DNA of 64,000 nt, taken from positions 62,001 through 126,000 of the forward strand of contig JANWVY010000007.1 in NCBI GenBank assembly GCA_025056455.1, given 5' to 3'. The position numbers were made by a program, and so were the translations under genes. This DNA is from Bryobacteraceae bacterium. GTDB taxonomy: Bacteria > Acidobacteriota > Terriglobia > Bryobacterales > Bryobacteraceae. Below the pieces are notes generated by a model. It was not told the DNA's origin and did no database searches. It worked only from the letters and a program-made list of their open reading frames with translations. This document shows, piece by piece, positions 1 through 64,000 of this stretch (its first letter is position 1; each line of letters starts with the position of its first letter).

Positions 1-405
1 GTGCGGCTGCACCTGAAAGGAAACGCTCGCCGCGTCCAGATCGAACGGTACGCTCTTCTTGACACGGAAGCGCACCAGCGCCATTTGCTCCTGCGGTTCA
101 CTAGGAAAGGAATCAAAGTCGAGCACAGCTACGCGCCCACAATAGTCGGGTAGCAGCACTGCGGCTGTCCGCCTGCGTTGAGCGGCAGGCGGCGCCAGGC
201 GGAAGATTGCTTCTTCGAGCCGTTCCGGTTGGAGCACGTTATCTCGCACAGGCGACGGAGAAATTACCCCTGGTTCAAGAGGTTCGAACCCCGTCGATTG
301 CGTTTTTGCCCGGTGTGCCCAGGCAATTCCCGCCTCCGAGAATTCAAACAGGAATTCCGGCGGCGGATCCTCCACAAGGCGTTTCAATTTGGCGATGATC
401 GACAC
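1..405 (-). CDS. PilM-like type IV pilus assembly protein (3' part cut by window edge)
   Basis: The frame is open from a GTG at 405 to the window edge (135 codons). It starts 7 bases after the pilB stop, with GAAGGG about 10 nt upstream as ribosome binding site. The visible part ends in an actin-like strand pattern (AAVLLPDYCGRVAVL) followed by VKKSVPFDLD. This resembles PilM proteins, where the conserved KKxIPF region binds the inner-membrane alignment complex. Its place directly after pilC-pilB fits PilM, an actin-like cytoplasmic ATPase that recruits PilN and PilO. Family assignment rests on these short matches and on context, because the C-terminal half is outside the window. Confidence 0.6.
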   Translation of the reverse strand, partial: MSIIAKLKRLVEDPPPEFLFEFSEAGIAWAHRAKTQSTGFEPLEPGVISPSPVRDNVLQPERLEEAIFRLAPPAAQRRRTAAVLLPDYCGRVAVLDFDSFPSEPQEQMALVRFRVKKSVPFDLDAASVSFQVQPH

Positions 406-412
406 GGGCGTT

Positions 413-2035
413 TCACCCTTCGATAAACGTCACTTTGTTAATCTCTTTCAGCGTTGTAACGCCCAGCCGTACTTTTTCAAGTGCGGATTCTCGCAGAAAA
501 CGCATCCCCTCTTCCTTGGCGGCGCGCTTGATTTCCGAACCGGGACGCCGCTCGAGAATCAGCTCGCGGATGCGTTCGCTCAGATCGAGCAGCTCATGAA
601 TGGCGGTTCGCCCGCGATAGCCTGTGCCCCCACATTCGAAGCACCCAGCTCCCTCATAAAAAGTAACGCTGCGCCATTGCTCCGGGTTGAGTCCGCTTTC
701 GAGGAGAACCGAATCGTCATAGCGCACTGGCCTTTTGCAGTGCTCGCAAATGACCCGCACCAGGCGCTGGGCGAGAATGCAGTTGAGCGCGGAGACAAAG
801 TTGTAGGGCTCGACGCCCATGTTCAGAAAACGGCCCAGCACATCAATCACGTTGTTGGCGTGAACGGTGGTGAAGACTAGGTGTCCGGTGAGAGCGGCGT
901 TGATGGCGATTTGCGCGGTTTCTTGGTCGCGAATTTCGCCCACCATGACTTTGTCCGGATCGTGGCGGAGGATCGAGCGAAGACCGCGAGCAAAGGTCAG
1001 CCCCTTTTTTTCATTCACCGGAATTTGCGTAATGCCCTTGATTTGATATTCAACAGGGTCTTCAATGGTGATGATCTTATCCTCGTCGTTTTTGATCTCC
1101 ATGATGGCGGCATAGAGCGTGGTCGTTTTGCCAGAACCGGTTGGCCCGGTAACCAGCACCATGCCATAGGGCTCCTTAATCGCCCGGCGAAAGCGAACAA
1201 TATCATGCTCGGAAAAACCCACCACGTCGAGATTGAGTGAGGAGAATTTTTCGCTCATCGACTCTTTGTCTAAAACGCGGAGAACGGCGTCCTCGCCGTG
1301 GACCGTGGGCATGATCGAGACGCGGAAGTCGATGAGCCGCGATTTGTAGCGCACGCGAAAGCGCCCGTCTTGCGGAACGCGCCGCTCGGCGATGTCCAGC
1401 TCGCTCATGACTTTAATGCGGCTGATGATGGTGGAGTGCCATTCCTTGGCGATGGGGGGCATGGCGTATTGCAACACCCCGTCAATGCGATACTTGATGG
1501 CGACTTCCTGATCCCGCGTTTCGATGTGGATATCCGAAGCGCGGCGTTCCAGCGCATTGAAAATGGTTGTATCGACCAGCTTGATGACCGGCGCAATATC
1601 AGAGTCAGCCGCCGTCAGACGGTCAATGGACAGCGTCTCATCCTGATTTTCTTCATCGCCGACGACGTCAAGCGTAAAGCCTTCGGTTACTTCCTCCAGA
1701 ACGCGCTGGGATTGCTCGGTCTTTTTCAAAAGATCGGAAATTTGCGATAGTGTGGCAACTTTGACGTGCAGCTTCTTCGCCAGCAAAATGGAGAGCTCGT
1801 CAATCAGATTGAGATTGCGCGGATCGGCCAGAGCAATTTCCAGCGTTCCGTTGTCGGCGCGCAAGGGCACAAAGTTATAGCGAAACATGAGGTCCACGGG
1901 AATGGACCGGAATAGATCATGATCGATGCGGCCTTCTTTTAAGTCGACGAATTCGCAGCGGTAGCGGGCCGCAAGCGCCTTGGCTTGCTGGATCTCGGCC
2001 TGCGGATCGTTGACTCGGGGACGGTCTGTAGCCAT
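413..2035 (-). CDS. pilB: Type IV pilus extension ATPase PilB / GspE family
   Basis: Hexameric ATPase that powers pilin polymerisation from the cytoplasmic side of the inner membrane. The 540-residue protein has an N-terminal GspE/MshEN-like domain (about 15-110), then the secretion ATPase domain with Walker A GPTGSGKTTT near 297-306, an acidic Walker B region around VMVGEIRDQETA, and a His box (TGHLVFTTVHAN). A C-terminal zinc site is visible as CEHC and CFEC. The start at 2035 was chosen because GGAGGAGGT lies 11 nt upstream; a longer reading to 2110 would run back into pilC without support. It sits 4 bases after the pilC stop and 7 before the pilM-like start, so the three are probably co-transcribed. 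PilB and GspE are hard to tell apart; the pilM-like neighbour favours PilB. Confidence 0.93.
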   Translation of the reverse strand: MATDRPRVNDPQAEIQQAKALAARYRCEFVDLKEGRIDHDLFRSIPVDLMFRYNFVPLRADNGTLEIALADPRNLNLIDELSILLAKKLHVKVATLSQISDLLKKTEQSQRVLEEVTEGFTLDVVGDEENQDETLSIDRLTAADSDIAPVIKLVDTTIFNALERRASDIHIETRDQEVAIKYRIDGVLQYAMPPIAKEWHSTIISRIKVMSELDIAERRVPQDGRFRVRYKSRLIDFRVSIMPTVHGEDAVLRVLDKESMSEKFSSLNLDVVGFSEHDIVRFRRAIKEPYGMVLVTGPTGSGKTTTLYAAIMEIKNDEDKIITIEDPVEYQIKGITQIPVNEKKGLTFARGLRSILRHDPDKVMVGEIRDQETAQIAINAALTGHLVFTTVHANNVIDVLGRFLNMGVEPYNFVSALNCILAQRLVRVICEHCKRPVRYDDSVLLESGLNPEQWRSVTFYEGAGCFECGGTGYRGRTAIHELLDLSERIRELILERRPGSEIKRAAKEEGMRFLRESALEKVRLGVTTLKEINKVTFIEG

Positions 2036-2039
2036 GCTC

Positions 2040-3257
2040 TCAGAGACCTCCTCCCACCGAATCGGAAATGGAGAAGATGGGCAGGTAAAGCGCCACCAGC
2101 ACGAAAGCAATGAACCCGCCCATGAAAATCATGATGGCGGGTTCAATCAAGGACAACGCGGCGGTCATCTGGGTGGTGACATCGTCTTCGTAGAACTCCG
2201 CCACGCTGTTTAACATCGCGGGCAGAGCGCCAGTGGACTCTCCTACCTCGATCATGTCAATGGCCAGCGGCGGAAAGATTTTCGTTGCTGCCAGGGACTT
2301 TGAAAGCGGCTGCCCCTCCTTGACCGACTGTCGAGCCCTTTCCAGCGCTCGCCGCAACAATCGCGACTCCATGGAGCTAAACGCCGTCTCCAGAGCTTGT
2401 ACCAAGGGAATGCCACCCAGCAGCAGCGTACTCAGAACGCGTCCGAGCTGGGCAACTTGGTATTTCACCCAGATGGGCCCGAGCACCGGTGTATTCAGCT
2501 TCCAGCGGTCTAGGATCTCTTTGGCAGACTCAGTTTGCGACCACACCCGTAGGCCAACGATCGAGCCGATCAGCGCCACAAACAGAATCACGATATAGTC
2601 CCGCGCCGCCGTTCCGAAGGTGATCAGAAATTGTGTGATCGGCGGCAAAGAGGCCGACAGACCCGAGTACAGCGTGGCAAACTGCGGGACTACGTAGGTG
2701 ACCATGAACACGATTAAGGCAAACACCATCACCGTCAGCACCGCCGGATAAATTAAAGCCAGCAGTAGTTTTTTGCGAATGGCCAAGGAGAGGCGCTGAT
2801 AAGCGAGGTATCGCTCCAAGACCTCCACCAGGGCGCCGGATTTTTCCCCCGCTAGAATCGAGGTCACATAAATGGGCGGAAACACGCCTGCCGCTGCGAA
2901 GGCGTCGGAAAGCAACATGCCGTTCTTTACCTCGTCGCGAACCACCTGGATGTGCTTCGACATTTTGGGGTCGGTCAGACGCTCAGCCAACAAATCCAAG
3001 GATTTCAGAATGGGCAACCCGGCCTTGACGAGCGTCAGAAACTGCTGGTTGAAGATCAAGAATTTCTCGATATTGATCTTCTTCCGTGCTCCCACGCCTA
3101 ACGAAGAGGTCAAAGAGCGGTTGAGCGCCTTGATGGTGAAGACGTGAAAGCCCTGTTGCGCAAATCGATCCCGGAGCTCGCGCTCGGAATCGGCTTCCGC
3201 CACCTGTTCTTTGATTTGCCCGCGCGCGTCGGCGTACTTCAGCAGAAATTCAGCCAT
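2040..3257 (-). CDS. pilC: Type IV pilus inner-membrane platform protein PilC / GspF family
   Basis: Polytopic inner-membrane protein that couples the assembly ATPase to the growing pilus. The 405-residue product has the usual duplicated T2SF domain: first cytoplasmic block at about 60-180, a hydrophobic segment (LALIYPAVLTVMVFALI), a second segment (YIVILFVALIGSIVGL), a second cytoplasmic block and a final helix near the C-terminus. The start MAEFLLKYAD is typical of the family; 14 residues upstream in frame look spurious. It is the first gene of the leftward pilC-pilB-pilM run and is divergent from flbD, with about 136 bases between the two starts. Confidence 0.93.
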   Translation of the reverse strand: MAEFLLKYADARGQIKEQVAEADSERELRDRFAQQGFHVFTIKALNRSLTSSLGVGARKKINIEKFLIFNQQFLTLVKAGLPILKSLDLLAERLTDPKMSKHIQVVRDEVKNGMLLSDAFAAAGVFPPIYVTSILAGEKSGALVEVLERYLAYQRLSLAIRKKLLLALIYPAVLTVMVFALIVFMVTYVVPQFATLYSGLSASLPPITQFLITFGTAARDYIVILFVALIGSIVGLRVWSQTESAKEILDRWKLNTPVLGPIWVKYQVAQLGRVLSTLLLGGIPLVQALETAFSSMESRLLRRALERARQSVKEGQPLSKSLAATKIFPPLAIDMIEVGESTGALPAMLNSVAEFYEDDVTTQMTAALSLIEPAIMIFMGGFIAFVLVALYLPIFSISDSVGGGL

Positions 3258-3393
3258 TGGCTCACACAAATACCCCCATCCGGCGGAGGGGCCATCCACA
3301 AGCTATGACGGCGCCGCAAAGCAGATCGTGGAACCAAACTTCCCAAGTTTGCCCCCTGCCATCCGATAAGACCCAGTGCAGGAACAATTTCCC

Positions 3394-3660
3394 ATGATCC
3401 GGCTGACCCGACTCAATCATGCACCGATTTATCTGAACTCGGACTTGATCGAGCATGTCGAGCTCACGCCCGATACCGTTATCACGTTGACAAATGGCCA
3501 GCGATTCATGGTTTTAGAAAGTCCGGACGAAGTTGTGCAGCGCATCTGCGACTTCCGCCGCGCCATTCACATCCCAGCCGAAGTGTCGAAAGAAAGCGAG
3601 CTCGGGGGCCCGGGGCAGCGGCTCAGCTCCCAGGGGTGCCAAACGACTGACAGGGAATGA
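3394..3660 (+). CDS. flbD: FlbD-family flagellar protein
   Basis: Small (88 aa) FlbD-like protein, a family commonly encoded beside motA/motB; its exact role is not well defined. Recognised from the N-terminal pattern MIRLTRLNHAPIYLNSD followed by IEHVE...PDTVITLTNGQ and a VLESPDEVV segment. The start at 3394 gives the family N-terminus and has AGGAA 8 nt upstream; an upstream in-frame Met at 3376 is less likely. The last 25 or so residues are Gly/Gln/Ser-rich and extend beyond the usual end. It lies upstream of motA and motB on the same strand, separated from motA by 189 bases that may hold one further small gene. Confidence 0.85.
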   Translation: MIRLTRLNHAPIYLNSDLIEHVELTPDTVITLTNGQRFMVLESPDEVVQRICDFRRAIHIPAEVSKESELGGPGQRLSSQGCQTTDRE

Positions 3661-3681
3661 GACCACAGGAGGGAACAAAAA

Positions 3682-3801
3682 GTGAAACAACAAGAATCTC
3701 TGGCGCCGCTGTCCAACCCCACGGCAGCGATCCGAGCGCACGATCTGGCGAGACACCTCAGCCTTCAAGCTGGGCCCAGCGATCCCCGAAGAACACCCTG
3801 A
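3682..3801 (+). CDS. Possible 39-residue small protein between flbD and motA
   Basis: A GTG at 3682 is preceded by a full AGGAGG 9 nt upstream, the best ribosome binding site in this region, and opens a 39-codon frame ending at 3801. The product begins VKQQESLAPLSNP and is hydrophilic and basic at the end, with no membrane segment or motif I recognise. It fits neatly between flbD and motA. It could be a real small flagellar-locus protein or the decayed 5' part of a longer gene. The support is the ribosome binding site and position only. Confidence 0.4.
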   Translation: MKQQESLAPLSNPTAAIRAHDLARHLSLQAGPSDPRRTP

Positions 3802-3849
3802 CGTCGAGCACCGAAGAAGCCATCCCGCAAGATCGAGGCGCCGAACACG

Positions 3850-4665
3850 ATGGCCAAAAACCAAGGGCTTCGTCCAGATCTCGCATCTCTGGCTGGGGTG
3901 CTCCTTGCTTTGGGAGGGATCCTCGGCGGTCTGCTGCTGGAAGGCGGCAAAATTTCCGATATTGCCCAGTACACAGCCGCATTGATTGTGCTCGGCGGTA
4001 CGACCGGCGCAACCATGCTCAATTCGCCCCTGCCTACCTTCTGCTCGGCTTTTCGCCGGCTGGCCACCGTCTTCTTGGAAAAACAGCAGCCCGTCGAAGA
4101 CGGAATCGACCAGATCATCCAATTCGCCACCAAAGCGCGGCGGGCCGGGATCGTAAGCCTTGAGGCGGATGTTGAAAATATCCAAGATCCGTTCTTAAAA
4201 AAGGCGCTAGCCTTAGCCGTCGATGGCGCCGACCTGCAGGAGATCCGCTCCATGATGGAACTCGAAATTCAGCAGCTCGAGCTGCGCGCTGAGTCTGAAG
4301 CGAAAGTTTTCGAACAGGCCGGCGGCTACGCCCCCACGATTGGCATCATCGGCGCTGTTCTTGGCTTGATTCAAGTGATGAAGAACCTCGCCAATATCGA
4401 CGAGGTCGGTCACGGCATCGCAGTCGCTTTCGTGGCCACCGTTTACGGGGTTGGCGTCGCCAACCTCTTCTTTCTACCAGCTGCCGGTAAGATCAAGGCG
4501 CGCGCTGCGGAGGAAGTAAGGTTCAAGGAAATGATGCTCGAAGGCGTCGCCGCGATCGTTGAAGGGCTCAACCCGAAATTGATCCGCAACAAATTGGAGG
4601 CCTATGCCCCGAAATCCGTCCCGCGAGGCCAGCGGAGGAAAGGAGCTGCCCGCCATGCGGCGTAA
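3850..4665 (+). CDS. motA: Flagellar motor stator protein MotA
   Basis: Proton- or sodium-channel subunit of the flagellar stator, inner membrane. The 271-residue protein shows four hydrophobic segments: LAGVLLALGGILGGLLL and the TAALIVLGGTTGATML stretch near the N-terminus, then two after the cytoplasmic domain, including the conserved GGYAPTIGIIGAVLGL and VAFVATVYGVGVANL. The cytoplasmic loop (about 70-150) is charged, as needed for rotor contact. The ATG at 3850 gives a normal N-terminus (MAKNQGLRPDLASL). The 3' end overlaps motB by 11 bases, which implies translational coupling. Confidence 0.95.
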   Translation: MAKNQGLRPDLASLAGVLLALGGILGGLLLEGGKISDIAQYTAALIVLGGTTGATMLNSPLPTFCSAFRRLATVFLEKQQPVEDGIDQIIQFATKARRAGIVSLEADVENIQDPFLKKALALAVDGADLQEIRSMMELEIQQLELRAESEAKVFEQAGGYAPTIGIIGAVLGLIQVMKNLANIDEVGHGIAVAFVATVYGVGVANLFFLPAAGKIKARAAEEVRFKEMMLEGVAAIVEGLNPKLIRNKLEAYAPKSVPRGQRRKGAARHAA

Positions 4666-5491
4666 GAAAGTTCCAGAAAAGGAGAATCACGAACGCTGGC
4701 TTGTTTCTTACGCCGACTTCATCACCCTGCTGTTTGCCTTCTTTGTCGTCCTTTTTGCCAGTTCTCAAACGGACAAGGGGCGTGCGCAACAGGTTTCTGA
4801 ATCCGTCAAGAAAGCCCTAGAAGAAAACCAAGTCGCAACCGCGTTGGCTGGCATCCTCGGCGGGACGGTGGACCGCAAAGGAATTGGCAACGCGCAAATG
4901 CGAGGGCCGGGGGGCGCTCAAAAGCTCTCGCAGCAAACGTTTCCCAGTGTTGTCGAGTTGCAAGCCTCTGAGCGCTTCCTCGCGCGCGAATTGAAAAACG
5001 AAATCGAAGCGGGGAAAGTTGTCGTCCAGATGACCCCGCGAGGACTCGTTGTGAGCCTCCAGGAAGCCGCCTTTTTCTCACCGGGCGACGACCGGCTGGC
5101 TCCAGAATCCTTCGAAATTCTCGAAAAAATCGCCGAGGCCATTCGAAAGCTCCCCAATCCCATTCGTCTCGAAGGTCACACCGACTCCCTTCCGATCCAC
5201 AATGCGCGGTTCCGAAGCAACTGGGAACTCTCCGCCAGCCGGAGCATCGCGATGATGGAATTTCTCCGCGACGAATTTGGGATTGCCAGCCAACGAATGG
5301 CGATTGCGGGTTACGCGGACACTGCGCCCGTGGCCGACAACAGCACTCCTGAGGGCCGTGCCCGGAACCGCCGGGTGGATATTGTCATCCTGAATCGAAC
5401 GGGAATGATCTCAGAACCGTTTGCGCTTGAGCATCGCTTGGGACGGCAGGCTCGCAGCGCCGGCACAAATGACCGGCCCGCACTCCGCTAA
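4655..5491 (+). CDS. motB: Flagellar motor stator protein MotB (OmpA-like peptidoglycan anchor)
   Basis: Stator subunit that carries the ion-binding aspartate and anchors the motor to peptidoglycan. The chosen start (4655, MRRKKVPEK) has GGAAAGGAG 8 nt upstream; an earlier in-frame ATG at 4604 would overlap motA far more. A single membrane helix around residues 16-35 holds the essential Asp (D21 in SYADFITLL). The C-terminal half is an OmpA/MotB domain with LEGHTDSLPIHN and NRRVDI, the peptidoglycan-binding signatures. The product is 278 aa, a normal length. It ends 5 bases before the convergent pilin gene with no visible terminator. Confidence 0.94.
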   Translation: MRRKKVPEKENHERWLVSYADFITLLFAFFVVLFASSQTDKGRAQQVSESVKKALEENQVATALAGILGGTVDRKGIGNAQMRGPGGAQKLSQQTFPSVVELQASERFLARELKNEIEAGKVVVQMTPRGLVVSLQEAAFFSPGDDRLAPESFEILEKIAEAIRKLPNPIRLEGHTDSLPIHNARFRSNWELSASRSIAMMEFLRDEFGIASQRMAIAGYADTAPVADNSTPEGRARNRRVDIVILNRTGMISEPFALEHRLGRQARSAGTNDRPALR

Positions 5492-5496
5492 AACTC

Positions 5497-6018
5497 TCAG
5501 TTGATCTCCTTGCTTTGGGCTGTTGCGGGTTCCGGGCTCCAGTTCTGTCTCACCACGAGAGTCTGATCCGAATAAAAGGTGCGTCGCCCGGTATTGTTGA
5601 AGGCTACTGGCACCGCGCCAATCACATATCCGTTTGGCCCGCCCTGCACCGTGAAGATGTATCCACTCTTGGTGCCCGCAGCAAGGTCTCCAGGAATCAA
5701 ATCGGCAGCGGCCGGACCCGGGCTGCCGCTTGCGGGCGGACCAAGCTCCTGAAGGTTTGCGGCATAACGGCCAAACTGGGAGAAATACTGGGTCTGGGCC
5801 GTATGGATGGCTTGAATGGTGCGAATGGCCGCCATTTCATGGGCCTGCATGCGCTGTGCGTTGATTTTCGGAATCGCGATCGAGGCGATCACCAAGATGA
5901 TCGCTACCACAATCATGATTTCAATCAGCGAGAAACCACGCTGGCGCCGTCGGCGCGGGGAAAGGCCAACTGCGCTTTTTGCGGACGGTTCACGGGAAAC
6001 GAATGCTGTCCTGCTCAT
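5497..6018 (-). CDS. Type IV pilin-like protein with class III signal peptide
   Basis: Pilin or pseudopilin of 173 aa. The start at 6018 gives a basic leader with RRRRQRG, the prepilin peptidase site G28|F29, Glu at +5 (FSLIE) and a hydrophobic N-terminal helix (IMIVVAIILVIASIAIP). The remainder contains the usual alpha1 continuation (HTAQTQYFSQFGRYA), then a Gly/Pro-rich loop and a beta-strand region, and no Cys pair. The 28-residue leader is longer than the 6-10 residues common in type IVa pilins. It stands alone between motB and kdsA, so it may be a minor pilin of the pilB/pilC machine encoded nearby. Confidence 0.85.
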   Translation of the reverse strand: MSRTAFVSREPSAKSAVGLSPRRRRQRGFSLIEIMIVVAIILVIASIAIPKINAQRMQAHEMAAIRTIQAIHTAQTQYFSQFGRYAANLQELGPPASGSPGPAAADLIPGDLAAGTKSGYIFTVQGGPNGYVIGAVPVAFNNTGRRTFYSDQTLVVRQNWSPEPATAQSKEIN

Positions 6019-6156
6019 GGCAACTATCGCTATCAGATTTGACGTTAGCACAGCAAAAAACGTGGAAGGAGGATAGCTACTTACCCCGATCCCTTGCCAG
6101 ACGCAGGAGCCAGCGCGCCAGGAGCGACCCACCCGCGGCAGCCGAGCGTCACTCTC

Positions 6157-6978
6157 CTAGACAGCGGCTTGGCCGGCCGCCGCAAAACCTTTGACCAGTG
6201 TGTCGAGCGCGCGGAGCCTCGCTAACAAGCCGGGCAACCGGTCCAGCCGTAAGGCGTTGGCTCCGTCTGAAAGGGCCCGTTCGGGCGCCTCATGGACCTC
6301 GACAAACAACCCATCAATGCCGATCGCCACGGCCGCGCGCGCCAGCGGCTCAATAAATTCGGGTTGACCGCCGGAATGAGCACCAGCAGCGCCCGGCATC
6401 TGAACGCTGTGCGTGGCGTCGAAAACGACGGGCCAACGGCTTCGCAGAATGGGCAGCGCTCGCATATCCACCACCAAATTGTTGTAGCCAAAGCAAGAGC
6501 CGCGCTCGGTGAGCAGGATTTTGGAGTTTCCCGTAGAGGCGACCTTTTCAGCAGCGAGGTGGATGTCGTAGGGCGAGACAAACTGCCCTTTCTTGATGTT
6601 CACGACGCGCCCGGTGCGGCCTGCGGCGACCAATAGGTCGGTCTGGCGACAAAGAAATGCTGGAATTTGAAGAATGTCGACACTCTCTGCAGCAAGTTCG
6701 GCTTGGAAGGGTTCGTGGATATCGGTGAGCACTGTGTAGCCTTGCTGACGCAGATTTCCTAGAATCCGCAGACCTTCTTTGAGTCCAGGACCGCGATAGG
6801 AGCCCAGGCTGCTGCGGTTGGCTTTATCGAAACTCGCCTTGAAAACGAAGGGGCCGGCGATCTGGCGGAGAGCCTGCGCCAAAAACTGCACATGCTCTTC
6901 GCTTTCAATGACGCAGGGTCCAGCGATGAGCACAAAAGGCTCACGATCCCCGAGCTTCAGCGACGGGGAAATTTGCAT
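6157..6978 (-). CDS. kdsA: 3-deoxy-D-manno-octulosonate 8-phosphate synthase (KDO8P synthase)
   Basis: Condenses phosphoenolpyruvate with arabinose 5-phosphate to make KDO8P for lipid A-core synthesis, cytosolic. The 273-residue protein has the family motifs [47 protein letters not shown] and DATHSVQ. Cys in IAGPCVIES, where the E. coli enzyme has Asn, marks the metal-dependent subclass as known from Aquifex. The ATG at 6978 has AAGGAAGG upstream; longer in-frame readings to 7146 lie inside pyrG. The start overlaps the pyrG 3' end by 38 bases, making kdsB-pyrG-kdsA a tight operon. Confidence 0.95.
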
Positions 6979-8596
6979 GCCGTCCTTCCTTACGGAAAAT
7001 CTCGTTGCGATACCGGAGTGCGGCGCCAATAAAGGCCCGGAACAAGGGATGCGGTTCAAGCGGCTTGGACTTAAATTCTGGGTGAAACTGGCAGCCCAAA
7101 AACCAGGGATGATCGGGCAGCTCACAAATCTCCACATATACGCCATCCGGCGTTTGACCTGTCAGCCGCATGCCGTGCGCCGTGAGTACACCTTCGTACT
7201 CACGGTTGAACTCAAAGCGGTGGCGGTGCCGCTCGCGAATCTCCGCTACCCCGTAGGCCTCCCGGGCGAGTGACCCCTCCGCTAACTTGCATGGGTAAGC
7301 CCCAAGCCGCATAGTTCCACCCAACTCATCGACTCCCTTCAGTTCTCGCAATTTGTAAATCACGCGGTGCGGAGTGGCAGGGTCAAACTCGGTGGAATCG
7401 GCTTGAGGCAGGCCGCAAACGTTTCGAGCAAATTCGATGACCATGGTCTGCATTCCCAGGCAGATGCCAAAGTAAGGAACTTTGAACTCGCGGGCATAAC
7501 GAATGGCGTGCAGCATGCCATCAATTCCGCGCTTCCCAAATCCGCCCGGAACCAGAACCCCGTCGTAAGGCTGTAGCCGCCGGCAGCATTCCGGCCAGGT
7601 AAGTTCTTCCGCCTCCACCCATTCAATGTTCACCTTCACGCCGTGAGCCAAACCGCCATGCAGCAGCGCCTCTTTCAAGCTTTTATAGGCGTCCTCGTAG
7701 GTGACGTACTTACCCACCAGTGCAATGTCGACTTCACCAATGGGATTGCGCATGCGCGTTAGCATGTTGGCCCAGCGGCGCAAATCCCGCGGCTTGGTCG
7801 TCACGCCGAGTTGCTTCAAGATGAAGTCATCGACTTTCTGATCAGCAAAGACGAGGGGCACTTCGTAAACCGAGGAAACATCATTGGCGCAAATGACAGC
7901 CTCGATGTCTACGTCGCAAAACATGGCGATCTTCTCTTTGACCTCGCGGCCGAAGGGGCGTTCCGAACGGCATAGCAGCATGTCGGGCTGGATGCCAATG
8001 GCGCGCAGCTCCTTGACGCTATGCTGGGTGGGTTTGGTCTTCAACTCCTGGGCAGCTGCAATCCAAGGTACGAGCGTCGTATGAACGAAGACCGCGTTTT
8101 CGCGGCCTACCTCGTGCCGCATCTGCCGGATGGCTTCAAGAAATGGCAAGGACTCGATGTCGCCTACGGTTCCCCCAATTTCTACGATGATGATGTCCAC
8201 GCCGGCCGCTACACGCCGCATCGCCGCCTTGATTTCATTGGTGACATGCGGAATCACCTGTACGGTCTTGCCCAGATAATCACCGCGCCGCTCGCGTGCG
8301 ATGATCTGTTCATAGAGCCGGCCACTGGTTAAATTGTTAGCTTGAGTGAGTGGCGCGTGGGTAAAACGCTCATAATGGCCCAGATCGAGGTCGGTTTCGG
8401 CGCCATCGTCGGTCACAAAGACTTCTCCGTGCTGGAAGGGGCTCATGGTTCCCGGGTCGACGTTCAGATAAGGGTCGAATTTTTGCAACGTCACGCGCAG
8501 CCCGCGACTCTCCAGCAAACACCCGATCGAGGCCGCCGCAATGCCCTTGCCGAGCGAACTGACTACTCCGCCAGTGATGAAGATGTACTTGGTCAT
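6941..8596 (-). CDS. pyrG: CTP synthase
   Basis: Makes CTP from UTP, ATP and glutamine. CTP is also the co-substrate of KdsB next door, which explains the linkage. The 551-residue protein starts [19 protein letters not shown], the invariant synthetase N-terminus, and carries the C-terminal class I glutaminase domain with nucleophile Cys in FGICLGMQ and a late FHPEF motif. A GTG two codons upstream (8602) is an alternative start; the ATG at 8596 has a GAGAGAG stretch at suitable distance. It begins 10 bases after the kdsB stop. Confidence 0.96.
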
Positions 8597-8606
8597 CGCC
8601 ACTCTC

Positions 8607-9347
8607 TCATGGGTTTGGAATCACCGACGCAAACAGCTTGCTCACAGCCTCCAGGTCCTCTGGCGTATCCACGCCCAGAGACTCGTAATCGGTTTCCATC
8701 ACCCGGATTCGAAAACCGTTTTCAATGGCCCGGAGCTGTTCAAGACGCTCGGCCTTCTCAAGCGGGCCGACGGGCAGCTGAGAATATCCGAGCAGAAAAT
8801 CCCGGCGGTAGACGTAAAGGCCAACGTGTTTATAGTGGACTGCCTCATGGCCGCGGTCATAGGGGATGGGCCAGCGAGAAAAGTAAATGGCGTCTCCATC
8901 CAGTGCCGTCACCACTTTGACCACATTGGGATTCTGGATCTCCGAGGGATGTTCGATTCGCTTTTTTAGCGTGGCCATGGGCGCATGGGTGTCATCGAGC
9001 AAGGCCAGTGTCGCTGCGTCGATGGCCCCGGGGTCAATCAGCGGCTCGTCGCCCTGGATGTTGACGACAATGCTGGCGGAATCCGCGCTGGCCACTTCGG
9101 CCACGCGATCAGTCCCAGAAGGATGGTCTGGCCTTGTTAGCCGGACCGGTGCGCGGAACTGCTGCGCGGCTTGCGCGATCCGCTCATCGTCGGTGGCAAT
9201 GATCACCTCACTGAGATAGCGAGCCTGCTTGGCGCGCTCGTAGACGTGTTGAATGAGAGGCTTCCCCGCAAGTGTGGCCAGTGCCTTTCCCGGAAACCGC
9301 ACCGAGGCGAAGCGGGCCGGGATCACACCCAGGATTCTTTGTGGCAC
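8607..9347 (-). CDS. kdsB: CMP-KDO synthetase
   Basis: Activates KDO with CTP to CMP-KDO. The 246-residue product begins [21 protein letters not shown], matching the KdsB nucleotide-binding N-terminus, with later motifs ATDDERI, NIQGDEP and HKHVGLY-like VHYKHVGLY. The frame is open up to 9416, but homology begins at the GTG at 9347. No ribosome binding site precedes that GTG; instead TATACT (with TGC before it) lies 5 bases upstream, suggesting a leaderless transcript. First gene of kdsB-pyrG-kdsA, divergent from the PQQ-type dehydrogenase at 9429. Confidence 0.92.
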
Positions 9348-9352
9348 ATGCG

Positions 9353-9358
9353 AGTATA
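9353..9358 (-). promoter_or_regulatory. Candidate -10 box for leaderless kdsB
   Basis: TATACT preceded by TGC (extended -10 pattern), 5 bases before the kdsB GTG at 9347; there is no Shine-Dalgarno sequence in the interval. The -35 region is weak. Confidence 0.5.
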
Positions 9359-9428
9359 GCACGCAAGCAGAGCCTTCGAATCCTGTGTACACTGAAGGCA
9401 GATTTGAACCAGACATTCAGAGTCAACC

Positions 9429-10616
9429 ATGAACCGCCGAATCTTTCTTACAACTAGTCTCTTCACCACCGCCTGGAACGCCTTGGCGCAGCTCGCAACC
9501 AAACTGCCGCCGCCATTTCATACACCCTCGGCCAACAACCGGCCCCGCGTAATTCCCCGTCCCAACGGCGCCCAGCTGTCTTTGCCCAGCGGTTTTCACA
9601 TCGAGGAGTACGCCAGCGATGGTTTCGAACGCCCCCGTTTTATGCTCGCTGGGCCTTCGGGGGAACTCTTGGTCACGGACTCGGTTGCAAACGGCAAGGT
9701 CCATCTCTTAATTGACAAAAACCGGGATTTTCGCGTGGACGAGCGCAAGGTTTTGCTGAGCGGTTTGGACCGGCCCTACGGTCTTGCCTGGTGGAAGGAT
9801 TATCTCTATGTAGCTGAAACGACTTCAGTTAAGCGTTACAAATATGACCGGGCAAACATGACCGTGGAGGGCGGCGAGGAGATTTTTCCGATGAAGGATT
9901 TTGGCAAAGGGCACTGGACCCGGAGCCTGCTGTTTGATCGCAAAGGCGAAAAGCTCTACATTGGCGTGGGTTCAGAGTCCAATGTGAGTCCCGGCGAACC
10001 GGAGCGCCGGGCCGCAATCAACCGCGTCAACCCGGATGGCTCCGGTCACGAGCTCTTCGCTACAGGTGTCCGTAATCCCATTGGCATGCGTTGGTATCCA
10101 GGCACCGATACGCTGTGGGCCGCCGTGCAGGAACGCGATGGGCTTGGCGATGATCTGGTGCCAGACTATCTCACCGCAATTCAGCCCGGTGGCTTTTACG
10201 GCTGGCCCTATAGCTACTTCGGCCCGAACGAAGACCCCCGCAACAAAGGATTGCGGGAGGACTTGGTCAAAAAGACGATCGTCCCAGATGTTTCTCTCGG
10301 CGCCCACGTCGCCGTGCTTGACTTTATCTTTTACCAGGGCAAACAATTCCCGGCCCGCTATCGTGGCGGCGCCTTTCTGGCTTTCCATGGCTCGTGGAAC
10401 CGCTCGGAGCGGGTCGGCTACTCTGTACACTTTGTGCCATTCCGAAAGGGCAAGCCAGCGGGTCCGCCAGAACCATTTTTAACGGGCTGGATGCTGGATC
10501 CGAAAAAGCAGGAAGTTTGGGGGCGTCCGGTTGCGGTTCATGAACTTCCCGACGGGAGTCTTTTGGTCTCAGACGACGGTGGGAATAAGATTTGGCGCGT
10601 CTCTTACAAGGGTTGA
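9429..10616 (+). CDS. PQQ-dependent sugar/sorbosone dehydrogenase-like beta-propeller protein
   Basis: Probably a periplasmic quinoprotein dehydrogenase oxidising a sugar or related alcohol/aldehyde. The N-terminus MNRRIFLTTS resembles a twin-arginine signal. Family features include LPSGFHIEEYA, the conserved GLDRPYGLAW, the VGSESNVSPGE loop, GVRNPIGMRW, and the C-terminal LVSDDGGNKIWRV that is typical of the sorbosone dehydrogenase fold. The 395-aa length is normal. Its 3' end overlaps the next gene, a heptaheme cytochrome c, by 25 bases, so the two products probably form a dehydrogenase-electron acceptor pair. Substrate and true PQQ use cannot be read from the sequence. Confidence 0.85.
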   Translation: MNRRIFLTTSLFTTAWNALAQLATKLPPPFHTPSANNRPRVIPRPNGAQLSLPSGFHIEEYASDGFERPRFMLAGPSGELLVTDSVANGKVHLLIDKNRDFRVDERKVLLSGLDRPYGLAWWKDYLYVAETTSVKRYKYDRANMTVEGGEEIFPMKDFGKGHWTRSLLFDRKGEKLYIGVGSESNVSPGEPERRAAINRVNPDGSGHELFATGVRNPIGMRWYPGTDTLWAAVQERDGLGDDLVPDYLTAIQPGGFYGWPYSYFGPNEDPRNKGLREDLVKKTIVPDVSLGAHVAVLDFIFYQGKQFPARYRGGAFLAFHGSWNRSERVGYSVHFVPFRKGKPAGPPEPFLTGWMLDPKKQEVWGRPVAVHELPDGSLLVSDDGGNKIWRVSYKG

Positions 10617-11203
10617 TTTGGATTTGGTCGGCAGCTTCAGCAGCTGATTTCTCTCATCAGCAGCACCTCGCTTTTCAGCCCGAATGCACGGTATGCCATC
10701 CGGCGGCGCGTTCGAGCCGCTCCCCGGCGGATAACCTGTTGCCCCGACCTGAGGTCTGCCGCTCCTGCCACGCTGAGGTTTCGATTGGTAAACCGAAGAC
10801 CCTGCGAGTAGTCTCTTTTAGTCACGAGCAGCACGGAAAACTCGGCAACTTGTCATCTGTATTCAGAGCCGCTGTCGCCTCACAAAGCTACTTGGGAGAG
10901 CCCGATGACTGGCTCAAGCGGGGTGATCGAGGCCATGAATGTCTGGCTTGCCATCGCGGCATTGCCACCTCGGTTTCCATCCCCAGTGAGGCCAAGTCCC
11001 ATTTTCCAGCCATGGCCGATTGCCTCGTCTGCCACAACAAAATTGATCCTCCTTTTAGTTGTGAAACGTGCCACCTGGGCGACAAATCGCTCAAGCCTGC
11101 CTCGCACACACCGGATTATTTAGACTCCCACACCAAGCGGTCCTTCAAACAAGGCTGTGCGCTGTGCCATGGCAGAAAATTCACTTGCCTTGGCTGTCAC
11201 TGA
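10592..11203 (+). CDS. Periplasmic heptaheme cytochrome c (c3/c7-like)
   Basis: Seven CxxCH heme-binding motifs are present in 203 residues: CTVCH, CRSCH, CLACH, CLVCH, CETCH, CALCH and CLGCH, the last ending the protein. Additional His residues such as SHQQH and SHEQHG could be distal ligands, as in c3/c7 cytochromes. The start is a TTG at 10592 inside the 3' end of the dehydrogenase gene; it gives a plausible signal peptide (MARLLQGLIWIW, cleavage near SAASA|AD). No stronger start lies between the stop and the first heme motif, so translation is likely coupled. It probably takes electrons from the overlapping dehydrogenase. Confidence 0.87.
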   Translation: MARLLQGLIWIWSAASAADFSHQQHLAFQPECTVCHPAARSSRSPADNLLPRPEVCRSCHAEVSIGKPKTLRVVSFSHEQHGKLGNLSSVFRAAVASQSYLGEPDDWLKRGDRGHECLACHRGIATSVSIPSEAKSHFPAMADCLVCHNKIDPPFSCETCHLGDKSLKPASHTPDYLDSHTKRSFKQGCALCHGRKFTCLGCH

Positions 11204-12350
11204 TGGCGACCGTTTCGACGCGGCAATCCCCGACAATCAGGGCACGCTCTCGCCGGTCTTGCTCGTCCGGTGGCAAGGCTCGGTTGACGCGAAAATCGAC
11301 CTGGACGGAGTCTGAATTCGCAGGGTGGGGAACTTCAAGCACCCAGCTGTGCTCGCCGCTGACGTGCAGCTGGTAGCGGCTCAGCAGCTGGCCGCTTGAA
11401 AACGCTTCAATTCGCAGCGGATCGCTTGCGTCAATCATCTGCTCCAGAGCAAACAATTTCAAGCTAATCCGGTACACAAAGCCTATGGCCAGCGGATCAA
11501 GGCCGAGCGAGAATTCCGCTTCCACCCACCTCCAACCCTCGCCTTCGGCTTGATGCCACCCTTGGAGCAGGCGGAGATGGTTCATGGCCCAAACGCTGCG
11601 AAGGAGGTAGAAGGCACGCTCGTCGCCTTCTAAACTCACGGGGTCGGATTCCGGAGTGAGCGAAACCCGGAACGATCGGACTACTTCAAACTTCGAGCGC
11701 GCGATCATGCGCCGCAGGCAAGCGTCGGTGAAGATCCAGAAGTTGCTGTTGTCCGCATTGAGCTGATCTTCTTCCAAAAGGAAGGCGACGGGTACGGTGT
11801 CAATCCGGCCCGGAAGCCCGGGCGCTGTAGCCATGATCCGGCTGCTGAGGATTACCCAATCGCAGCACCGCGCCAGTTGATCGAGGAGGACGAAGGGATT
11901 TTTGAGGTGATAGATGACCCCCAGGGCGAGGCCCAGTCCGAACCGCAGTTGTGGGAGACGGCACTGCTCGTCGATGTTCAAGGCACGCAAACAGAGCGAG
12001 GATCCCAGCGCCTGGCGCAAAGCCTCGACCCCCTGCAAGCCGTTGAAGTTCGTCGTGGGATTGTCAATGGCGTGCACGGCATAGCCGAGATGCTCGAGAA
12101 AGAAGCTGAGATCGCCGTCGCCGCAACCGACATCGAGACAGGGTTTTCCTCCCACCAGGTGGTCCAGAGCGGCTCGGCTCCCGCCGTCAAGCAGCGTTTC
12201 CAGATGCTGAACGTTGCTAAGCGAGTCGTAGGGATACCAGGCGATCTCTGGGAACTGGGCCTTGGCTCTTCGCAGCGTCTCGCGGAACTCGATGGCGCGG
12301 CGCACCAGCTCGCCTTGGCTTGTGCCGCGTTGAAAAATCTTCCATCTCAA
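11181..12350 (-). CDS. SAM-dependent methyltransferase, CmoB/DUF1698-like core with extra C-terminal domain
   Basis: Class I methyltransferase with SAM-binding motif I LDVGCGDGDLSFFLE near residue 95, motif II acidic position in VHAIDNP and a motif IV-like region LGLALGVIYHLKNP. The GVIYHLKNP and preceding WYPYD segments resemble tRNA-modifying CmoB/DUF1698 relatives, but small-molecule methyltransferases share them. About 190 further residues after the core have no motif I recognise. The start is a TTG at 12350, preceded by a TAAGCT box 6 bases upstream and no ribosome binding site. The 3' end overlaps the cytochrome gene on the other strand by 23 bases. Substrate unknown. Confidence 0.75.
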   Translation of the reverse strand: MRWKIFQRGTSQGELVRRAIEFRETLRRAKAQFPEIAWYPYDSLSNVQHLETLLDGGSRAALDHLVGGKPCLDVGCGDGDLSFFLEHLGYAVHAIDNPTTNFNGLQGVEALRQALGSSLCLRALNIDEQCRLPQLRFGLGLALGVIYHLKNPFVLLDQLARCCDWVILSSRIMATAPGLPGRIDTVPVAFLLEEDQLNADNSNFWIFTDACLRRMIARSKFEVVRSFRVSLTPESDPVSLEGDERAFYLLRSVWAMNHLRLLQGWHQAEGEGWRWVEAEFSLGLDPLAIGFVYRISLKLFALEQMIDASDPLRIEAFSSGQLLSRYQLHVSGEHSWVLEVPHPANSDSVQVDFRVNRALPPDEQDRRERALIVGDCRVETVAISDSQGK

Positions 12351-12356
12351 GGCATC

Positions 12357-12362
12357 AGCTTA
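12357..12362 (-). promoter_or_regulatory. Candidate -10 box for leaderless methyltransferase mRNA
   Basis: TAAGCT lies exactly 6 bases before the TTG start at 12350, in the 28-base gap after comEC; no Shine-Dalgarno sequence is present. Confidence 0.4.
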
Positions 12363-12378
12363 TCATTGCGGGCCGGCT

Positions 12379-14874
12379 CTAAAAGGGGGCAAGCGGCCCA
12401 GACCGCCTACCTTCCAGCCGGCGTTCCACCGAGATGCGCCTGCCATCACTGCGTAAAGTGACCAAGCCGTGGCGATCGGTACGGTACACCTGAATGTGGC
12501 GTTGTCGTAGCCGTTCTAAGACGCTCGGGTGAGGATGACGAAAAAAGTTGTCCTCCCCGGCCGATATCAACGCGAAGCTAGGATGCAGAGCGTCCAGCAG
12601 CGAATCGGTGGAAGACGTACGGCTGCCGTGGTGGGCCACTTTGAGAACTTGACAAGGTTTTAAATCCTCGAGCATCTCCACTTCGCCTGGCCGTTCGAGA
12701 TCGCCTGTCAACAAGAAGCACGTCTCACCGTAGTCCAAACGCAGGACGAGCGAGTCATGGTTGGTAGGGGTCATCCATTTGGGCTGGTAATCAACAGGAG
12801 GTGCGAGCACGCGAACCATCACCGGCCCGATTGACTGCGTGTGACCTTTGCGTAAGCTGCGGATACGAATGGACTGGCGCTGGGCCTCGGCTTGTAACTG
12901 GCTCCAGGATTCGCTTTCTGGCGTTGCGCCGACCCACAACTCGCGAGGCTTGAAGTTGCGGATCAGGGCGAGAAGTCCGGCCGCGTGGTCATCGTGCTGG
13001 TGGGTGTTGGCGATGTAATCGACTCTCCGGATTGAGCGGCTCAACAGATAAGGCGTGACGACGTCTTCACCAATGTCCAAGCGTGGCTTTGCGCCGGTTT
13101 TACCGAGCGAAGGGATTCCACCTCCATCAACGATCATCCACTGTCCGTCGGGAAACCCAACGAGCAGGCTTTCGCCTTGACCAACGTCGATCATCGTGAC
13201 TTCGAGCACACGGGCCTGGCTCTGCGGAGGAAAGGGATGCCAGACGATGAGGGCCAGTAGGGACACAGTTGGAATGAAAAGTAGCCGTTTCCCCAGCAAA
13301 GCGAGTGCGCCGAGCGAGACAACAAAAGCGGTGGCCAGCCACCAAGGCGGATCCGGGACGAGCCAGTTCGGTTCTCGGGCCGCATGCCAGCGAGCGAAGT
13401 TGCCCGACACATGCACGAGTCCCTGTGCCAGCCACACCGGGAGCGGCCAGCCGGTCAGCGCAGCTAGAAAGCCTACCGGAACGGCGAGTGTCAACAAGGG
13501 TGTCACGAGCAGGTTGGCCGTGACCGCCGTGAGCGAAAGGCGGTGGAAATAAAAAATTACCGGCAAGGCAAGTCCAAGCTGAACAGCGAGCGAAACCAGG
13601 ACCGTTTCTGTTGCTGCCAGCGAACACCACGCCGCTAGGCGCACGAGCCCGAGGCTAATCGTGAAGCGCAACCCTGTCACATGATGGAGGGTTTCCGCGA
13701 TCAACCGCAGTTCGATGCGGAACTGCGCCTGGTGTGGCTCGAGGTGGAGGTCGCGATCCGTCTCCAAGAGTCCGTGCAGAGCTTGGCGAAGCCGTGTGGT
13801 GCTGGCCTCCAAGGCCGGTGAGGCCAGCGCCGCTAGCGCGAGGACCGAAAGGAACGAAAACTGGAAACTCGCCTCACGGCAACTCTCTGGGTCAGCGAGC
13901 AGAAAAATGACGACAACGGCGGCAAGCAAATTCAAGGGACGGCATCCTCGGAAAAAGAACCGGCCGATAGCAAACAGCGTGAAGCCGGCTGCCGCCCGCA
14001 TCAGAGGGATTTGCCAGCCGCAGATCCCCACATAAGCCCAGGCAAGAAGAGCCGCGAGCAGCTGGGCTGAAGTTCTTCTTCGCACAACCACGCTCAGCAA
14101 GGGCACGAGGACTGCCGCCACGATGGTCAAGTGAAGGCCCGAAATGACGATGGCATGGTATGTTCCTGTACGGCGAAAATCCTCCACCCATACCCGCTCA
14201 AGCCGTGAAGAGTCACCGACGAGGAGCGCTTGCAGCATGGCTGCCGTGTAGGGATCATCCGCGTAAAGCTGCTCCAGGCGGTCGAAGATCAACGCGCGAG
14301 TGTGGTAAAGCGCAGCTTGCCACGGGTTGCCGCAGTCTCCCAAAAGCCGGGGAGCGGCACCGCGGCGTACGGTTGCGGTCCAGAAGATCTTGCGGCGCGC
14401 CAAATAAGCTTCGTAATCAAATGACCCAGGATTTTCAAAATTCCGTGGCTGCCGGAGTCGCGCCTGCACTTCCAGCCGCTGGCCATAGGCGATCCGGGGT
14501 GGCTTTTCGTCCTCCTCGAAATAGAAACTCACCTGCACGCGCGCCCCGGGCGCTAACTCCAGGATGAATTGCACGCGGTTTTCAAACCAGGCGGGAGGAG
14601 CCACAACACAGCCCTCCAACATCACTACGCTTCCAGACTCGACGGGAAGTGCTGGCCGCGGGCCTGGTCGCCGCCAGCAAGCAAGAAAAACCCCAAGGCT
14701 TAAGATGAACACACAGAGATACGCCAGGCGATAGGTTGAGAAAGCGAGCGCCAAAAGTCCGCAAACGAGCAAGAGGAGGAGTTTGTGCAGCTCAAATCCG
14801 AGCGCGTGCCCGGTTACGATTCCAGCCAGTAAGCACAGCGCCGGCAACAGCAAAGGATTAGCCCGAAGGCGCAT
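12379..14874 (-). CDS. comEC: ComEC/Rec2 DNA uptake channel with metallo-beta-lactamase domain
   Basis: Inner-membrane channel for single-stranded DNA during natural transformation. The 831-residue protein has an N-terminal membrane/DUF4131 region, a central ComEC competence domain of many hydrophobic segments (for example YHAIVISGLHLTIVAAVL, the signature SGLHLT), and a C-terminal metallo-beta-lactamase-like domain with TMIDVGQGES, NTHQHDDHAAGL and KVAHHGSRTSS. The His/Asp metal ligands in HQHDDH look complete. An ATG at 14874 is preferred over a TTG two codons upstream. With a PilB/PilC/PilM machine in the same window, DNA uptake is plausible, though no comEA or secretin gene is visible here. 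Confidence 0.93.
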   Translation of the reverse strand: MRLRANPLLLPALCLLAGIVTGHALGFELHKLLLLLVCGLLALAFSTYRLAYLCVFILSLGVFLACWRRPGPRPALPVESGSVVMLEGCVVAPPAWFENRVQFILELAPGARVQVSFYFEEDEKPPRIAYGQRLEVQARLRQPRNFENPGSFDYEAYLARRKIFWTATVRRGAAPRLLGDCGNPWQAALYHTRALIFDRLEQLYADDPYTAAMLQALLVGDSSRLERVWVEDFRRTGTYHAIVISGLHLTIVAAVLVPLLSVVVRRRTSAQLLAALLAWAYVGICGWQIPLMRAAAGFTLFAIGRFFFRGCRPLNLLAAVVVIFLLADPESCREASFQFSFLSVLALAALASPALEASTTRLRQALHGLLETDRDLHLEPHQAQFRIELRLIAETLHHVTGLRFTISLGLVRLAAWCSLAATETVLVSLAVQLGLALPVIFYFHRLSLTAVTANLLVTPLLTLAVPVGFLAALTGWPLPVWLAQGLVHVSGNFARWHAAREPNWLVPDPPWWLATAFVVSLGALALLGKRLLFIPTVSLLALIVWHPFPPQSQARVLEVTMIDVGQGESLLVGFPDGQWMIVDGGGIPSLGKTGAKPRLDIGEDVVTPYLLSRSIRRVDYIANTHQHDDHAAGLLALIRNFKPRELWVGATPESESWSQLQAEAQRQSIRIRSLRKGHTQSIGPVMVRVLAPPVDYQPKWMTPTNHDSLVLRLDYGETCFLLTGDLERPGEVEMLEDLKPCQVLKVAHHGSRTSSTDSLLDALHPSFALISAGEDNFFRHPHPSVLERLRQRHIQVYRTDRHGLVTLRSDGRRISVERRLEGRRSGPLAPF

Positions 14875-14953
14875 CAGCAAGTTCGTTGCCTCGACTAGCC
14901 AGAGTTCTCAACAAAATCGGCGCCAGCTGCATCAGAATGAAAGAAAGGGGCAG

Positions 14954-16312
14954 ATGGCTTGTATGAAACGATCTGGGCTTTTCCTGGTCTTTCTGTTTTG
15001 GTTGGCCTGCGACTCTGCGGCATACGCCCAGCTTGCGGCTCCACGACAATTCCGAATCGAAGAGTTACGAACTCCCCCGGGATTCGAGGTGACAGTCTAC
15101 GCCACGGTAGGCGGCGCCCCGCGACACATGGCATTTGGACCCAACGGGGTACTTTATGTGGCTGCGCGGAATGGCGGCAACATCGTCGCGATTCCTGAAC
15201 AAGGCCGGACTGTTGTTGCTCTGCGCGGTCTCAATGGTCCTCACAGTCTGGTATTTCGCAATCAGGAGCTCTGGGTCGCTGTCAACGATGGCGTTTTACG
15301 GTTTTCTGATCCGACGCCCGAGGATCTCGTGATTCGCTCGCCCGCTCGGCGCGTTCTCACTGCCCCGGCCGGCGGCCAGCATTCTACGCGGACGCTTGTG
15401 ATCGACGCCGAGGGAAAACTTTACCTCAGCATCGGTTCCACTTGTAACTTTTGTGTGGAATCCGATCGCAGGCGAGCGGCTATCGTGCAGTACAACCCGG
15501 ATGGGTCCGGAGAGCGCCTGTTTGCAACCGGTCTCCGCAATACAGTGGGCTTCACCTTCCACCCTCTTACGGGGCAAATGTGGGGCGTCGATCATGGGGG
15601 CGATCACTTAGGCGATGACGAACCGCCAGAGGAAATCAATTTGATCGAGGAGGGCAAAGATTACGGCTGGCCCGACTGTATTGGCAAGCAGCGTCCGCTA
15701 CGTTGGGGCCCGCAGGCCCGCACGGACCGCTGCAGCGAGACCATCGCCCCAGAGTTTGAAATGCAGGCCCACGCGGCTCCTCTCGGCATCGAGTTCTACA
15801 CGGGTGACCAGTTCCCCGCGTCCTACCGCTACGACGCCTTGGTGACCTTTCACGGCAGCTGGAATCGCACCCAACCAACCGGCTACAAAGTGGTCCGCAT
15901 TCGCATGAAAGACGGCAAGCCGGTTAGCCAGGAGGATTTCCTCTGGGGATTTTTGGATTTAACCACTCGAACCCGCTCGGGCAGACCGGTCCACGCCATT
16001 ACCGGCCCCGATGGTGCGGTCTATGTTTCCGATGACGGAAATGGCAACATTTACCGCGTCCGCTACCTAGGGCCCCGGATTAACGAAGGCGGAATCGCGA
16101 GGGTCACGGAGAACATCTATGCGATGTACGGGCAGCGGCTTTCAATCGATGGCGGCCCAGTGCGTGTTTTCGCCAATGGATTCACCTGCGAAATCCTTTA
16201 TGCAGGCGAAAATCAAGTCAATTTCGTTCTGCCAGAGACGCTTCGCGGCGAAGTCACCATTCGCATCGAAAATGAACGCGCGGCGGATGAACAAACAATT
16301 ACGGTGGAGTGA
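14954..16312 (+). CDS. Secreted sorbosone-dehydrogenase-like protein with Solibacter-type C-terminal domain
   Basis: Second member of the quinoprotein sugar dehydrogenase family in the window. A signal peptide (SGLFLVFLFWLACDSAAYAQ) is followed by the six-bladed propeller with TPPGFEVTVYA, STRTLVIDAEGKLYLSIGS, GLRNTVGFTFHP, GGDHLGDDEPPEE and VYVSDDGNGNIYRVRY. The last ~65 residues (from IYAMYGQRL) contain VFANGFTCEILYAGENQVNF and a VTIRIEN tail, resembling the TIGR03437 module common in Solibacter proteins. The ATG at 14954 follows AAAGGGG by 3 bases and a second ATG at 14963 by 12, so the exact start is open. It is divergent from comEC. Confidence 0.83.
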   Translation: MACMKRSGLFLVFLFWLACDSAAYAQLAAPRQFRIEELRTPPGFEVTVYATVGGAPRHMAFGPNGVLYVAARNGGNIVAIPEQGRTVVALRGLNGPHSLVFRNQELWVAVNDGVLRFSDPTPEDLVIRSPARRVLTAPAGGQHSTRTLVIDAEGKLYLSIGSTCNFCVESDRRRAAIVQYNPDGSGERLFATGLRNTVGFTFHPLTGQMWGVDHGGDHLGDDEPPEEINLIEEGKDYGWPDCIGKQRPLRWGPQARTDRCSETIAPEFEMQAHAAPLGIEFYTGDQFPASYRYDALVTFHGSWNRTQPTGYKVVRIRMKDGKPVSQEDFLWGFLDLTTRTRSGRPVHAITGPDGAVYVSDDGNGNIYRVRYLGPRINEGGIARVTENIYAMYGQRLSIDGGPVRVFANGFTCEILYAGENQVNFVLPETLRGEVTIRIENERAADEQTITVE

Positions 16313-16336
16313 GAAATGGCAGCTGGCGTGGCTACG

Positions 16337-17245
16337 CTAGGGCAAGGTCGATTCCACGGCTCGCGCCAGTTCCTCATAGGCCATCTTGCCGGGATGATAA
16401 AGACGCACCAGGCCGTTGCGGTCCACTAACACCAGGGTAGGCGTCGTACTGCACCCCCACACTCGGAAATTCTCTTCACTCAACGGCACCGACATTTCCC
16501 CGAGCATCGCGTAGTGCTGCCGCCGGATTTCTTCAATGTACAGTTTCTCCTGGGCCGGAGTGGCTTCGGTGCCACGAGCGGTATAGCCGTAGCGCTGAGT
16601 AGGGCCTACGATCACCAGTCCCCGGCCCGCGTATTTTTCCAGAAGCTGTGCCAAAACTGGCCCCTGAGCTTTACAATCCGGACACCAGTGCGCCCAAAAA
16701 AACAGGAGAACAGTCTTGCCCTTCAAAGAGGAGAGCGGCCGCGGTTTCGGGCCTAGCCACTCCTTGATTTCAAGCGGGGGCGGAGGCTGGCCTTCGAGTG
16801 TGAGCAGGTGAATATTCTTCTGAATCCGGGCTCGAATGGAAGTGTTGCGCCAAGCAGCCAGCTCCTGGCGCAGAAAAGAAACTCCTTCACTTCGCTGTCC
16901 TCTAGCAGCAAGCAACTGGCCCTGAACCTCAATGGAAGCGCCCAAGGCGATGGGCAGCCGGGGTTCGTCATCGAGTCCTCTTGTTTGGAGAGCGTCTAAA
17001 CACATCCGCCGGGTTTCGGCGGCATAGCGTTCAGCTTCGTCATAGCGCTTCCGCGCGAGCGCACCTCGTCCCAACCACGAGTAGGCTTCGAGCCACTCTG
17101 GAGTTACCCCGTGCTGTTTCCGGAATTCGCTCAACAGCGATTCCGCTTTTTGAAAATCATCTTGCGCGAGGGCCGCACGGACATCAGCCACCAGGGCGGC
17201 GAGGCCTGAGCCGGAGAGGGTGACAAGCAGGAGCATCACTCGCAT
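16337..17245 (-). CDS. TPR-TlpA fusion: thioredoxin-like protein
   Basis: A 302-residue exported protein. A short hydrophobic N-terminus (MRVMLLLVTLSGSGLAAL) precedes helical repeats (about 20-135, TPR-like pairs such as YSWLGRGALARKRYDEAERYA), then a redoxin/TlpA domain from about 160 with SSLKGKTVLLFFWAHWCPDCK. The active site is CPDC. A cis-Pro segment (TTPTLVLVDRNG) is visible. It probably acts as a periplasmic disulfide reductase or redoxin. The start ATG at 17245 has no ribosome binding site but has TATGCT 6 bases upstream. It converges on the dehydrogenase gene at 16312 with 24 bases between. Confidence 0.82.
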   Translation of the reverse strand: MRVMLLLVTLSGSGLAALVADVRAALAQDDFQKAESLLSEFRKQHGVTPEWLEAYSWLGRGALARKRYDEAERYAAETRRMCLDALQTRGLDDEPRLPIALGASIEVQGQLLAARGQRSEGVSFLRQELAAWRNTSIRARIQKNIHLLTLEGQPPPPLEIKEWLGPKPRPLSSLKGKTVLLFFWAHWCPDCKAQGPVLAQLLEKYAGRGLVIVGPTQRYGYTARGTEATPAQEKLYIEEIRRQHYAMLGEMSVPLSEENFRVWGCSTTPTLVLVDRNGLVRLYHPGKMAYEELARAVESTLP

Positions 17246-17251
17246 ACGCCC

Positions 17252-17257
17252 AGCATA
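17252..17257 (-). promoter_or_regulatory. Candidate -10 box for leaderless TPR-TlpA gene
   Basis: TATGCT with a 6-base discriminator (GGGCGT) directly before the ATG at 17245; no Shine-Dalgarno sequence. The upstream SDR gene ends only 25 bases away on the far side of the start, so this gene is transcribed from its own signal. Confidence 0.5.
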
Positions 17258-17269
17258 TCAGCGGCCCCC

Positions 17270-18025
17270 TCAAGCAAGTAACAGTCCCCCGTCGACGATG
17301 AATGTCTGACCGGTAACAAAAGAAGCGCGTTCACTGGCCAGCATGAGGGCGATTTCTGCCACTTCCTCGGGTTGTCCCAAATGCCGGACCGGTTGGAGGC
17401 GCAGATGTTCGGCTAGCCGATGCTCGTCCTTCCAGATATATCCACTCATCTCCGTCTGGACTAATCCGGGGGCAATGGCGTTGACTCGAACCCCGCGAGG
17501 CGCGAGCTCGAGAGCATAGCATTTGGTCATCATGATCACGGCGGCTTTGGTCATCGAATAGAGCAGGTTCACCGGTTCGGGTTTGATCCCAGCAACTGCG
17601 GCAATGTTGATAATCGAGCCCGACCCGCGTTTGCACATTTCTGGCGCCACGAGACGCGTGAGCCGGTACACGCTTTTCAGATTGGTTTCCACGGCCCGGT
17701 CAAATTCTGCCTCACCCAGATCCAGGGCGTAGCCGCTGACCAAATTGGTAGCGGCATTGTTCACCAGCACGTCTAGGGCGCCGACTTCGCGGTGAATCGT
17801 GTCCACCATGGCCTCGAGTTCTTCCAGGCGAGTTACATTGCATTGGATTGGAATGAGCCGCCCGGGAAGCATCGCGTTATCTTGGACAACCTGGTCAAGC
17901 GCATACTGCTTCCTGCCACAAATGAAAACCGTGGCGCCAACCTTGGCGAATAACTCCGCAATGGCCCGGCCAATGCCCCGGCTTCCGCCCGTCACCAGGG
18001 CGAATCGGTCTTTCAGCACGCTCAT
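17270..18025 (-). CDS. Short-chain dehydrogenase/reductase
   Basis: NAD(P)-dependent oxidoreductase of 251 aa with the classical SDR pattern: TGGSRGIG at the N-terminus (dinucleotide binding), NNAA (LVNNAATN), the catalytic Ser region and YSMTK (YxxxK), then PGLVQTEM and a C-terminal VTGQTFIVDGG. The ATG at 18025 overlaps the TGA of the upstream TIM-barrel gene (ATGA), indicating coupled translation; a longer frame to 18292 lies inside that gene. Operon context with DUF1080 and a sugar isomerase-like protein suggests oxidation or reduction of a sugar or keto-sugar, which is inference. Confidence 0.9.
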   Translation of the reverse strand: MSVLKDRFALVTGGSRGIGRAIAELFAKVGATVFICGRKQYALDQVVQDNAMLPGRLIPIQCNVTRLEELEAMVDTIHREVGALDVLVNNAATNLVSGYALDLGEAEFDRAVETNLKSVYRLTRLVAPEMCKRGSGSIINIAAVAGIKPEPVNLLYSMTKAAVIMMTKCYALELAPRGVRVNAIAPGLVQTEMSGYIWKDEHRLAEHLRLQPVRHLGQPEEVAEIALMLASERASFVTGQTFIVDGGLLLA

Positions 18026-19047
18026 GCTTTTAGTAGTTCTTGTGTCCAGCGGACGCTGGCGGCAAGATCCTCTCTTTCGGTTTCTGCAAGTTTTTCTTTC
18101 GGCGGCGGATGATAGGGTGACGGCGTACCCTTTTCGGCGAGCGCGAGAAAACGGCTGAACTCCCAAGCTGGCGTCGAGCGGTAACCGTCCCAAAACTTCG
18201 GATCCAGCACAGCGTAGTGACGGGGGCCAGTAACAATGATTTCCATCGAGAGGGCTTTTCCTGGGCACAGTTGCTGGTATTTGCGCACCCAATCCCCGAT
18301 GTTCACATTGCCTTCACCCATGCGCACCCAACGGACAGCCACGCCCTCCGGTGTGCGCCACAGCCGGCTATCGCGCACGTGACTGGTAAGGACGTAAGGA
18401 TGAAGTGTCTCGAGAGTCAAGTGCGGGTCTTCGAGTGCCCAAACTGGATTACCAGAATCGATGCAGGCGCCTACTACGTCCTTGCCAGCCTCCTCAATTA
18501 GCATTTTGAGTTCGCGCGCTTGGAGATCGCCGGCATGATTCTCGATGGCCACTTTTTTGTTGGCGTCTCGGAACTGGGGCCCGACGGCGCGCAGCACTTT
18601 CACCGTGTTCTCAATATGCGCCTCGATGGGCAGCTTCCCGGTGCGGTCCGCCATGGTGCCGAGAAAGGCCCGGACAATTGGCGAACCCACGATTTGTGCC
18701 GCCTCGAGCATCCGGAGCAACTGCTGCTCCGCTGTTCCTTGTGCCGGGTCGAAGGACTGCGACGACGGGCACACCGAGCGCATCCCCAATTCGATTTCGA
18801 TGCCGAGCCGCTCGGCATGGCTGCGTACCTTTCGAAGATGCGCCGGGTCGAGACTCCCGATGAAGCGGATTTCGGAGAAATGCACGACCTTGGCTTTGTG
18901 GCTTGCCGCCAGATCGAGGTACTCAAACGCGGTGTAACCTGAAGAACGGACGCTGAACAGATCGATCCCAAAACGCACGGACGAATTCCTCGACTGCGCC
19001 GCCGCCAGCGGGGCGGCTGCGGTTGCAAGAAAGGTTCGACGGAGCAT
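18022..19047 (-). CDS. Exported sugar phosphate isomerase/epimerase-like TIM-barrel protein
   Basis: A 341-residue xylose-isomerase-like TIM barrel (AP endonuclease 2 superfamily). The N-terminus MLRRTFLATAAAPLAAAQ looks like a twin-arginine signal, so it is probably exported. Metal-ligand-like positions are seen in KKVAIENHAGD, VGACIDSGNP, VLTSHVRDS and SMEIIV, the usual Glu/Asp/His/Glu arrangement. It lies between a DUF1080 gene (9 bases upstream) and an SDR gene (4-base overlap). DUF1080 and such TIM-barrel proteins co-occur in 3-keto-glycoside degradation loci of other bacteria; that role is inferred here. Confidence 0.82.
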   Translation of the reverse strand: MLRRTFLATAAAPLAAAQSRNSSVRFGIDLFSVRSSGYTAFEYLDLAASHKAKVVHFSEIRFIGSLDPAHLRKVRSHAERLGIEIELGMRSVCPSSQSFDPAQGTAEQQLLRMLEAAQIVGSPIVRAFLGTMADRTGKLPIEAHIENTVKVLRAVGPQFRDANKKVAIENHAGDLQARELKMLIEEAGKDVVGACIDSGNPVWALEDPHLTLETLHPYVLTSHVRDSRLWRTPEGVAVRWVRMGEGNVNIGDWVRKYQQLCPGKALSMEIIVTGPRHYAVLDPKFWDGYRSTPAWEFSRFLALAEKGTPSPYHPPPKEKLAETEREDLAASVRWTQELLKA

Positions 19048-19056
19048 CAGATTCTC

Positions 19057-20001
19057 TCACCTTCCTTTTCGAACAAGAGGCGTTAGACGAATTTTGCGGA
19101 ACTCTACGGCTCCGTGGTCGCCTTGAAGAAAAAGCGGTCCGGGTAGCGCTTCGTCGGCGTCGATGGCTGCGGCCGTGAGGCCCTCTGCTTCCACTTTGTC
19201 GAGAATTTTTTGGCCATTTAGCACGACGGTCACCTGACGGCCGACGATGCGGATCTGGTAGGTTTGCCACTCACCCGCCGGCCGGCTGGCGTTGACAAGC
19301 GGCGCCACACGGCTGTAAAGTGCGCCATTCGAATGGCGACTGGGCGGTTTGCCGAAGTCATCGAGGATCTGAATTTCATAACGCCCGCGCAGGACGATCC
19401 CACTGTTGCTGCCTGGCCCCAACCTGACTTCGGCATGCAAATCAAAGTTCCAGAACTTTTCGGCCGTGAGGATGTTGTTGGCCCCTGCGACGTTTTTTAG
19501 AATGCCGTTTTCGACCTTCCAGCCGAGCTCCCGGCCGGACACCACCGGAAGCCATCCCGTGAGATCTCTGCCGTTAAAAAGCTCGATGGTTTTCGCCGCG
19601 ACCCAGCTTCCGTCATCCCGATCCTGAATCACTGGTGCTCGCACGCCAGTCCAAACAAGCCGCGAATTCGGATTGCCCTCTACTTCAAAGGTGCCTTCCA
19701 AGCGATCGCCCACTAGCTTCGCCTGATACACCAAGTGTCCCCGGTTGTTGACCTGGAAGCCGAAAGTTAGCTCATCGCCTTGAATCCGGATCTCCTCAAT
19801 CGGGTTTAAGTCGCCGGCATAGGCGCTGATGAATTTACCTCTCGGGTTGGCCGTTTCGGCCGCTTCGATTTCAAGCCACCAAGCACGCCGGCGCGGTTCG
19901 TTGCGCACCGTAATGTCCCAGCGGCCGTTGAACTTCGGATTGGCGAAAAGCGGTGCGAGCTCGAGCAGCGCAAGCGTGGCCAGGCCCAGTGCGATCTTCA
20001 T
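19057..20001 (-). CDS. DUF1080 family protein (3-keto-disaccharide hydrolase/lyase type), exported
   Basis: 314 aa with a Sec signal peptide (MKIALGLATLALLELAPLFA). The N-terminal part (25-150) is a small beta domain; the C-terminal part is the concanavalin-like DUF1080 fold, recognised from IELFNGRDLTGW, NFDLHAEVRLGPGSNSGIVLRG, RYEIQILDDFG and FLQGDHGAVEFRKIRL. Characterised members act on 3-keto-glycosides. It is the first gene of a three-gene unit with the TIM-barrel and SDR genes. The N-terminal extra domain is less usual and may aid substrate binding. AAAGG lies close before the ATG at 20001. Confidence 0.85.
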   Translation of the reverse strand: MKIALGLATLALLELAPLFANPKFNGRWDITVRNEPRRRAWWLEIEAAETANPRGKFISAYAGDLNPIEEIRIQGDELTFGFQVNNRGHLVYQAKLVGDRLEGTFEVEGNPNSRLVWTGVRAPVIQDRDDGSWVAAKTIELFNGRDLTGWLPVVSGRELGWKVENGILKNVAGANNILTAEKFWNFDLHAEVRLGPGSNSGIVLRGRYEIQILDDFGKPPSRHSNGALYSRVAPLVNASRPAGEWQTYQIRIVGRQVTVVLNGQKILDKVEAEGLTAAAIDADEALPGPLFLQGDHGAVEFRKIRLTPLVRKGR

Positions 20002-20165
20002 CCTTTGCCCTATTTTGACAGAAGCTCGCGAGGGATTTCTCAACCGGATTTCCGCTTGTAAGAGCAGAGAGGCTAGCTAGGCCAGCGCCAGCGCTTGTAC
20101 CCCGGCGGACCTCAACTTTGCCTCTTGCCGGCGACTCGGTTACAGTCAACGAAGGGCTTCCCGAT

Positions 20166-20993
20166 ATGTCGTCAAAGAAACCCCGAAATTTTAAGAGCGT
20201 CGTTTACAATTTTTGGGGCCCGCACTGGGATTCCACGCTCCGTAAAGTGACCAGCCAAAACGACGGGAACATGGGCCTAAAATTGCGTATCAAAGTTCAC
20301 TTCCGCCCGATCGAACTGCGTAATGGTCCCCAAGGGGGGGTTTATCCCGAGCACGATGATCGCTGGAACGCTTGGCACTGGGACTATCTTGCCTTTCGCG
20401 CTTGGCGAAACGAAGTGAAGCTGATCATTGAGCAGTTCTGGGAAAACAAATTCTGGCTTGTTCCCCCGGAGGATTATGATGGTTTGGATGTAGACGGCCT
20501 GCGCCCCAATCTCGCCTGCGAGCTGAAGCTAGAATTGCTCGAAACTCCAGGTGGCGCGCATCACGTTTTTAACGTGATGGTGCAAGGGGAGCATCGCGCC
20601 AATCGGGTGCTAGCCGGCGGAAACGGCTTTACTGGCTGGCTTGCCGACACGGACCGAGGCGCCACCCCGGATTCCAACACCAAGATCATTCAAATCAAAG
20701 ATCTTGCTCATTTGTTCAGTATGCCCTTAATTGGGCGCGACAACACCGGTATCCACCGTTATTACCGCCTTCAGATGCCGCTACTTTCGAGCGTCGCCGT
20801 ATTCAACGAGGAACACGCTGCGCACGTGCCGGTTGAGGACAGAGGCGTTTTGCACAAGGTTCAAATTCCGCACGCGCTACCCTGGATGAAGGCTGCCTGC
20901 GAGCACACGGGCGTTGATGCTGAGCGGTGGAAAGTGGCTACCAAACGGCCTGCTGTAACTTCCGTTTCCCAGCGGAAAGGGAACAACAAGTAG
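20166..20993 (+). CDS. Unrecognised cytoplasmic protein, Trp-rich
   Basis: I do not recognise this 275-residue protein. It has no signal peptide, membrane segment or cofactor motif. It is notably rich in Trp and His, with clusters such as FWGPHW, DRWNAWHWDY and QFWENKFWL, and a middle part with predicted beta strands (CELKLELLETPGGAHHVFNVMV). The C-terminal 30 residues are basic and low-complexity. The ATG at 20166 has AAGGG 10 nt upstream; codon use looks like its neighbours. It is divergent from the DUF1080 operon and followed by a 227-base gap before the antiporter. Two perfect 9-base inverted repeats with a TTT loop sit inside it at 20559-20579. Confidence 0.75.
   Translation: MSSKKPRNFKSVVYNFWGPHWDSTLRKVTSQNDGNMGLKLRIKVHFRPIELRNGPQGGVYPEHDDRWNAWHWDYLAFRAWRNEVKLIIEQFWENKFWLVPPEDYDGLDVDGLRPNLACELKLELLETPGGAHHVFNVMVQGEHRANRVLAGGNGFTGWLADTDRGATPDSNTKIIQIKDLAHLFSMPLIGRDNTGIHRYYRLQMPLLSSVAVFNEEHAAHVPVEDRGVLHKVQIPHALPWMKAACEHTGVDAERWKVATKRPAVTSVSQRKGNNK
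20559..20579. repeat. Perfect 9-bp inverted repeat inside the unknown gene
   Basis: CATCACGTT and AACGTGATG flank a 3-base TTT loop. On RNA this is a stable hairpin within coding sequence. It could be chance or an operator/mRNA structure. Confidence 0.35.
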
Positions 20994-21220
20994 CAGGCGC
21001 CGAGTGCGGGGCTCCACTGGGATCATCGGCATGAAGCTAGAATAGAGAATCGATGTGCGCACGGCGGGTTTTTTCTGCTCATGCTTCGGGCGACAACCAT
21101 CGAGTAGTGTCCGGGTCTCCTCGCCCTTGTTGAGTTCCTAGCGCGCAGCTAGTGTGTCGCGGAAACCGCTGCTGTTAGCTCGTTCATTCCGATCCTAGTT
21201 CGTCTCCAAGTAGGTGGGTG

Positions 21221-23365
21221 ATGCCGCTCAGCAGTTTTGCCGAGATCGCTCTCATTTTGCTTGCCGCCGTTGCGGCCGGCGCCCTTGGTTACTGGTTGAG
21301 GCAGCCGCTCATTGTCTCCTTCCTTACGGTTGGGATTTTGGTTGGCCCGGCAGGTGCTGGAATCGTTACCAAGCACGAGGAAATTGAGCTGTTTGCAAGC
21401 ATCGGCATCGCGTTATTGCTGTTTGTTGTCGGCCTGAAGCTGGATCTTCATACGGTGCGCACTTTGGGTCCTGTGGTGCTGTTGGCCGCGACGGCCCAAA
21501 TTGTTCTCACCGCTTTGATTGGCCTAGTGATTTGCCTGGCTCTCGGGATGCCCGTGCTGACGGCGGTTTACGTCGCTCTCGCCTTGACGTTCTCGAGCAC
21601 GATTATTGTTGTCAAGCTGCTCTCTGACCGCCGCGAAATTGACGCCTTGCACGGCCGTCTCGCAGTGGGATTTCTGATTGTGCAAGATCTCGCGGTGATC
21701 GCCGCCATGATCGCGATCGTGGCGATTGGCGGCGGCGCTCAATCCGAGTCGAATTTATTGGCGCACGCCTCGGCGGTCGCTGCCAAGGGCGTGGGCTTCG
21801 TCAGCTTGATTGTTGCTCTTGCTTGGCGGCCACTGCCAGCGGCGGCTGCCTACCTCGCCCGCTTGCCGGAACTGCTTGTGCTGTTTGGAATCACCTGGGC
21901 TGTCGTTTTAGCGGCTGCTGCATACGCCCTCGGACTGAGTAAAGAACTCGGAGCGTTCCTTGCGGGAGCTTCGCTTGCTTCCACTCCCTACCGCGAGGCG
22001 ATCGGCAGTCGCCTGGTGACCATGCGGGACTTTCTCCTCCTGTTCTTTTTTATCGACCTAGGCGCCCGGCTTGATTTTTCAACGCTTGGCGCTTCCATCG
22101 GCCCGGCCATCGGATTGTCGCTGTTTGTGATCGTGGGCAAGCCTTTGATTGTGCTTGCTGCCATGGGGGCCATGGGCTATCGCAAGCGAACAGGAACACG
22201 GGTCGGCCTGGCTCTGGCTCAAATTAGCGAGTTTTCTTTGATTCTGGGTGCTCTTGGTGTCAGCGTCGGTCACCTGGACCAAGGTGCGATGGGACTCATT
22301 ACCGCGATTAGCCTGGTGACCATCGGCGTGTCGACCTACCTCATCAATCACTCCGAGCGGATCTATGAAAGGCTTTCCCCCTGGCTGAGCTGGTTTGAGC
22401 GCAAGTCGCCTTTTCGCGAGTCAGCATCCGATCTCACCACTCCTGAGACCAAGTTCGATGCTCTGGTCATTGGCCTGGGCCGTTATGGCAGTGGCATTGT
22501 TCGTCACCTCCTTCTTCGAAACCGCAAGGTCATTGGCGTCGACTTCGATCCTGAGGCCCTCGCCAAATGGCGAGCAGTTGGCTTGCCAGTCTGCTATGGC
22601 GATGCGAGCGATCCGGATTTGCTTGACCACCTGCCGGTGGACCGGATCACTTGGGTTGTCTGTACGGCGCCCGATGCGTCGGTCAGCCGTGTCCTCCTGC
22701 AAAACCTTCGCCAGCGTGGATTTGAAGGCAAAATCGCCGTCACTTGCCATTCCTCGGATGAAGCGGATCTCCTCCGCTTGGAAGGGGCTGATCTCTTGTT
22801 GCGACCCTACGCGGACGCCTCCGAGCAGGCGGCGGATGCAATCACGGCGGCCATGGACAAGTTGACGGCAATTCTGACCGCGGTGCCCGCCTTGCGCCAG
22901 GTCCGCTTGAGTTCGACTTCCAAATGGATTGGCCATCGCATTGCTGATGTTCCAATTCGGGACGAATTTGGCGTCACGGTGCTCGCCGTCAGCCGCGGCG
23001 GACGTACATACTTCAATCCAGGTGCTTCCTTTCAGCTGTTTCCCAACGACCGGCTGTTTCTTTCTGGCGAGCCCTCTTCCCTCGAGCGCGCCATCGAATA
23101 TCTCTCCATCGTAGGAGGGCCGGGCGAAAACTCCGAAGAACGATTCGCCGTCGATGAGGTGAAGGCGAGTGACTTTTCTCACTGGGTGGGGCAAACGCTC
23201 GCCAGTCTGGCGCTACCCAGCCGGTTTGGGGTGTTGGTTCTAGCCGTCGCGCGGAAGGGAGAACCGATATCTGCGCCGGACCCCCATGCGCCCATCAGCG
23301 ATTCCGACGTTCTCGTCGTGGCTGGGACCCCAGAAAACCTGCGGCGATTGCGCGTCGCCTCTTGA
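21221..23365 (+). CDS. Kef/CPA2-type cation:proton antiporter with TrkA-N and TrkA-C domains
   Basis: Inner-membrane K+ or Na+/H+ antiporter of 714 aa. About the first 390 residues form the 12-13 helix CPA2 exchanger domain, with FVVGLKLDLHTV, ALTFSSTIIVVKLLSD and LVQDLAV-type FLIVQDLAVIAAM. Then a TrkA-N (RCK) NAD-binding domain begins at VIGLGRYGSGIVRHLL with acidic VGVDFDPEAL-like VIGVDFDPEA, followed by two TrkA-C modules (around RIADVPIRDEFGVTVLAV and ASLALPSRFGVLVLAV). Two TrkA-C copies are more than the single one in many Kef proteins. A GTG directly precedes the ATG at 21221. It is monocistronic. Confidence 0.9.
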   Translation: MPLSSFAEIALILLAAVAAGALGYWLRQPLIVSFLTVGILVGPAGAGIVTKHEEIELFASIGIALLLFVVGLKLDLHTVRTLGPVVLLAATAQIVLTALIGLVICLALGMPVLTAVYVALALTFSSTIIVVKLLSDRREIDALHGRLAVGFLIVQDLAVIAAMIAIVAIGGGAQSESNLLAHASAVAAKGVGFVSLIVALAWRPLPAAAAYLARLPELLVLFGITWAVVLAAAAYALGLSKELGAFLAGASLASTPYREAIGSRLVTMRDFLLLFFFIDLGARLDFSTLGASIGPAIGLSLFVIVGKPLIVLAAMGAMGYRKRTGTRVGLALAQISEFSLILGALGVSVGHLDQGAMGLITAISLVTIGVSTYLINHSERIYERLSPWLSWFERKSPFRESASDLTTPETKFDALVIGLGRYGSGIVRHLLLRNRKVIGVDFDPEALAKWRAVGLPVCYGDASDPDLLDHLPVDRITWVVCTAPDASVSRVLLQNLRQRGFEGKIAVTCHSSDEADLLRLEGADLLLRPYADASEQAADAITAAMDKLTAILTAVPALRQVRLSSTSKWIGHRIADVPIRDEFGVTVLAVSRGGRTYFNPGASFQLFPNDRLFLSGEPSSLERAIEYLSIVGGPGENSEERFAVDEVKASDFSHWVGQTLASLALPSRFGVLVLAVARKGEPISAPDPHAPISDSDVLVVAGTPENLRRLRVAS

Positions 23366-23601
23366 TCCTTTGCCCGCAGGCCTGTTCAAGTTCGAAACCG
23401 ATTTCCACCTCGAAACCCATTCCGAAACGCGGGGGCGAGAACGGCGCTTGGCTGCTTGCCCAGCGTTGCTCTCCCGGTCTTGAGTTTTCAAGCGATTGCA
23501 CTTGCTTGCCTGGAGGTAAGGGCCGATGGCCGCTTCTTTGCACCAAGCTCATCGGCCGTGCTCCACGCACGGCGAATCGCAACGACGAAGGCCCATCAAC
23601 T

Positions 23602-23913
23602 ATGCCCGTGTTCAAACCACGAAATCGACTCGTAAATTTTCGCCTGAGTGAAGAGGAGTTTGAAAAGCTGAAAGCAAGCAGCTCCTTGAACGACGCGCGC
23701 AGCCTTTCGGATTTTGCCCGTGCCGCTGTTATGCGCACCGTGGCAGAGCTGAGCAGCGGGGAGGGGCTAAATCCTTTGCAGAGTAAAGCTACGCAGGACC
23801 GGCGGTTGAGTGAGCTGGAGTCGCGGATTGAGGAAATGATGAAGCTCATCGAGGCGCTCCGTAACCAATACCCCGTGCCTTCTAGGCAACAAGAATTTGA
23901 CTCGAAATCCTGA
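23602..23913 (+). CDS. Small ribbon-helix-helix-like protein with C-terminal coiled coil
   Basis: 103 residues. The N-terminus (FKPRNRLVNFRLSEEEFEKL) matches ribbon-helix-helix proteins: an antiparallel strand followed by two helices (SDFARAAVMRTV). A C-terminal heptad-like helix (LSELESRIEEMMKLIEAL) suggests oligomerisation. It is probably a DNA-binding regulator, less likely an antitoxin because no toxin gene adjoins. The start at 23602 has GAAGG 11 nt upstream. It ends 15 bases before the polysaccharide export gene, so it is likely the first gene of the EPS operon and may regulate it. Confidence 0.65.
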   Translation: MPVFKPRNRLVNFRLSEEEFEKLKASSSLNDARSLSDFARAAVMRTVAELSSGEGLNPLQSKATQDRRLSELESRIEEMMKLIEALRNQYPVPSRQQEFDSKS

Positions 23914-23928
23914 GAAAGGAACGAAAGC

Positions 23929-24867
23929 ATGCATCTGCTCATCGGCGTTGCTCTGGCCGTGAGCTCCGGTCTGCTGGCTCAAGGCCCAGTTGCGGACTCC
24001 ATGCCAAACCTACCCGCGCAGCGAATCGGCCCCCATGATTTATTAGCCATCTCGGTCTATGGCGCTCCCGAGCTAAGCCGGTCGGCGCGCGTAGGAGCCG
24101 ACGGCTTGATCCGCCTCCCCATGCTGAGGCAGAAACTTAAGGCCGATGGCCTCTTGCCCTCCGAGCTCGAGCTGGCGATTGCCGCTGCGATTCAATCCGA
24201 GAATCTTCTTGTGGATCCGGTCGTCACCGTGACCGTCGCAGAGTATCACAGTCGGCCCATTAGCGTGGTCGGTGCCGTACGCAAGCCGCTCACCTTTCAG
24301 GCCATGGGCAGCTCCACGCTTCTGGATGCGCTCACACGCGCCGAAGGACTCACCCCGGAGGCCGGGCCCGAAATTCTCGTCAGTCGCAGCCAGCCTGGGC
24401 CGGACGGAGCGCCGGCTACGATTGTCCAGAGAATTCCCGTACGAGCTTTGATTCATGAGGCCGACCCGGAAATGAATATCCAGCTGTATGGAGGAGAACA
24501 AATCCGGGTTCCCGAAGTGGGCAAAATTTATGTGGTTGGCAACGTTCGCAAACCTGGGGCCTTTCCTGTGCAAGATGCCTCCGGAACGACTCTGTTAAAA
24601 GTGCTGGCTCTCACCGAGGGCCTGCTGCCGTTTGCCGCCAAGCAAGCCTACATCTACCGGCAGCCACCCAATTCGACCGTCAAACACGAAATCCCCGTCG
24701 AACTGCAAAAAATCGTCGAACGCAAGGCGCCCGATATTCCCCTGGAGGTGAACGACATCCTCTATATTCCGGACAACAAAGGCAAGCGGCTTACGGTCAC
24801 CACCCTTGAGCGTCTGGCAGGCTTTGGCTCAGCAACTGCAAGCGGAATCATCATCTGGCGCCGTTGA
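23929..24867 (+). CDS. Polysaccharide export protein (OPX/Wza-like, SLBB domains)
   Basis: Periplasmic/outer-membrane export component of 312 aa. Signal peptide (MHLLIGVALAVSSGLLAQ), a poly_export domain starting at RIGPHDLLAISVYGAPELS, and two SLBB repeats (RPISVVGAVRKPLTFQ and KIYVVGNVRKPGAFPV). There is no lipobox Cys, unlike Wza, so lipid anchoring is unlikely. The C-terminus (LAGFGSATASGIIIWRR) has a short hydrophobic stretch that might contact the membrane. AAAGGA precedes the ATG. Its stop abuts the next start with no gap, so it and the PCP-kinase are translationally coupled. Confidence 0.9.
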   Translation: MHLLIGVALAVSSGLLAQGPVADSMPNLPAQRIGPHDLLAISVYGAPELSRSARVGADGLIRLPMLRQKLKADGLLPSELELAIAAAIQSENLLVDPVVTVTVAEYHSRPISVVGAVRKPLTFQAMGSSTLLDALTRAEGLTPEAGPEILVSRSQPGPDGAPATIVQRIPVRALIHEADPEMNIQLYGGEQIRVPEVGKIYVVGNVRKPGAFPVQDASGTTLLKVLALTEGLLPFAAKQAYIYRQPPNSTVKHEIPVELQKIVERKAPDIPLEVNDILYIPDNKGKRLTVTTLERLAGFGSATASGIIIWRR

Positions 24868-27135
24868 ATGGCCCACAAGAGAGAATCACTTCAACAAGTC
24901 CCGAGGATTTCAAACATCGAGGAAGGATCGTCTGAGATGCCCCTAGACAAAACAGAGCGCGAACTCATGGTCATGCCCGAGCCCTACCGTGTTGCTCCTT
25001 GGATGAGCCCGGTGGCCATCCCCGAGCCCGAGGGCGAAGAAGAGGGAGCCCCGCTTTCGCACTACTTTTGGGTGTTCCGCCGCCACCGCTGGAAAATCCT
25101 GGCGTTTGTCACGCTGTCGGTTCTGGCTACCGCTGTAGTCTCCACGCGAATTACCCCCATCTATGAATCTACGGCCACGGTGGATGTGGATCGCCAAACG
25201 CCGACCGGCGTCGTCGGCCAGGAATCTACGCGCTCCAACGGTATTAACGACGCGGATCAGTTTCTCGCCACCCAGGTGAAGTTGATCCAATCCGATAGCG
25301 TCTTGCGTCCTGTGGCGCAAAAATATCAGCTGTTACGCCACGAAGGGCAACTCGATGAGGCGTCCGGCGCAGCGGCCGCTGCTGGTCAAGCGCCAATCTT
25401 TCTACGCAAGCTGAAAGTAAACCGTCCGTCGAACACATACTTATTACTCATCAGCTACCGGTCTCCTGACCCACAACTGGCGGCGGATGTAGCCAACGCG
25501 GTGGCTCAATCCTACCTTGAGCACACCTACTACATCCGCTACCGCTCGTCGGCCAGTCTGACCAGTTTCATGGAAAAGCAACTTGAAGAGCTGCGGGCCA
25601 AGATGGAGCAGTCGAGCGCTGCGCTCCTGCAATTTGAAAGGGAGTTGAATGTAATCAATCCAGAAGAAAAAACTAACATTCTCTCCGCTCGGTTGATCCA
25701 GCTCAATTCCGAGTACACCAATGCCCAGGCCGACCGTGTACGGAAGCAAGCTGCCTATCAATCCGTGCGGAACGGCTCGCTTGAGGCGGCTCAAGTTTCT
25801 GGGCAAGGCGAACCGTTGCGCCGTCTCACCGAGAAGCTCAACGAGGCGCAGGAGCGCTTCAGCGAGATCAAAGCCCACTACGGGGCTGCGCACCCAGAAT
25901 ATCGCAAGGCGGCGGCCCACTTGGCCGAAGTGCAGCGGCTACTGGAGAAGACCAAAGAGAACATCATCCAGCGCGTAGGGATCGAATATGAGGAAGCGGT
26001 CAACCGGGAAGCTATGATTCAGAAAGCGTTACAAGAGACCAAGGCGGAGTTTGACCGCCTAAACGCTCGCTCCTTTGAATATCAGGCCTTAAAGCGAGAA
26101 GCCGAAGCGGACAAAAAGCTTTATGAAGAGCTGGTGAGGAAAATCAAAGAAGCCGGCATTAACGCAAGTTTTCAGAACTCCGCGATTCGCATTGCGGATA
26201 TGGCCCGGCCCGCCCTGAAGCCCGTATTTCCTAATATCAAGTTGAATCTTGCTCTCGCGTTTGTTTTCTCGACGCTGCTGGCTCTCGGCGCAGCGGTAGT
26301 TAGCGATGCGCTGGATAACACCATTCGGGACCCCGAACATGTCGCGCGCACACTGAAAACGGAAGTGGTCGGTACACTTCCAGTTGTGAAAGACTGGCGC
26401 AGCCGCCTCGGACCTGTCGCTCAAAATGGAACGGGAACGGCCCTCGTGGCCTTATCGGAGGGTAATGATGCGGTGAATGGATATGCAGAGGCGATCCGGA
26501 CGCTTCGGAACTCCATTCTCTTGAGCGATTTTGACCGGAGATTAAGGTCTCTGCTCGTAACCAGCGCTTCGCCAGGGGAGGGCAAATCGACCATTGCAGC
26601 GCATCTGGCGGCAACCCACGCCAGCCAGCATCACCGTACGCTGCTAATTGATGGCGATTTGCGCCGCCCAAGCGTTCACAAACGATTCGGGCTGTCCAGC
26701 ACTCTGGGATTGTCAAATGTCTTACTAAGTGAAATTTCTTGGAGAGAAGCGCTGGTGAAGCCCGAGGGGTTGCCGGAACTCGATGTGCTTCCCGCAGGAC
26801 CACCGTCGCGACGCGCCGCGGACCTCATTGGTCGGGGGCTGCTCGAGTTGCTAGAGGAAGCAGCGAAGGAATACGACCTGGTTGTGCTCGACGCTCCACC
26901 TTTGCTCGGATTTGCCGAGCCCTTGCAGATGGCGACGGCAGTGGACGGCGTCGTTGTTGTAACCCGTGCCGGTGAAACAAGCCGCAAGGCTGTTGGCGCT
27001 GTGCTGGCGACTCTTGGACGTCTCCGAGCCAACGTCATTGGCCTTGTTTTAAACCAGGTCCACCAAGAATTAAGCGACAGCTACTACTATTACAGTCACT
27101 ACGGCAAGTACTACCGGCCCAACGCGAAAGGATAG
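24868..27135 (+). CDS. Polysaccharide co-polymerase with tyrosine autokinase (Wzc/PCP-2a type)
   Basis: Inner-membrane protein of 755 aa that controls EPS chain length and export. Order: short cytoplasmic N-terminus, first membrane helix (ILAFVTLSVLATAVV, about 75-90), periplasmic Wzz-like domain with long coiled coil (about 220-430), second helix (LNLALAFVFSTLLALGAAV), then the BY-kinase domain with Walker A ASPGEGKSTIAAHL, Walker A' LLIDGDLRRP and Walker B LVVLDAPP. The tail carries seven Tyr in DSYYYYSHYGKYYRP, the autophosphorylation cluster of this family. A second possible start is MPLDKTEREL at about residue 24. Confidence 0.94.
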   Translation: MAHKRESLQQVPRISNIEEGSSEMPLDKTERELMVMPEPYRVAPWMSPVAIPEPEGEEEGAPLSHYFWVFRRHRWKILAFVTLSVLATAVVSTRITPIYESTATVDVDRQTPTGVVGQESTRSNGINDADQFLATQVKLIQSDSVLRPVAQKYQLLRHEGQLDEASGAAAAAGQAPIFLRKLKVNRPSNTYLLLISYRSPDPQLAADVANAVAQSYLEHTYYIRYRSSASLTSFMEKQLEELRAKMEQSSAALLQFERELNVINPEEKTNILSARLIQLNSEYTNAQADRVRKQAAYQSVRNGSLEAAQVSGQGEPLRRLTEKLNEAQERFSEIKAHYGAAHPEYRKAAAHLAEVQRLLEKTKENIIQRVGIEYEEAVNREAMIQKALQETKAEFDRLNARSFEYQALKREAEADKKLYEELVRKIKEAGINASFQNSAIRIADMARPALKPVFPNIKLNLALAFVFSTLLALGAAVVSDALDNTIRDPEHVARTLKTEVVGTLPVVKDWRSRLGPVAQNGTGTALVALSEGNDAVNGYAEAIRTLRNSILLSDFDRRLRSLLVTSASPGEGKSTIAAHLAATHASQHHRTLLIDGDLRRPSVHKRFGLSSTLGLSNVLLSEISWREALVKPEGLPELDVLPAGPPSRRAADLIGRGLLELLEEAAKEYDLVVLDAPPLLGFAEPLQMATAVDGVVVVTRAGETSRKAVGAVLATLGRLRANVIGLVLNQVHQELSDSYYYYSHYGKYYRPNAKG

Positions 27136-27198
27136 GTTCGCCCAACTCGTTCCGTCTCTCCCGAAGATCTCGATTGACGAAATCCGAGGATACTAACG

Positions 27199-28458
27199 AT
27201 GCATCGCACCCAGGCTCAAACGGCGGTTGGCAGCTCCGTTACTGACCTCTCGCGCTCTTGTCGGCGAGAGCGCTGGCAGGCCATCGCCGTTTCGCTGACT
27301 TGGATGACGGCGTTTCTCATTCCCTGGGGGGACATGATCCAGTTACCGTTCGAGGTGCAGGGCAGCCGCCTGTTTTCCCTTATCACGGCCTTTGTTTGGA
27401 TCCTCGTTTTGTGGAAGAGGCAGAAGGCCAGGCGCTTGGACTTTGCCCACTGGTTTCTTTTTCTGTTCGTAGTCTGGGCGACGTTGAACGTGCTCTGGAC
27501 TCCGGAGGCGGAACGAGGGCTCCGCCGGGCTGCTTCCTATCTTCAATTGTTTTTGGTGACGTGGTCCGTTTACCAGGGATGTGACCGCTCTGGCCGTTAT
27601 CTCGCGCTCTTGCAGGCCTACGTGTTTGGCTGCTGGGTCGGGGTGGCGGGCCTGCTGTGGAATTTCTCCCGTCAGCTCTACACGGGGGATGGCAGATACA
27701 CGGCGCCGGGATTTGACCCGAACGATCTCGCAGTTACGCTCTCCTTAGCGATTCCGATGGCCTGGCGTCTGGACCTAGAACCAGGGCCGCTGCGATGGAT
27801 AAACCGGTTTTTCGTCCCAGTCGCCGTATTTGGAGTCTTGTTGACCGCCTCCCGGAGTGGTTTGGTAACGCTGGCCATCTGCCTCGGTTTCACCTTGACC
27901 CGGCTCATCCGCCTGACCAAGAGATCGATTTTCAGGCTGGCGATAGTCGTGGGACTCACCTTCGCCTTGGTGAATGCCATGTGGAGTGAGATTTCGATTC
28001 GCAGGCTTTCAACCATTTTTGAGCAGCTTTCAAGCAGAGACATGAACGGGCGGGTGGACATCTGGCAACGAGGGTATGCCGCCTTTTTGGAGAGTCCCCT
28101 GTTGGGACATGGTGCGGGGGGCTTTGGCGCCGCGGTTGGGACATGGCGGAGCCGCGAGCTTGCGGCCCATAACGCCTACCTCGGGTTGGCTGTTGAACAC
28201 GGGCTGATTGGCTTGGTGCTCTTCGTCAGTGCTTTCCTGGCTGTACTCGCACGAGCCCGGAATTCGCCGCCACCAGAACCCCAGCTTTGGCTCTGTCTTC
28301 TGTTTGCTTGGGCCGTGGCGGTGACCTCGCTCAGTTGGGAGAACCGCGAAACCACGTGGCTGTTACTTGGAATCGGTGCTGCCTTGCCGCGCCGACCGCG
28401 CCGGCCGAGCTGGCGAGTCGTTTTCGGAACCCAGCCCTGGGGGAAAGCATATGCCTAG
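27199..28458 (+). CDS. O-antigen ligase/polymerase family membrane protein (Wzy/WaaL-like)
   Basis: Polytopic protein of 419 aa with about 10-12 hydrophobic segments and the Wzy_C/O-antigen ligase signature region GRVDIWQRGYAAFLESPLLGHGAGGFG, followed by AAHNAYLGLAVEHGLIGLVLF. These residues are conserved in polymerases and ligases alike. Position after the PCP-kinase and before glycosyltransferases favours EPS polymerase. The ATG has GAGG 9 nt upstream. It overlaps the GT4 gene by 8 bases. Confidence 0.88.
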   Translation: MHRTQAQTAVGSSVTDLSRSCRRERWQAIAVSLTWMTAFLIPWGDMIQLPFEVQGSRLFSLITAFVWILVLWKRQKARRLDFAHWFLFLFVVWATLNVLWTPEAERGLRRAASYLQLFLVTWSVYQGCDRSGRYLALLQAYVFGCWVGVAGLLWNFSRQLYTGDGRYTAPGFDPNDLAVTLSLAIPMAWRLDLEPGPLRWINRFFVPVAVFGVLLTASRSGLVTLAICLGFTLTRLIRLTKRSIFRLAIVVGLTFALVNAMWSEISIRRLSTIFEQLSSRDMNGRVDIWQRGYAAFLESPLLGHGAGGFGAAVGTWRSRELAAHNAYLGLAVEHGLIGLVLFVSAFLAVLARARNSPPPEPQLWLCLLFAWAVAVTSLSWENRETTWLLLGIGAALPRRPRRPSWRVVFGTQPWGKAYA

Positions 28459-29626
28459 CGTGCTATTGTTGACCACTGGTCTTGCAACTGGGGGGGCTGA
28501 AGCTCAGGTTGTACTGCTTGCGAAATCATTTCAAGAACGTGGGTGGAGAGTAGGCGTGGTATCACTGCTTCCACCGCAAAGCTATGTGGCCGAGCTCGAA
28601 GCCGCAAGGATTGAGGTCACCCATCTCGGGATGCGTCGCGGGGTTGCAGATCCGCGAGCGTTGTGGCGGCTCAAGACGCTGTTGCGTCGCTTTGGCCCGG
28701 ACATTGTCCATAGTCACATGGTTCATGCCAACCTCGCTGCCCGCCTAGTGAGGCTGTTTTGTCCGTTTCCAGTGTTGGTCTGTACTGCGCATAGCATGCG
28801 AGAAGGGGGTTTGTGGCGCGAGCTGGCTTATCGGTTGACTGACTGGCTATCGGAGGCCACTACCAACGTGAGCCTGCGGGGACTGCGACGTTACCAGCAG
28901 CGCAAGCTTATTGGCAAAGCTAAAGGGTTTTGGATACCGAACGGGCTTGATCTGGCGCCCTATACGCCTGACGCTGCAGTTCGAAACGCGGTACGGCAGA
29001 AAGAGGGCTGGCAAAACTCTTTTGTGTGGCTGGCAGTAGGAAACCTACGCGAACCCAAGGACTATCCCACCATGCTGCAAGCCTTTGCCCGAGTTGTTCA
29101 GCACAGGCCTGGCACGCGACTGGCCGTCGCCGGAAGTGGGCCGTTAAAAGGCGAGCTCGAAGAACTCAGCCGCCAGCTTGGAATCAACCGTTCGGTGCAA
29201 TGGCTCGGCGCTCGCAGCGATGTGCCAGAGCTACTTCAGGGGGCAGATGCTTTTGTGATGTCATCGCTTTGGGAAGGCACACCTATGGCGCTGCTGGAGG
29301 CCTCTGCCGCCGGGCTTCCCGCTGTGGCACCCGACGTCGGCGGGATTGGCGAGGTCATGGTTCACCGAGAAACTGGCCTTCTCACCCCGCCGGCCGACCC
29401 CGAATCTCTCGCCAGAGCCATGATTGAGATCCAGGCGCGATCCTCCGACGAGCGACGGCAGATGGGGGAGAATGCGCGTCAACGTGTTTCAGAAATCTAC
29501 TCCATTCAGAAGGTCATCGCAGATTGGGAACAGTTATTCCAGGACCTTCTCAAGCGTCGCGCGGCTGGCTCCGCGGTGGCGCAAACATGGACTGACTTCA
29601 GAGAAAGAGGCTGGAAGAGAGGATGA
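28451..29626 (+). CDS. GT4-family glycosyltransferase
   Basis: 391-residue cytosolic glycosyltransferase with GT-B fold. N-terminal GLATGGAEAQVVLLA is the acceptor-domain glycine loop of GT4 enzymes; the donor domain carries SLWEGTPMALLEASAAGLPAVA with the EX7E motif. The frame is open upstream, but the ATG at 28451 has GGGGGAAAGC just before it and gives the family N-terminus. It overlaps its upstream neighbour by 8 and its downstream neighbour by 4 bases. Sugar specificity unknown. Confidence 0.92.
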   Translation: MPSVLLLTTGLATGGAEAQVVLLAKSFQERGWRVGVVSLLPPQSYVAELEAARIEVTHLGMRRGVADPRALWRLKTLLRRFGPDIVHSHMVHANLAARLVRLFCPFPVLVCTAHSMREGGLWRELAYRLTDWLSEATTNVSLRGLRRYQQRKLIGKAKGFWIPNGLDLAPYTPDAAVRNAVRQKEGWQNSFVWLAVGNLREPKDYPTMLQAFARVVQHRPGTRLAVAGSGPLKGELEELSRQLGINRSVQWLGARSDVPELLQGADAFVMSSLWEGTPMALLEASAAGLPAVAPDVGGIGEVMVHRETGLLTPPADPESLARAMIEIQARSSDERRQMGENARQRVSEIYSIQKVIADWEQLFQDLLKRRAAGSAVAQTWTDFRERGWKRG

Positions 29627-30243
29627 GGGCGGCAAAGCGTTTGATGGACCTCGTGTTTGCGGCCGTGGCTTTGATCTTATTGTTCCCCTTGCTAGCTGCC
29701 ATTGCTCTTCTTGTCTGGCTCACCTCGCCAGGACCAGTGCTTTTCCGGCAGGCGAGGCTCGGATTAGAAGGCCGGCCGTTTCAACTGCTGAAATTCCGGA
29801 CGATGGTTCACCCCGCTCCGGATCTGCGGAACGCGGATGGATCAACCTACTCGGGGCGCGATGATCCCAGAGTCACGCCCCTCGGGCGGCTGCTGCGCGC
29901 TACCAGTCTCGATGAACTTCCGCAATTGTGGAACGTCCTGCGAGGAGAGATGAGTCTGGTGGGGCCCCGGCCGGATCAAGTCGACCAGCTGCAGTATTAC
30001 TCTCGCGCGGACTTGGAAAAACTGCGAGTCCGTCCTGGAATCACAGGCCTTGCCCAAATTAGCGGGAGAAACGCGATTCCGTGGGAGGTGCGGCGGCGGC
30101 TTGATTGCGCCTATGCCTCAAACTGGAACCTTTGGCTGGATCTTAAGATTTTGGCGAAGACGGTTCCTTACGTGATCCTACGGAAGGGGATTCATCATGA
30201 TCCTTTGCCGGCCCAGCCGGTGGCGAATTCTTCCGCGAAGTAA
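29623..30243 (+). CDS. Undecaprenyl-phosphate phosphoglycosyltransferase (short bacterial sugar transferase)
   Basis: Transfers a sugar-1-phosphate to undecaprenyl phosphate, starting EPS repeat assembly. At 206 aa it is the minimal PglC-like type: one N-terminal membrane/re-entrant helix ([18 protein letters not shown]), then [48 protein letters not shown] (catalytic Asp-Glu in LDELPQ), and [19 protein letters not shown] overlap with the GT4 gene. Its last 101 bases overlap pdxT on the opposite strand. No flippase gene follows. Confidence 0.93.
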
Positions 30244-30790
30244 GCTGCGCAACTTTGTCGACGAACATTTGATGGATGGAAAGGTTGGCAGTAAGCTCGG
30301 GGTGAAACGTGGAGACCAGATGCAGCCCATCCTGCACCAGGACCGGATCGCCGTTGTAGCGCAAGAGTATCCTGGCCCGGTCGCCTACGCGCCGGATGAT
30401 CGGCGCGCGAATAAACACCGCTTCAACCTTGCCGTCTAACATCACTACGCGACTGTCAATCTGGCGGCCGTAGGCGTTCCGCTCGACGTCGATGTCCACA
30501 AGCTTGAGGGATGGCTGTTCCGGCGAGGTGACGTTTTTTGCCAGCAGGATTGCTCCCGCGCAAGTTCCAAAGATCGGTTTCGCAGAGCCGAAGGCTTGCA
30601 AGGATTCAAACATGCCTTCGTCTTGAAGCAATTTGAGCATCGTTGTGCTCTCGCCGCCCGGAATAATCAATCCGTCGATTCCGTCTAAGTCGGTCGAAGA
30701 TCTCACCTGCCGGGCGGCGACGCCAAGCCTTTTTAGCGCTTCACAGTGGGCGGCGAAATCACCCTGCAAAGCGAGCACACCAATCGTCAT
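30143..30790 (-). CDS. pdxT: Pyridoxal 5'-phosphate synthase glutaminase subunit PdxT
   Basis: Supplies ammonia from glutamine to PdxS for PLP synthesis. The 215-residue protein has GVLALQGDFAAH, IIPGGESTTM, nucleophile Cys in FGTCAGAILLA and the His-Glu pair in TFHPELT. The canonical end falls near KVAQL; about 35 further hydrophilic residues follow, encoded antisense to the phosphoglycosyltransferase 3' end. The start follows the pdxS stop by 30 bases, with a poor ribosome binding site. Third gene of pdxR-pdxS-pdxT. Confidence 0.94.
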   Translation of the reverse strand: MTIGVLALQGDFAAHCEALKRLGVAARQVRSSTDLDGIDGLIIPGGESTTMLKLLQDEGMFESLQAFGSAKPIFGTCAGAILLAKNVTSPEQPSLKLVDIDVERNAYGRQIDSRVVMLDGKVEAVFIRAPIIRRVGDRARILLRYNGDPVLVQDGLHLVSTFHPELTANLSIHQMFVDKVAQLTSRKNSPPAGPAKDHDESPSVGSRKEPSSPKS

Positions 30791-30820
30791 GTAGGAAACG
30801 TGCCTCGCAGAACTAGCTGA

Positions 30821-31708
30821 CTACCAGCCCCGTGTCTGGAGCAACTCGGTTTCGGAGAGTTTCGAGACATCAATTCCCGGCATCCCCATCCCCAGCTCTT
30901 CACTGGCTTCGAGGAGTTTCTCGGGGTCGTTGTAATAAGTTGTGGCTTTCACGATGGCGCGCGCCCGGGCCTCAGGATCCGACGATTTGAAAATGCCGGA
31001 GCCTACAAAGACGGCCTCTGCGCCGAGCTGCATGACCAGGGCGGCGTCGGCTGGCGTTGCAATCCCGCCAGCAGAGAAGTTAGGCACGGGAAGTTTACCG
31101 TGCTCGGCAACATACTGCACCAGCTCTAAGGGCGCTTGTAGCCGCTTGGCCTCACTTGCCAGCTCTTCTTTTCCGAGTACGGTGAGCTGTTTGATTTCCT
31201 TCATGATCGTTCGCATATGACGAACGGCTTCCACGATGTTGCCCGAGCCCGCCTCGCCCTTGGTGCGAATCATGGCAGCGCCCTCGGCAATGCGTCGCAG
31301 CGCTTCGCCGAGGTTGCGAGCTCCGCATACGAAAGGAGTCTTGAAGGCGCGCTTATCAATGTGGTGCTCTTCATCGGCCGGCGTCAGTACTTCGCTTTCG
31401 TCAATATAGTCGACTTTCAGAGCCTCAAGAACCCGCGCTTCCATGAAATGGCCAATGCGAGCCTTGGCCATGACAGGAATGCTGACGGCCGACATGATTT
31501 CGCGAATTTTACTAACTGGCGCCATGCGGGCGACACCACCTTCCTTGCGGATGTCGGCAGGCACTCGCTCCAGCGCCATCACGGCTGCCGCGCCAGCTTT
31601 TTCTGCAATCACGGCTTGCTCGGCGTTCGTCACGTCCATGATGACGCCGCCTTTCAGCATCTCGGCCAAGCCAACCTTCACACGAAACTGTTCGTCGAGA
31701 TACAACAT
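30821..31708 (-). CDS. pdxS: Pyridoxal 5'-phosphate synthase subunit PdxS
   Basis: Makes PLP from ribose 5-phosphate, glyceraldehyde 3-phosphate and ammonia (DXP-independent route). 295 aa with [23 protein letters not shown], the catalytic Lys region in [25 protein letters not shown] and [19 protein letters not shown]. The start at 31708 has a perfect GGAGG 8 nt upstream (GGAGGTTGAGCGA), clearly better than the in-frame codons up to 31840, which lie in pdxR. It begins 13 bases after the pdxR stop. Confidence 0.96.
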
Positions 31709-31721
31709 TCGCTCAACCTCC

Positions 31722-33170
31722 TCAAACCAGCGCCGCTGCAGGCTCCAGCCGCAGGGATTGCGCCTGGTCGAACTTTCTGTGAAACAAGTTTCCGAGGATT
31801 GCCACACCTTGCTGAATTTTCTCTGGTGGCAACCCAGCAAAACTCAGCCGGAGACTGCTTGATTCCAAGCGAGCCACTGCGAAATAGCGCCCCGGCATAT
31901 AACTCACCCCTGCCTCCACGGCCTCGTCGAGCAGATCGGCCGTATCGAGCAAATCCGGCAAGCGCACCCACAGGTTCATGCCTCCCTGCGGTCGCGTGAA
32001 ACGAGAACCTGGTGGCAGAAAGCGCTGGCAGGCCTCAAGTACCGCCTGAAGTCGCTTGCGCCCTTCGCAAAGCACGCTTTCAAGGTGCTTGTCGAGTCGC
32101 CCAGACTCGGCAAAGCGGAAAAGGACTGCTTGCGAGAGGTGATCCGTGTGCAAGTCACAGGATTGTTTGGCTACCGCAAGCTGAGAAATCAGAGCCTTCG
32201 GGCCCACAATCCAGCCCACGCGCAACCCTGGAAAAGCGATTTTCGAAAAACTTCCGACTCGGATGACGTCGCCTGAGCCATCAAGCTGCTTGAGCGTCGG
32301 TAAGCTCTCGCCTTCATAGCGCAAGTCGCCGTAGATGTCGTTTTCCAGCAAGATGACGCTGTGATCGCGCGCAAGGCGGAGCACAGTTTCTCGAGCCGCC
32401 AGGGTCAGGGTTGTACCTGTCGGGTTCTGAAAGTTTGGCGTCACCACGAGCAAACGCGGACGCTCGCGACGGATGTTTGTTTCCAGCCGATCCAGATCAA
32501 GACCATTTAGGGTGACCGGAACGCCGATCAGCCTGGCGCCGCACCGGGCGAACACGTTCTTTAAGCCGGGATATACAGGGTCCTCCACCAGAACGGCATC
32601 CCCCGGCCGGACAATCGCTCGCTGAATGAGGTCGATTGCCTGCTGGCAGCCACTCGTGATCAGGATTTCATCCGAGTTCTGACCGTAGCGGCGCAGAAAC
32701 TCGCGCAAGGGAGCGTAGCCGAGCGGAGATCCGAGCTGTAAGATGTCGGTCAGCTTCCCGCTTGACAACACCTCTTGGCAGCTTTGTTGGAAATCTTGTA
32801 ACGGAAACAGCTCACTCGCCGGCCGAGAAGCCACGAAACTGATTGGGGCCGTGCGGACTGGCCCGAGTTCGGTTGCATAGGCGAACGATGACCAGTCGAT
32901 GCGTGAACTCCCTGCCTCTGCCGCAGTGCTGACGAAGCTGCCCCGTCCCACGTGACTCTTTAGAAGTCCCTCGGCTTCCAACAACTCATAAGCGGCGGAA
33001 ACGGTGGTTCGATTCAGCCCAAGCATACCAGCCAATTCCCTTGTGGCTGGCAGCCGTTCGCCGTGCCGGAGGATTCCCTGCTGAATGAGATCTCGAATTT
33101 TTTCTGCAAGTTGGCGATAGATTGGGGAATCTGAGCGGAAGTCAGGACGGAGCGCCGCAAGCAATTCCAC
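31722..33170 (-). CDS. pdxR: MocR-type regulator (GntR-aminotransferase fusion), probable PdxR
   Basis: Transcription factor of 482 aa (GTG start at 33170; the frame is open to an ATG at 33203). The N-terminal GntR winged helix shows [31 protein letters not shown]; the rest is a class I aminotransferase-like domain with [27 protein letters not shown] and the PLP-Lys region [15 protein letters not shown]. Location directly upstream of pdxS and pdxT, on the same strand, points to PdxR, the regulator of PLP synthesis that senses PLP. The GTG is preferred because TATGCT lies 6 bases upstream and homology to GntR proteins begins shortly after. Confidence 0.86.
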
Positions 33171-33198
33171 TTTAAAAGCATACCATATTGGACCACTT
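33167..33198 (-). promoter_or_regulatory. Candidate PdxR operator: two direct AAGTGG repeats around the promoter
   Basis: AAGTGG occurs on the minus strand at 33193-33198 (extended AAGTGGTCC) and again at 33167-33172, 26 bases apart. The first lies between the -10 and the expected -35, the second covers the predicted transcription/translation start. AGTGGTCC-like direct repeats are known from MocR/PdxR binding regions, which supports autoregulation. Confidence 0.45.
33177..33182 (-). promoter_or_regulatory. Candidate -10 box for leaderless pdxR
   Basis: TATGCT followed by the 6-base discriminator TTTAAA and then the GTG at 33170. There is no Shine-Dalgarno sequence. Confidence 0.45.
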
Positions 33199-33393
33199 GG
33201 CATATGCCGGTGGAGGATCTCGGTGTCTGTCCTATCCGCTCGCGGCTAAGTCACGCTAGGACGGAGTCGCCTCGGGCGGAGCACGACCCGCTCCAGGCTT
33301 CACGCTGTGGGGTTTTGCTCTGCGTCAGCATCGCGGTTGAGCTTGGCTGGGCGTTGTACCGGGAAGCAGTTTGATAGAATCGGGTTTCCAGCC

Positions 33394-34521
33394 ATGCTCA
33401 TGTTCATTCGCCGCTGTTTGGCAAGTGCTCTGATCTTGGCGCTCGCGGCTAATTTGCTTCTCGCGCAACGAAAGAAAAAGAAAAAAGAAGAACCCGAAGA
33501 AATTACGCAAACGCTGGAATTGCCGAAGGATCCGCCCATGGCCGTCGTGGGGGATTCCCAGCGGCTGGGTTTTGTGACCGCGCCTATGTTCTCAAAAGGT
33601 CTGCTCTCGCAACAAGTCCGGGAGAGTCTCAAAGCGCTTCGGAGTTTGGTGCGGGGAGCACAGATTCTCAAGATCCGGGCGTTTGTAGCTGGCACGGGAG
33701 ACCTCCGAAGGGTCCAGGCCATCATGAGCGAATTTTTCACTGAGGCGCGGCTTCCCATTCCCGCGCTAACCTCTGTACAAGTGGGCGCACTGCCACAAGA
33801 GGGCGCTCAAGTTCTTTTGGAGGCTATCACACAAGAACGAAAGCCGGTGAATCCAAATGGAGTGGCCTTTTTTTCCGGTCAGCAGGTGAGCCGCAAGGAA
33901 CCGCTCGAACAGGTAGAGCCACTGGTCAAAGAATCGATCGACCGTTTGGAGCTGGCGGCTCGGGGAGTCAAAGTGGACCGCTTGGAGATGCTACGAGTAA
34001 CCTGCTTTGTTAGCGCGCTGGGCGACTATTTCGCCGTGCGGAGGCTGGTTGCGTCGCGCTTTCCGCGCGCAGCGCTGTCCATTGTTCAAACTCTCCGTGG
34101 ATTGACACCTGCGCTGGTGGAGTGCGAGGCTGTCGGAAGAACGTCCTCCACTCCGTCTTCACCTCTCGAATTCGCCAACCCCGAGGGGCTCCAGGTCTCG
34201 CCCAACTACTCGCAAGTGGCCATCGTAAATGCGCCAAAACTGATTTTCACAGGCGCGCAGCTTGCCTTCAACAACCAGGAGTCGGATGTGCGTTTGGCGT
34301 TAGACCGGCTGCGCAAGGTGGTGGAGCAGGCTGGTGGTTCTCTGCGCAATGCGGTGTTGACGAACTACTATCCGCTGACTCCATCCACCATCGAAAGAAT
34401 TCGCCAAATTCGTTTCGAATTCCTCAATCGCGAGCGGCCCCCGGCCAGCACCATGTTGCTCTTTGAGGGTCTGCCTTCGATGGACGCGAGCTTTTCGGTC
34501 GAAGTGATCGCGCTACCCTAG
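33394..34521 (+). CDS. Secreted protein with tandem RidA/YjgF-like repeats
   Basis: 375 aa. A signal peptide (MFIRRCLASALILALAANLLLA) is followed by a striking KKKKKEE run, then repeated RidA-like units. The units are seen as GDLRRVQAIMSEFFTEARLPIPALTSVQV (first), LGDYFAVRRLVASRFPRAALSIVQ (second) and STIERIRQIRFEFLNRERPPASTMLL (third), each followed by a strand ending like the RidA C-terminus. RidA proteins are normally single-domain, cytosolic trimers that hydrolyse reactive enamines; three in one exported chain suggests an intramolecular trimer. The catalytic Arg is not obvious in each unit. Function unknown. Divergent from pdxR. Confidence 0.7.
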   Translation: MLMFIRRCLASALILALAANLLLAQRKKKKKEEPEEITQTLELPKDPPMAVVGDSQRLGFVTAPMFSKGLLSQQVRESLKALRSLVRGAQILKIRAFVAGTGDLRRVQAIMSEFFTEARLPIPALTSVQVGALPQEGAQVLLEAITQERKPVNPNGVAFFSGQQVSRKEPLEQVEPLVKESIDRLELAARGVKVDRLEMLRVTCFVSALGDYFAVRRLVASRFPRAALSIVQTLRGLTPALVECEAVGRTSSTPSSPLEFANPEGLQVSPNYSQVAIVNAPKLIFTGAQLAFNNQESDVRLALDRLRKVVEQAGGSLRNAVLTNYYPLTPSTIERIRQIRFEFLNRERPPASTMLLFEGLPSMDASFSVEVIALP

Positions 34522-34627
34522 GCTTTCGTGCTGCGAGCGATGAAATCTTGCCTGCGGGTCCTGCAGGCCTTTCCAGAGGCTCGCAAAACCTTGCGCACGG
34601 GCCTGCGCCCAGAGCTTTTGCATTCGA

Positions 34628-34633
34628 TATAGT
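34628..34633 (+). promoter_or_regulatory. Candidate -10 box for leaderless sulfatase gene
   Basis: TATAGT with a 6-base discriminator (GAGCCC) immediately before the ATG at 34640; no Shine-Dalgarno sequence between. Confidence 0.5.
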
Positions 34634-34639
34634 GAGCCC

Positions 34640-36154
34640 ATGCTAACCCGGAGAGACTGGCTCGCGGCCAGCGCCTCGAGCCTGAGCCCTTTGACAGGGA
34701 CGCAAAAGCAGACCCCGCGGCGTAGAGCCAAGCAGCCAAATTTCTTGTTTCTCATTGCGGACGATCATGCGGCCTATGTCATGGGGGCAGACGGCGATCG
34801 CCAGGCAGTGACTCCCCACCTCGACCAGCTGGCCGCGCAAGGGGCGCGCTTTGCCGCCCATTACTGCAACTCGCCCGTGTGCACCCCGTCGCGGCAAAGC
34901 TTTTTCACCGGTCAGATGCCTTCGACGGTAGGTGTAACCCGATTGCCAACCCCGTTGAACCCGGACAAGCCTACCCTTGCAAAACAATTCAAGCAAGCCG
35001 GCTACCGCACAGCGGTCATCGGCAAAATGCATTTCAACCGCCGAGCTTCCCCCGGCTTGCATGGTTTTGACTACTTAATCACCGAACGAGAGCTTGCCGC
35101 GGACTGGAATAAAAACGTGAGGCCCCGTCCCATACCGCAGGAGATTCGCACCAAACCAGCGTGGCGGCCCTTTCGCGACCCAGCGCGAATCTGGTTAAAC
35201 GCTGACAAGTTGCCCTACCCGCGCTATGAGCAGGACATGAAAGCTGCTTACCAGGTCCGACTTGCCGAACAGTTTCTGGAAGAGAATCGCCAGACGCCCT
35301 TTGCACTCTGGGTGAGCTTTCACGAGCCGCACTCGCCGTTCGATTTTCCTGTCGAATTGCGGTCCAAATTTGACCCAAAAACCTTTCATCCGCCTCGCGT
35401 AGGCCCTGAAGATGGCTGGCAAATTCCAAAGATCTTTCGCGATCTTACCGAGGAGGACAAACAAGGGATTCTCGCCGCCTACTACACGTCGGTTTTCTAT
35501 TTAGATCAAAACCTGGGGCGTTTATTGGAAAAGCTGCGCCGGTTGAATCTGGAGGAAAATACCCTGGTCGTCTACACAGCCGACCATGGCTACGATCTCG
35601 GACATCACGGGCGGTTTGAAAAACACTGTGGCTGGGATCCTGCGCTCCGCGTACCGGTCATCTGGCGCTATCCAGGAAAGATTCGACCGGGGGTGATCCA
35701 CGATCTTACTGAGCACCTTGATCTTGCGCCCACCGTTGTTGATCTTCTGGATCTCGAGCCCTTACCTATTCAGCATGGCCGCTCGTTAAGGCCGTATTTC
35801 GAAAATCGGAAGATCCAACCACGACCGTATATCTTCAGCCAGTATTTAGAGAATGAGGAAGCCTATGTGCGGACCCATCGATGGAAGCTGATTTATGGTT
35901 CCGGGAAACGCGCACGCGGTGACGGATACGAGACCGATCACCCTACACCAGGACGCTACGTCCGACTTTATGACTTGCAGGCCGATCCTGACGAATTTAC
36001 GAATGTGGCGGAGCGGTTTCCCGGCCTTGTTGCGGAGCTTGAGCAAATCCTGTTAGACCGATTCCGCAGCACGCATCCCGAGGCGGATCAGGAGCCGCCA
36101 AACTCAGACCGCGAGGCGATCCTCGATTGGTATCTCCGTCCGCGAGACGTTTGA
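34640..36154 (+). CDS. Exported type I sulfatase
   Basis: 504-residue arylsulfatase-type hydrolase acting on sulfated carbohydrates or esters. The N-terminus MLTRRDWLAASASS looks like a twin-arginine signal. Metal- and substrate-binding motifs are complete: NFLFLIADDHAAY (Asp-Asp), the formylglycine site CTPSR in NSPVCTPSRQSFFTGQ (Cys is the residue converted by the maturase), IGKMH, and the C-terminal YTADHGYDLGHHGRF. No maturase gene is in the window. It is followed by an aldose 1-epimerase on the same strand, consistent with sugar use. Confidence 0.93.
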   Translation: MLTRRDWLAASASSLSPLTGTQKQTPRRRAKQPNFLFLIADDHAAYVMGADGDRQAVTPHLDQLAAQGARFAAHYCNSPVCTPSRQSFFTGQMPSTVGVTRLPTPLNPDKPTLAKQFKQAGYRTAVIGKMHFNRRASPGLHGFDYLITERELAADWNKNVRPRPIPQEIRTKPAWRPFRDPARIWLNADKLPYPRYEQDMKAAYQVRLAEQFLEENRQTPFALWVSFHEPHSPFDFPVELRSKFDPKTFHPPRVGPEDGWQIPKIFRDLTEEDKQGILAAYYTSVFYLDQNLGRLLEKLRRLNLEENTLVVYTADHGYDLGHHGRFEKHCGWDPALRVPVIWRYPGKIRPGVIHDLTEHLDLAPTVVDLLDLEPLPIQHGRSLRPYFENRKIQPRPYIFSQYLENEEAYVRTHRWKLIYGSGKRARGDGYETDHPTPGRYVRLYDLQADPDEFTNVAERFPGLVAELEQILLDRFRSTHPEADQEPPNSDREAILDWYLRPRDV

Positions 36155-36217
36155 AGCCTAGCTGGTGCGCCGGTAGCGGGATTTGGGCATGCGCCAAAGA
36201 TGGCCAGCCCGCTTTGA

Positions 36218-36223
36218 TAACCT
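36218..36223 (+). promoter_or_regulatory. Candidate -10 box for leaderless aldose 1-epimerase gene
   Basis: TAACCT, 7 bases before the ATG at 36231. The weakest of the set, as the match to TATAAT is poor and AGGGG lies only 2 bases before the start. Confidence 0.3.
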
Positions 36224-36230
36224 AGGGGCC

Positions 36231-37361
36231 ATGTGCAAGTTTGCACTTCTGTTCCTTCTCAGCTTGGAGATGCTCTTAGCGAGTGAGGCGCCTTCTTCCA
36301 ACGGCGGTTCGGTGCGTGTGAAGCGCGAAAATTTTGGCAAAACAAGAGACGGCGCGCCGGTGTCCCTCTTTACGCTTCAAAACTCGCGCGGAATTCGAGT
36401 CCAGATTACGAATTATGGTGGCATCATCACGGCGATCTTCGTACCCGATCGTAAGGGGAATTTCGGCGACATCGTCCTCGGCTTCGATACGCTCGAGCCT
36501 TATCTGAAAGAACACCCCTACTTTGGCGCCATCATCGGCCGCTATGCCAATCGAATCGCAAAGGCGCAATTCCGTCTGGGAGGACAAATTTACCAGCTGG
36601 CCGCCAATGATGGCCCGAATCATCTTCATGGAGGAAGAAAGGGATTTGACAAGGTCCTCTGGAAGGCCCAGGAATTCCATCGAGCGGGCAGCGCCTCGGT
36701 TGAACTGACTTACAACAGTCAGGATGGCGAGGAGGGATATCCGGGTAACCTCTCCGTGAAAGTCGTTTACACCTTAAAGGATTCAAACGAACTACAGCTC
36801 GATTATTTTGCAAACACCGACCGCGATACTGTTGTGAATCTAACCAATCACACCTACTTCAATCTTGCAGGCACCGGTGACATTCTGAAACATGAACTGA
36901 CACTTTATGCCGATCAGTTCTTGCCTGTCGATGGCGGGCTGATCCCAACCGGCGAGCTGCGCGCCGTGGCTGGGACAGCGTTCGATTTTACTAAGCCAAC
37001 ACGGATTGGATCGCGCCTTCACCTTCCTGACGAACAACTCCGGATCGGGAAAGGCTACGACCATAACTTTGTTCTTCGAGGGCCTTCGGGTTCACTGCGA
37101 GTTTTTGCCGAAGTTTATGATCCAACTTCTGGTCGCGCGCTTACGCTTTCCACGACAGAGCCTGGGGTTCAGTTCTACACGGGAAATTTTTTGGATGGCT
37201 CACTTTCTGGGAAAGGCCGCAAATACGTCTTTCGCAGCGGCTTCTGTTTAGAAACCCAGCATTTTCCCGATTCTCCCAATCAGCCGTCGTTTCCGAGCGT
37301 GGTTCTTCGGCCGGGCCAGCAATTCCGCTCTTCCACGGTGTGGAAGTTTGGCGTGAGATGA
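36231..37361 (+). CDS. galM: Exported aldose 1-epimerase (mutarotase)
   Basis: Interconverts alpha and beta anomers of galactose and glucose. 376 aa with a signal peptide (MCKFALLFLLSLEMLLAS). Family motifs: NYGGIITAIFVPDR, GAIIGRYANRIAKAQF, NDGPNHLHGGRKGFDKVLW (catalytic His in HLHGG), VNLTNHTYFNLAG (second His) and the C-terminal GFCLETQHFPDSPN (catalytic Glu). The upstream in-frame Met at 36183 lacks support; the ATG at 36231 gives the signal peptide. Periplasmic location suggests work with imported or extracellularly released sugars. Confidence 0.93.
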   Translation: MCKFALLFLLSLEMLLASEAPSSNGGSVRVKRENFGKTRDGAPVSLFTLQNSRGIRVQITNYGGIITAIFVPDRKGNFGDIVLGFDTLEPYLKEHPYFGAIIGRYANRIAKAQFRLGGQIYQLAANDGPNHLHGGRKGFDKVLWKAQEFHRAGSASVELTYNSQDGEEGYPGNLSVKVVYTLKDSNELQLDYFANTDRDTVVNLTNHTYFNLAGTGDILKHELTLYADQFLPVDGGLIPTGELRAVAGTAFDFTKPTRIGSRLHLPDEQLRIGKGYDHNFVLRGPSGSLRVFAEVYDPTSGRALTLSTTEPGVQFYTGNFLDGSLSGKGRKYVFRSGFCLETQHFPDSPNQPSFPSVVLRPGQQFRSSTVWKFGVR

Positions 37362-37454
37362 GTTTCTGGACTGGGCCCATCCGTGATTACAACCCGAATG
37401 CCAGCGCAAACCTTCCGTTGCTAGTGAAGATTTCCCGAGAAAACGAAGATCCGC

Positions 37455-40400
37455 TTAGAAAAGAAGCTTCAAAGCGAGCTGGATCGAACGCGGTCCGCCG
37501 ACTTGAAATTGCGGATTCAGTCCTCCAAGTGCGGAGTTGAGCACCTGAACCGAACGGCCAAAATTGGCGCTCGTGAGCACCCCGATGGGGTTGGCGAAAT
37601 TGGGCGTATTGGAGAGATTGAAGGCGTCGGCCCGGAATTGCAGGGCAAAGCGTTCGGCGAGTTGGAACTGCCGGCGCAGCGAGAGATCAACCTGCTTGAG
37701 GCCAAAACCCCGCATGACGCCTCTTCCGAGCGTGCCTTGCCGGCCCTGGGCCAGGGGGCCAGCGGCATCAAAGGCGGCTGGATTGAATCGCTTGCCACCT
37801 GCAAAACCACTTCCGTAGAGGTAAAGCGGCTGGCCCGGCACAACATCAGGTCGCGCTACATTGGTCAGCCCTAGCCCGAGAGGATCGCGGCCGCTGATCA
37901 CCGTGACGGGCGTTGCGGTTCGCAGACGTAGCACCGAATCGAGTGCAAAGCCGCCCAGAAGGGCTCTGGCCGCGCGGTTGCTGAAATTGCGCCCGACCTC
38001 GTAGCTGGCTGTGCCGGTGAAGCTGTGGCGAATATCAAAAGAAGAGGGTCCGCGATCATTGTTTACATTCACGCGAATGGAAGGCGCTTGGAGGTTGGTG
38101 ATGGATTCATCGGAAGCAGTGTCGAGCGATTTGGACCAGGTGTAGGCGAGCAGAGCCTGGAAGCCGCGCGAAAAACGGCGCTTCAACTGGGCTTGCAAGG
38201 AATGGTAGTCGGAGTAAGCCTCGTTAGTGACAAAGTCGATCCTGGTGAAAGTTGGGTTCCGGAGCACCTGGGAGCGCAGGCTTTCAACGCGTGCAAGCCG
38301 CCTGCCGGCAGCTCCGACATAGGACAGTTCGACCGATTGCGTGTTTCCGAACGGCTGCTCCACGGCGAAGCTGTATTGCCGCGTGTAGGGCAACTGGTAG
38401 CCCTCGGCCCACGCAAAGAGGCGAGGAAGAGGCGGGTTTCGGTTCAGCGGCCCGGCTTCGCCAAACAAAGCAGGGTCAGCTATCGAAATGTTGGTAAAAA
38501 ACCGGCTGCGAGAGTACGGAAAATTCCCTGGACTCAAGGCAGTTCCGGCGAAGGCGTAACCCAGGTCGTAAAACCAACCAAATCCGCCCCGCAGCACCGT
38601 GCCACGAGAACGGAAAGGCTGGTAGGCAAATCCGAACCGGGGAGCGAAATTCTTGTACGTGGTGTCATACAGCTTTGAGCCTTCCGGCGCAAGCACGGCC
38701 GTTGGCGGGTTGGCGAGTCCGCGGACCGTTACGGGCAGATTTCCTCTTGCCTCTGAAGGCGCGGGATTCACCTCCCAACGCACTCCGTAGGTGATGGTGA
38801 GGTTCGGGCGAATTTTCCAGGCGTCTTGAGCAAAGGCCGAGAAGTTGTGGTAGCGCGGCTCGAGAAACGTGTTCACCTGCCGGATCTCGGCCGTCGGAAC
38901 AATCCCGGTCACCAACTGGGTGATGGTGGGCACTGTCAAAACCTGCGAGTACAGCCGTCCACCCACCGAGGGAGCCATCCACCGGTAGTCAACGCCGAAT
39001 TTGAAAGCATGCGTTTGAACCGTCCACGAAGTCGTGTTCACAACATTGAACTGACGTTGTTTGTTGTCGCTGAAAACGCCGGGACTAATCGTGTTCTCGT
39101 CGTTGCCCCCAATGGTCAGGTAAAAAAGCGAGGTTTCTGGTCTGGCAAACGGCGGAAAAATGAGCTCGCGGGGAAGAATCTTCGCGCCACCAAAGGTGTC
39201 CTGAACGTAAATCTGCGCGGCGCGGGATTTGCTCCAGTTCACGCGCAGGTCATTGCTGAGAGCGGTGGACAGCAGCATGGTCGAGCCCACCGTGATGGTT
39301 TCTGCGTGGGCGGGCAAAGTGGCCACAAAACTGGGAGTCGCAAAGCGACCGCGTTCCCGGTTTTCCGAAGGGGCGTAACTGAATCGGCCAAAAAGGTTGT
39401 ACCGCGAGGACAGCGTGTGGTCGACTCGCACGCTCGTAGCGTTCAGCCGCGAGGGATTGGAAAAGCTCGTAATGTAGGGCGTTTCATTGGGAGCCTCGGC
39501 CAGCGGTGGGGCCACGGGCAGAGGATAGGCTTCCAGAATCGCTTTGAGCTTCCCCGTCGCTTGCTCCCGCGCGGCAAGAGAAGGAACACGCGAAGGCTGC
39601 GAGATAACCGGCTGGATTAATCTTAGCCCTTCGTAAGAAAGGAAGAAGAACGTGCGGTTGCGCCCGTTATAAAGACGTGGGAATAACACCGGACCCCCAA
39701 ACGTGAATCCGAAGTCATTCTGACGGAGCGCGGGGCGCCGCAGACCGTTAAAATTTCCAAACCAGCTATTGGCGTCTAGTTTGTCGTTTCGGAGGTAGTT
39801 GAACAAGGACGCGTGCAGTGAGTTGGTGCCCGAGCGCGTCACAATCGCGACCTGGGCGCCTGGCTGGCGTCCATACTCCGGGGCGTAGGTCGAGGTCTGG
39901 ATGGTAAACTCCTGCACGGCATCGACCGATGCTAGCGCTGCTGTTCCACCCTGGGCGGAGAGGGCGGGAACGACACCGCCCGCTTCATAAGGCGTCGTGG
40001 CGAAAGGCAAGCCAAAATTGGCGCTCACCCCATCCACCGTGAAATAGTTTGTCCCCGTGCGCTGCCCGTTTACTGAGAACTGGCCTTGATCGACAATCGA
40101 TGCGGTGGTTAGCTGTACCCCCGGCGACAGCGCAATCAACGATTGAAACGTTCTTCCGTTCAGCGGTTGATTCTCAATGAAGCCTCGATCAACTGCGGTT
40201 GCTACGGCGGGGGACTCGCTGACGAGCGGCAGTTCCCCCGTCACCACGATGGTTTCTTCGCGTCCTGCCACCTTGAGGCGAACCCGCAAGGCGCGCTCGT
40301 CGTTGGCGTTTAAGACCAGGCTCTCAAAGCGGGCCGTCGTAAAGCCCTCCTTTTCCGCCGTGAGCTCATAGGTGCTTGGCGGAAGCTGGCGGAAAGTTAC

Positions 40401-40589
40401 TGTCCCGTCGGTGCTGGTCACGCCTTCCCGGACCGTGCCTCGCGCCGGGTCCCGGAGACGGATGCGAGCGTTTCGAATCAGCGCATCCTGCTCATCTTGG
40501 ACTGTCGCTGAAAGGCTGGCCGTGGCCGACTGCGCGGCCAGAGGAGTGGGAAAGTCAAACAGAAAGAACAGAGCGGTTACCAGGATCAT
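37455..40589 (-). CDS. TonB-dependent receptor, Oar-like, with carboxypeptidase regulatory-like domain
   Basis: Outer-membrane transporter of 1044 aa. Signal peptide (MILVTALFFLFDFPTPLAAQ), N-terminal CarboxypepD_reg/Cna-B-like domain (SATVQDEQDALIRNARIRL, TFRQLPPSTYELTAEKEGF), a plug-like region around IENQPLNGRTFQSLIALSPGV, then a long beta-barrel with the typical GxGTNxxHGSxF-type SGTNSLHASLFNYLRND and barrel strands ending in a terminal Phe (ALKLLF). Oar-type receptors are numerous in acidobacteria and usually import oligomers. Substrate unknown. It converges on the epimerase gene across a 93-base gap in which I see no terminator. Confidence 0.9.
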   Translation of the reverse strand: MILVTALFFLFDFPTPLAAQSATASLSATVQDEQDALIRNARIRLRDPARGTVREGVTSTDGTVTFRQLPPSTYELTAEKEGFTTARFESLVLNANDERALRVRLKVAGREETIVVTGELPLVSESPAVATAVDRGFIENQPLNGRTFQSLIALSPGVQLTTASIVDQGQFSVNGQRTGTNYFTVDGVSANFGLPFATTPYEAGGVVPALSAQGGTAALASVDAVQEFTIQTSTYAPEYGRQPGAQVAIVTRSGTNSLHASLFNYLRNDKLDANSWFGNFNGLRRPALRQNDFGFTFGGPVLFPRLYNGRNRTFFFLSYEGLRLIQPVISQPSRVPSLAAREQATGKLKAILEAYPLPVAPPLAEAPNETPYITSFSNPSRLNATSVRVDHTLSSRYNLFGRFSYAPSENRERGRFATPSFVATLPAHAETITVGSTMLLSTALSNDLRVNWSKSRAAQIYVQDTFGGAKILPRELIFPPFARPETSLFYLTIGGNDENTISPGVFSDNKQRQFNVVNTTSWTVQTHAFKFGVDYRWMAPSVGGRLYSQVLTVPTITQLVTGIVPTAEIRQVNTFLEPRYHNFSAFAQDAWKIRPNLTITYGVRWEVNPAPSEARGNLPVTVRGLANPPTAVLAPEGSKLYDTTYKNFAPRFGFAYQPFRSRGTVLRGGFGWFYDLGYAFAGTALSPGNFPYSRSRFFTNISIADPALFGEAGPLNRNPPLPRLFAWAEGYQLPYTRQYSFAVEQPFGNTQSVELSYVGAAGRRLARVESLRSQVLRNPTFTRIDFVTNEAYSDYHSLQAQLKRRFSRGFQALLAYTWSKSLDTASDESITNLQAPSIRVNVNNDRGPSSFDIRHSFTGTASYEVGRNFSNRAARALLGGFALDSVLRLRTATPVTVISGRDPLGLGLTNVARPDVVPGQPLYLYGSGFAGGKRFNPAAFDAAGPLAQGRQGTLGRGVMRGFGLKQVDLSLRRQFQLAERFALQFRADAFNLSNTPNFANPIGVLTSANFGRSVQVLNSALGGLNPQFQVGGPRSIQLALKLLF

Positions 40590-40739
40590 AGGGAGGCCTG
40601 TATCAGGGTAGCAAGATTAGAAAATTAGTAATACCACATCGCGAGGCTCTGGATCTTTAAACAGGCCCGCGTCTTGTGCAATCTCATCGAGAGAAGCGGT
40701 TCAAACCTTCGGGCTGAGGCCAGAGCGCAGGTCGATCAG

Positions 40740-41560
40740 CGTGCTCTGAATGTGGTTGCACACGGGCAATCAGTTTGGCGGAGATCCGGCGATTGGAGCC
40801 TGGGTTGGATACGGCTTGGTACTGAGAATCAAAACCTTCCCTCCTTTGTGGTTTTACCCGACCTTGCTCATCCGCAAGGCGGCGCTGCGAATGGGGGCAA
40901 CGGCTTTTTGCCTGCCCACGATCAGGGGACACCTCTGCGTCCCGAAGGTGCTTCGGTGCTAGACATGGCGCCGCTAGCCGCGCGTACTGGACATCTCTCA
41001 GGAGTCCCCCAAAACGCTGGAAATGTACGGCATTGGCAGCGCGAACAAGGAAGTAGACGCAGTTGGGCGGCACTGGCCGTCTGGTGGAAGCTGGCGTGCG
41101 CTTCGTTCAAGTGATCGTCATGGGCCGGGACTCTCACGACTAGATTGACAAAGCTCATGGCGCCCGTCTTCGCGCCATTGATAAAACTATGGCCGCCTTA
41201 ATCAAGGACCTGAAGCGCTGGGGCCTGCTTGAGGAAACTTGAGTCGTCTGGGCGGGCGAATTCGGCCGTAGCCCCGACAACGGCATCCGCCGTGGCTTGA
41301 CAGCCTGGGGCAAGGACCATAACATCAACGCCCTGCCCGTTTGGCTCGCTGGCGGTGGCGTCAAAGCAGGTCACCTTGTTGGCGCCACGGACGAGGTGGG
41401 GGGCCAGGCGATCCAAGTGGTGCATCCCATCAAAGATTTTCACGTCACCCTGCTGCACCTTTTAGGCTTGGACGACAACAATCTTCGTCACATGCACTCG
41501 GCTCGAGAAAAACAGCTCAGCCAGACAGGAGGCATGGTCATTCGCGAGCTTCTTGCCTAA
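40740..41560 (+). pseudogene. Decayed DUF1501 gene
   Basis: Fragments of a DUF1501 (sulfatase-like, often exported) protein are readable in order but in changing frames. Segment 1 from 40750: LHTGNQFGGDPAIGAWVGYGL. Segment 2 from 40818: GTENQNLPSFVVLPD and GNGFLPA. Segment 3 from 40984: LDISQESPKTLEMYGIG. Segment 4 from about 41070 to 41560: RLVEAGVRFVQV, GEFGRSPD, ALPVWLAGGGVKAGH, LLHLLGLD. In-frame stops are TAG at 41141 and TGA at 41240, and about 100 residues seem deleted between segments 2 and 3. No signs of an intact copy here. Confidence 0.8.
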
Positions 41561-41612
41561 GCAAATCGAGGCTTGCTGCTCGGAAAGAGGCTTGTGTACA
41601 ATCCCAAATGTG

Positions 41613-41640
41613 GAAGTAAGTCTCTCTCTGCACTTACTTC
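41613..41640. repeat. 9-bp inverted repeat upstream of the LRR gene
   Basis: GAAGTAAGT (41613-41621) and ACTTACTTC (41632-41640) form a perfect 9-bp stem with a 10-base CT-rich loop, about 109 bases upstream of the LRR start. There is no T-run after it, so it is not an ordinary terminator; it may be an operator or 5' leader hairpin. Confidence 0.35.
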
Positions 41641-41748
41641 TAAGTTCGTTTCGATCTGTCTCAGCGAGATAGGGCGGAACGAACGGGCAGGGATTTCCAT
41701 CCCACCGCCACACTCCAAAAAGCTTGATTTCTGGCAAGGGGGTCGACC

Positions 41749-42564
41749 ATGAAGTTCTTCGTGCCACCAGTCTTGCTTGTTTTATCGGTCTCAATTTCAA
41801 GCGCTGCGGACGCGCCAGTGAATATTTTCCCAGATAAAAACTTAGAGGCGGCCGTTCGCAAGCACGTCTTCGCCAAACGCGAAAATACTGAGCCGATCAC
41901 CGAAGACGACGTCAAGAGTCTGTCTGTGATTACCGCGAATGGAGCCGGAATCCGTAACCTGACAGGTCTGGAAAAATGTAAGGCGCTCGCCCAACTCGAA
42001 CTCGCCAATAACGAAATCTCCGACCTCACTCCTCTCAAGGATCTAGCCAACTTACAAAGTTTAGATCTTGCAAATAATAAGATTCAGGACATCACCCCAC
42101 TAGCTTCCGTCAAGGCGCTCCAGTATCTCAACCTGACGCAAAATCAAATTTCCGATATCACAGCCGTCAAAGGGCTGACGGCGTTAAACGCACTTTACTT
42201 ATCGAAGAACAAAGTGAGTGATCTTACGCCTCTCAGTGGTCTGAACCGCTTGGCGTCCTTGTATCTCGATGGCAACTTGATCCAGAACATCGCGCCGCTG
42301 GCATCGCTGCCATTTCTGTCGATGCTGGACCTCAGCGGAAACCAGATATCGGACATCAAGCCGCTTGAGAAAATGACTTCTCTGTGGAAACTCTACCTTG
42401 ACCGCAACCGGGTCTCCGACCTTTCTCCGTTGATTGCGTTGGCGAAGGCCGGACAAGCAAACACGCCGCGATTTGTCACCATAACGGGCAACCCGTTGAA
42501 ACCCGCCACCAAAGCAGCGCAGATCGCCGAAATGCAGAAACTGTCCTTTACTGTGACGCCTTAG
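41749..42564 (+). CDS. Secreted leucine-rich-repeat protein (internalin-like)
   Basis: 271 aa with a signal peptide (MKFFVPPVLLVLSVSISSA). About seven 22-residue leucine-rich repeats of the SDS22/internalin kind span residues 80-240, each with the LxxLxLxxNxIxDLxPL pattern (for example LAQLELANNEISDLTPL and LQSLDLANNKIQDITPL). Before them is a short cap (NIFPDKNLEAAVRKHV), as in internalins. No anchor motif follows, so it is probably periplasmic or released. AAGGGGG lies 6 nt upstream of the ATG. Likely a protein- or glycan-binding scaffold; no partner is evident. Confidence 0.88.
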   Translation: MKFFVPPVLLVLSVSISSAADAPVNIFPDKNLEAAVRKHVFAKRENTEPITEDDVKSLSVITANGAGIRNLTGLEKCKALAQLELANNEISDLTPLKDLANLQSLDLANNKIQDITPLASVKALQYLNLTQNQISDITAVKGLTALNALYLSKNKVSDLTPLSGLNRLASLYLDGNLIQNIAPLASLPFLSMLDLSGNQISDIKPLEKMTSLWKLYLDRNRVSDLSPLIALAKAGQANTPRFVTITGNPLKPATKAAQIAEMQKLSFTVTP

Positions 42565-42574
42565 CGTGCATCTC

Positions 42575-44332
42575 TCATTCCCACTCAATCGTTGCCGGGG
42601 GTTTGTGGGTGAGATCATAAAAAACGGTCGAGACGCCTTCTGTTTCGAGGAGTTCCCGACAAATGTGTTCGAGTAGCGCATCCGGCATCCGCACGGCTTC
42701 CGCCGTCATCCCGTCCACCGAATCAACGGGTCGCAGCACGACGCTATCTGGCCGGTCGAGAGTTCCGACAGGTAGCAGGATGACGGGGAACTGCCAGATT
42801 GTGCGGTCGAATCCACTCGCTTGAGACAAGCGCTGGACCGCTGCGTCGACGCGGCGGAGACGTTCCAGCCGTTCTTCCGTGATGGTCGCGGCGAAACTGC
42901 GTAACCCTCCAACCGGGGTGTGTGTGGCCACGACTGCCACGACGCGGTTAATCTCGCTGTGGCGGTTGATGAGCTCGGTTGGAAGTTGCCAGTCGGAGGG
43001 CAGGTACGGCAAGGCGAATGCCGCCCGGTAGGTCCGGGAATCTCCTTGGACTCCCACAGACCGCACGGGCAGAAGATAGCCATCGTGGGCGCGCCGGACG
43101 GGTGTTTCCTCACGCGAGCACAAGCAGCGTATGGCCAGAGCGGGACCGGGAAACGGATGCCGGCTCAGCATCTCCTCCGGAATTTCAAGTTGCCGCCCGA
43201 TTTCGCGAACTTCGTCCTTGTAAAACTGGCTGAGGGGTTCAACGATGCGGCCGCTTTCGATCAATTTCTGGATTCCCGCCACACGATTATGATGCGTCTT
43301 GATCTTGTCTGCCTTGGCTGTTCCGCCAGACTCGATCGTGTCAGGATAGATGGTGCCCTGACCAAGAACCCAGTCGGAATCGGTGTAGTGGCCTGATTGC
43401 AGGATTTGTTCTTGGATGGCGACAAAATGCTCCCCGATAATTTGGCGCTTGACTTCAGGTTCCACGACTCCGGCTAGAGAAGTCAGGAATTCAGCGCTAG
43501 CGTCAACAATGCGGAAGTTACGGGCGCCCAGTTTTGCAAAGTTGGTGCGTACGAGTTCGGTTTCGCCCTCGCGCATCAGCCCCGTATCGACATAGGCTCC
43601 GTGGACGCGCTCTGGTCCAAGAGCTCGCAAGCACAAGTCAAAGGCCACAGTCGAGTCCACGCCTCCGCTAACGAAGAAAAAAACCTTGCGGCCAGCCGCG
43701 GCTTGGCGAATCTGCTCTTCGATGGCAGGAATGCGTTGTCTTGGATCCCAGTCCTCCACGCAGCCGCAGATGTCGAAAAGAAAGTTGGCTAGCACGCGGC
43801 CGCCCGGTTGGGTGTGAGCCACCTCGGGGTGAAACTGCAAGCCAAACAGCTTCCGTCGTTCATCTCCCATCGCTGCGACCGGACAAGTGGAGGTTTGCGC
43901 CAGCACTTCAAATCCAGGCGGGACGGCGACGGTCGTGTCGCGGTGACTCATCCAAACTCGCTGCTTGCCTGATATTCCTCGCAGAGGCCCCTTGGGGGCG
44001 ATGACGTCGAGATAGGCTAAGCCATATTCGCCCTGGTCGCCCTTCTGCACACGGCCACCAAGCAGATGCGCCATCAAGTGCTGGCCGTAACAAATTCCGA
44101 GAACCGGTACACTCATTGAAAACAGGGCCGGGTCTACGCTGGGACTGTTTTCTTCATACACACTGGCCGGCCCGCCCGAGATGATGATTCCTCGTACGGC
44201 TTTGAGAGCGGCAGCGGGGGTTTCCGGGGCGCGTACTTCCGCATAGACGCCCAACTCGCGCACCTTCCGCGCGATGAGATGGCAGTACTGTCCACCAGTA
44301 TCAAGAACGATGATTTGAGGGGTGAGACTCAA
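42575..44332 (-). CDS. guaA: GMP synthase (glutamine-hydrolysing)
   Basis: Converts XMP to GMP. 585 aa with glutaminase domain (IIVLDTGGQYCHLIARKVRE, Cys in GICYGQHLMAHLLGG, FHPEV), ATP-PPase domain (P-loop FVSGGVDSTVAFDLC) and a C-terminal dimerisation domain (ending HKPPATIEWE). The frame is open to a TTG at 44371, but a second TTG at 44332 gives a normal N-terminus (8 residues before IIVLD) and has TACACT 6 bases upstream, so it is preferred. It converges on the LRR gene with a 10-base gap. The start is the least certain part. Confidence 0.94.
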   Translation of the reverse strand: MSLTPQIIVLDTGGQYCHLIARKVRELGVYAEVRAPETPAAALKAVRGIIISGGPASVYEENSPSVDPALFSMSVPVLGICYGQHLMAHLLGGRVQKGDQGEYGLAYLDVIAPKGPLRGISGKQRVWMSHRDTTVAVPPGFEVLAQTSTCPVAAMGDERRKLFGLQFHPEVAHTQPGGRVLANFLFDICGCVEDWDPRQRIPAIEEQIRQAAAGRKVFFFVSGGVDSTVAFDLCLRALGPERVHGAYVDTGLMREGETELVRTNFAKLGARNFRIVDASAEFLTSLAGVVEPEVKRQIIGEHFVAIQEQILQSGHYTDSDWVLGQGTIYPDTIESGGTAKADKIKTHHNRVAGIQKLIESGRIVEPLSQFYKDEVREIGRQLEIPEEMLSRHPFPGPALAIRCLCSREETPVRRAHDGYLLPVRSVGVQGDSRTYRAAFALPYLPSDWQLPTELINRHSEINRVVAVVATHTPVGGLRSFAATITEERLERLRRVDAAVQRLSQASGFDRTIWQFPVILLPVGTLDRPDSVVLRPVDSVDGMTAEAVRMPDALLEHICRELLETEGVSTVFYDLTHKPPATIEWE

Positions 44333-44338
44333 ATTTTC

Positions 44339-44344
44339 AGTGTA
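44339..44344 (-). promoter_or_regulatory. Candidate -10 box for leaderless guaA
   Basis: TACACT followed by a 6-base discriminator (GAAAAT) and a TTG start at 44332; no Shine-Dalgarno sequence. Lies within the spacer after the M15-like gene. Confidence 0.4.
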
Positions 44345-44367
44345 ACGGCTCACGCCGCCAGCTTGCT

Positions 44368-45192
44368 TCAATCGGTGAGGCGCAACCGCGCACTTGGCGG
44401 ACCGATATGGATGTGAGGGGCAGAAGAAACGCCCCGAATGGCACTGCGAAATGCCATGTAGGGAACCCGTGTTACCTCAAGCCACTCACACAACCAGCGG
44501 CCCTCCGGTGAGTCCGGATTGAGAGCGACATCCACCCGTCCCGTATGGTTGTAGCCCAGAGTACGGTGAAAAAGTGTGTCGCCGCGCGCGCTGACTGGCA
44601 ACGGCCGGCCAAACATGCGCTCAAATTCCTGCTCTAGGCGTTTGAGCCTTGCAGCGCCGATGGTCCCGTAGTTTGGATCCCCCTCGGCCCGCTTGAGAGC
44701 CTCCATGTGCTCGGCCTCGAGCTGCGCTAAGCGCGCCTGTTCGGCACGTGCCATTTCTGCCAGCTGGTTCCAGAGGCGGGACCTGGCTTCCGCCTCGATG
44801 AGCCATCGCCGGCGCAAGTCCAGCTCTTCGAGCAGCGGGGTGAGAGAGGTGCGTGCTGCCACCCCTTGCTCGACCAACTTCCTCTGGTGATCGATGCGCG
44901 CTTGCTGTCGCTCCACTAGGCGTTGGGCGGCAGTTCGCATCTCCTGCTCAAGCTCCTCGGACAGCTCATCTACCTGAAGCGGCCCAAAGAGCGTCCGGCG
45001 CAGTGTAGCTTGATCTTGCGCATCGGCGAGCATCTGGCGCGCCTCCGAAAGGTGCTTTGCAGCGAGGCCACCCGCCTCAACGAGCCGTTCGATGCGCTCG
45101 AGCTCGGCCAGAGCGCGGGCCACTTCCGGTGGCGCTTGCGCGGCGAGAGGGAAGGCCCAAGCCAAGCCCACAAGCCCCAGCAGGTTTCGCAT
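44368..45192 (-). CDS. Exported coiled-coil protein with M15-like metallopeptidase C-terminus
   Basis: 274 aa. Signal peptide (MRNLLGLVGLAWAFPLAAQ), a long Ala/Glu/Arg-rich coiled coil (about 25-180; ALAELERIERLVEAGGLA, EELDLRRRWLIEAEARSR), then a compact domain with LGYNHTGRVDVALNPDS and HIHIGP. The spacing of H-x4-D and H-x-H resembles zinc ligands of M15 D-Ala-D-Ala peptidases, so a cell-wall or cross-linking role is possible. The catalytic Glu/Asp is not clear and activity is unproven. ATG at 45192 (or 45201) lacks a ribosome binding site; TACAAT lies 7 bases before 45192. Confidence 0.62.
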   Translation of the reverse strand: MRNLLGLVGLAWAFPLAAQAPPEVARALAELERIERLVEAGGLAAKHLSEARQMLADAQDQATLRRTLFGPLQVDELSEELEQEMRTAAQRLVERQQARIDHQRKLVEQGVAARTSLTPLLEELDLRRRWLIEAEARSRLWNQLAEMARAEQARLAQLEAEHMEALKRAEGDPNYGTIGAARLKRLEQEFERMFGRPLPVSARGDTLFHRTLGYNHTGRVDVALNPDSPEGRWLCEWLEVTRVPYMAFRSAIRGVSSAPHIHIGPPSARLRLTD

Positions 45193-45199
45193 CTTTCTC

Positions 45200-45205
45200 A
45201 TTGTA
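45200..45205 (-). promoter_or_regulatory. Candidate -10 box for leaderless M15-like gene
   Basis: TACAAT with a 7-base discriminator (GAGAAAG) before the ATG at 45192, close to the consensus TATAAT. The gene is divergent from rsfS, with 48 bases between the two starts. Confidence 0.45.
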
Positions 45206-45240
45206 GTACGATGAAACGAGGAGCTTAGACTAACGTTCCT

Positions 45241-45768
45241 TTGCCCCCGAAGAAAAGCACTGGCCCGAAGAAGATCGCATCCCAGAGCACACGCCAAGGC
45301 CTTTCCCGGCGCTCTCCCACGACAAAATCCGCTAGCGTGCGAAAAGTGGCAGAGGCCGCAGCCAGTTCCTCCCGAACGCGCTCTCGCAGGGTGGTAAAAG
45401 CTGAGCCGCCACTCTGGCTCATCGCCGTGCAAGCGGCGGAATCCAAAAAGGCGGAAGATATCAAGGTCTTGGACTTAACATCCGTTACCACCTTCGCTGA
45501 TAATCTCATTCTTTGCACCGGTAAAAATCAGCGCCAAAACCAGGCCATTGCGGATGAGATTGAAAAGAAGCTTAAGGAGAAGGGCGAACGACCGAACAGC
45601 GTGGAGGGTTATGCCAACGCTGAATGGATTTTGATGGACTATGGCGATTACGTGGTGAATATTTTCTCCGAGGCTGCACGCAAGTACTATGATTTAGAGC
45701 GCTTGTGGCGCGACGCGAACGAGGTAGACTGGAGCGCACAGCTGCCACAAATCAAAGCCGCGCCCTAA
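45241..45768 (+). CDS. rsfS: Ribosomal silencing factor RsfS with basic N-terminal tail
   Basis: Binds ribosomal protein uL14 and blocks subunit joining in stationary phase. The conserved domain begins near residue 57 (WLIAVQAAESKKAEDIKVLDL) and includes TFADNLILCTGKNQRQNQAIADEI and EGYANAEWILMDYGDYVVNIF. Before it is a 55-residue Lys/Arg/Ser/Ala-rich tail (KKSTGPKKIASQSTRQ) not present in typical RsfS. The chosen start is a TTG at 45241; internal GTG codons at 45337 or nearby could give a shorter protein. Without proteomics the tail is tentative. Confidence 0.85.
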   Translation: MPPKKSTGPKKIASQSTRQGLSRRSPTTKSASVRKVAEAAASSSRTRSRRVVKAEPPLWLIAVQAAESKKAEDIKVLDLTSVTTFADNLILCTGKNQRQNQAIADEIEKKLKEKGERPNSVEGYANAEWILMDYGDYVVNIFSEAARKYYDLERLWRDANEVDWSAQLPQIKAAP

Positions 45769-45808
45769 TCATCCAGCAGGCTAGCCGAGCGGAAGACCTA
45801 GTTCGAAA

Positions 45809-46027
45809 TTAGCGCCGCTGAATCGGAATGCCCGAGCGAATCAAGGCAGCTTCTACCTCGTCGTCAGTGAGGCGCGAGGCGTCATACTCTACGGTGACGC
45901 CATTTAATTCGGGTTGTTTCAAAACCACTCGGATGATGCCGTAAACTCCGTGCACACGAGCCACGGCGTCCAGATCCTGATCGCTCAGCGGACGAACGAG
46001 GTCATAGTGAAGCTCCACCTTGGTCAT
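45809..46027 (-). CDS. Small HMA-like protein without the CxxC
   Basis: 72 residues with a ferredoxin-like beta-alpha-beta-beta-alpha-beta pattern: MTKVELHYDLVRPLSDQD, VYGIIRVVLKQPELNGVTVEYDASRLTDDEV and EAALIRSGIPIQRR, similar to heavy-metal-associated domains. The CxxC metal site of MerP/CopZ is absent, so it may bind another ligand or act as a protein adaptor. Starts 6 bases after the histidine kinase stop and is the last gene of aroA-HK-HMA-like on the minus strand. Confidence 0.65.
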   Translation of the reverse strand: MTKVELHYDLVRPLSDQDLDAVARVHGVYGIIRVVLKQPELNGVTVEYDASRLTDDEVEAALIRSGIPIQRR

Positions 46028-46033
46028 CGAGAG

Positions 46034-46681
46034 TCAGGATACCATCTTCACCAGAATCTCGAATTCTGCCCCGCCGTCCGGGCGATTGCGGGCCGTGACG
46101 GCCCCTCCATGGGCTTCCACAATCGACTTCACGATATGCAGGCCCAATCCTAAATTCTTCCTCCTGCCTTCGATCTCGGCTTTGGTGGAGAAATGCGGCT
46201 CGAAAATCCGGGCCAGGATGGGTTCTGGAATCCCTGGGCCGTTGTCCCAGACCAAAATTTGTAAGTTGCCTTTGAGGGGCGTAACCCGCAGATGAATGGC
46301 TCCGCCCTGTTTCATAACTTGCGCTGAATTGAGAAAGAGGTTGACCAGCACGCGTTCCCAACCCACGGCGGTCCCTCGCATCCGCAGGCCCGTCGGAACC
46401 TCAGTGTGAAATTCGATGGGTGGACCGGATGTCACCAGCAACACGTCTCGAGTGAATTGGACGGCGCTTTCGACAATGGCGGAAAAATCGAACGAGTCGT
46501 TGTGGCTTTCTAATAGTTCTCGGGTAAGCCGCAGGCCGTGTTCGGCGCTATTGGCAATCGTGGTCGCCATGCGTTTCCAGCGTGAGCCTTCAGGAACTAA
46601 CTCGGCGGCGTCCAGAATCGTCTGAAACACGTTGTTGAGATCGTGGACGAGACCGCGCAGCTTAAGGTCAGCCTCCGACAT
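46034..46681 (-). CDS. Cytosolic sensorless histidine kinase
   Basis: 215 aa with only the dimerisation and catalytic core. The H box is LVHDLNNVFQTILD (His13), then N box NLFLNSAQVM, G1 WDNGPGIP, F box IFEPHFST and G2 LGLGLHIVKSI. There is no input domain and no membrane helix, so it would need a partner for sensing. The HDxNN style box resembles hybrid-sensor kinases. Next to aroA (12 bases) and an HMA-like gene; no response regulator is adjacent (an orphan NarL-type regulator lies at 53.4 kb). Confidence 0.85.
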   Translation of the reverse strand: MSEADLKLRGLVHDLNNVFQTILDAAELVPEGSRWKRMATTIANSAEHGLRLTRELLESHNDSFDFSAIVESAVQFTRDVLLVTSGPPIEFHTEVPTGLRMRGTAVGWERVLVNLFLNSAQVMKQGGAIHLRVTPLKGNLQILVWDNGPGIPEPILARIFEPHFSTKAEIEGRRKNLGLGLHIVKSIVEAHGGAVTARNRPDGGAEFEILVKMVS

Positions 46682-46693
46682 AGCCTGTTCGAT

Positions 46694-47974
46694 TTACGCG
46701 CTGAGAGATCGCAGCATTTGATAAAACTCAGGAAACGAAACCGAAGCTGCTTCCGCATTTTCGATTTCGCAGGGACCATCAGCGGCTAGGGCGGCGACCG
46801 AAAAAGCCATGGCGATGCGGTGGTCACCAAAAGAATCTAGTTTCGCGGCGTGGAACTTCTGTTTTCCTGGTACTTCAAAGCCATCTTCGCGCACCTCAAT
46901 CTGGATGCCCATGCGCTTGAGATTTTCTGCCAGAGTGGCAATGCGATCCGTTTCCTTGACGCGTAGTTCCGCCGCATCGCGCACAATCAATCCGTCCCGG
47001 CTGGCTGCGCCGAGCACCGAAAGAACAGGAATCTCGTCAATTAGCGCCGCGGTCAGCGACTTTTCCAGTACGCCTCCACGCCAGGGCCGGTACTCGACCA
47101 CCAAATCGCCAATCACTTCCCCGGCATGCTGGCTTAGGTTTACCACCTTAATCGATGAGCCGCCTGCGATGAGAAAATCAAGGAGCGCCGAACGCGTTGG
47201 GTTGAGCCCTACGGCTTGGATCCCAATTCGCGAGCCGGGCAGCAAACCAGCAGCAACCAAAAAGAAGGCGGCCGAGGAAAGATCGCCCGGTACATAAAGC
47301 TCGCAACCTTTTAGCGCCGGTCGCCCTTCGAGGGTAATGACGCCCCCTATGCTTTCCACTTCTGCGCCAAATGCGCGGAGAGCGATTTCCGAGTGATCCC
47401 TGGTGGGAACCGGCTCGCGAACCGTCGTAACACCCTCGCAAAAAAGTCCTGCGAATAAAATACAAGACTTCACTTGCGCACTGGCCACTGGCAGCGTGTA
47501 ATCAATCGGACGCAATTTGGCGCCGTGGATGGTGAGCGGGGGAAATTTCCCTTCGCGAGCTTCGATCCGCGCACCCATCTGCTCCAGGGGAGTAATGATT
47601 CTACCCATCGGACGGCGGCTGAGCGATTCATCCCCCGAAATTGTGGTCGAGAAGGATTGGCCAGCGAGAATGCCGCTCAACATGCGAATCGTGGAGCCGG
47701 AGTTGCCAGCATCGAGCGGGCCGGCGGCCGGTTTTAAGCCTTCAAGACCTACGCCGTGAATCACAACCTCCGCGCCGTTTCGTTCAATTTCAACGCCCAA
47801 GGCGCGCATCGCCCCGAGCGTTGAGGCGCAATCAGCGCCCGTCGAGTAGTTGAGGATCCTCGTTTTGCCCTCCGCCACGGAGGCGAGCATGGCATATCGA
47901 TGCGAAATGGATTTATCGCCCGGCAGACGGATCTCGCCTTGCAAGGCGCGCGCAGGATGAATGATCTCGACCAT
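46694..47974 (-). CDS. aroA: 5-enolpyruvylshikimate-3-phosphate synthase
   Basis: Sixth step of the shikimate pathway. 426 aa, with LPGDKSISHRYAML, DAGNSGSTIRMLSG, TRDHSE, DLSSAAFFLVAA, LIDEIPVLSVLGA and ELRVKETDRI, all typical. The N-terminus MVEIIHPARALQGEIRLPGDKS is complete. It is the first gene of aroA-HK-HMA-like. The upstream TAGAAT (11 bases before the ATG) could be a -10. Confidence 0.96.
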   Translation of the reverse strand: MVEIIHPARALQGEIRLPGDKSISHRYAMLASVAEGKTRILNYSTGADCASTLGAMRALGVEIERNGAEVVIHGVGLEGLKPAAGPLDAGNSGSTIRMLSGILAGQSFSTTISGDESLSRRPMGRIITPLEQMGARIEAREGKFPPLTIHGAKLRPIDYTLPVASAQVKSCILFAGLFCEGVTTVREPVPTRDHSEIALRAFGAEVESIGGVITLEGRPALKGCELYVPGDLSSAAFFLVAAGLLPGSRIGIQAVGLNPTRSALLDFLIAGGSSIKVVNLSQHAGEVIGDLVVEYRPWRGGVLEKSLTAALIDEIPVLSVLGAASRDGLIVRDAAELRVKETDRIATLAENLKRMGIQIEVREDGFEVPGKQKFHAAKLDSFGDHRIAMAFSVAALAADGPCEIENAEAASVSFPEFYQMLRSLSA

Positions 47975-48158
47975 GCGAATTCTTCATTCTATCGGCTGGG
48001 CTGCACGGGCATCCACTTTCCTTTGGCAACTGGTGCGTCGATGTGGCTGAGTCAGGCTTCTCCCAGCCAGCGCAAATCTTCTGGCGAGCCCTCGTCAACG
48101 ACCGCGCTAGGCCACCCGAGATTTGAGTTCAGGATGGCTAGAATGAAGAGAAAAATCG

Positions 48159-48941
48159 ATGCGCATCTGGTTCAGCTTGGTCCTGCTGGTTGTGCCGCTG
48201 CTCTTGGCGCAACCGCCTCTTGAGCTCAATGACGGCGAACACCACGGCGATCCACCTTTTTTGCTGGAACCTGGCTGGAGGCCGTTGCTCAATGGCAGAG
48301 ACCTCAGCGGCTGGAAGGGGCAGGACGGACCTCACGAATGGTTCACAACGCAGGCAGTGCGGTGGGAGCGTTTGTTGGCGCCCTCGAAACTTTTCGGGAT
48401 CCCGGCCCCGTCGGGCACCATCCTCAATGGCGCAGGCAGGACACGAAATCTTGTGACCGAAGAAAAGTTTGGTGATCTGGAGCTCTACCTTGAGTTTCTG
48501 ATCCCAAAAGGATCGAATTCTGGCGTCTACTTGCACGGCTTGTATGAAGTGCAGATCTTTGACAGCTATGCTTCCAAAGAGCCCCCGAAAACTTCCGATT
48601 GCGGGGGAATTTATCATCGCTGGGTTGAGGACCAACCAGTCGGGGGTTCACCTCCTTCGCGCAACGCCAGTCGGCGGCCGGGCCAGTGGCAGAGTTTTCA
48701 AATTTGGTTTCGCTCCCCGCGGTTTGACCCGCAGGGGCGAAAAATCGAGAACGCCAAATTTCTCCGTGTCCTGCTGAATGGCTTGGTGGTGCAGGTGGAC
48801 GTGGAAGTCGACGGCGGAACACGGGCACACATGCCGATCCCAGAGGCGCCCATGAATCCGCTGATGTTGCAAGGAGATCATGGCCCCGTGGCCTATCGCA
48901 ATCTCTATGTACGCCCCCTGCGCCCAATTGTCGCTCGGTAA
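48159..48941 (+). CDS. DUF1080 family protein (3-keto-disaccharide hydrolase/lyase type), exported
   Basis: 260-residue exported protein, one complete DUF1080 domain. Signal peptide MRIWFSLVLLVVPLLLAQ, then LLNGRDLSGW, ILNGAGRTRNLVTEEKFGDLELYLEF, SNSGVYLHGLYEVQIFDSY and MLQGDHGPVAYRNLYVRPL. It differs from the first DUF1080 protein (19057) by lacking the N-terminal domain. It lies upstream of an MFS transporter on the same strand, suggesting extracellular cleavage followed by uptake. TAGAAT lies 14 bases before the ATG. Confidence 0.86.
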   Translation: MRIWFSLVLLVVPLLLAQPPLELNDGEHHGDPPFLLEPGWRPLLNGRDLSGWKGQDGPHEWFTTQAVRWERLLAPSKLFGIPAPSGTILNGAGRTRNLVTEEKFGDLELYLEFLIPKGSNSGVYLHGLYEVQIFDSYASKEPPKTSDCGGIYHRWVEDQPVGGSPPSRNASRRPGQWQSFQIWFRSPRFDPQGRKIENAKFLRVLLNGLVVQVDVEVDGGTRAHMPIPEAPMNPLMLQGDHGPVAYRNLYVRPLRPIVAR

Positions 48942-49066
48942 CTTCTGAACGAGCTGTTGGCGGAAACCGCGAAGTCGAGGACGCCAGGATCGCGTCGGAC
49001 AGGCGCGGCCCCACCGATCGAATCGCCCGCCAGGCCGGGGACTTCCGCAGGCGCAAGTGCAAAAGC

Positions 49067-50380
49067 GTGCGCAAAGGATGTCACCAGTTTGATACGATCT
49101 CAAAACTTGTGTCTGGTTTGCGCCCAACTCGCATTCGTCATGCTGTACTGTGGCTCACCGTGGCAGCCTACATGATCACCTACATGGATCGTGTAGTGAT
49201 TTCGGCCGCGTTGCCGGCGATCCGGCAAGAGTTTCAAATCTCTCTGGAGGAAATGGGCGCAATTTTATCCGCCTTTAGTTGGGGCTATGCCTTGTTTCAG
49301 TTGCCGGGAGGCTGGCTTGGGGACCGCATCGGCCCCCGCCGCGCCTTGGCTCTCATCGTCACTTGGTGGAGCATCTTTACTTCGCTCACTGCGCTCAGCT
49401 GGAATGCCGTGTCGATGTCCGTGTTCCGTTTTCTCTTTGGCGTTGGCGAGGCGGGAGCCTTTCCCATTGCCACCCGCAGCCTTTCGCGCTGGATGCTGCC
49501 CACTGAGCGAGGCTACGCCCAGGGAGTCACTCATGCTGGGTCGCGGTTAGGTGCCGCCTTTACCCCACCTATTGTTGTCACCCTAATCGCCGCTTACGGC
49601 TGGCGCACCCCTTTTTTCGTATTTGGCCTTCTGGGAATCCTGTGGGCCATGGTGTGGTTTTGGTATTACCGCGATTCGCCCGAACATCACCCTTCGGTCA
49701 ACGAAGCGGAACGCGCGTTGATTCGCGCCCACCTGGCGAACCCGCGCAGCCCGCGGTCCGCGAAGGTGCCGTGGAAAGCGATCCTGTTGTCTCCCAACGT
49801 CTGGGTGCTCAGTGCCATGTATTTTTGTTACGGCTACTGTCTCAATGTGTATCTGCAATGGTTTCCCACCTACCTGAACTCCTATCGAGGTTTCGAGCTC
49901 AAGAAGATGGGTTTCTACGCGAGTCTTCCCTTGCTGGCGGGCACCGTGGGCGATTTGTTGGGCGGGTGGCTTTCCGACTGGTTGGGAAAAAGAACCGGGA
50001 ATCTGCGTCTGGCACGAAAGCTCGTAGCGGTGACCGGATTTCTTCTGGCAGCAGGTTTTATCGTCCCTGCAACTCTAACCGAGAATCCATACAATTGTGT
50101 ATGGTATACATGTGCAGCCGTGTTTGGCTTGGAGTTGACAGTGGGAGTTTCCTGGGCGATTCCACTGGACATCGGCTCGGACTATGCTGGTTCGGTCTCA
50201 GCGGTGATGAATACCTGCGGTAATATTGGAGGGGCAGTTTCGCCCTTGGCCCTCGCCTATCTGGTGAAGGCTTATGGGTGGAATCGTCCCTTCTTGGTGG
50301 CTGCTGCGCTGTGTGTTTTGGGAGGCTTGCTATTTTCCCGAATCGACGCCACGAAACCGATTCAGCCTCGGGAGGCTTGA
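49067..50380 (+). CDS. MFS transporter, ACS-like (organic anion or sugar-acid)
   Basis: Inner-membrane secondary transporter of up to 437 aa with 12 predicted helices. Signature loops are YMDRVVISAALPAIRQEF, GGWLGDRIGPRRAL (motif A-like), GVGEAGAFPIATRSLSRW and GWLSDWLGKR in the second half. The pattern resembles anion:cation symporters that carry sugar acids such as galactonate or glucarate. The start is unclear: GTG at 49067, GTG at 49109 or TTG at 49118; the latter two leave a normal short N-terminus. It abuts the ferredoxin gene (3-base gap). Confidence 0.88.
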   Translation: MRKGCHQFDTISKLVSGLRPTRIRHAVLWLTVAAYMITYMDRVVISAALPAIRQEFQISLEEMGAILSAFSWGYALFQLPGGWLGDRIGPRRALALIVTWWSIFTSLTALSWNAVSMSVFRFLFGVGEAGAFPIATRSLSRWMLPTERGYAQGVTHAGSRLGAAFTPPIVVTLIAAYGWRTPFFVFGLLGILWAMVWFWYYRDSPEHHPSVNEAERALIRAHLANPRSPRSAKVPWKAILLSPNVWVLSAMYFCYGYCLNVYLQWFPTYLNSYRGFELKKMGFYASLPLLAGTVGDLLGGWLSDWLGKRTGNLRLARKLVAVTGFLLAAGFIVPATLTENPYNCVWYTCAAVFGLELTVGVSWAIPLDIGSDYAGSVSAVMNTCGNIGGAVSPLALAYLVKAYGWNRPFLVAAALCVLGGLLFSRIDATKPIQPREA

Positions 50381-50383
50381 AAG

Positions 50384-51232
50384 ATGTACATCAATCCGAA
50401 TAAGTGTGTTGCTTGTGGTAACTGCACCTATGTTTGTCCGATGGGCGCCATCTACATTGATCCAAGCATCAACCGGGCCACGATCAATCTCGATGAGTGC
50501 GTGGAATGCTATGCCTGTTATAACGGCTTGAGCCAAGAGCATCTGAATCCGACGTTTGTACGCGCCCTCCGCCGGCTGTTTCAGATCTTTCGGTTGCGTT
50601 TCGATCCCGAGCCGGACGTCTGCCCGACGGCGGCCTTTGAGCCTGACAAATTGGAATGGCCGCGCGTCGTAAGACGGGCCTTTTCCGATCCGCGGGTTCC
50701 GCACGAATCGACGGGCGTACAAGGGCGCGGCACCGAGGAAGTGAAGACAAACGACGTCACGGGTCGGGTCAAAGTGGGTGAAGTCGGTTTTACGGTTGAA
50801 TTTGGCCGGCCAGGCGTTGGAGTGCGGTTCTGGGAAATCGAGCGTATGGCGATGGCCTTGGCGGAAATGGGCGTGAGTTTTGAACAGAAAAACCCGATTA
50901 CGTCGCTCATGACGGATCCGGCCAAGGGTAAGCTTCGTGACGACATTCTTCAAGAGAAAGTGCTCTCGGCCATTTTGGAAATCAAGACCACTGTGGACCG
51001 CACCGAAGCCATCATCCAGAAGATTCGTGAGGTAGAAAAGACGCTGGATACCGTGGTCGCTCTCGGGGTGGGCACCCGCTGCGATGAGCATGGGGAAGAG
51101 AACGTAGTGGCGCCAATTCTTGAAAAGCTTGGATATCAATTGCACCGGGCGAAAACAAACGTTGGGCTAGGTAGGGTGACCAACCAGCCGGCTCTGGCCG
51201 CTAGCCAAGAACCTGTAGGAGCTTCGAAATGA
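50384..51232 (+). CDS. Ferredoxin-like protein with 4Fe-4S motifs and an unknown C-terminal domain
   Basis: 282 residues. The first cluster motif is complete: C8, C11, C14, C18 followed by Pro (CVACGNCTYVCP). The second set is C39, C42, C45 and a distant C80-Pro (CVECYACYNG, then DVCPT), so a 34-residue insertion splits the fourth ligand. From about residue 90 follows a domain I cannot name, with KTNDVTGRVKVGEVGFTVE, GRPGVGVRFWEIER and a helical C-terminal half. Overlaps the next gene by 4 bases. Likely redox partner of that gene's product, which is inference. Confidence 0.75.
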   Translation: MYINPNKCVACGNCTYVCPMGAIYIDPSINRATINLDECVECYACYNGLSQEHLNPTFVRALRRLFQIFRLRFDPEPDVCPTAAFEPDKLEWPRVVRRAFSDPRVPHESTGVQGRGTEEVKTNDVTGRVKVGEVGFTVEFGRPGVGVRFWEIERMAMALAEMGVSFEQKNPITSLMTDPAKGKLRDDILQEKVLSAILEIKTTVDRTEAIIQKIREVEKTLDTVVALGVGTRCDEHGEENVVAPILEKLGYQLHRAKTNVGLGRVTNQPALAASQEPVGASK

Positions 51233-51906
51233 CCAACACCTTGCACCGTTACGGCGACGCCGAAAGTTTTCACGACGATTTTGTGGTTTTTGCCATCCCG
51301 AGCCGGGGCAAAAACGATCAAGGTTGCGTGCCGAAGCTGAAGGAGTTTTTGCGGCTTGCGCTCCGTTTTCACCCGGTGAACCTTGGCGATGCGTCCAACG
51401 GTGGGGCATTGCGGCCGAGCCGTAACCTCAATCCCACCCAGCACTGGCTTCGCAACATGACGCCCGATTTTGAGGCCGTGATCAACGGCGTCAACACGCC
51501 GACAACCGTCGCCGCTGTGTTCGACAAGCGCACCAACGCGGAGGAATTCGTCAAGGCGCTCAAGCAAGCTGACCTTGGTCTGTGTATCAATGTCTCTACC
51601 TCCATTGAGGGCGCCGAGCAGTGCTGTATGGCCGCGGGCATCCCCCGCCATAGCGTCGGCTATTCGCTTGGCTTTCAGGGAAAAACCGAAAAGCTTCCCA
51701 ATACGCAGGTGCTTATGCTGAGCACCATGTGCGGGCACGGAATGATTAGCCATTCTTTAGCGAAGAAAATGATCGACTGGGTGAAGGAAGGCCGCCGCAC
51801 TCCCGAACAAGCCGCTAGCTACATGACGCGGTTTTGTTCGTGCGGCGTGTACAATCCCACCCGCGCCGCGCGTATCCTGCGCGAAGCCCGCGGTTCTATG
51901 AAGTAG
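51229..51906 (+). CDS. Unrecognised Cys-rich protein paired with the ferredoxin-like protein
   Basis: 225 aa with no family I recognise. Seven Cys are present: C33, C119, the C132-C133 pair, C168 (TMCGHGMIS), and C203/C205 (FCSCGVYNP). These, with His170, could bind a metal or cluster. Predicted beta-alpha pattern (FVVFAIPSRGKND start, VAAVFDKRTNAEEF). The start overlaps the ferredoxin gene's stop (ATGA), so it is coupled. It has no signal peptide. I infer a cytosolic partner of the ferredoxin-like protein; enzymatic function is unknown. Confidence 0.68.
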   Translation: MTNTLHRYGDAESFHDDFVVFAIPSRGKNDQGCVPKLKEFLRLALRFHPVNLGDASNGGALRPSRNLNPTQHWLRNMTPDFEAVINGVNTPTTVAAVFDKRTNAEEFVKALKQADLGLCINVSTSIEGAEQCCMAAGIPRHSVGYSLGFQGKTEKLPNTQVLMLSTMCGHGMISHSLAKKMIDWVKEGRRTPEQAASYMTRFCSCGVYNPTRAARILREARGSMK

Positions 51907-51929
51907 CTTGCCCAGTCAGGATTGTCGCT

Positions 51930-53069
51930 ATGTGCCGATTGATGGTCGTCGCCGCGCTGGTGCTGTGCCTTGGACAGACCGCAGCGAAAGCGGGGCCGCC
52001 AGAAATTCGTGGCGTGTGGGCTGCGCGCGACTCGCTTGGATCTCGGGACCAGATTCGCACCATGATGCGGAATCTCGCCGAGGCCAATTTCAACTTGGTC
52101 TATGTGCTCGTCTGGTCGCAAGGCTACACTTTGTGGCCCAGCGACGTCTTCGAACGTGAAACTGGGATCCGAATCGACCCGCAGTACGCCGGCAGAGATA
52201 TTCTCCAGGAAGCCATTGAAGAGGGCCGCCAAGTTGGATTATCCGTGGTTCCTTGGGTGGAGTATGGTTTTGTGGGGGGCTGGAGCGCGCGGCGCGTAGG
52301 ACCGGAGAACCAAGGGCCCATCTTCGCCGCCCACCCCGATTGGGTAGCTCGCAAAAAGGACGGCGACTTCCGCTACTTCCTAGCCGACGGAACCTACTTC
52401 ACCTGGATGAACCATTTTCATCCCGAAGTACAAAGGTTTCTTCTCGATTTGATGGCGGAACTGGCTGCACGCTACGATGTGCCAGCGGTCCAATTTGATC
52501 GCGCGCGGCTCCCTGCGCTTGATTGTGGCTACGATGAGTTCACCAAGCAGTTGTACGCCTCCGAGCATGATGGACGTCTGCCTCCGCAGAACGAGGCCGA
52601 GGCAAGCTGGATTCAATGGCGCTCGGCCAAAATCAACCAGTTTGTGGCCCGGCTCCACCGCACGCTCAAGGACCAGGACTGGCGGCTTTTGGTTACGAAC
52701 GCGCCCGGTTTGTGGACCTTTGCCTACGTGAACTTTGCGCAAGATTATCCGTCCTGGATGCGCGCTGGGTCGCTCGATTTCGTTACGCCGCAAGTCTACC
52801 GTCGGGACTTGGAGAGTTATGTTGCTGAGCTTGACCGCCAAATCCGCGCTACGCCAGATCCGAGCCGTTTGGTGCCTGGCGTTGACATTACCAACTCTAA
52901 CGATCCAGAAGTGCTGATCCAGATGATCGAGGCGACGAGAGAGCGGGGACTGCCTGGGGCCGTCATCTGGTACTATCAGGGGCTGGTTCGAGCCCGTGCG
53001 TTTGACCGTTTGAAGCAAACGGTATTTTCAGAGAAGGCGAAGCTGCCCTTCCGTAGTAGTCTTCCCTAG
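51930..53069 (+). CDS. GHL10/DUF187-type glycosidase-like exported protein
   Basis: 379 aa. Signal peptide (MCRLMVVAALVLCLGQTAAKA), then the GHL10-like TIM barrel: EIRGVWAARDS, NFNLVYVLVWSQGYTLW, VGLSVVPWVEYGF, RYFLADGTYFTWMNHFHPEV, VPAVQFDRARLP, SLDFVTPQVYRRDL and GLPGAVIWYYQGLV. These acidic and aromatic sites fit YngK-like hydrolases. An ATG at 51930 with CAGGA 8 nt upstream is chosen. It closes the run DUF1080-MFS-ferredoxin-Cys-rich-GHL10. Confidence 0.87.
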   Translation: MCRLMVVAALVLCLGQTAAKAGPPEIRGVWAARDSLGSRDQIRTMMRNLAEANFNLVYVLVWSQGYTLWPSDVFERETGIRIDPQYAGRDILQEAIEEGRQVGLSVVPWVEYGFVGGWSARRVGPENQGPIFAAHPDWVARKKDGDFRYFLADGTYFTWMNHFHPEVQRFLLDLMAELAARYDVPAVQFDRARLPALDCGYDEFTKQLYASEHDGRLPPQNEAEASWIQWRSAKINQFVARLHRTLKDQDWRLLVTNAPGLWTFAYVNFAQDYPSWMRAGSLDFVTPQVYRRDLESYVAELDRQIRATPDPSRLVPGVDITNSNDPEVLIQMIEATRERGLPGAVIWYYQGLVRARAFDRLKQTVFSEKAKLPFRSSLP

Positions 53070-53374
53070 GCACTGACTAAGGTAAAGCACCCGAGTGCGT
53101 TAGGGTGGCGAGCTGATTTTTAGGAGTACTAGGACGAACTAGAATCGGGTCGTGGTACTCACCAATCACCCAATACCCGGCGCGATGTGCTGGTGGCGTC
53201 ATGGCGGGGCGCGGCGTAAGAGTCTGCCCGCGTCATGGCAGTTCTCACCGGTCTGACCGGCCGATGAGGCTGCGCACTAGGTGTCCGGAGCTCACGAAAG
53301 TCTGGGACCTCGAAAAAATCAGCCTCCAAAAGAACAGTTGGTGAGTCAGAACTTGGCTTGAATAAGGGACAGCC
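53070..53374. other. Intergenic stretch (305 bp) with small inverted repeats
   Basis: No convincing coding frame. It contains GAGTAC/GTACTC arms at 53124-53129 and 53155-53160, a TAGAAT box at 53140-53145, and the palindrome at 53248-53260. Probably the control region of the response regulator gene. Confidence 0.5.
53248..53260. promoter_or_regulatory. 13-bp palindrome upstream of the response regulator gene
   Basis: CCGGTC-T-GACCGG, a perfect inverted repeat 114 bases before the regulator start. It may be an operator, but a chance match is possible in GC-rich DNA. Confidence 0.3.
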
Positions 53375-54097
53375 ATGCTTGCAGATCATTCAGTTCAGGA
53401 AGGTCATGAATCACAACAGAATGACAAGTCCATTCGCGTGGTGATCGCAGACGATCACCCAATCGTGAGGGACGGTTTGAAGAAGCTTTTGATGTTGGAA
53501 GACGACATCAAAGTGGTGGGAGAGGCCAGCGACGGTCGGCAGGTTCTCGAACTAATCCAGGAGCTCGAGCCTGACGTCGTCCTCTTGGATTTGCGAATGC
53601 CAAATTTGGACGGTCTGAGTGTTCTTCAAAACATCCAGACGAGTGGAAAAAAGACCAAAGTGATCGTCCTCACCGCTTCGGATGACAAAAACGAATTTGT
53701 TCAAGCTATGAAGCTCGGCTGTTGTGGGATCGTCCTCAAGCAGACGGCGCCAGAGCTGATCGTCAAGAGCATCCGCAAAGTGCATGCAGGAGAGATCTGG
53801 CTAGATTCCCACACCACAGCCGCCGTCATGCGGCAGTTTGCCAATCCGTCGAGTGATTTTGGCGGAGGCGGAGCCAAGGGACGGGAGCGCTCGCCCTTAA
53901 GCGCCCGCGAGCGTGAAATTGTTCAGCTCGTAGCGCAGGGCTACAAAAACAAAGAGATGGCCGAGAAAATGTTCATCAGCGAGCAGACTGTGAAGAATCA
54001 TCTTCACAACATCTTCGACAAACTTGGCGTCTCGGACCGTCTGGAACTGGCCCTCTACGCCATCCATAAAGGTCTTCATATTTCCCAAGACCGTTAG
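53375..54097 (+). CDS. NarL/FixJ-type response regulator
   Basis: 240 aa: receiver domain (about 20-135) with acidic pair in VVIADDHPIVRDG, phosphorylated Asp72 in VVLLDLRMP, and Lys in VLKQTAPE; then a short Gly-rich linker and a LuxR helix-turn-helix (LSAREREIVQLVAQGYKNKEMAEKMF, SEQTVKNHLHNIFDKLG). AAGGGA precedes the ATG. No cognate kinase is adjacent. Its stop is at 54097, directly next to the convergent receptor gene's stop at 54098. Confidence 0.94.
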   Translation: MLADHSVQEGHESQQNDKSIRVVIADDHPIVRDGLKKLLMLEDDIKVVGEASDGRQVLELIQELEPDVVLLDLRMPNLDGLSVLQNIQTSGKKTKVIVLTASDDKNEFVQAMKLGCCGIVLKQTAPELIVKSIRKVHAGEIWLDSHTTAAVMRQFANPSSDFGGGGAKGRERSPLSAREREIVQLVAQGYKNKEMAEKMFISEQTVKNHLHNIFDKLGVSDRLELALYAIHKGLHISQDR

Positions 54098-57000
54098 CTA
54101 AAAGTTGAATCGCAGGCCAATCACAATGATGCGATTGCCACTCGCGCCAGTGATACGGCCGAAGTTCAGCGAATTGATGTCAGCATTCGGATTGTCGAAG
54201 TTTGGCGTATTCGTTGCATTTTGAAAGATCACGTCAAATTGGAGTGATTTTGCCTCGCTGAAACGCACGGTCTTGAGTAGATTTAGGTCGATGCGAATCG
54301 CGCCCGGACCTTCTAGAAAGTTTGGGGCGACATTGCCCAGAGTGCCAGGCGTAGGATTCACCATCAAGATGTTGCCGTTGGCGTCTGCAATAGCGCGGAG
54401 TGTCGAGCGGCCCCGCAAGTTTCCGCTGGTCGAAAGCGCGGCTACGGATGGATCCACAACCGACTGCAGGCCATCGAAATATTGAACGCCGTTGCCTAAA
54501 CGTTTGACCTTGCCTAAACCCTTGTCGATGGGGGCTAGAGCCGTCGGAGTATTGTCGCCGAAGTTGTTCCAGGAACTCACTCCAGAGCTTAAATACACCG
54601 GCGCGCCCGAAAACAGGTTCACAATCGAGCCGACTTGCCAGCCGCCGACCAGTTTTTCCACGATCCCTTTTGCCCCCCGCAAAAGAGGCTTGTTCCGGCC
54701 AAAGGGGAGCTCCCACAGCCCATTGGTTCGGACCACATGCGTGCGGTGAAAGGACATGAGCCTTTTGTCCAATCTCCAGTTACGTAGATCGCGATAACTA
54801 TCGATGAATTCCTGGCCGGAGCCCTCTTCCTCGCCTAGCGCCCTCGACCAGGTATAGTTGCCTTGAAATGTCCAGCCTTGGGAAAACCGCTTGATGAATT
54901 CCACCTGGAGAGAGTGATAGCTGGAGGCAGCAAAATTGCTGGTCAGCCGGGCTGAATCAAATTGCGGGTTGGCGACGATCCAGTTTTCCGGGAAACCGCC
55001 GTTTCGCAATAATCCGCCCCTTACGTTCGTGAGATATGGGGTCGAGTTGAGATAAGCAGCGAAAGCTCCGACGTTGTGCCCCGCAAGATGGCCCTGCGTC
55101 GTGGTGTTGATCTCGCGGAACACGCGCGAGCCCGTGAGTTGATTCCCGTCTACGACACCGAAACCTGGTACGTTGAGGCCGCGCAGCAGGCGGTCGAATA
55201 GGGGCGCATTGCCGCCAGCCTGGGTGATGAGGAACGCCTCGAGAATCCCGTTTTCGAAAATCATGTGCTCATTGATGCTGGTGCCGCGGATCAGCCGTGT
55301 TCCTTTGTTGCCTACATAGCGAACTGACAGGCTGGCGCGTCCGGGTAACTCCCGGTCCACGGAGGCATTCCAGTTTTGCACATAGGGAATGCGGAGGTTA
55401 TCGTCAAAGGTGCGAACGATCTGCGTCCGGTCAGTGAGCGGCACTTCTTCGAGTACTGAGGCCAGGGGTGCAAGCGGCAAACTAAAGCTCGTGAGGTTGA
55501 GCGGATTCGAACTGTTAAACGTGGAAATGGTACGAAGGCCAGGCTGGTCGCCGGAAACGACGTCCACAATCCGCAAGGCGTTGCGTTCGTAGCCCATGCT
55601 ATAGCCTGCGCGAAACACGGTCTTGCCTTTGCCAAAGACTGGCAGATTCCAAATCACACCGATGGCCGGAGCGAAATTATTCCAGTCGTTGTGATAGAGC
55701 TTTCGCGAAGGATTCGGAGATTTCCGCCCGATGAGCTCAATGCGAGTGGGAGAGCCAGCGAGCCGCCCAGGTTGATAAAGGTCGGCAAAACTGCGCCCGC
55801 TCAGGCCGAAAATGGAACCCGACCCTCCTACCAGCGCAGCCGTACGACCATTGCGGTCCTGCGGCACTCCGTACCATTCATAGCGAAGCCCCAGTGTCAA
55901 CGTGAGGCTTTTGGTGACTCTATAGTCATCCTGCACAAAGAGGGAAAACTCGCGAGCGTACCAGGTGCGTTGCTTCGGTTCACCTGGCAAAAACACCGGG
56001 TTGCGACCCCCCGGCGAGTTCAGGGCCTGGCGAACGCTTGCCACCGAACCCGAGAGATCGAGCAACAGATTCTGCGCCGCTGCTTGGTTGCGACCAATCC
56101 CGGGGATGGCGTCGATGCCGCGAACCGGCGCCCCGCCCGCTCCCAAGCTCACACGCGGCAAGACATCAAACGAATTGAAACCGTTGCTGCTTACAAAATA
56201 CGCGTTGCCGCCAAACTTTACAGAGTGTTTCCCCGACAGCCAGCTCATCTTTTCAAAAAGCTGATAGTTCGGCGAAATGCGGCCCTGCGGATCGTTACCC
56301 TGATTGATCGGGTTGGTGTAGGAAACCGGAACGATCACGTAGGGCTGGCCGGCTTGAGAAGGAAGGATGGAAGGATTTAACTCCCAGGGGGCGTAAAAGC
56401 GCAGCCGCGGCCGGAGGGCTCCAAGCCGAATTTCGTTCACAAGGTTGGAGCGAACCACTGAAGTGAGAGTGAGTGAGAAGATGGAGTCGAGGCTTCGTAC
56501 GCTACCTCCTTGGGTGTCCGGATAAGGCTGCGGCAAGAAACCATTAACCGCTTCCCCGGAGTCACGGCTCCAAGAAAACGCAAGCCGGTGAGCATTCGAG
56601 ATCACGTGGTCGATCTTCAAATTCAACTGGTCTAGATCATCTGTGCTGCTCCGGCTCCAGGTGTAACCTGCCGTGTTCAGCCCATCTCCAAAACGAAAGT
56701 TGTTGGGTAAGGGCAATCGCTCCAGCTGACGCGCTACAGCTCCCGTGGGATCGGCCGTCAGACGGGCAGGATCCCGGCCAAACACGCTGACGCTCACCAG
56801 ACCCCCGGAGGCTTCGGGCGGGCGAACAGGGTTACCCAGCAGGTCTACTACGGGCGTGAGCGATTCCACGTTGCCATTCTGAACTCCTGGAAAGAACCGG
56901 AAGATGCCGCGACGGGCGGATTCGGTCAGTGTGGTGGTCGTCACTGCCGTGCGAGCGCGAACGCGTTGCCCCTCATAAAGAAAATGAAAGAAGGTGCGGT

Positions 57001-57868
57001 TCTTGCGGATCGGTCCTCCCACTCGGCCTCCAAACTGGTTGCGAATCAGGTTGTTGCGAGGAGAAATCGGTTTGCCGGTGAGCGGATCGAGACCCCGCTG
57101 ATTGTTGAACCAAGTATTGGCGTTTAACACCGTATTGCGATGGAACTCAAACAAGGACCCATGAAATTCGTTGGTCCCCGAACGGGTCAGCATCTGGATT
57201 TGGCCGGACCCCCGTCCAAGTTCCGCATCGACCGGCGAGGTCACCACGCGAAATTCTTCAATGCGGTCCGTACTGGGAAAAATCGTGGAGGCGACACCCG
57301 TGTTGATGCGAGCGTCCTGCACGTTGATCCCATCGATCTGAATGTTGAGCGTGCCGATCCGTGCCCCCACAAAGTTGCTGCCGACCACACCGGCTTGTAG
57401 AAAGGTAAGATCGAGCGCGTTGCGCGAGGTGATGGGAAGTTCGAGGACCTTGCGCGCGGTCACCATGCCCCCAACGGAGCTTGAGGCGTAATCAAGCGCC
57501 GACTCGGCCTCGGCGTTGACTTCCACCGTTTCCGCACTGGTGCTGATTTCTAACGAGAAATTGAGCGTGACCCGCGCGCCAATCTCCAAGATAACCTCGC
57601 GAAACACTTTCTTGCGAAAGCCAGCCGCTTCGGCTTCCACTCGGTAAACACCTGAGGGCAGAGCTGGGAAGGAGTACACCCCGGACACATTCGACTGCGT
57701 GACTGTCGTAACTCCAGTCTTCAAGTTTTGCGCTCGCACCGTGGCGGCCGCAATGACCGCATCCGATGGATCCACAACGGTTCCAGACAGGGTGGCGTCG
57801 ACGGTTTGTGAATCTGCAAGGAAGCGGGTCAAACAAACGATGAGAAAAAAAATGACTCCTGCTGGCAT
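54098..57868 (-). CDS. TonB-dependent receptor, Oar-like, with carboxypeptidase regulatory-like domain
   Basis: Large outer-membrane receptor of 1256 aa. Signal peptide (FFLIVCLTRFLADSQ), CarboxypepD_reg domain (LSGTVVDPSDAVIAAATVRA, YSFPALPSGVYRVEAEAAGF), plug region (ARKVLELPITSRNALDLTFLQAGV) and barrel starting around RSGTNEFHGSLFEFHRN, ending with a terminal aromatic (IGLRFNF). AAAGG precedes the ATG. The barrel is about 200 residues longer than in the 37.5 kb receptor, chiefly from longer loops. Substrate unknown. Confidence 0.92.
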   Translation of the reverse strand: MPAGVIFFLIVCLTRFLADSQTVDATLSGTVVDPSDAVIAAATVRAQNLKTGVTTVTQSNVSGVYSFPALPSGVYRVEAEAAGFRKKVFREVILEIGARVTLNFSLEISTSAETVEVNAEAESALDYASSSVGGMVTARKVLELPITSRNALDLTFLQAGVVGSNFVGARIGTLNIQIDGINVQDARINTGVASTIFPSTDRIEEFRVVTSPVDAELGRGSGQIQMLTRSGTNEFHGSLFEFHRNTVLNANTWFNNQRGLDPLTGKPISPRNNLIRNQFGGRVGGPIRKNRTFFHFLYEGQRVRARTAVTTTTLTESARRGIFRFFPGVQNGNVESLTPVVDLLGNPVRPPEASGGLVSVSVFGRDPARLTADPTGAVARQLERLPLPNNFRFGDGLNTAGYTWSRSSTDDLDQLNLKIDHVISNAHRLAFSWSRDSGEAVNGFLPQPYPDTQGGSVRSLDSIFSLTLTSVVRSNLVNEIRLGALRPRLRFYAPWELNPSILPSQAGQPYVIVPVSYTNPINQGNDPQGRISPNYQLFEKMSWLSGKHSVKFGGNAYFVSSNGFNSFDVLPRVSLGAGGAPVRGIDAIPGIGRNQAAAQNLLLDLSGSVASVRQALNSPGGRNPVFLPGEPKQRTWYAREFSLFVQDDYRVTKSLTLTLGLRYEWYGVPQDRNGRTAALVGGSGSIFGLSGRSFADLYQPGRLAGSPTRIELIGRKSPNPSRKLYHNDWNNFAPAIGVIWNLPVFGKGKTVFRAGYSMGYERNALRIVDVVSGDQPGLRTISTFNSSNPLNLTSFSLPLAPLASVLEEVPLTDRTQIVRTFDDNLRIPYVQNWNASVDRELPGRASLSVRYVGNKGTRLIRGTSINEHMIFENGILEAFLITQAGGNAPLFDRLLRGLNVPGFGVVDGNQLTGSRVFREINTTTQGHLAGHNVGAFAAYLNSTPYLTNVRGGLLRNGGFPENWIVANPQFDSARLTSNFAASSYHSLQVEFIKRFSQGWTFQGNYTWSRALGEEEGSGQEFIDSYRDLRNWRLDKRLMSFHRTHVVRTNGLWELPFGRNKPLLRGAKGIVEKLVGGWQVGSIVNLFSGAPVYLSSGVSSWNNFGDNTPTALAPIDKGLGKVKRLGNGVQYFDGLQSVVDPSVAALSTSGNLRGRSTLRAIADANGNILMVNPTPGTLGNVAPNFLEGPGAIRIDLNLLKTVRFSEAKSLQFDVIFQNATNTPNFDNPNADINSLNFGRITGASGNRIIVIGLRFNF

Positions 57869-57997
57869 ACCAACCTTTCCCCCTGAATGAATGCCGTATG
57901 TAAGGATCTTAGGGAAGAGTCATCTTTGAGTCAATTCCCTCAGCGAAAGGGAAGAAAGAAGATTGTTCAAGCTGCGGCGCTTTTTTGCACAAGTGTT

Positions 57998-58936
57998 TCA
58001 ACGAGCGCCAATCCCGCCGCGCAGATCGCGCATCACGCTCAATAGGGCCGGTACGAGCGAGATCACAAAGAGAGCGGGAAGGATAAAAAGCACGATCGGA
58101 AACAGCATCTTAATGCCCGCCTTGGCAACCGTGGCCTCAGCGCGTAAACGCCGCCGGGTGCGCAAGGCGTCGGCATACACTTTTAGCGCTTGCGAAAGAC
58201 TCGTCCCAAAACGCTCGCTCTGCACGATCATGGCGGCGAGCGACTTGATGTCTTCCACCCCAGTCCGCCGCACCAGTTGTTGGAAGGCTTTTGTGCGTTC
58301 TTGACCCGCCTTCACCTGCATGACGACGGTGTAAAACTCCGCGGCCAGCTCCGGGTAGATGAAGCGCATCTCTTCGCTCACGCGCAGAAATGCCTGGTCC
58401 AGGGCAAGACCTGTTCCTAGAACGATTCCGAGTAGATCAACGGTGTCGGGCAGGGCATCCTGTAGTTTTTGTCGGTAACGTTTGACCAGCCTTTTTAAGA
58501 ACACGTTTGGAAGCGTGTAACCGAGAATAAACATGGCCGCCATCCCTCCAATCAATTGAGCTGGAGGGTTGTTCCGTTGGATATAGTACATGCCGCCCAG
58601 CAGAAGACCCATAAACAGGACCTGGCCAATGGCGAAAGCGACAACAGCGCCACGCTGGCGGATACCAGCTTGTCCCAGCTCTCTTTCCGTGTCGCGAATA
58701 TAGTCCTCGCCCCCAGGAATCAAACTGATGACGTAAAGAAAGCTGTTGATGAAGCCGCCGCCAAGACGCCGGCGCGGGGAGCGCGCTTCTGGAGCGATCG
58801 CCGCGGATTGCAATTCGTAGAGCCGGTCGCCCAGAGGGTCTTCACGGTTCGACAAAAGTTGAATGCCGGACCAGACCAAAGCGGCCACGACAGCAAAAAA
58901 AGCGATGAAAACCAGGAGCGCAGTGGCCATAGGCAT
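57998..58936 (-). CDS. tadC: Tad pilus inner-membrane platform protein TadC
   Basis: 312 aa with a T2SSF domain in the C-terminal half (FLRVSEEMRFIYPELAAEF, EDIKSLAAMIVQSERFGTSLSQALKVYADALR) and four hydrophobic segments (ALLVFIAFFAVVAALVW, VVAFAIGQVLFMGLLLGGMYY, an AMFILGYTLP segment and the C-terminal LFPIVLFILPALFVISLV). Works with TadB as the platform of the Tad/Flp pilus. Starts one base after the tadB stop. Last gene of the cluster. Confidence 0.9.
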   Translation of the reverse strand: MPMATALLVFIAFFAVVAALVWSGIQLLSNREDPLGDRLYELQSAAIAPEARSPRRRLGGGFINSFLYVISLIPGGEDYIRDTERELGQAGIRQRGAVVAFAIGQVLFMGLLLGGMYYIQRNNPPAQLIGGMAAMFILGYTLPNVFLKRLVKRYRQKLQDALPDTVDLLGIVLGTGLALDQAFLRVSEEMRFIYPELAAEFYTVVMQVKAGQERTKAFQQLVRRTGVEDIKSLAAMIVQSERFGTSLSQALKVYADALRTRRRLRAEATVAKAGIKMLFPIVLFILPALFVISLVPALLSVMRDLRGGIGAR

Positions 58937-58937
58937 T

Positions 58938-59909
58938 CTAGAGCTTCGGGCTGGCGATCTTCCGAATAATCAAGATGCCGATCAATTCCGAGACAATTGC
59001 GTAAGTCAAAAACTTGCTGCCCGTTTCATCCGTGTACAACAGGCGGATATATTCCGGTTTCATCACCCAGAATCCGAGTCCCACAACCAGCGGCATGGCG
59101 CACAGCAGCCCTGCCGAAAAACGTTGCGCAGCCGTGGCCGCGTGCATCTTCGCTGTTAGATTCAACCGCTCTCGGATGAGTAAGGACATATTGTCCAGCA
59201 CTTCGACCATGTTGGCCCCAGTTTGCCGCTGAAGAATCAAACCGGTGATGAAAAACTTCAAGTCGATTACCGGCACGCGCTTACCAAGGCCGTGTAGGGC
59301 GTCCTCGACCGGGGAGCCAAGAGCCATCTCCTCGATCACTTTACGGAATTCCATCCGCACTGGATCGAGCGACTCCTGCGCGATGGTTTCCAGCCCGCTT
59401 TGGATATTGTGGCCAGCTTTCATGGAGCGGTTGAACAAATCGATGGCGTCGGGCAGCATTTCTTCGAAGCGGGCCAGGCGCCGATTCCGAACCCGGAGAA
59501 TATACAGAGTAGGCAAGGCTCCAAACAGCGCCGCCAACCCGAAGCGAAGCGCAAGGGCGTTCATGCCAGCCAATCCAAGCAAGAAATAGATCACGATCGC
59601 GATTCCTAGCGAAACCACGAAAACATCCGTCGAGCGGTATTGGAGATTTGCTTGATCAATCATCTCCTGCAAACGCCGCAAGGGCCCGATCCAGGTCAGA
59701 AAGTCGCCAATTACGGCGAACATGCCCTGTTCCTCGCGCCGGATGAGATCTGGGGAAGCGGTACGCCGCTGACCAGAGCGCGCCCGCAATTCCCGCATGC
59801 GCTGCTGAAGCACATCGGCGCTTGCGTTGGCGGGGACCACCCAAACATAGTAAGCGGCAGCAAACAGCGCAGCGCTAAAGATCAAGAAGCTGATCAAAAA
59901 TGGGGCCAC
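58938..59909 (-). CDS. tadB: Tad pilus inner-membrane platform protein TadB
   Basis: 323 aa, GTG start with AAGGAG 7 nt upstream, overlapping no other gene. Helices at the N-terminus ([21 protein letters not shown]), two middle segments ([36 protein letters not shown]), T2SSF domain ([54 protein letters not shown]) and a late helix. Paired with tadC. Confidence 0.92.
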
Positions 59910-59912
59910 GCG

Positions 59913-61226
59913 CTACTCCTTCAAAGCCATCTCCTCTTCGAAGACAGAAGAAGAAAGATGGATGCCATACGCCTTCAGCCGGTTGAGACAACGGGGCTTG
60001 AAGCCCGTGGCGCGAAACCTTCCTGTAATTCTTCCGCGCTGGTTGACCCCGGTACGTTCCAGCACGAAAATGTCATCCAGCACGACTTGGTCGTCTTCCA
60101 CCTCTCGAACTTCGCTAATGGACACGACGCGCCGCGTTCCGTCGTTGAGACGGGCACAATGGACCACAATATTCACTGCCGAGGCAAGCATCTGGCGGAT
60201 GACCCGGTCCGGAATGGCCGAGCTGGCCATCATGACCATTGTTTCCAAACGGGCAAAAGCATCCCTAGCGCTATTGGCGTGGCAAGTGGTCATCGAGCCA
60301 TCATGCCCGGTGTTCATTGCCTGCATCATGTCCATGGCTTCGGGACCCCGGCATTCGCCAATAATAATCCGGTCTGGACGCATACGCAGCGCGTTGATCA
60401 CAAGATCACGCTGGGTGACGGCGCCCGCGCCTTCAATATTGGGCGGACGGGTTTCGAGCCGCACGACGTGGCTTTGTTGAAGCTGGAGCTCGGCCGTATC
60501 TTCGATCGTAATGACGCGCTCCTCTTCTGGGATGTACCGGGAAAGCATGTTCAGCATGGTGGTTTTTCCCGAGCCAGAGCCCCCGGAGATGACAATATTG
60601 AGGCGCGCCTCCACGCAACCGCTTAAGAAATCCAACATGCCCGTGGTCAGCGTTTCGTTCTTAATGAGATCCTCAGTGCTTAAGAGCTTTTTGCCGAAGC
60701 GCCGGATCGTCATCACCGGTCCGATCAGCGAGATGGGAGGAATGACGGCGCAGACGCGAGAGCCATCTTCAAGGCGCGCGTCAACAATCGGCGAGGAGTC
60801 GTCGATGCGGCGTCCAATGTTGGATACGATACGGTCGATGATCATGCGCACATGCGCTTGGTCTTTGAAGCGGACGTTGGTCTCTGAGATGCGGCCTCCG
60901 CGTTCAACGTAAACGCTGTCATAGCCGTTCACCATGATGTCATTCACCGTGGGGTCTTTGAGCAGTGGCTCGAGGGGGCCCAGGCCGAAGACTTCGTCTA
61001 AAACCTCCTCAATCACCTTCTCGCGCTCGGCAGAGGTCATGGGAACGCCTTCTTCCCGAACGAGGCGCTCGACCACGATACCGATTTGTTCGCGTACGCC
61101 CTCTTTGTTCAGCACACGGAGCTGGTCAGGTGTCAGCGAGGCGAGAAGTTTGCTGTGGATCTGAGTTTTGATACTAAACCAGCGGTCTGCGCCCGTACCG
61201 GGCCGTACGATCGGTCTCGTTCCCAT
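59913..61226 (-). CDS. tadA: Tad pilus ATPase TadA/CpaF
   Basis: 437-residue secretion ATPase of the CpaF class. N-terminal three-helix/all-alpha domain ([18 protein letters not shown]), then [22 protein letters not shown], Walker [15 protein letters not shown], Asp box [16 protein letters not shown], Walker [27 protein letters not shown] and His box TTCHANS. The cluster lacks a second ATPase, so this one drives both assembly and possible retraction. The start has only a weak ribosome binding site. Confidence 0.95.
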
Positions 61227-61254
61227 GAGTGCGTGAAAACCTTATGAAGTGGGT

Positions 61255-62430
61255 CTATGCCGATTTTGCCATAGCTTCGCGCTGTACACCGGTCGCCTTG
61301 TCGACAAAGGCCCGGAAGACGCGGTCCCAGTCCCCGGCTGCCTGACGGTCGGAGACCAGAGGGCGAGCCTTGTTAATGGACGCCAAAACGAGGGGCGAGC
61401 TGGGAATTCCGTAAAAAACTTTTTGATTAAGGGTCTGCTGAATTTGCTCCACGGTCGCATGGTGCGGGTCGACTTTTTTCGAATAGCGGTTCACCAAAAT
61501 CTTGATCTGGTCCTGAGAAAAACCAAGACGGAGCAGGAAGGAGAGGTAGCGCTGGGTGTTGCGAATCGCCGGATACTCCTGATTCAGAACGAGAAAAATC
61601 GTATTGGAGGCTTGAAGCGCCGCCAGCACGACTTCGTCGTTGATGTTGCGGCCCGCGTCAATCACCACCGATTGATATTTTTCGACCAGGAAGGTGGCAA
61701 ATTCCCGAAACATCGGCTCGGTGAAGTAGCCGCGCTGTTCCAGGGAATCAGGAGGACCCACCAGGAAAAAGCCCAGCGGATCCCGCGTGACAAATCCCTC
61801 AAAAAGAGCCTGATCCATGCGGTTGAGGTTCTCTCCCACCTCTAGGAGCGTGTACTGCGGCGTGGCCCCAACTTGCATGGCGACTTCGTTGGCCGTCCAG
61901 TCGAAGTCAAGCAGCACGGTTTGTTGTTTGCGCTGAGCGAGGACGCTGGCGAAATTCACTGCCAGTGTTGTCACGCCCACCCCGCCCTTGGCCCCTACAA
62001 AGGTGTAGATCTTTCCAAGCCGGCTGCCAGTCATGTTCACCCGCCGGGGGATGCTTTCAAGCCTTTGCATCGCGTCACGGAATTCCAAACGCTTGAGGGG
62101 TTGGGTGAGAAAATCGTTCGCCCCAGCGCGAAGACAAGCCAAAACCGTTTCTCCGTCGGCCTGAAAGTTGGAGACGATGACGTAGAGATCGGGTACTGCC
62201 TGTTTGACTTTTTGTAAGGCACTCAACGCAGTTTCCGTATCGTAGGACATGTCCAGGAGCAGGGCTGCCTCGGGATGGCGCTCCAGATCCTGGAGCACGC
62301 GAATGTAAAGGTTAGAGGAGATTTCCGGATATTCTGAGATCACGCGCGAATTGGGTAAGTTCAACAGATTCTCTCGCACCGTCTCGCGGAACTGCTCATC
62401 ATTGGAGGCGACCAACAAACTGATGGACAT
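61255..62430 (-). CDS. tadZ: TadZ/CpaE-like pilus localisation ATPase
   Basis: 391 aa with an N-terminal receiver-like domain lacking a clear phosphorylation Asp context (SISLLVASNDEQFRETVRENL, ALLLDMSYD) and a C-terminal MinD/ParA ATPase with the deviant Walker A FVGAKGGVGVTTLAVNFA, VLLDFDW and SVVIDAGRN. TadZ localises the Tad apparatus to the pole. AAGGAGCAAGA precedes the ATG. 28 bases separate its stop from tadA's start. Confidence 0.88.
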   Translation of the reverse strand: MSISLLVASNDEQFRETVRENLLNLPNSRVISEYPEISSNLYIRVLQDLERHPEAALLLDMSYDTETALSALQKVKQAVPDLYVIVSNFQADGETVLACLRAGANDFLTQPLKRLEFRDAMQRLESIPRRVNMTGSRLGKIYTFVGAKGGVGVTTLAVNFASVLAQRKQQTVLLDFDWTANEVAMQVGATPQYTLLEVGENLNRMDQALFEGFVTRDPLGFFLVGPPDSLEQRGYFTEPMFREFATFLVEKYQSVVIDAGRNINDEVVLAALQASNTIFLVLNQEYPAIRNTQRYLSFLLRLGFSQDQIKILVNRYSKKVDPHHATVEQIQQTLNQKVFYGIPSSPLVLASINKARPLVSDRQAAGDWDRVFRAFVDKATGVQREAMAKSA

Positions 62431-62448
62431 TCTTGCTCCTTGTGGGGC

Positions 62449-62943
62449 TCAGGGAACGCATTCGCCGGTTTCAGGATTGCAGCCAGCGCCTTCCATCGGC
62501 AGCGTTGTCTGGAAATTTGGAATCGGAATGGGCGGAAGGCCCAAATAACTCATGAAGGATCGAAACTCGTACTGTGCCACCGTGACGCGAACGACGTCCG
62601 GGATGCAGGAAACGCTACATTCGGCGTCGCAACTAAATTCTTCCAGCTGGCCGCTCTCAGCGTTGCGAGCAAAGTAGTTGATTTGAATTTCCGCTGGCCC
62701 TTGGGTCAATTGCTCTCGGTCAAACGTCAACGGTGGGTTTTGCCTCATCCAGCTGCGCACGTTTTCCCCGTTGGCCTGCCAGCAGTGCGTGGTGGCGTAG
62801 CGAGCGCCTTCGCGGGTAAAGCGCGAAACGCTATGCCACACCCACAACATCTTGGCGGTGAAGATGATCATCATGGTCACCGGCAGCAAGATCGCCGAGT
62901 AGGAGAGGATGAATTCAAGAGTGGCTTGTCCGCGCTTTGGCAT
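62449..62943 (-). CDS. TadE-like pseudopilin with Cys-rich C-terminus
   Basis: 164 aa. N-terminal prepilin-like site KRG|QATLEF with Glu at +5, followed by a hydrophobic helix (LLPVTMMIIFTAKMLWVW). The rest is soluble with seven Cys, including CDAECSVSC and a C-terminal CNPETGEC, which could form disulfides in the periplasm. TadE/TadF are minor pseudopilins of the Tad system. It starts 3 bases after its upstream neighbour. Confidence 0.85.
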   Translation of the reverse strand: MPKRGQATLEFILSYSAILLPVTMMIIFTAKMLWVWHSVSRFTREGARYATTHCWQANGENVRSWMRQNPPLTFDREQLTQGPAEIQINYFARNAESGQLEEFSCDAECSVSCIPDVVRVTVAQYEFRSFMSYLGLPPIPIPNFQTTLPMEGAGCNPETGECVP

Positions 62944-62946
62944 GAC

Positions 62947-63444
62947 TCATATTCCTGAAGCCGGCACCCGCACCCGAGGCCGGAGGAGGATCGGGTCGGT
63001 GGGAATCTGGGGGATCCGGACGACGAACGGGTAGCCATCGGGAATCGAAACCACAATGTAGTCCGGCTGTTGACCACCATTGGCAATATCGCATCCGGTC
63101 GGAGAGCACTCGCACTCGCCGATTTCGCCGGTGGCGGCGTTGAAACGTTCAATGCGGACTTGAATCTGGTCCGCGGTCAAATTGCGAATATAGGATTCAG
63201 CCGAGGCGTCGGTAGATCCGGTCAGCGCAAAAGCTTTCGCCTCGGCGACCAGCGCGTCGGTATCATCGCAAAAGTTCACTCCCTGCTGCGTGGCAAGATA
63301 ACGAGCCACCGTAAAAAGAGTCTTCTGCAACGCATAGTAGGTATACGTGATTTTCGCCAGTTCAATCAGACCAAACAGCAGCAGCAACAGTACTGGCGTA
63401 AACATTGCCGTTTCAATCAAGATGCTGCCGCGCCGTGATTTCAT
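62947..63444 (-). CDS. TadE-like pseudopilin
   Basis: 165 aa. Site RRG|SILIETA, then helix (FTPVLLLLLFGLIELAKI). Soluble part with CECSPTGC and a beta-rich end (YIVVSIPDGYPFVVRIPQI). ATGA overlap with the upstream TadG-like gene. Two TadE-like genes in tandem are common in Tad loci (TadE, TadF). Confidence 0.86.
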   Translation of the reverse strand: MKSRRGSILIETAMFTPVLLLLLFGLIELAKITYTYYALQKTLFTVARYLATQQGVNFCDDTDALVAEAKAFALTGSTDASAESYIRNLTADQIQVRIERFNAATGEIGECECSPTGCDIANGGQQPDYIVVSIPDGYPFVVRIPQIPTDPILLRPRVRVPASGI

Positions 63445-64000
63445 CGGTGCAAAACCACCTTCCCTGGGCCCGACGTCACACCGCAGCTTCCAAAGCGGCC
63501 CTGTCGCAAAGGAGCTACGTTGCCTAAGTAGGTTGCAATGAAGCGGCCGTTGCCATCATTGGGGGAAATCCCTGTCGAATTGGGGGCTGGTTGCAGCAAA
63601 AACTGCCGGAAGCCGAGAACGACCATCGTGCCCGTGGGGTTTAAGATGTCGACGATGGGTATGGTTAGGATACGACGGGTGTTGCCTGTATAGCCGGTGT
63701 AGTCTTCTAGGTCATTGAGGTCAGTGTCGGGTTGATACAGCGCGGAGAGGCTTTCATATTCGGCAACACTGCTGTCGCATCCTTGTACGTTAGACGTATC
63801 TAAGCGCGTCGCAAGACCACACAGGAAGTTGTTCACTGCCGTTTGCACCCGGTTTGCGTTGCAGGCAAGTGCAGTAGCCGAGGCCCAAAGGGTCTCTTCC
63901 GCATTGATCGTAAAACAGGCCCGCGCTTGGTTGGAGGAAGGGGGCAAGCCTTGTGCGCCCGCCCGGAACAGTTGTTGCGAATCCTCGGCGAACACGGTCG
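63441..64000 (-). CDS. TadG-like protein, N-terminus beyond the window
   Basis: Open to the right edge, so only the C-terminal 185 residues are seen. They contain YTGYTGNTRRILTIPIVD and the C-terminal end GRFIATYLGNVAPLRQGRFG followed by SGPGKVVLHR. This end resembles TadG/Tad-domain proteins of acidobacteria, von Willebrand-like secreted or membrane-anchored components. Position just before the TadE genes supports it. Confidence 0.72.
   Translation of the reverse strand, partial: TVFAEDSQQLFRAGAQGLPPSSNQARACFTINAEETLWASATALACNANRVQTAVNNFLCGLATRLDTSNVQGCDSSVAEYESLSALYQPDTDLNDLEDYTGYTGNTRRILTIPIVDILNPTGTMVVLGFRQFLLQPAPNSTGISPNDGNGRFIATYLGNVAPLRQGRFGSCGVTSGPGKVVLHR

Follow-up and report, generated by a model that had tools for sequence, protein, structure and literature searches.

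A TANNNT box is strongly enriched a few nucleotides before the start codons of genes that lack a Shine-Dalgarno (SD) sequence in the genome of this Bryobacteraceae bacterium, and leaderless transcription is very probably the best explanation of these close boxes. The boxes would be the -10 elements of housekeeping-sigma promoters lying very near the start codon. RNA polymerase would start transcribing with the start codon itself, or a few nucleotides ahead of it, giving an mRNA with neither a leader nor an SD sequence, and the ribosome would start on the 5'-terminal AUG or GUG, perhaps UUG. A normal anti-SD is kept, with SD-led starts serving other genes, more often operon-internal ones. The original prediction had proposed leaderless messages for eight genes of the window, the 64,000-nucleotide stretch of DNA analysed here. 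Genome-wide enrichment, -10-like sequence features, a sharp spacing edge and operon position support that reading, as does orthologue conservation for some genes; from these observations we infer where the transcript begins, which sigma factor acts and that initiation is 5'-terminal. Leaderless genes may make up roughly 5-10% of the total, as a rough estimate.

The enrichment test covered 1.6 Mb of the 4.98 Mb genome, with the window excluded, and its main set comprised 1201 genes whose starts were picked blind to the box. TANNNT is strongly enriched before starts across this region, the genome-wide signal on which the original prediction had been staked: 114 boxes were seen at 5-9 nt versus 51.5 expected (background 9.94 per position for the 1201 genes), making it the most enriched of 64 patterns. 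It ranked first of 64 under each of three box-blind start rules (114 versus 51.5, 142 versus 55.6 and 126 versus 52.7). The first-start rule alone, which gives the largest excess (142 versus 55.6), was not relied on as it is inflated by in-frame stops. By SD class, TAYNNT occurred before 73 SD-less genes (17.9 expected) and 3 SD genes (8.0 expected), a contrast that is partly mechanical because the box and the SD sequence compete for the same bases. Among the 196 of 1175 genes with only one possible start (forced starts), TAYNNT was found 18 times versus 4.1 expected (P = 4e-7), with 14 versus 2.67 for ATG and 4 versus 0.89 for GTG. None of the 19 forced TTG starts carried a box (0.56 expected). 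We do not claim that TTG serves generally as a leaderless start here: score-chosen TTG starts gave 18 boxes versus 7.6, but forced ones gave 0/19.

The box class has several features of a promoter. Features that played no part in picking the boxes, in the core and the flanks, resemble a -10 element: the consensus is TAYAMT, and a G lies two bases upstream of 48 of 82 boxes (59%), compared with 38% of 202 control boxes. The spacing has a sharp edge at 5 nt, a cross-validated matrix giving 11 matches at distances of 0-4 nt and 134 at 5-12 nt against a background of 4.5 per position. The usual +1 is the seventh base after the -10 box. At spacings of 5 to 9 nt, with this sharp lower edge, +1 would coincide with the start codon or lie immediately ahead of it. 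A -35 element 16-19 nt upstream was not found (at least 4/6 matches in 15/82 boxes versus 25/202 controls), and the extended -10 (TGNTATAAT), with TG one base upstream, gave no clear signal (13/82 versus 22/202 controls). The genome encodes an RpoD-type sigma factor that carries TIRIPVHMIETINKL, a segment which we take to read the base pair at -14, and the 3' end of the 16S rRNA is intact (GGATCACCTCCTTT). Box genes are seldom operon-internal (7/68) compared with SD genes (128/319, P = 1e-6) and with genes that have neither box nor SD (184/783, P = 0.01). As a class they are promoter-proximal, that is, first genes of transcription units, guaA of the window excepted. Together these features supply a usable promoter rule with which gene starts of this bacterium can be corrected: G-N-TAYAMT, 5-9 nt, start.

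Within the window, all eight predicted boxes are present at their claimed spacings, and all eight genes lack GGAG, GAGG, AGGA and AAGG at -18 to -5. The SD genes motB and pdxS are without a box at 4-12 nt, as had been claimed, as are two T2SS genes, and the earlier estimate of about 3% chance per gene is close to the background of 2.5% for three spacings. With box-blind starts, 4 of 51 window genes were boxed at 5-7 nt (1.27 expected, P = 0.04), namely the methyltransferase, TlpA, pdxR and M15-like genes; for kdsB, the sulfatase, the aldose epimerase and guaA the blind rule favoured another start by 0.7-2.7 score units. For both reasons the window alone is weak evidence for the box class; the strong evidence comes from outside it. 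A G does lie two bases upstream of 7 of the 8 window boxes (P = 0.006, given 38% in controls); this feature was first noticed on other contigs and is therefore independent for the window boxes. Scanning the window against Rfam and for tRNAs returned no matches.

Comparison of starts among homologues, which the original prediction had suggested as a check, showed box and start to be kept in some orthologues of each of kdsB, guaA, the sulfatase, the methyltransferase and the 'M15-like' gene, and moderately for TlpA; the aldose epimerase and pdxR did not rise above decoy patterns. Overall, orthologues with one possible start carried the box in 19 of 51 cases versus 1.8 expected, leaving out the window genome. 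The candidate -10 box of kdsB (CDS 8607-9347) is TATACT at 9353..9358 (-), 5 nt ahead of GTG. TANNNT precedes 27 of 43 usable kdsB orthologues (decoy TNNNAT 22, others at most 14) and 5 of 10 forced starts, all five GTG. For the sulfatase (CDS 34640-36154), the putative -10 box TATAGT at 34628..34633 (+) lies 6 nt ahead of ATG; boxes were found in 15/30 orthologues (decoys up to 8) and 7/10 forced starts, the window copy counted. The 'M15-like' gene (CDS 44368-45192) has the predicted -10 box TACAAT at 45200..45205 (-), 7 nt ahead of ATG and within TCGTACTACAAT (45200-45211). Its name was set aside, as no Pfam family matched (best SulA, E = 0.14). The box is present in 25/28 usable orthologues, where the decoy TNNNAT reaches 21 (met by the same TACAAT) and others at most 8, and in 2/2 forced starts. 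Exact TCGTACTACAAT occurs at 19/30 of these loci; a regulon behind it was rejected, the genome having one exact and four one-mismatch copies versus 10 for the reversed control.

The methyltransferase (CDS 11181-12350) has TAAGCT at 12357..12362 (-), 6 nt ahead of TTG. Boxes precede 11/24 of its orthologues (decoys at most 4) and 2/6 forced starts, the window copy counted. In this genome the box opens with the in-frame TAA stop of its own ORF and may be just a stop codon, which makes it weak here. The TPR-TlpA gene (CDS 16337-17245) has a candidate -10 box TATGCT at 17252..17257 (-), 6 nt ahead of ATG; 12/30 orthologues are boxed (decoys up to 8) and 0/5 forced starts, and a same-genus copy has TATCCT at a spacing of 6. 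TATGCT also forms the putative -10 box of the pdxR-like gene (CDS 31722-33170), at 33177..33182 (-), 6 nt ahead of GTG and within CCAATATGGTATGCT (33177-33191). One forced start of one is boxed; the pdxR orthologues were dropped as support, since TANNNT and the decoy TNNNAT reach 16/30 each and two other decoys 12. The aldose 1-epimerase (CDS 36231-37361) has TAACCT at 36218..36223 (+), 7 nt ahead of ATG, with boxes in 10/30 orthologues (decoys up to 9) and 0/3 forced starts, and it is uncertain whether this is a -10 box.

The guaA gene (GMP synthase; CDS 42575-44332) has a predicted -10 box TACACT at 44339..44344 (-), 6 nt ahead of TTG. Among 50 guaA loci the box is present in 15, in 13 of them before TTG, and 13 sampled genomes have the TTG at a distance of 5-6 nt from it. 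Where TTG is the only possible start, 7/18 loci are boxed. The other loci of the 50 have no such TTG box, and their start tends to lie nearer to, or to overlap, an upstream co-directional ORF. In the window, only 35 nt separate guaA from the M15-like gene, which precedes it in the same direction, so guaA is not necessarily the first gene of its unit. In the excerpted text of a mycobacterial study, TTG failed when placed as a leaderless start (PMC4633059). We put forward only tentatively, as somewhat doubtful, that guaA is translated from a leaderless, UUG-first mRNA in the 13 genomes, from 12 genera of this acidobacterial family; if so, the ribosomes of these acidobacteria would accept a 5'-terminal UUG.

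The boxes could be real -10 elements while the named starts are wrong, with translation beginning a few codons further in on a short SD-less leader. The blind start choice differed from the original prediction in 4 of the 8 genes, the TANNNT excess persists to some extent at spacings 10-12 (15, 20 and 15 versus 9.9 per position), as leaders of a few nucleotides would give, and for TTG at a spacing of 5-6 the usual +1 position, seven bases past the box, holds a T. Genes with a single possible start, and such orthologues, are nevertheless boxed at 5-9 nt, and the 5-nt edge, a distance counted back from the start codon, would lose its sharpness were many of the starts mistaken. We consider this explanation improbable.

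Less probable still is an effect of chance or composition, aided by in-frame TAA and TAG and by free choice of start. A stop artefact does exist: TARNNT under the first-start rule peaks at spacings 6, 9 and 12, the methyltransferase box includes its own stop, and chance would account for about one third of the boxes in SD-less genes (34.7/102). However, TAYNNT, which can never be an in-frame stop, is enriched over all genes (76 versus 25.9), TANNNT ranks first of 64, forced starts are enriched, the flanks are unlike those of control boxes, and an E. coli K-12 control of 197 genes showed no excess (6 versus 7.7 expected). Such an origin is excluded for the class and possible for single genes such as the aldose epimerase. 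There is a slighter chance again that the T/A-rich element acts in translation, for example as an S1 binding site or an unfolded start region, and not as a promoter. S1 sites are discussed as another reading of the A/T bias before SD-less starts in the excerpted text of PMC5397173. Here, TAYAMT forms a spaced hexamer preceded by G at -2, and not a general rise in A/T, and it is scarcer at operon-internal positions, although translation there would require such a signal just as much.

The strength of the box signal varies between genomes. A second genome of the same family (400 kb) shows a trend, with TAYNNT 12 versus 7.2 and TANNNT 20 versus 13.7 (both P = 0.064), and TANNNT ranks only 14. When pyrG loci (L003-L073, L053 left out) were pooled, TAYNNT stood at 17 versus 9.4 and TANNNT at 32 versus 16.1, counts in which the same genes are repeated; the closest subset had 6 versus 3.6 and more distant Acidobacteriota 4 versus 4.7. 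Given this repetition, the distant subset and the weak trend in the second genome, we do not claim phylum-wide generality.

The leaderless mode has already been predicted for Acidobacteria, and the genes described here would belong to a known kind. Zheng et al. (2011) predicted TA-led genes in 3/3 Acidobacteria, at a mean of 13.3% (9.7-19.4%) of genes (PMC3160421). These likewise carry TANNNT, which those authors interpret as a -10 box and whose first T lies about 12 bp ahead of the start; as far as the excerpted text goes, there is no difference in kind, ours being another genome with a rough predicted share of 5-10%. Among the matches listed in a literature search of limited coverage, there was no transcript-start map for any acidobacterium. 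The host is an acidobacterium and lies outside Actinobacteria and Deinococcus-Thermus, the groups named in the original prediction, and our analysis extends the predicted leaderless mode to a further lineage of this large and little-studied phylum. In Deinococcus-Thermus, a -10-motif mode covering about 30% of ORFs was shown by mutation and reporters, according to the excerpted text of PMC12340547; the -35 element is not required there, yet strengthens expression. Common to both systems are TANNNT directly before ORFs and SD-led genes in the same genome, whereas the acidobacterial boxes, from another phylum, are marked by TAYAMT and a G at -2, and their mode is predicted from sequence. In mycobacteria, leaderless ATG and GTG messages are common and translated (PMC4633059, in part), and forced ATG and GTG starts are enriched for the box here. 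Unlike in mycobacteria, where that text has leaderless TTG failing, guaA here has a recurrent TTG 5-6 nt from a box, the one unusual point, which makes bacterial initiation on a 5'-terminal UUG a testable question.

The organism is an acidobacterium. Its genome comprises 4.98 Mb in 29 contigs, with the window inside one of them (C27, positions 62001-126000), and the product of pyrG, the gene adjoining kdsB, has its best matches in Bryobacteraceae/Bryobacterales and other Acidobacteria (~73-82% identity). The original prediction placed a TANNNT box, read as a -10 element, a few nucleotides before the start codons of eight genes in the window, and all eight boxes are present in the sequence as described. 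The genes encode a cytidylyltransferase (kdsB), a methyltransferase, a TPR-thioredoxin protein (TlpA), a GntR/aminotransferase protein (pdxR-like), a sulfatase, an aldose 1-epimerase, GMP synthase (guaA) and a protein at 44368-45192 on the minus strand that belongs to no Pfam family, leaving its proposed name, 'M15-like', unsupported. The sulfatase query matched 59 stretches of its own genome, which therefore contains many sulfatases.

The box finding is real. Enrichment of TANNNT across the genome, the check named with the original prediction, is present in the 1.6 Mb sampled outside the window, about one third of the genome. Genes were called with a simple caller using a dicodon score blind to upstream sequence, and three start rules yielded 1201, 1200 and 1151 usable genes. 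At 5-9 nt before the start, TANNNT occurred 114, 142 and 126 times under the respective rules (51.5, 55.6 and 52.7 expected), and with these box-blind starts it ranked first in enrichment among 64 XYNNNZ patterns under every rule. Purine-rich patterns resembling the Shine-Dalgarno (SD) sequence ranked next, as expected if many of the chosen starts are correct. An in-frame upstream TAA or TAG can itself form TANNNT at spacings of 6, 9 and 12 nt; TAYNNT was used as the artefact-free pattern because it cannot be a stop codon. TAYNNT was found 76 times in all genes against 25.9 expected, and 73 against 17.9 in genes without an SD compared with 3 against 8.0 in genes with one, a contrast that is partly mechanical. 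Among genes with a single possible start (forced starts, 196 of 1175), TAYNNT occurred 18 times (4.1 expected) and TANNNT 32 times (7.2 expected). The identical pipeline revealed no excess in 250 kb (197 genes) of E. coli K-12 (6 against 7.7), where TANNNT ranked 47.

The nature of the box was characterized by comparing 82 boxes that SD-less genes carry at 5-9 nt with 202 control boxes at 20-59 nt, with in-frame stops removed from both. The boxes were richer than the controls in C/T at the third base (85% versus 61%), A at the fourth (45% versus 27%), A/C at the fifth (76% versus 60%) and G two bases before the box (59% versus 38%). No -35 signal was found upstream of the 82 boxes. With one contig used to train a box matrix and the other to test it, there were 12, 21, 24, 18, 19, 12, 16 and 12 matches at spacings of 5 to 12 nt and 11 in total at spacings of 0-4, against a background of 4.5 per position throughout, so boxes too near for the start codon to enter the transcript are rare. 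Transcription usually begins at the seventh base after the box, and a spacing of 6 would thus put +1 on the first base of the start codon. Operon-internal positions were held by 7/68 box genes, 128/319 SD genes and 184/783 genes with neither. The genome has an intact anti-SD and two RpoD-like sigma factors, each of which contains region 1.2 (loci L419 and L420). Judged from sequence, the composition, spacing and operon position of the box are what leaderless promoters should look like, and the leaderless interpretation originally proposed is the best one, given the genome-wide enrichment and these -10-like features.

In the window, box-blind starts placed a box at 5-7 nt in 4 of 51 genes (1.27 expected), and the G at -2 precedes seven of the eight boxes (P 0.006 given a 38% rate). 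Orthologues were drawn from 61 genomes of the family, with at most 30 loci per gene, except for kdsB, for which pyrG loci reaching beyond the family and including a few other phyla were used. An orthologue was counted if TANNNT lay 5-9 nt upstream of any in-frame start close to the aligned one, and the best decoy patterns served for comparison. The box was found in 25/28 'M15-like' orthologues (TNNNAT 21, a pattern that the same TACAAT also fits; other decoys 8), 27/43 for kdsB (TNNNAT 22, others 14), 15/30 for the sulfatase (best decoy 8), 11/24 for the methyltransferase (4) and 9/30 for guaA (TNNNAT 7, others 4). The decoy counts lend moderate support to the TlpA box (12/30; best decoy 8) and none to those of aldose 1-epimerase (10/30; 9) and pdxR (16/30; TNNNAT also 16, others 12). 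Among forced-start orthologues outside the window genome, 19/51 had the box where 1.8 were expected, a larger excess than for any other of the 64 patterns.

Several further elements were observed in the window. Upstream of 44368-45192, the -10 box of the 'M15-like' gene lies within TCGTACTACAAT (45200-45211, minus strand); this sequence is exact in 19 of 30 orthologue loci (L310-L339), yet has a single exact copy in the window's genome, and reads as a conserved promoter or operator specific to this gene. A second element (33177-33191, minus strand) encloses the -10 of the pdxR-like gene: CCAATATGGTATG is exact in 9 of 30 loci (L164-L193) and the looser CCAWWDTGGTA occurs in 25 of 30; this element is possibly an autoregulatory operator. 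At 47974-48159, divergent EPSP synthase and 3-keto-disaccharide hydrolase-like genes both have TAGAATGAAGA upstream, which places a box 11 nt ahead of one ATG and 14 nt ahead of the other. With box-blind starts, an ORF of ~73 codons at 46027 (minus strand) has TATCCT 8 nt before its ATG, and may be a further leaderless gene or a false ORF.

For guaA, 50 loci were collected from 56 genomes with a match. Fifteen carry the box, and in 13 of these it precedes a TTG, always at a spacing of 5 or 6 nt. TTG is the sole ATG/GTG/TTG between an in-frame stop and the conserved core in 18 loci, of which 7 carry TANNNT at one of these two spacings (P 1.5e-7 for a chance rate of 2.5%, uncorrected for shared descent). 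A co-directional ORF of at least 60 codons ends within 60 nt of guaA in 11/15 box loci and 30/35 others, so the box would often be a promoter within a possible operon, where the gap leaves room for it; such an ORF overlaps guaA or ends within 10 nt in 3/15 box loci versus 17/35 others (P 0.07). In the window, 35 nt separate the 'M15-like' gene end from the guaA start. Leaderless UUG initiation at guaA is a suggestion rather than a result, since the usual +1 would be T and none of the 19 forced TTG starts sampled in this genome has a box. Published work describes TTG as ineffective as a leaderless start in M. smegmatis (PMC4633059), UUG as 3% of leaderless starts in P. acnes (PMC3848588) and, in a review, UUG as much less efficient than AUG on E. 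coli leaderless mRNAs (PMC9031893).

The strong box signal is carried by one genome, of which a third was sampled. TAYNNT showed only a trend in another genome of the family (G008; 12 versus 7.2, a small sample); pooled pyrG loci of other Acidobacteriota gave 17 versus 9.4, but with the same genes repeated and a small sample, and the distant part of the pyrG loci, also a small sample, had no excess (4 versus 4.7). The TAYNNT excess at forced starts ranges from 13.9/196 (5-9 nt) to 17.4/196 (5-12 nt), about 7-9%; divided by the 85% TAY share, this gives a leaderless share of roughly 8-10%, and the same calculation for all genes with score-chosen starts gives a rough 5%. Leaderless genes are a known kind, known for this phylum in silico: figures from Zheng et al. 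(PMC3160421) put them at 9.7-19.4% in three Acidobacteria, compared with roughly 5-10% here.
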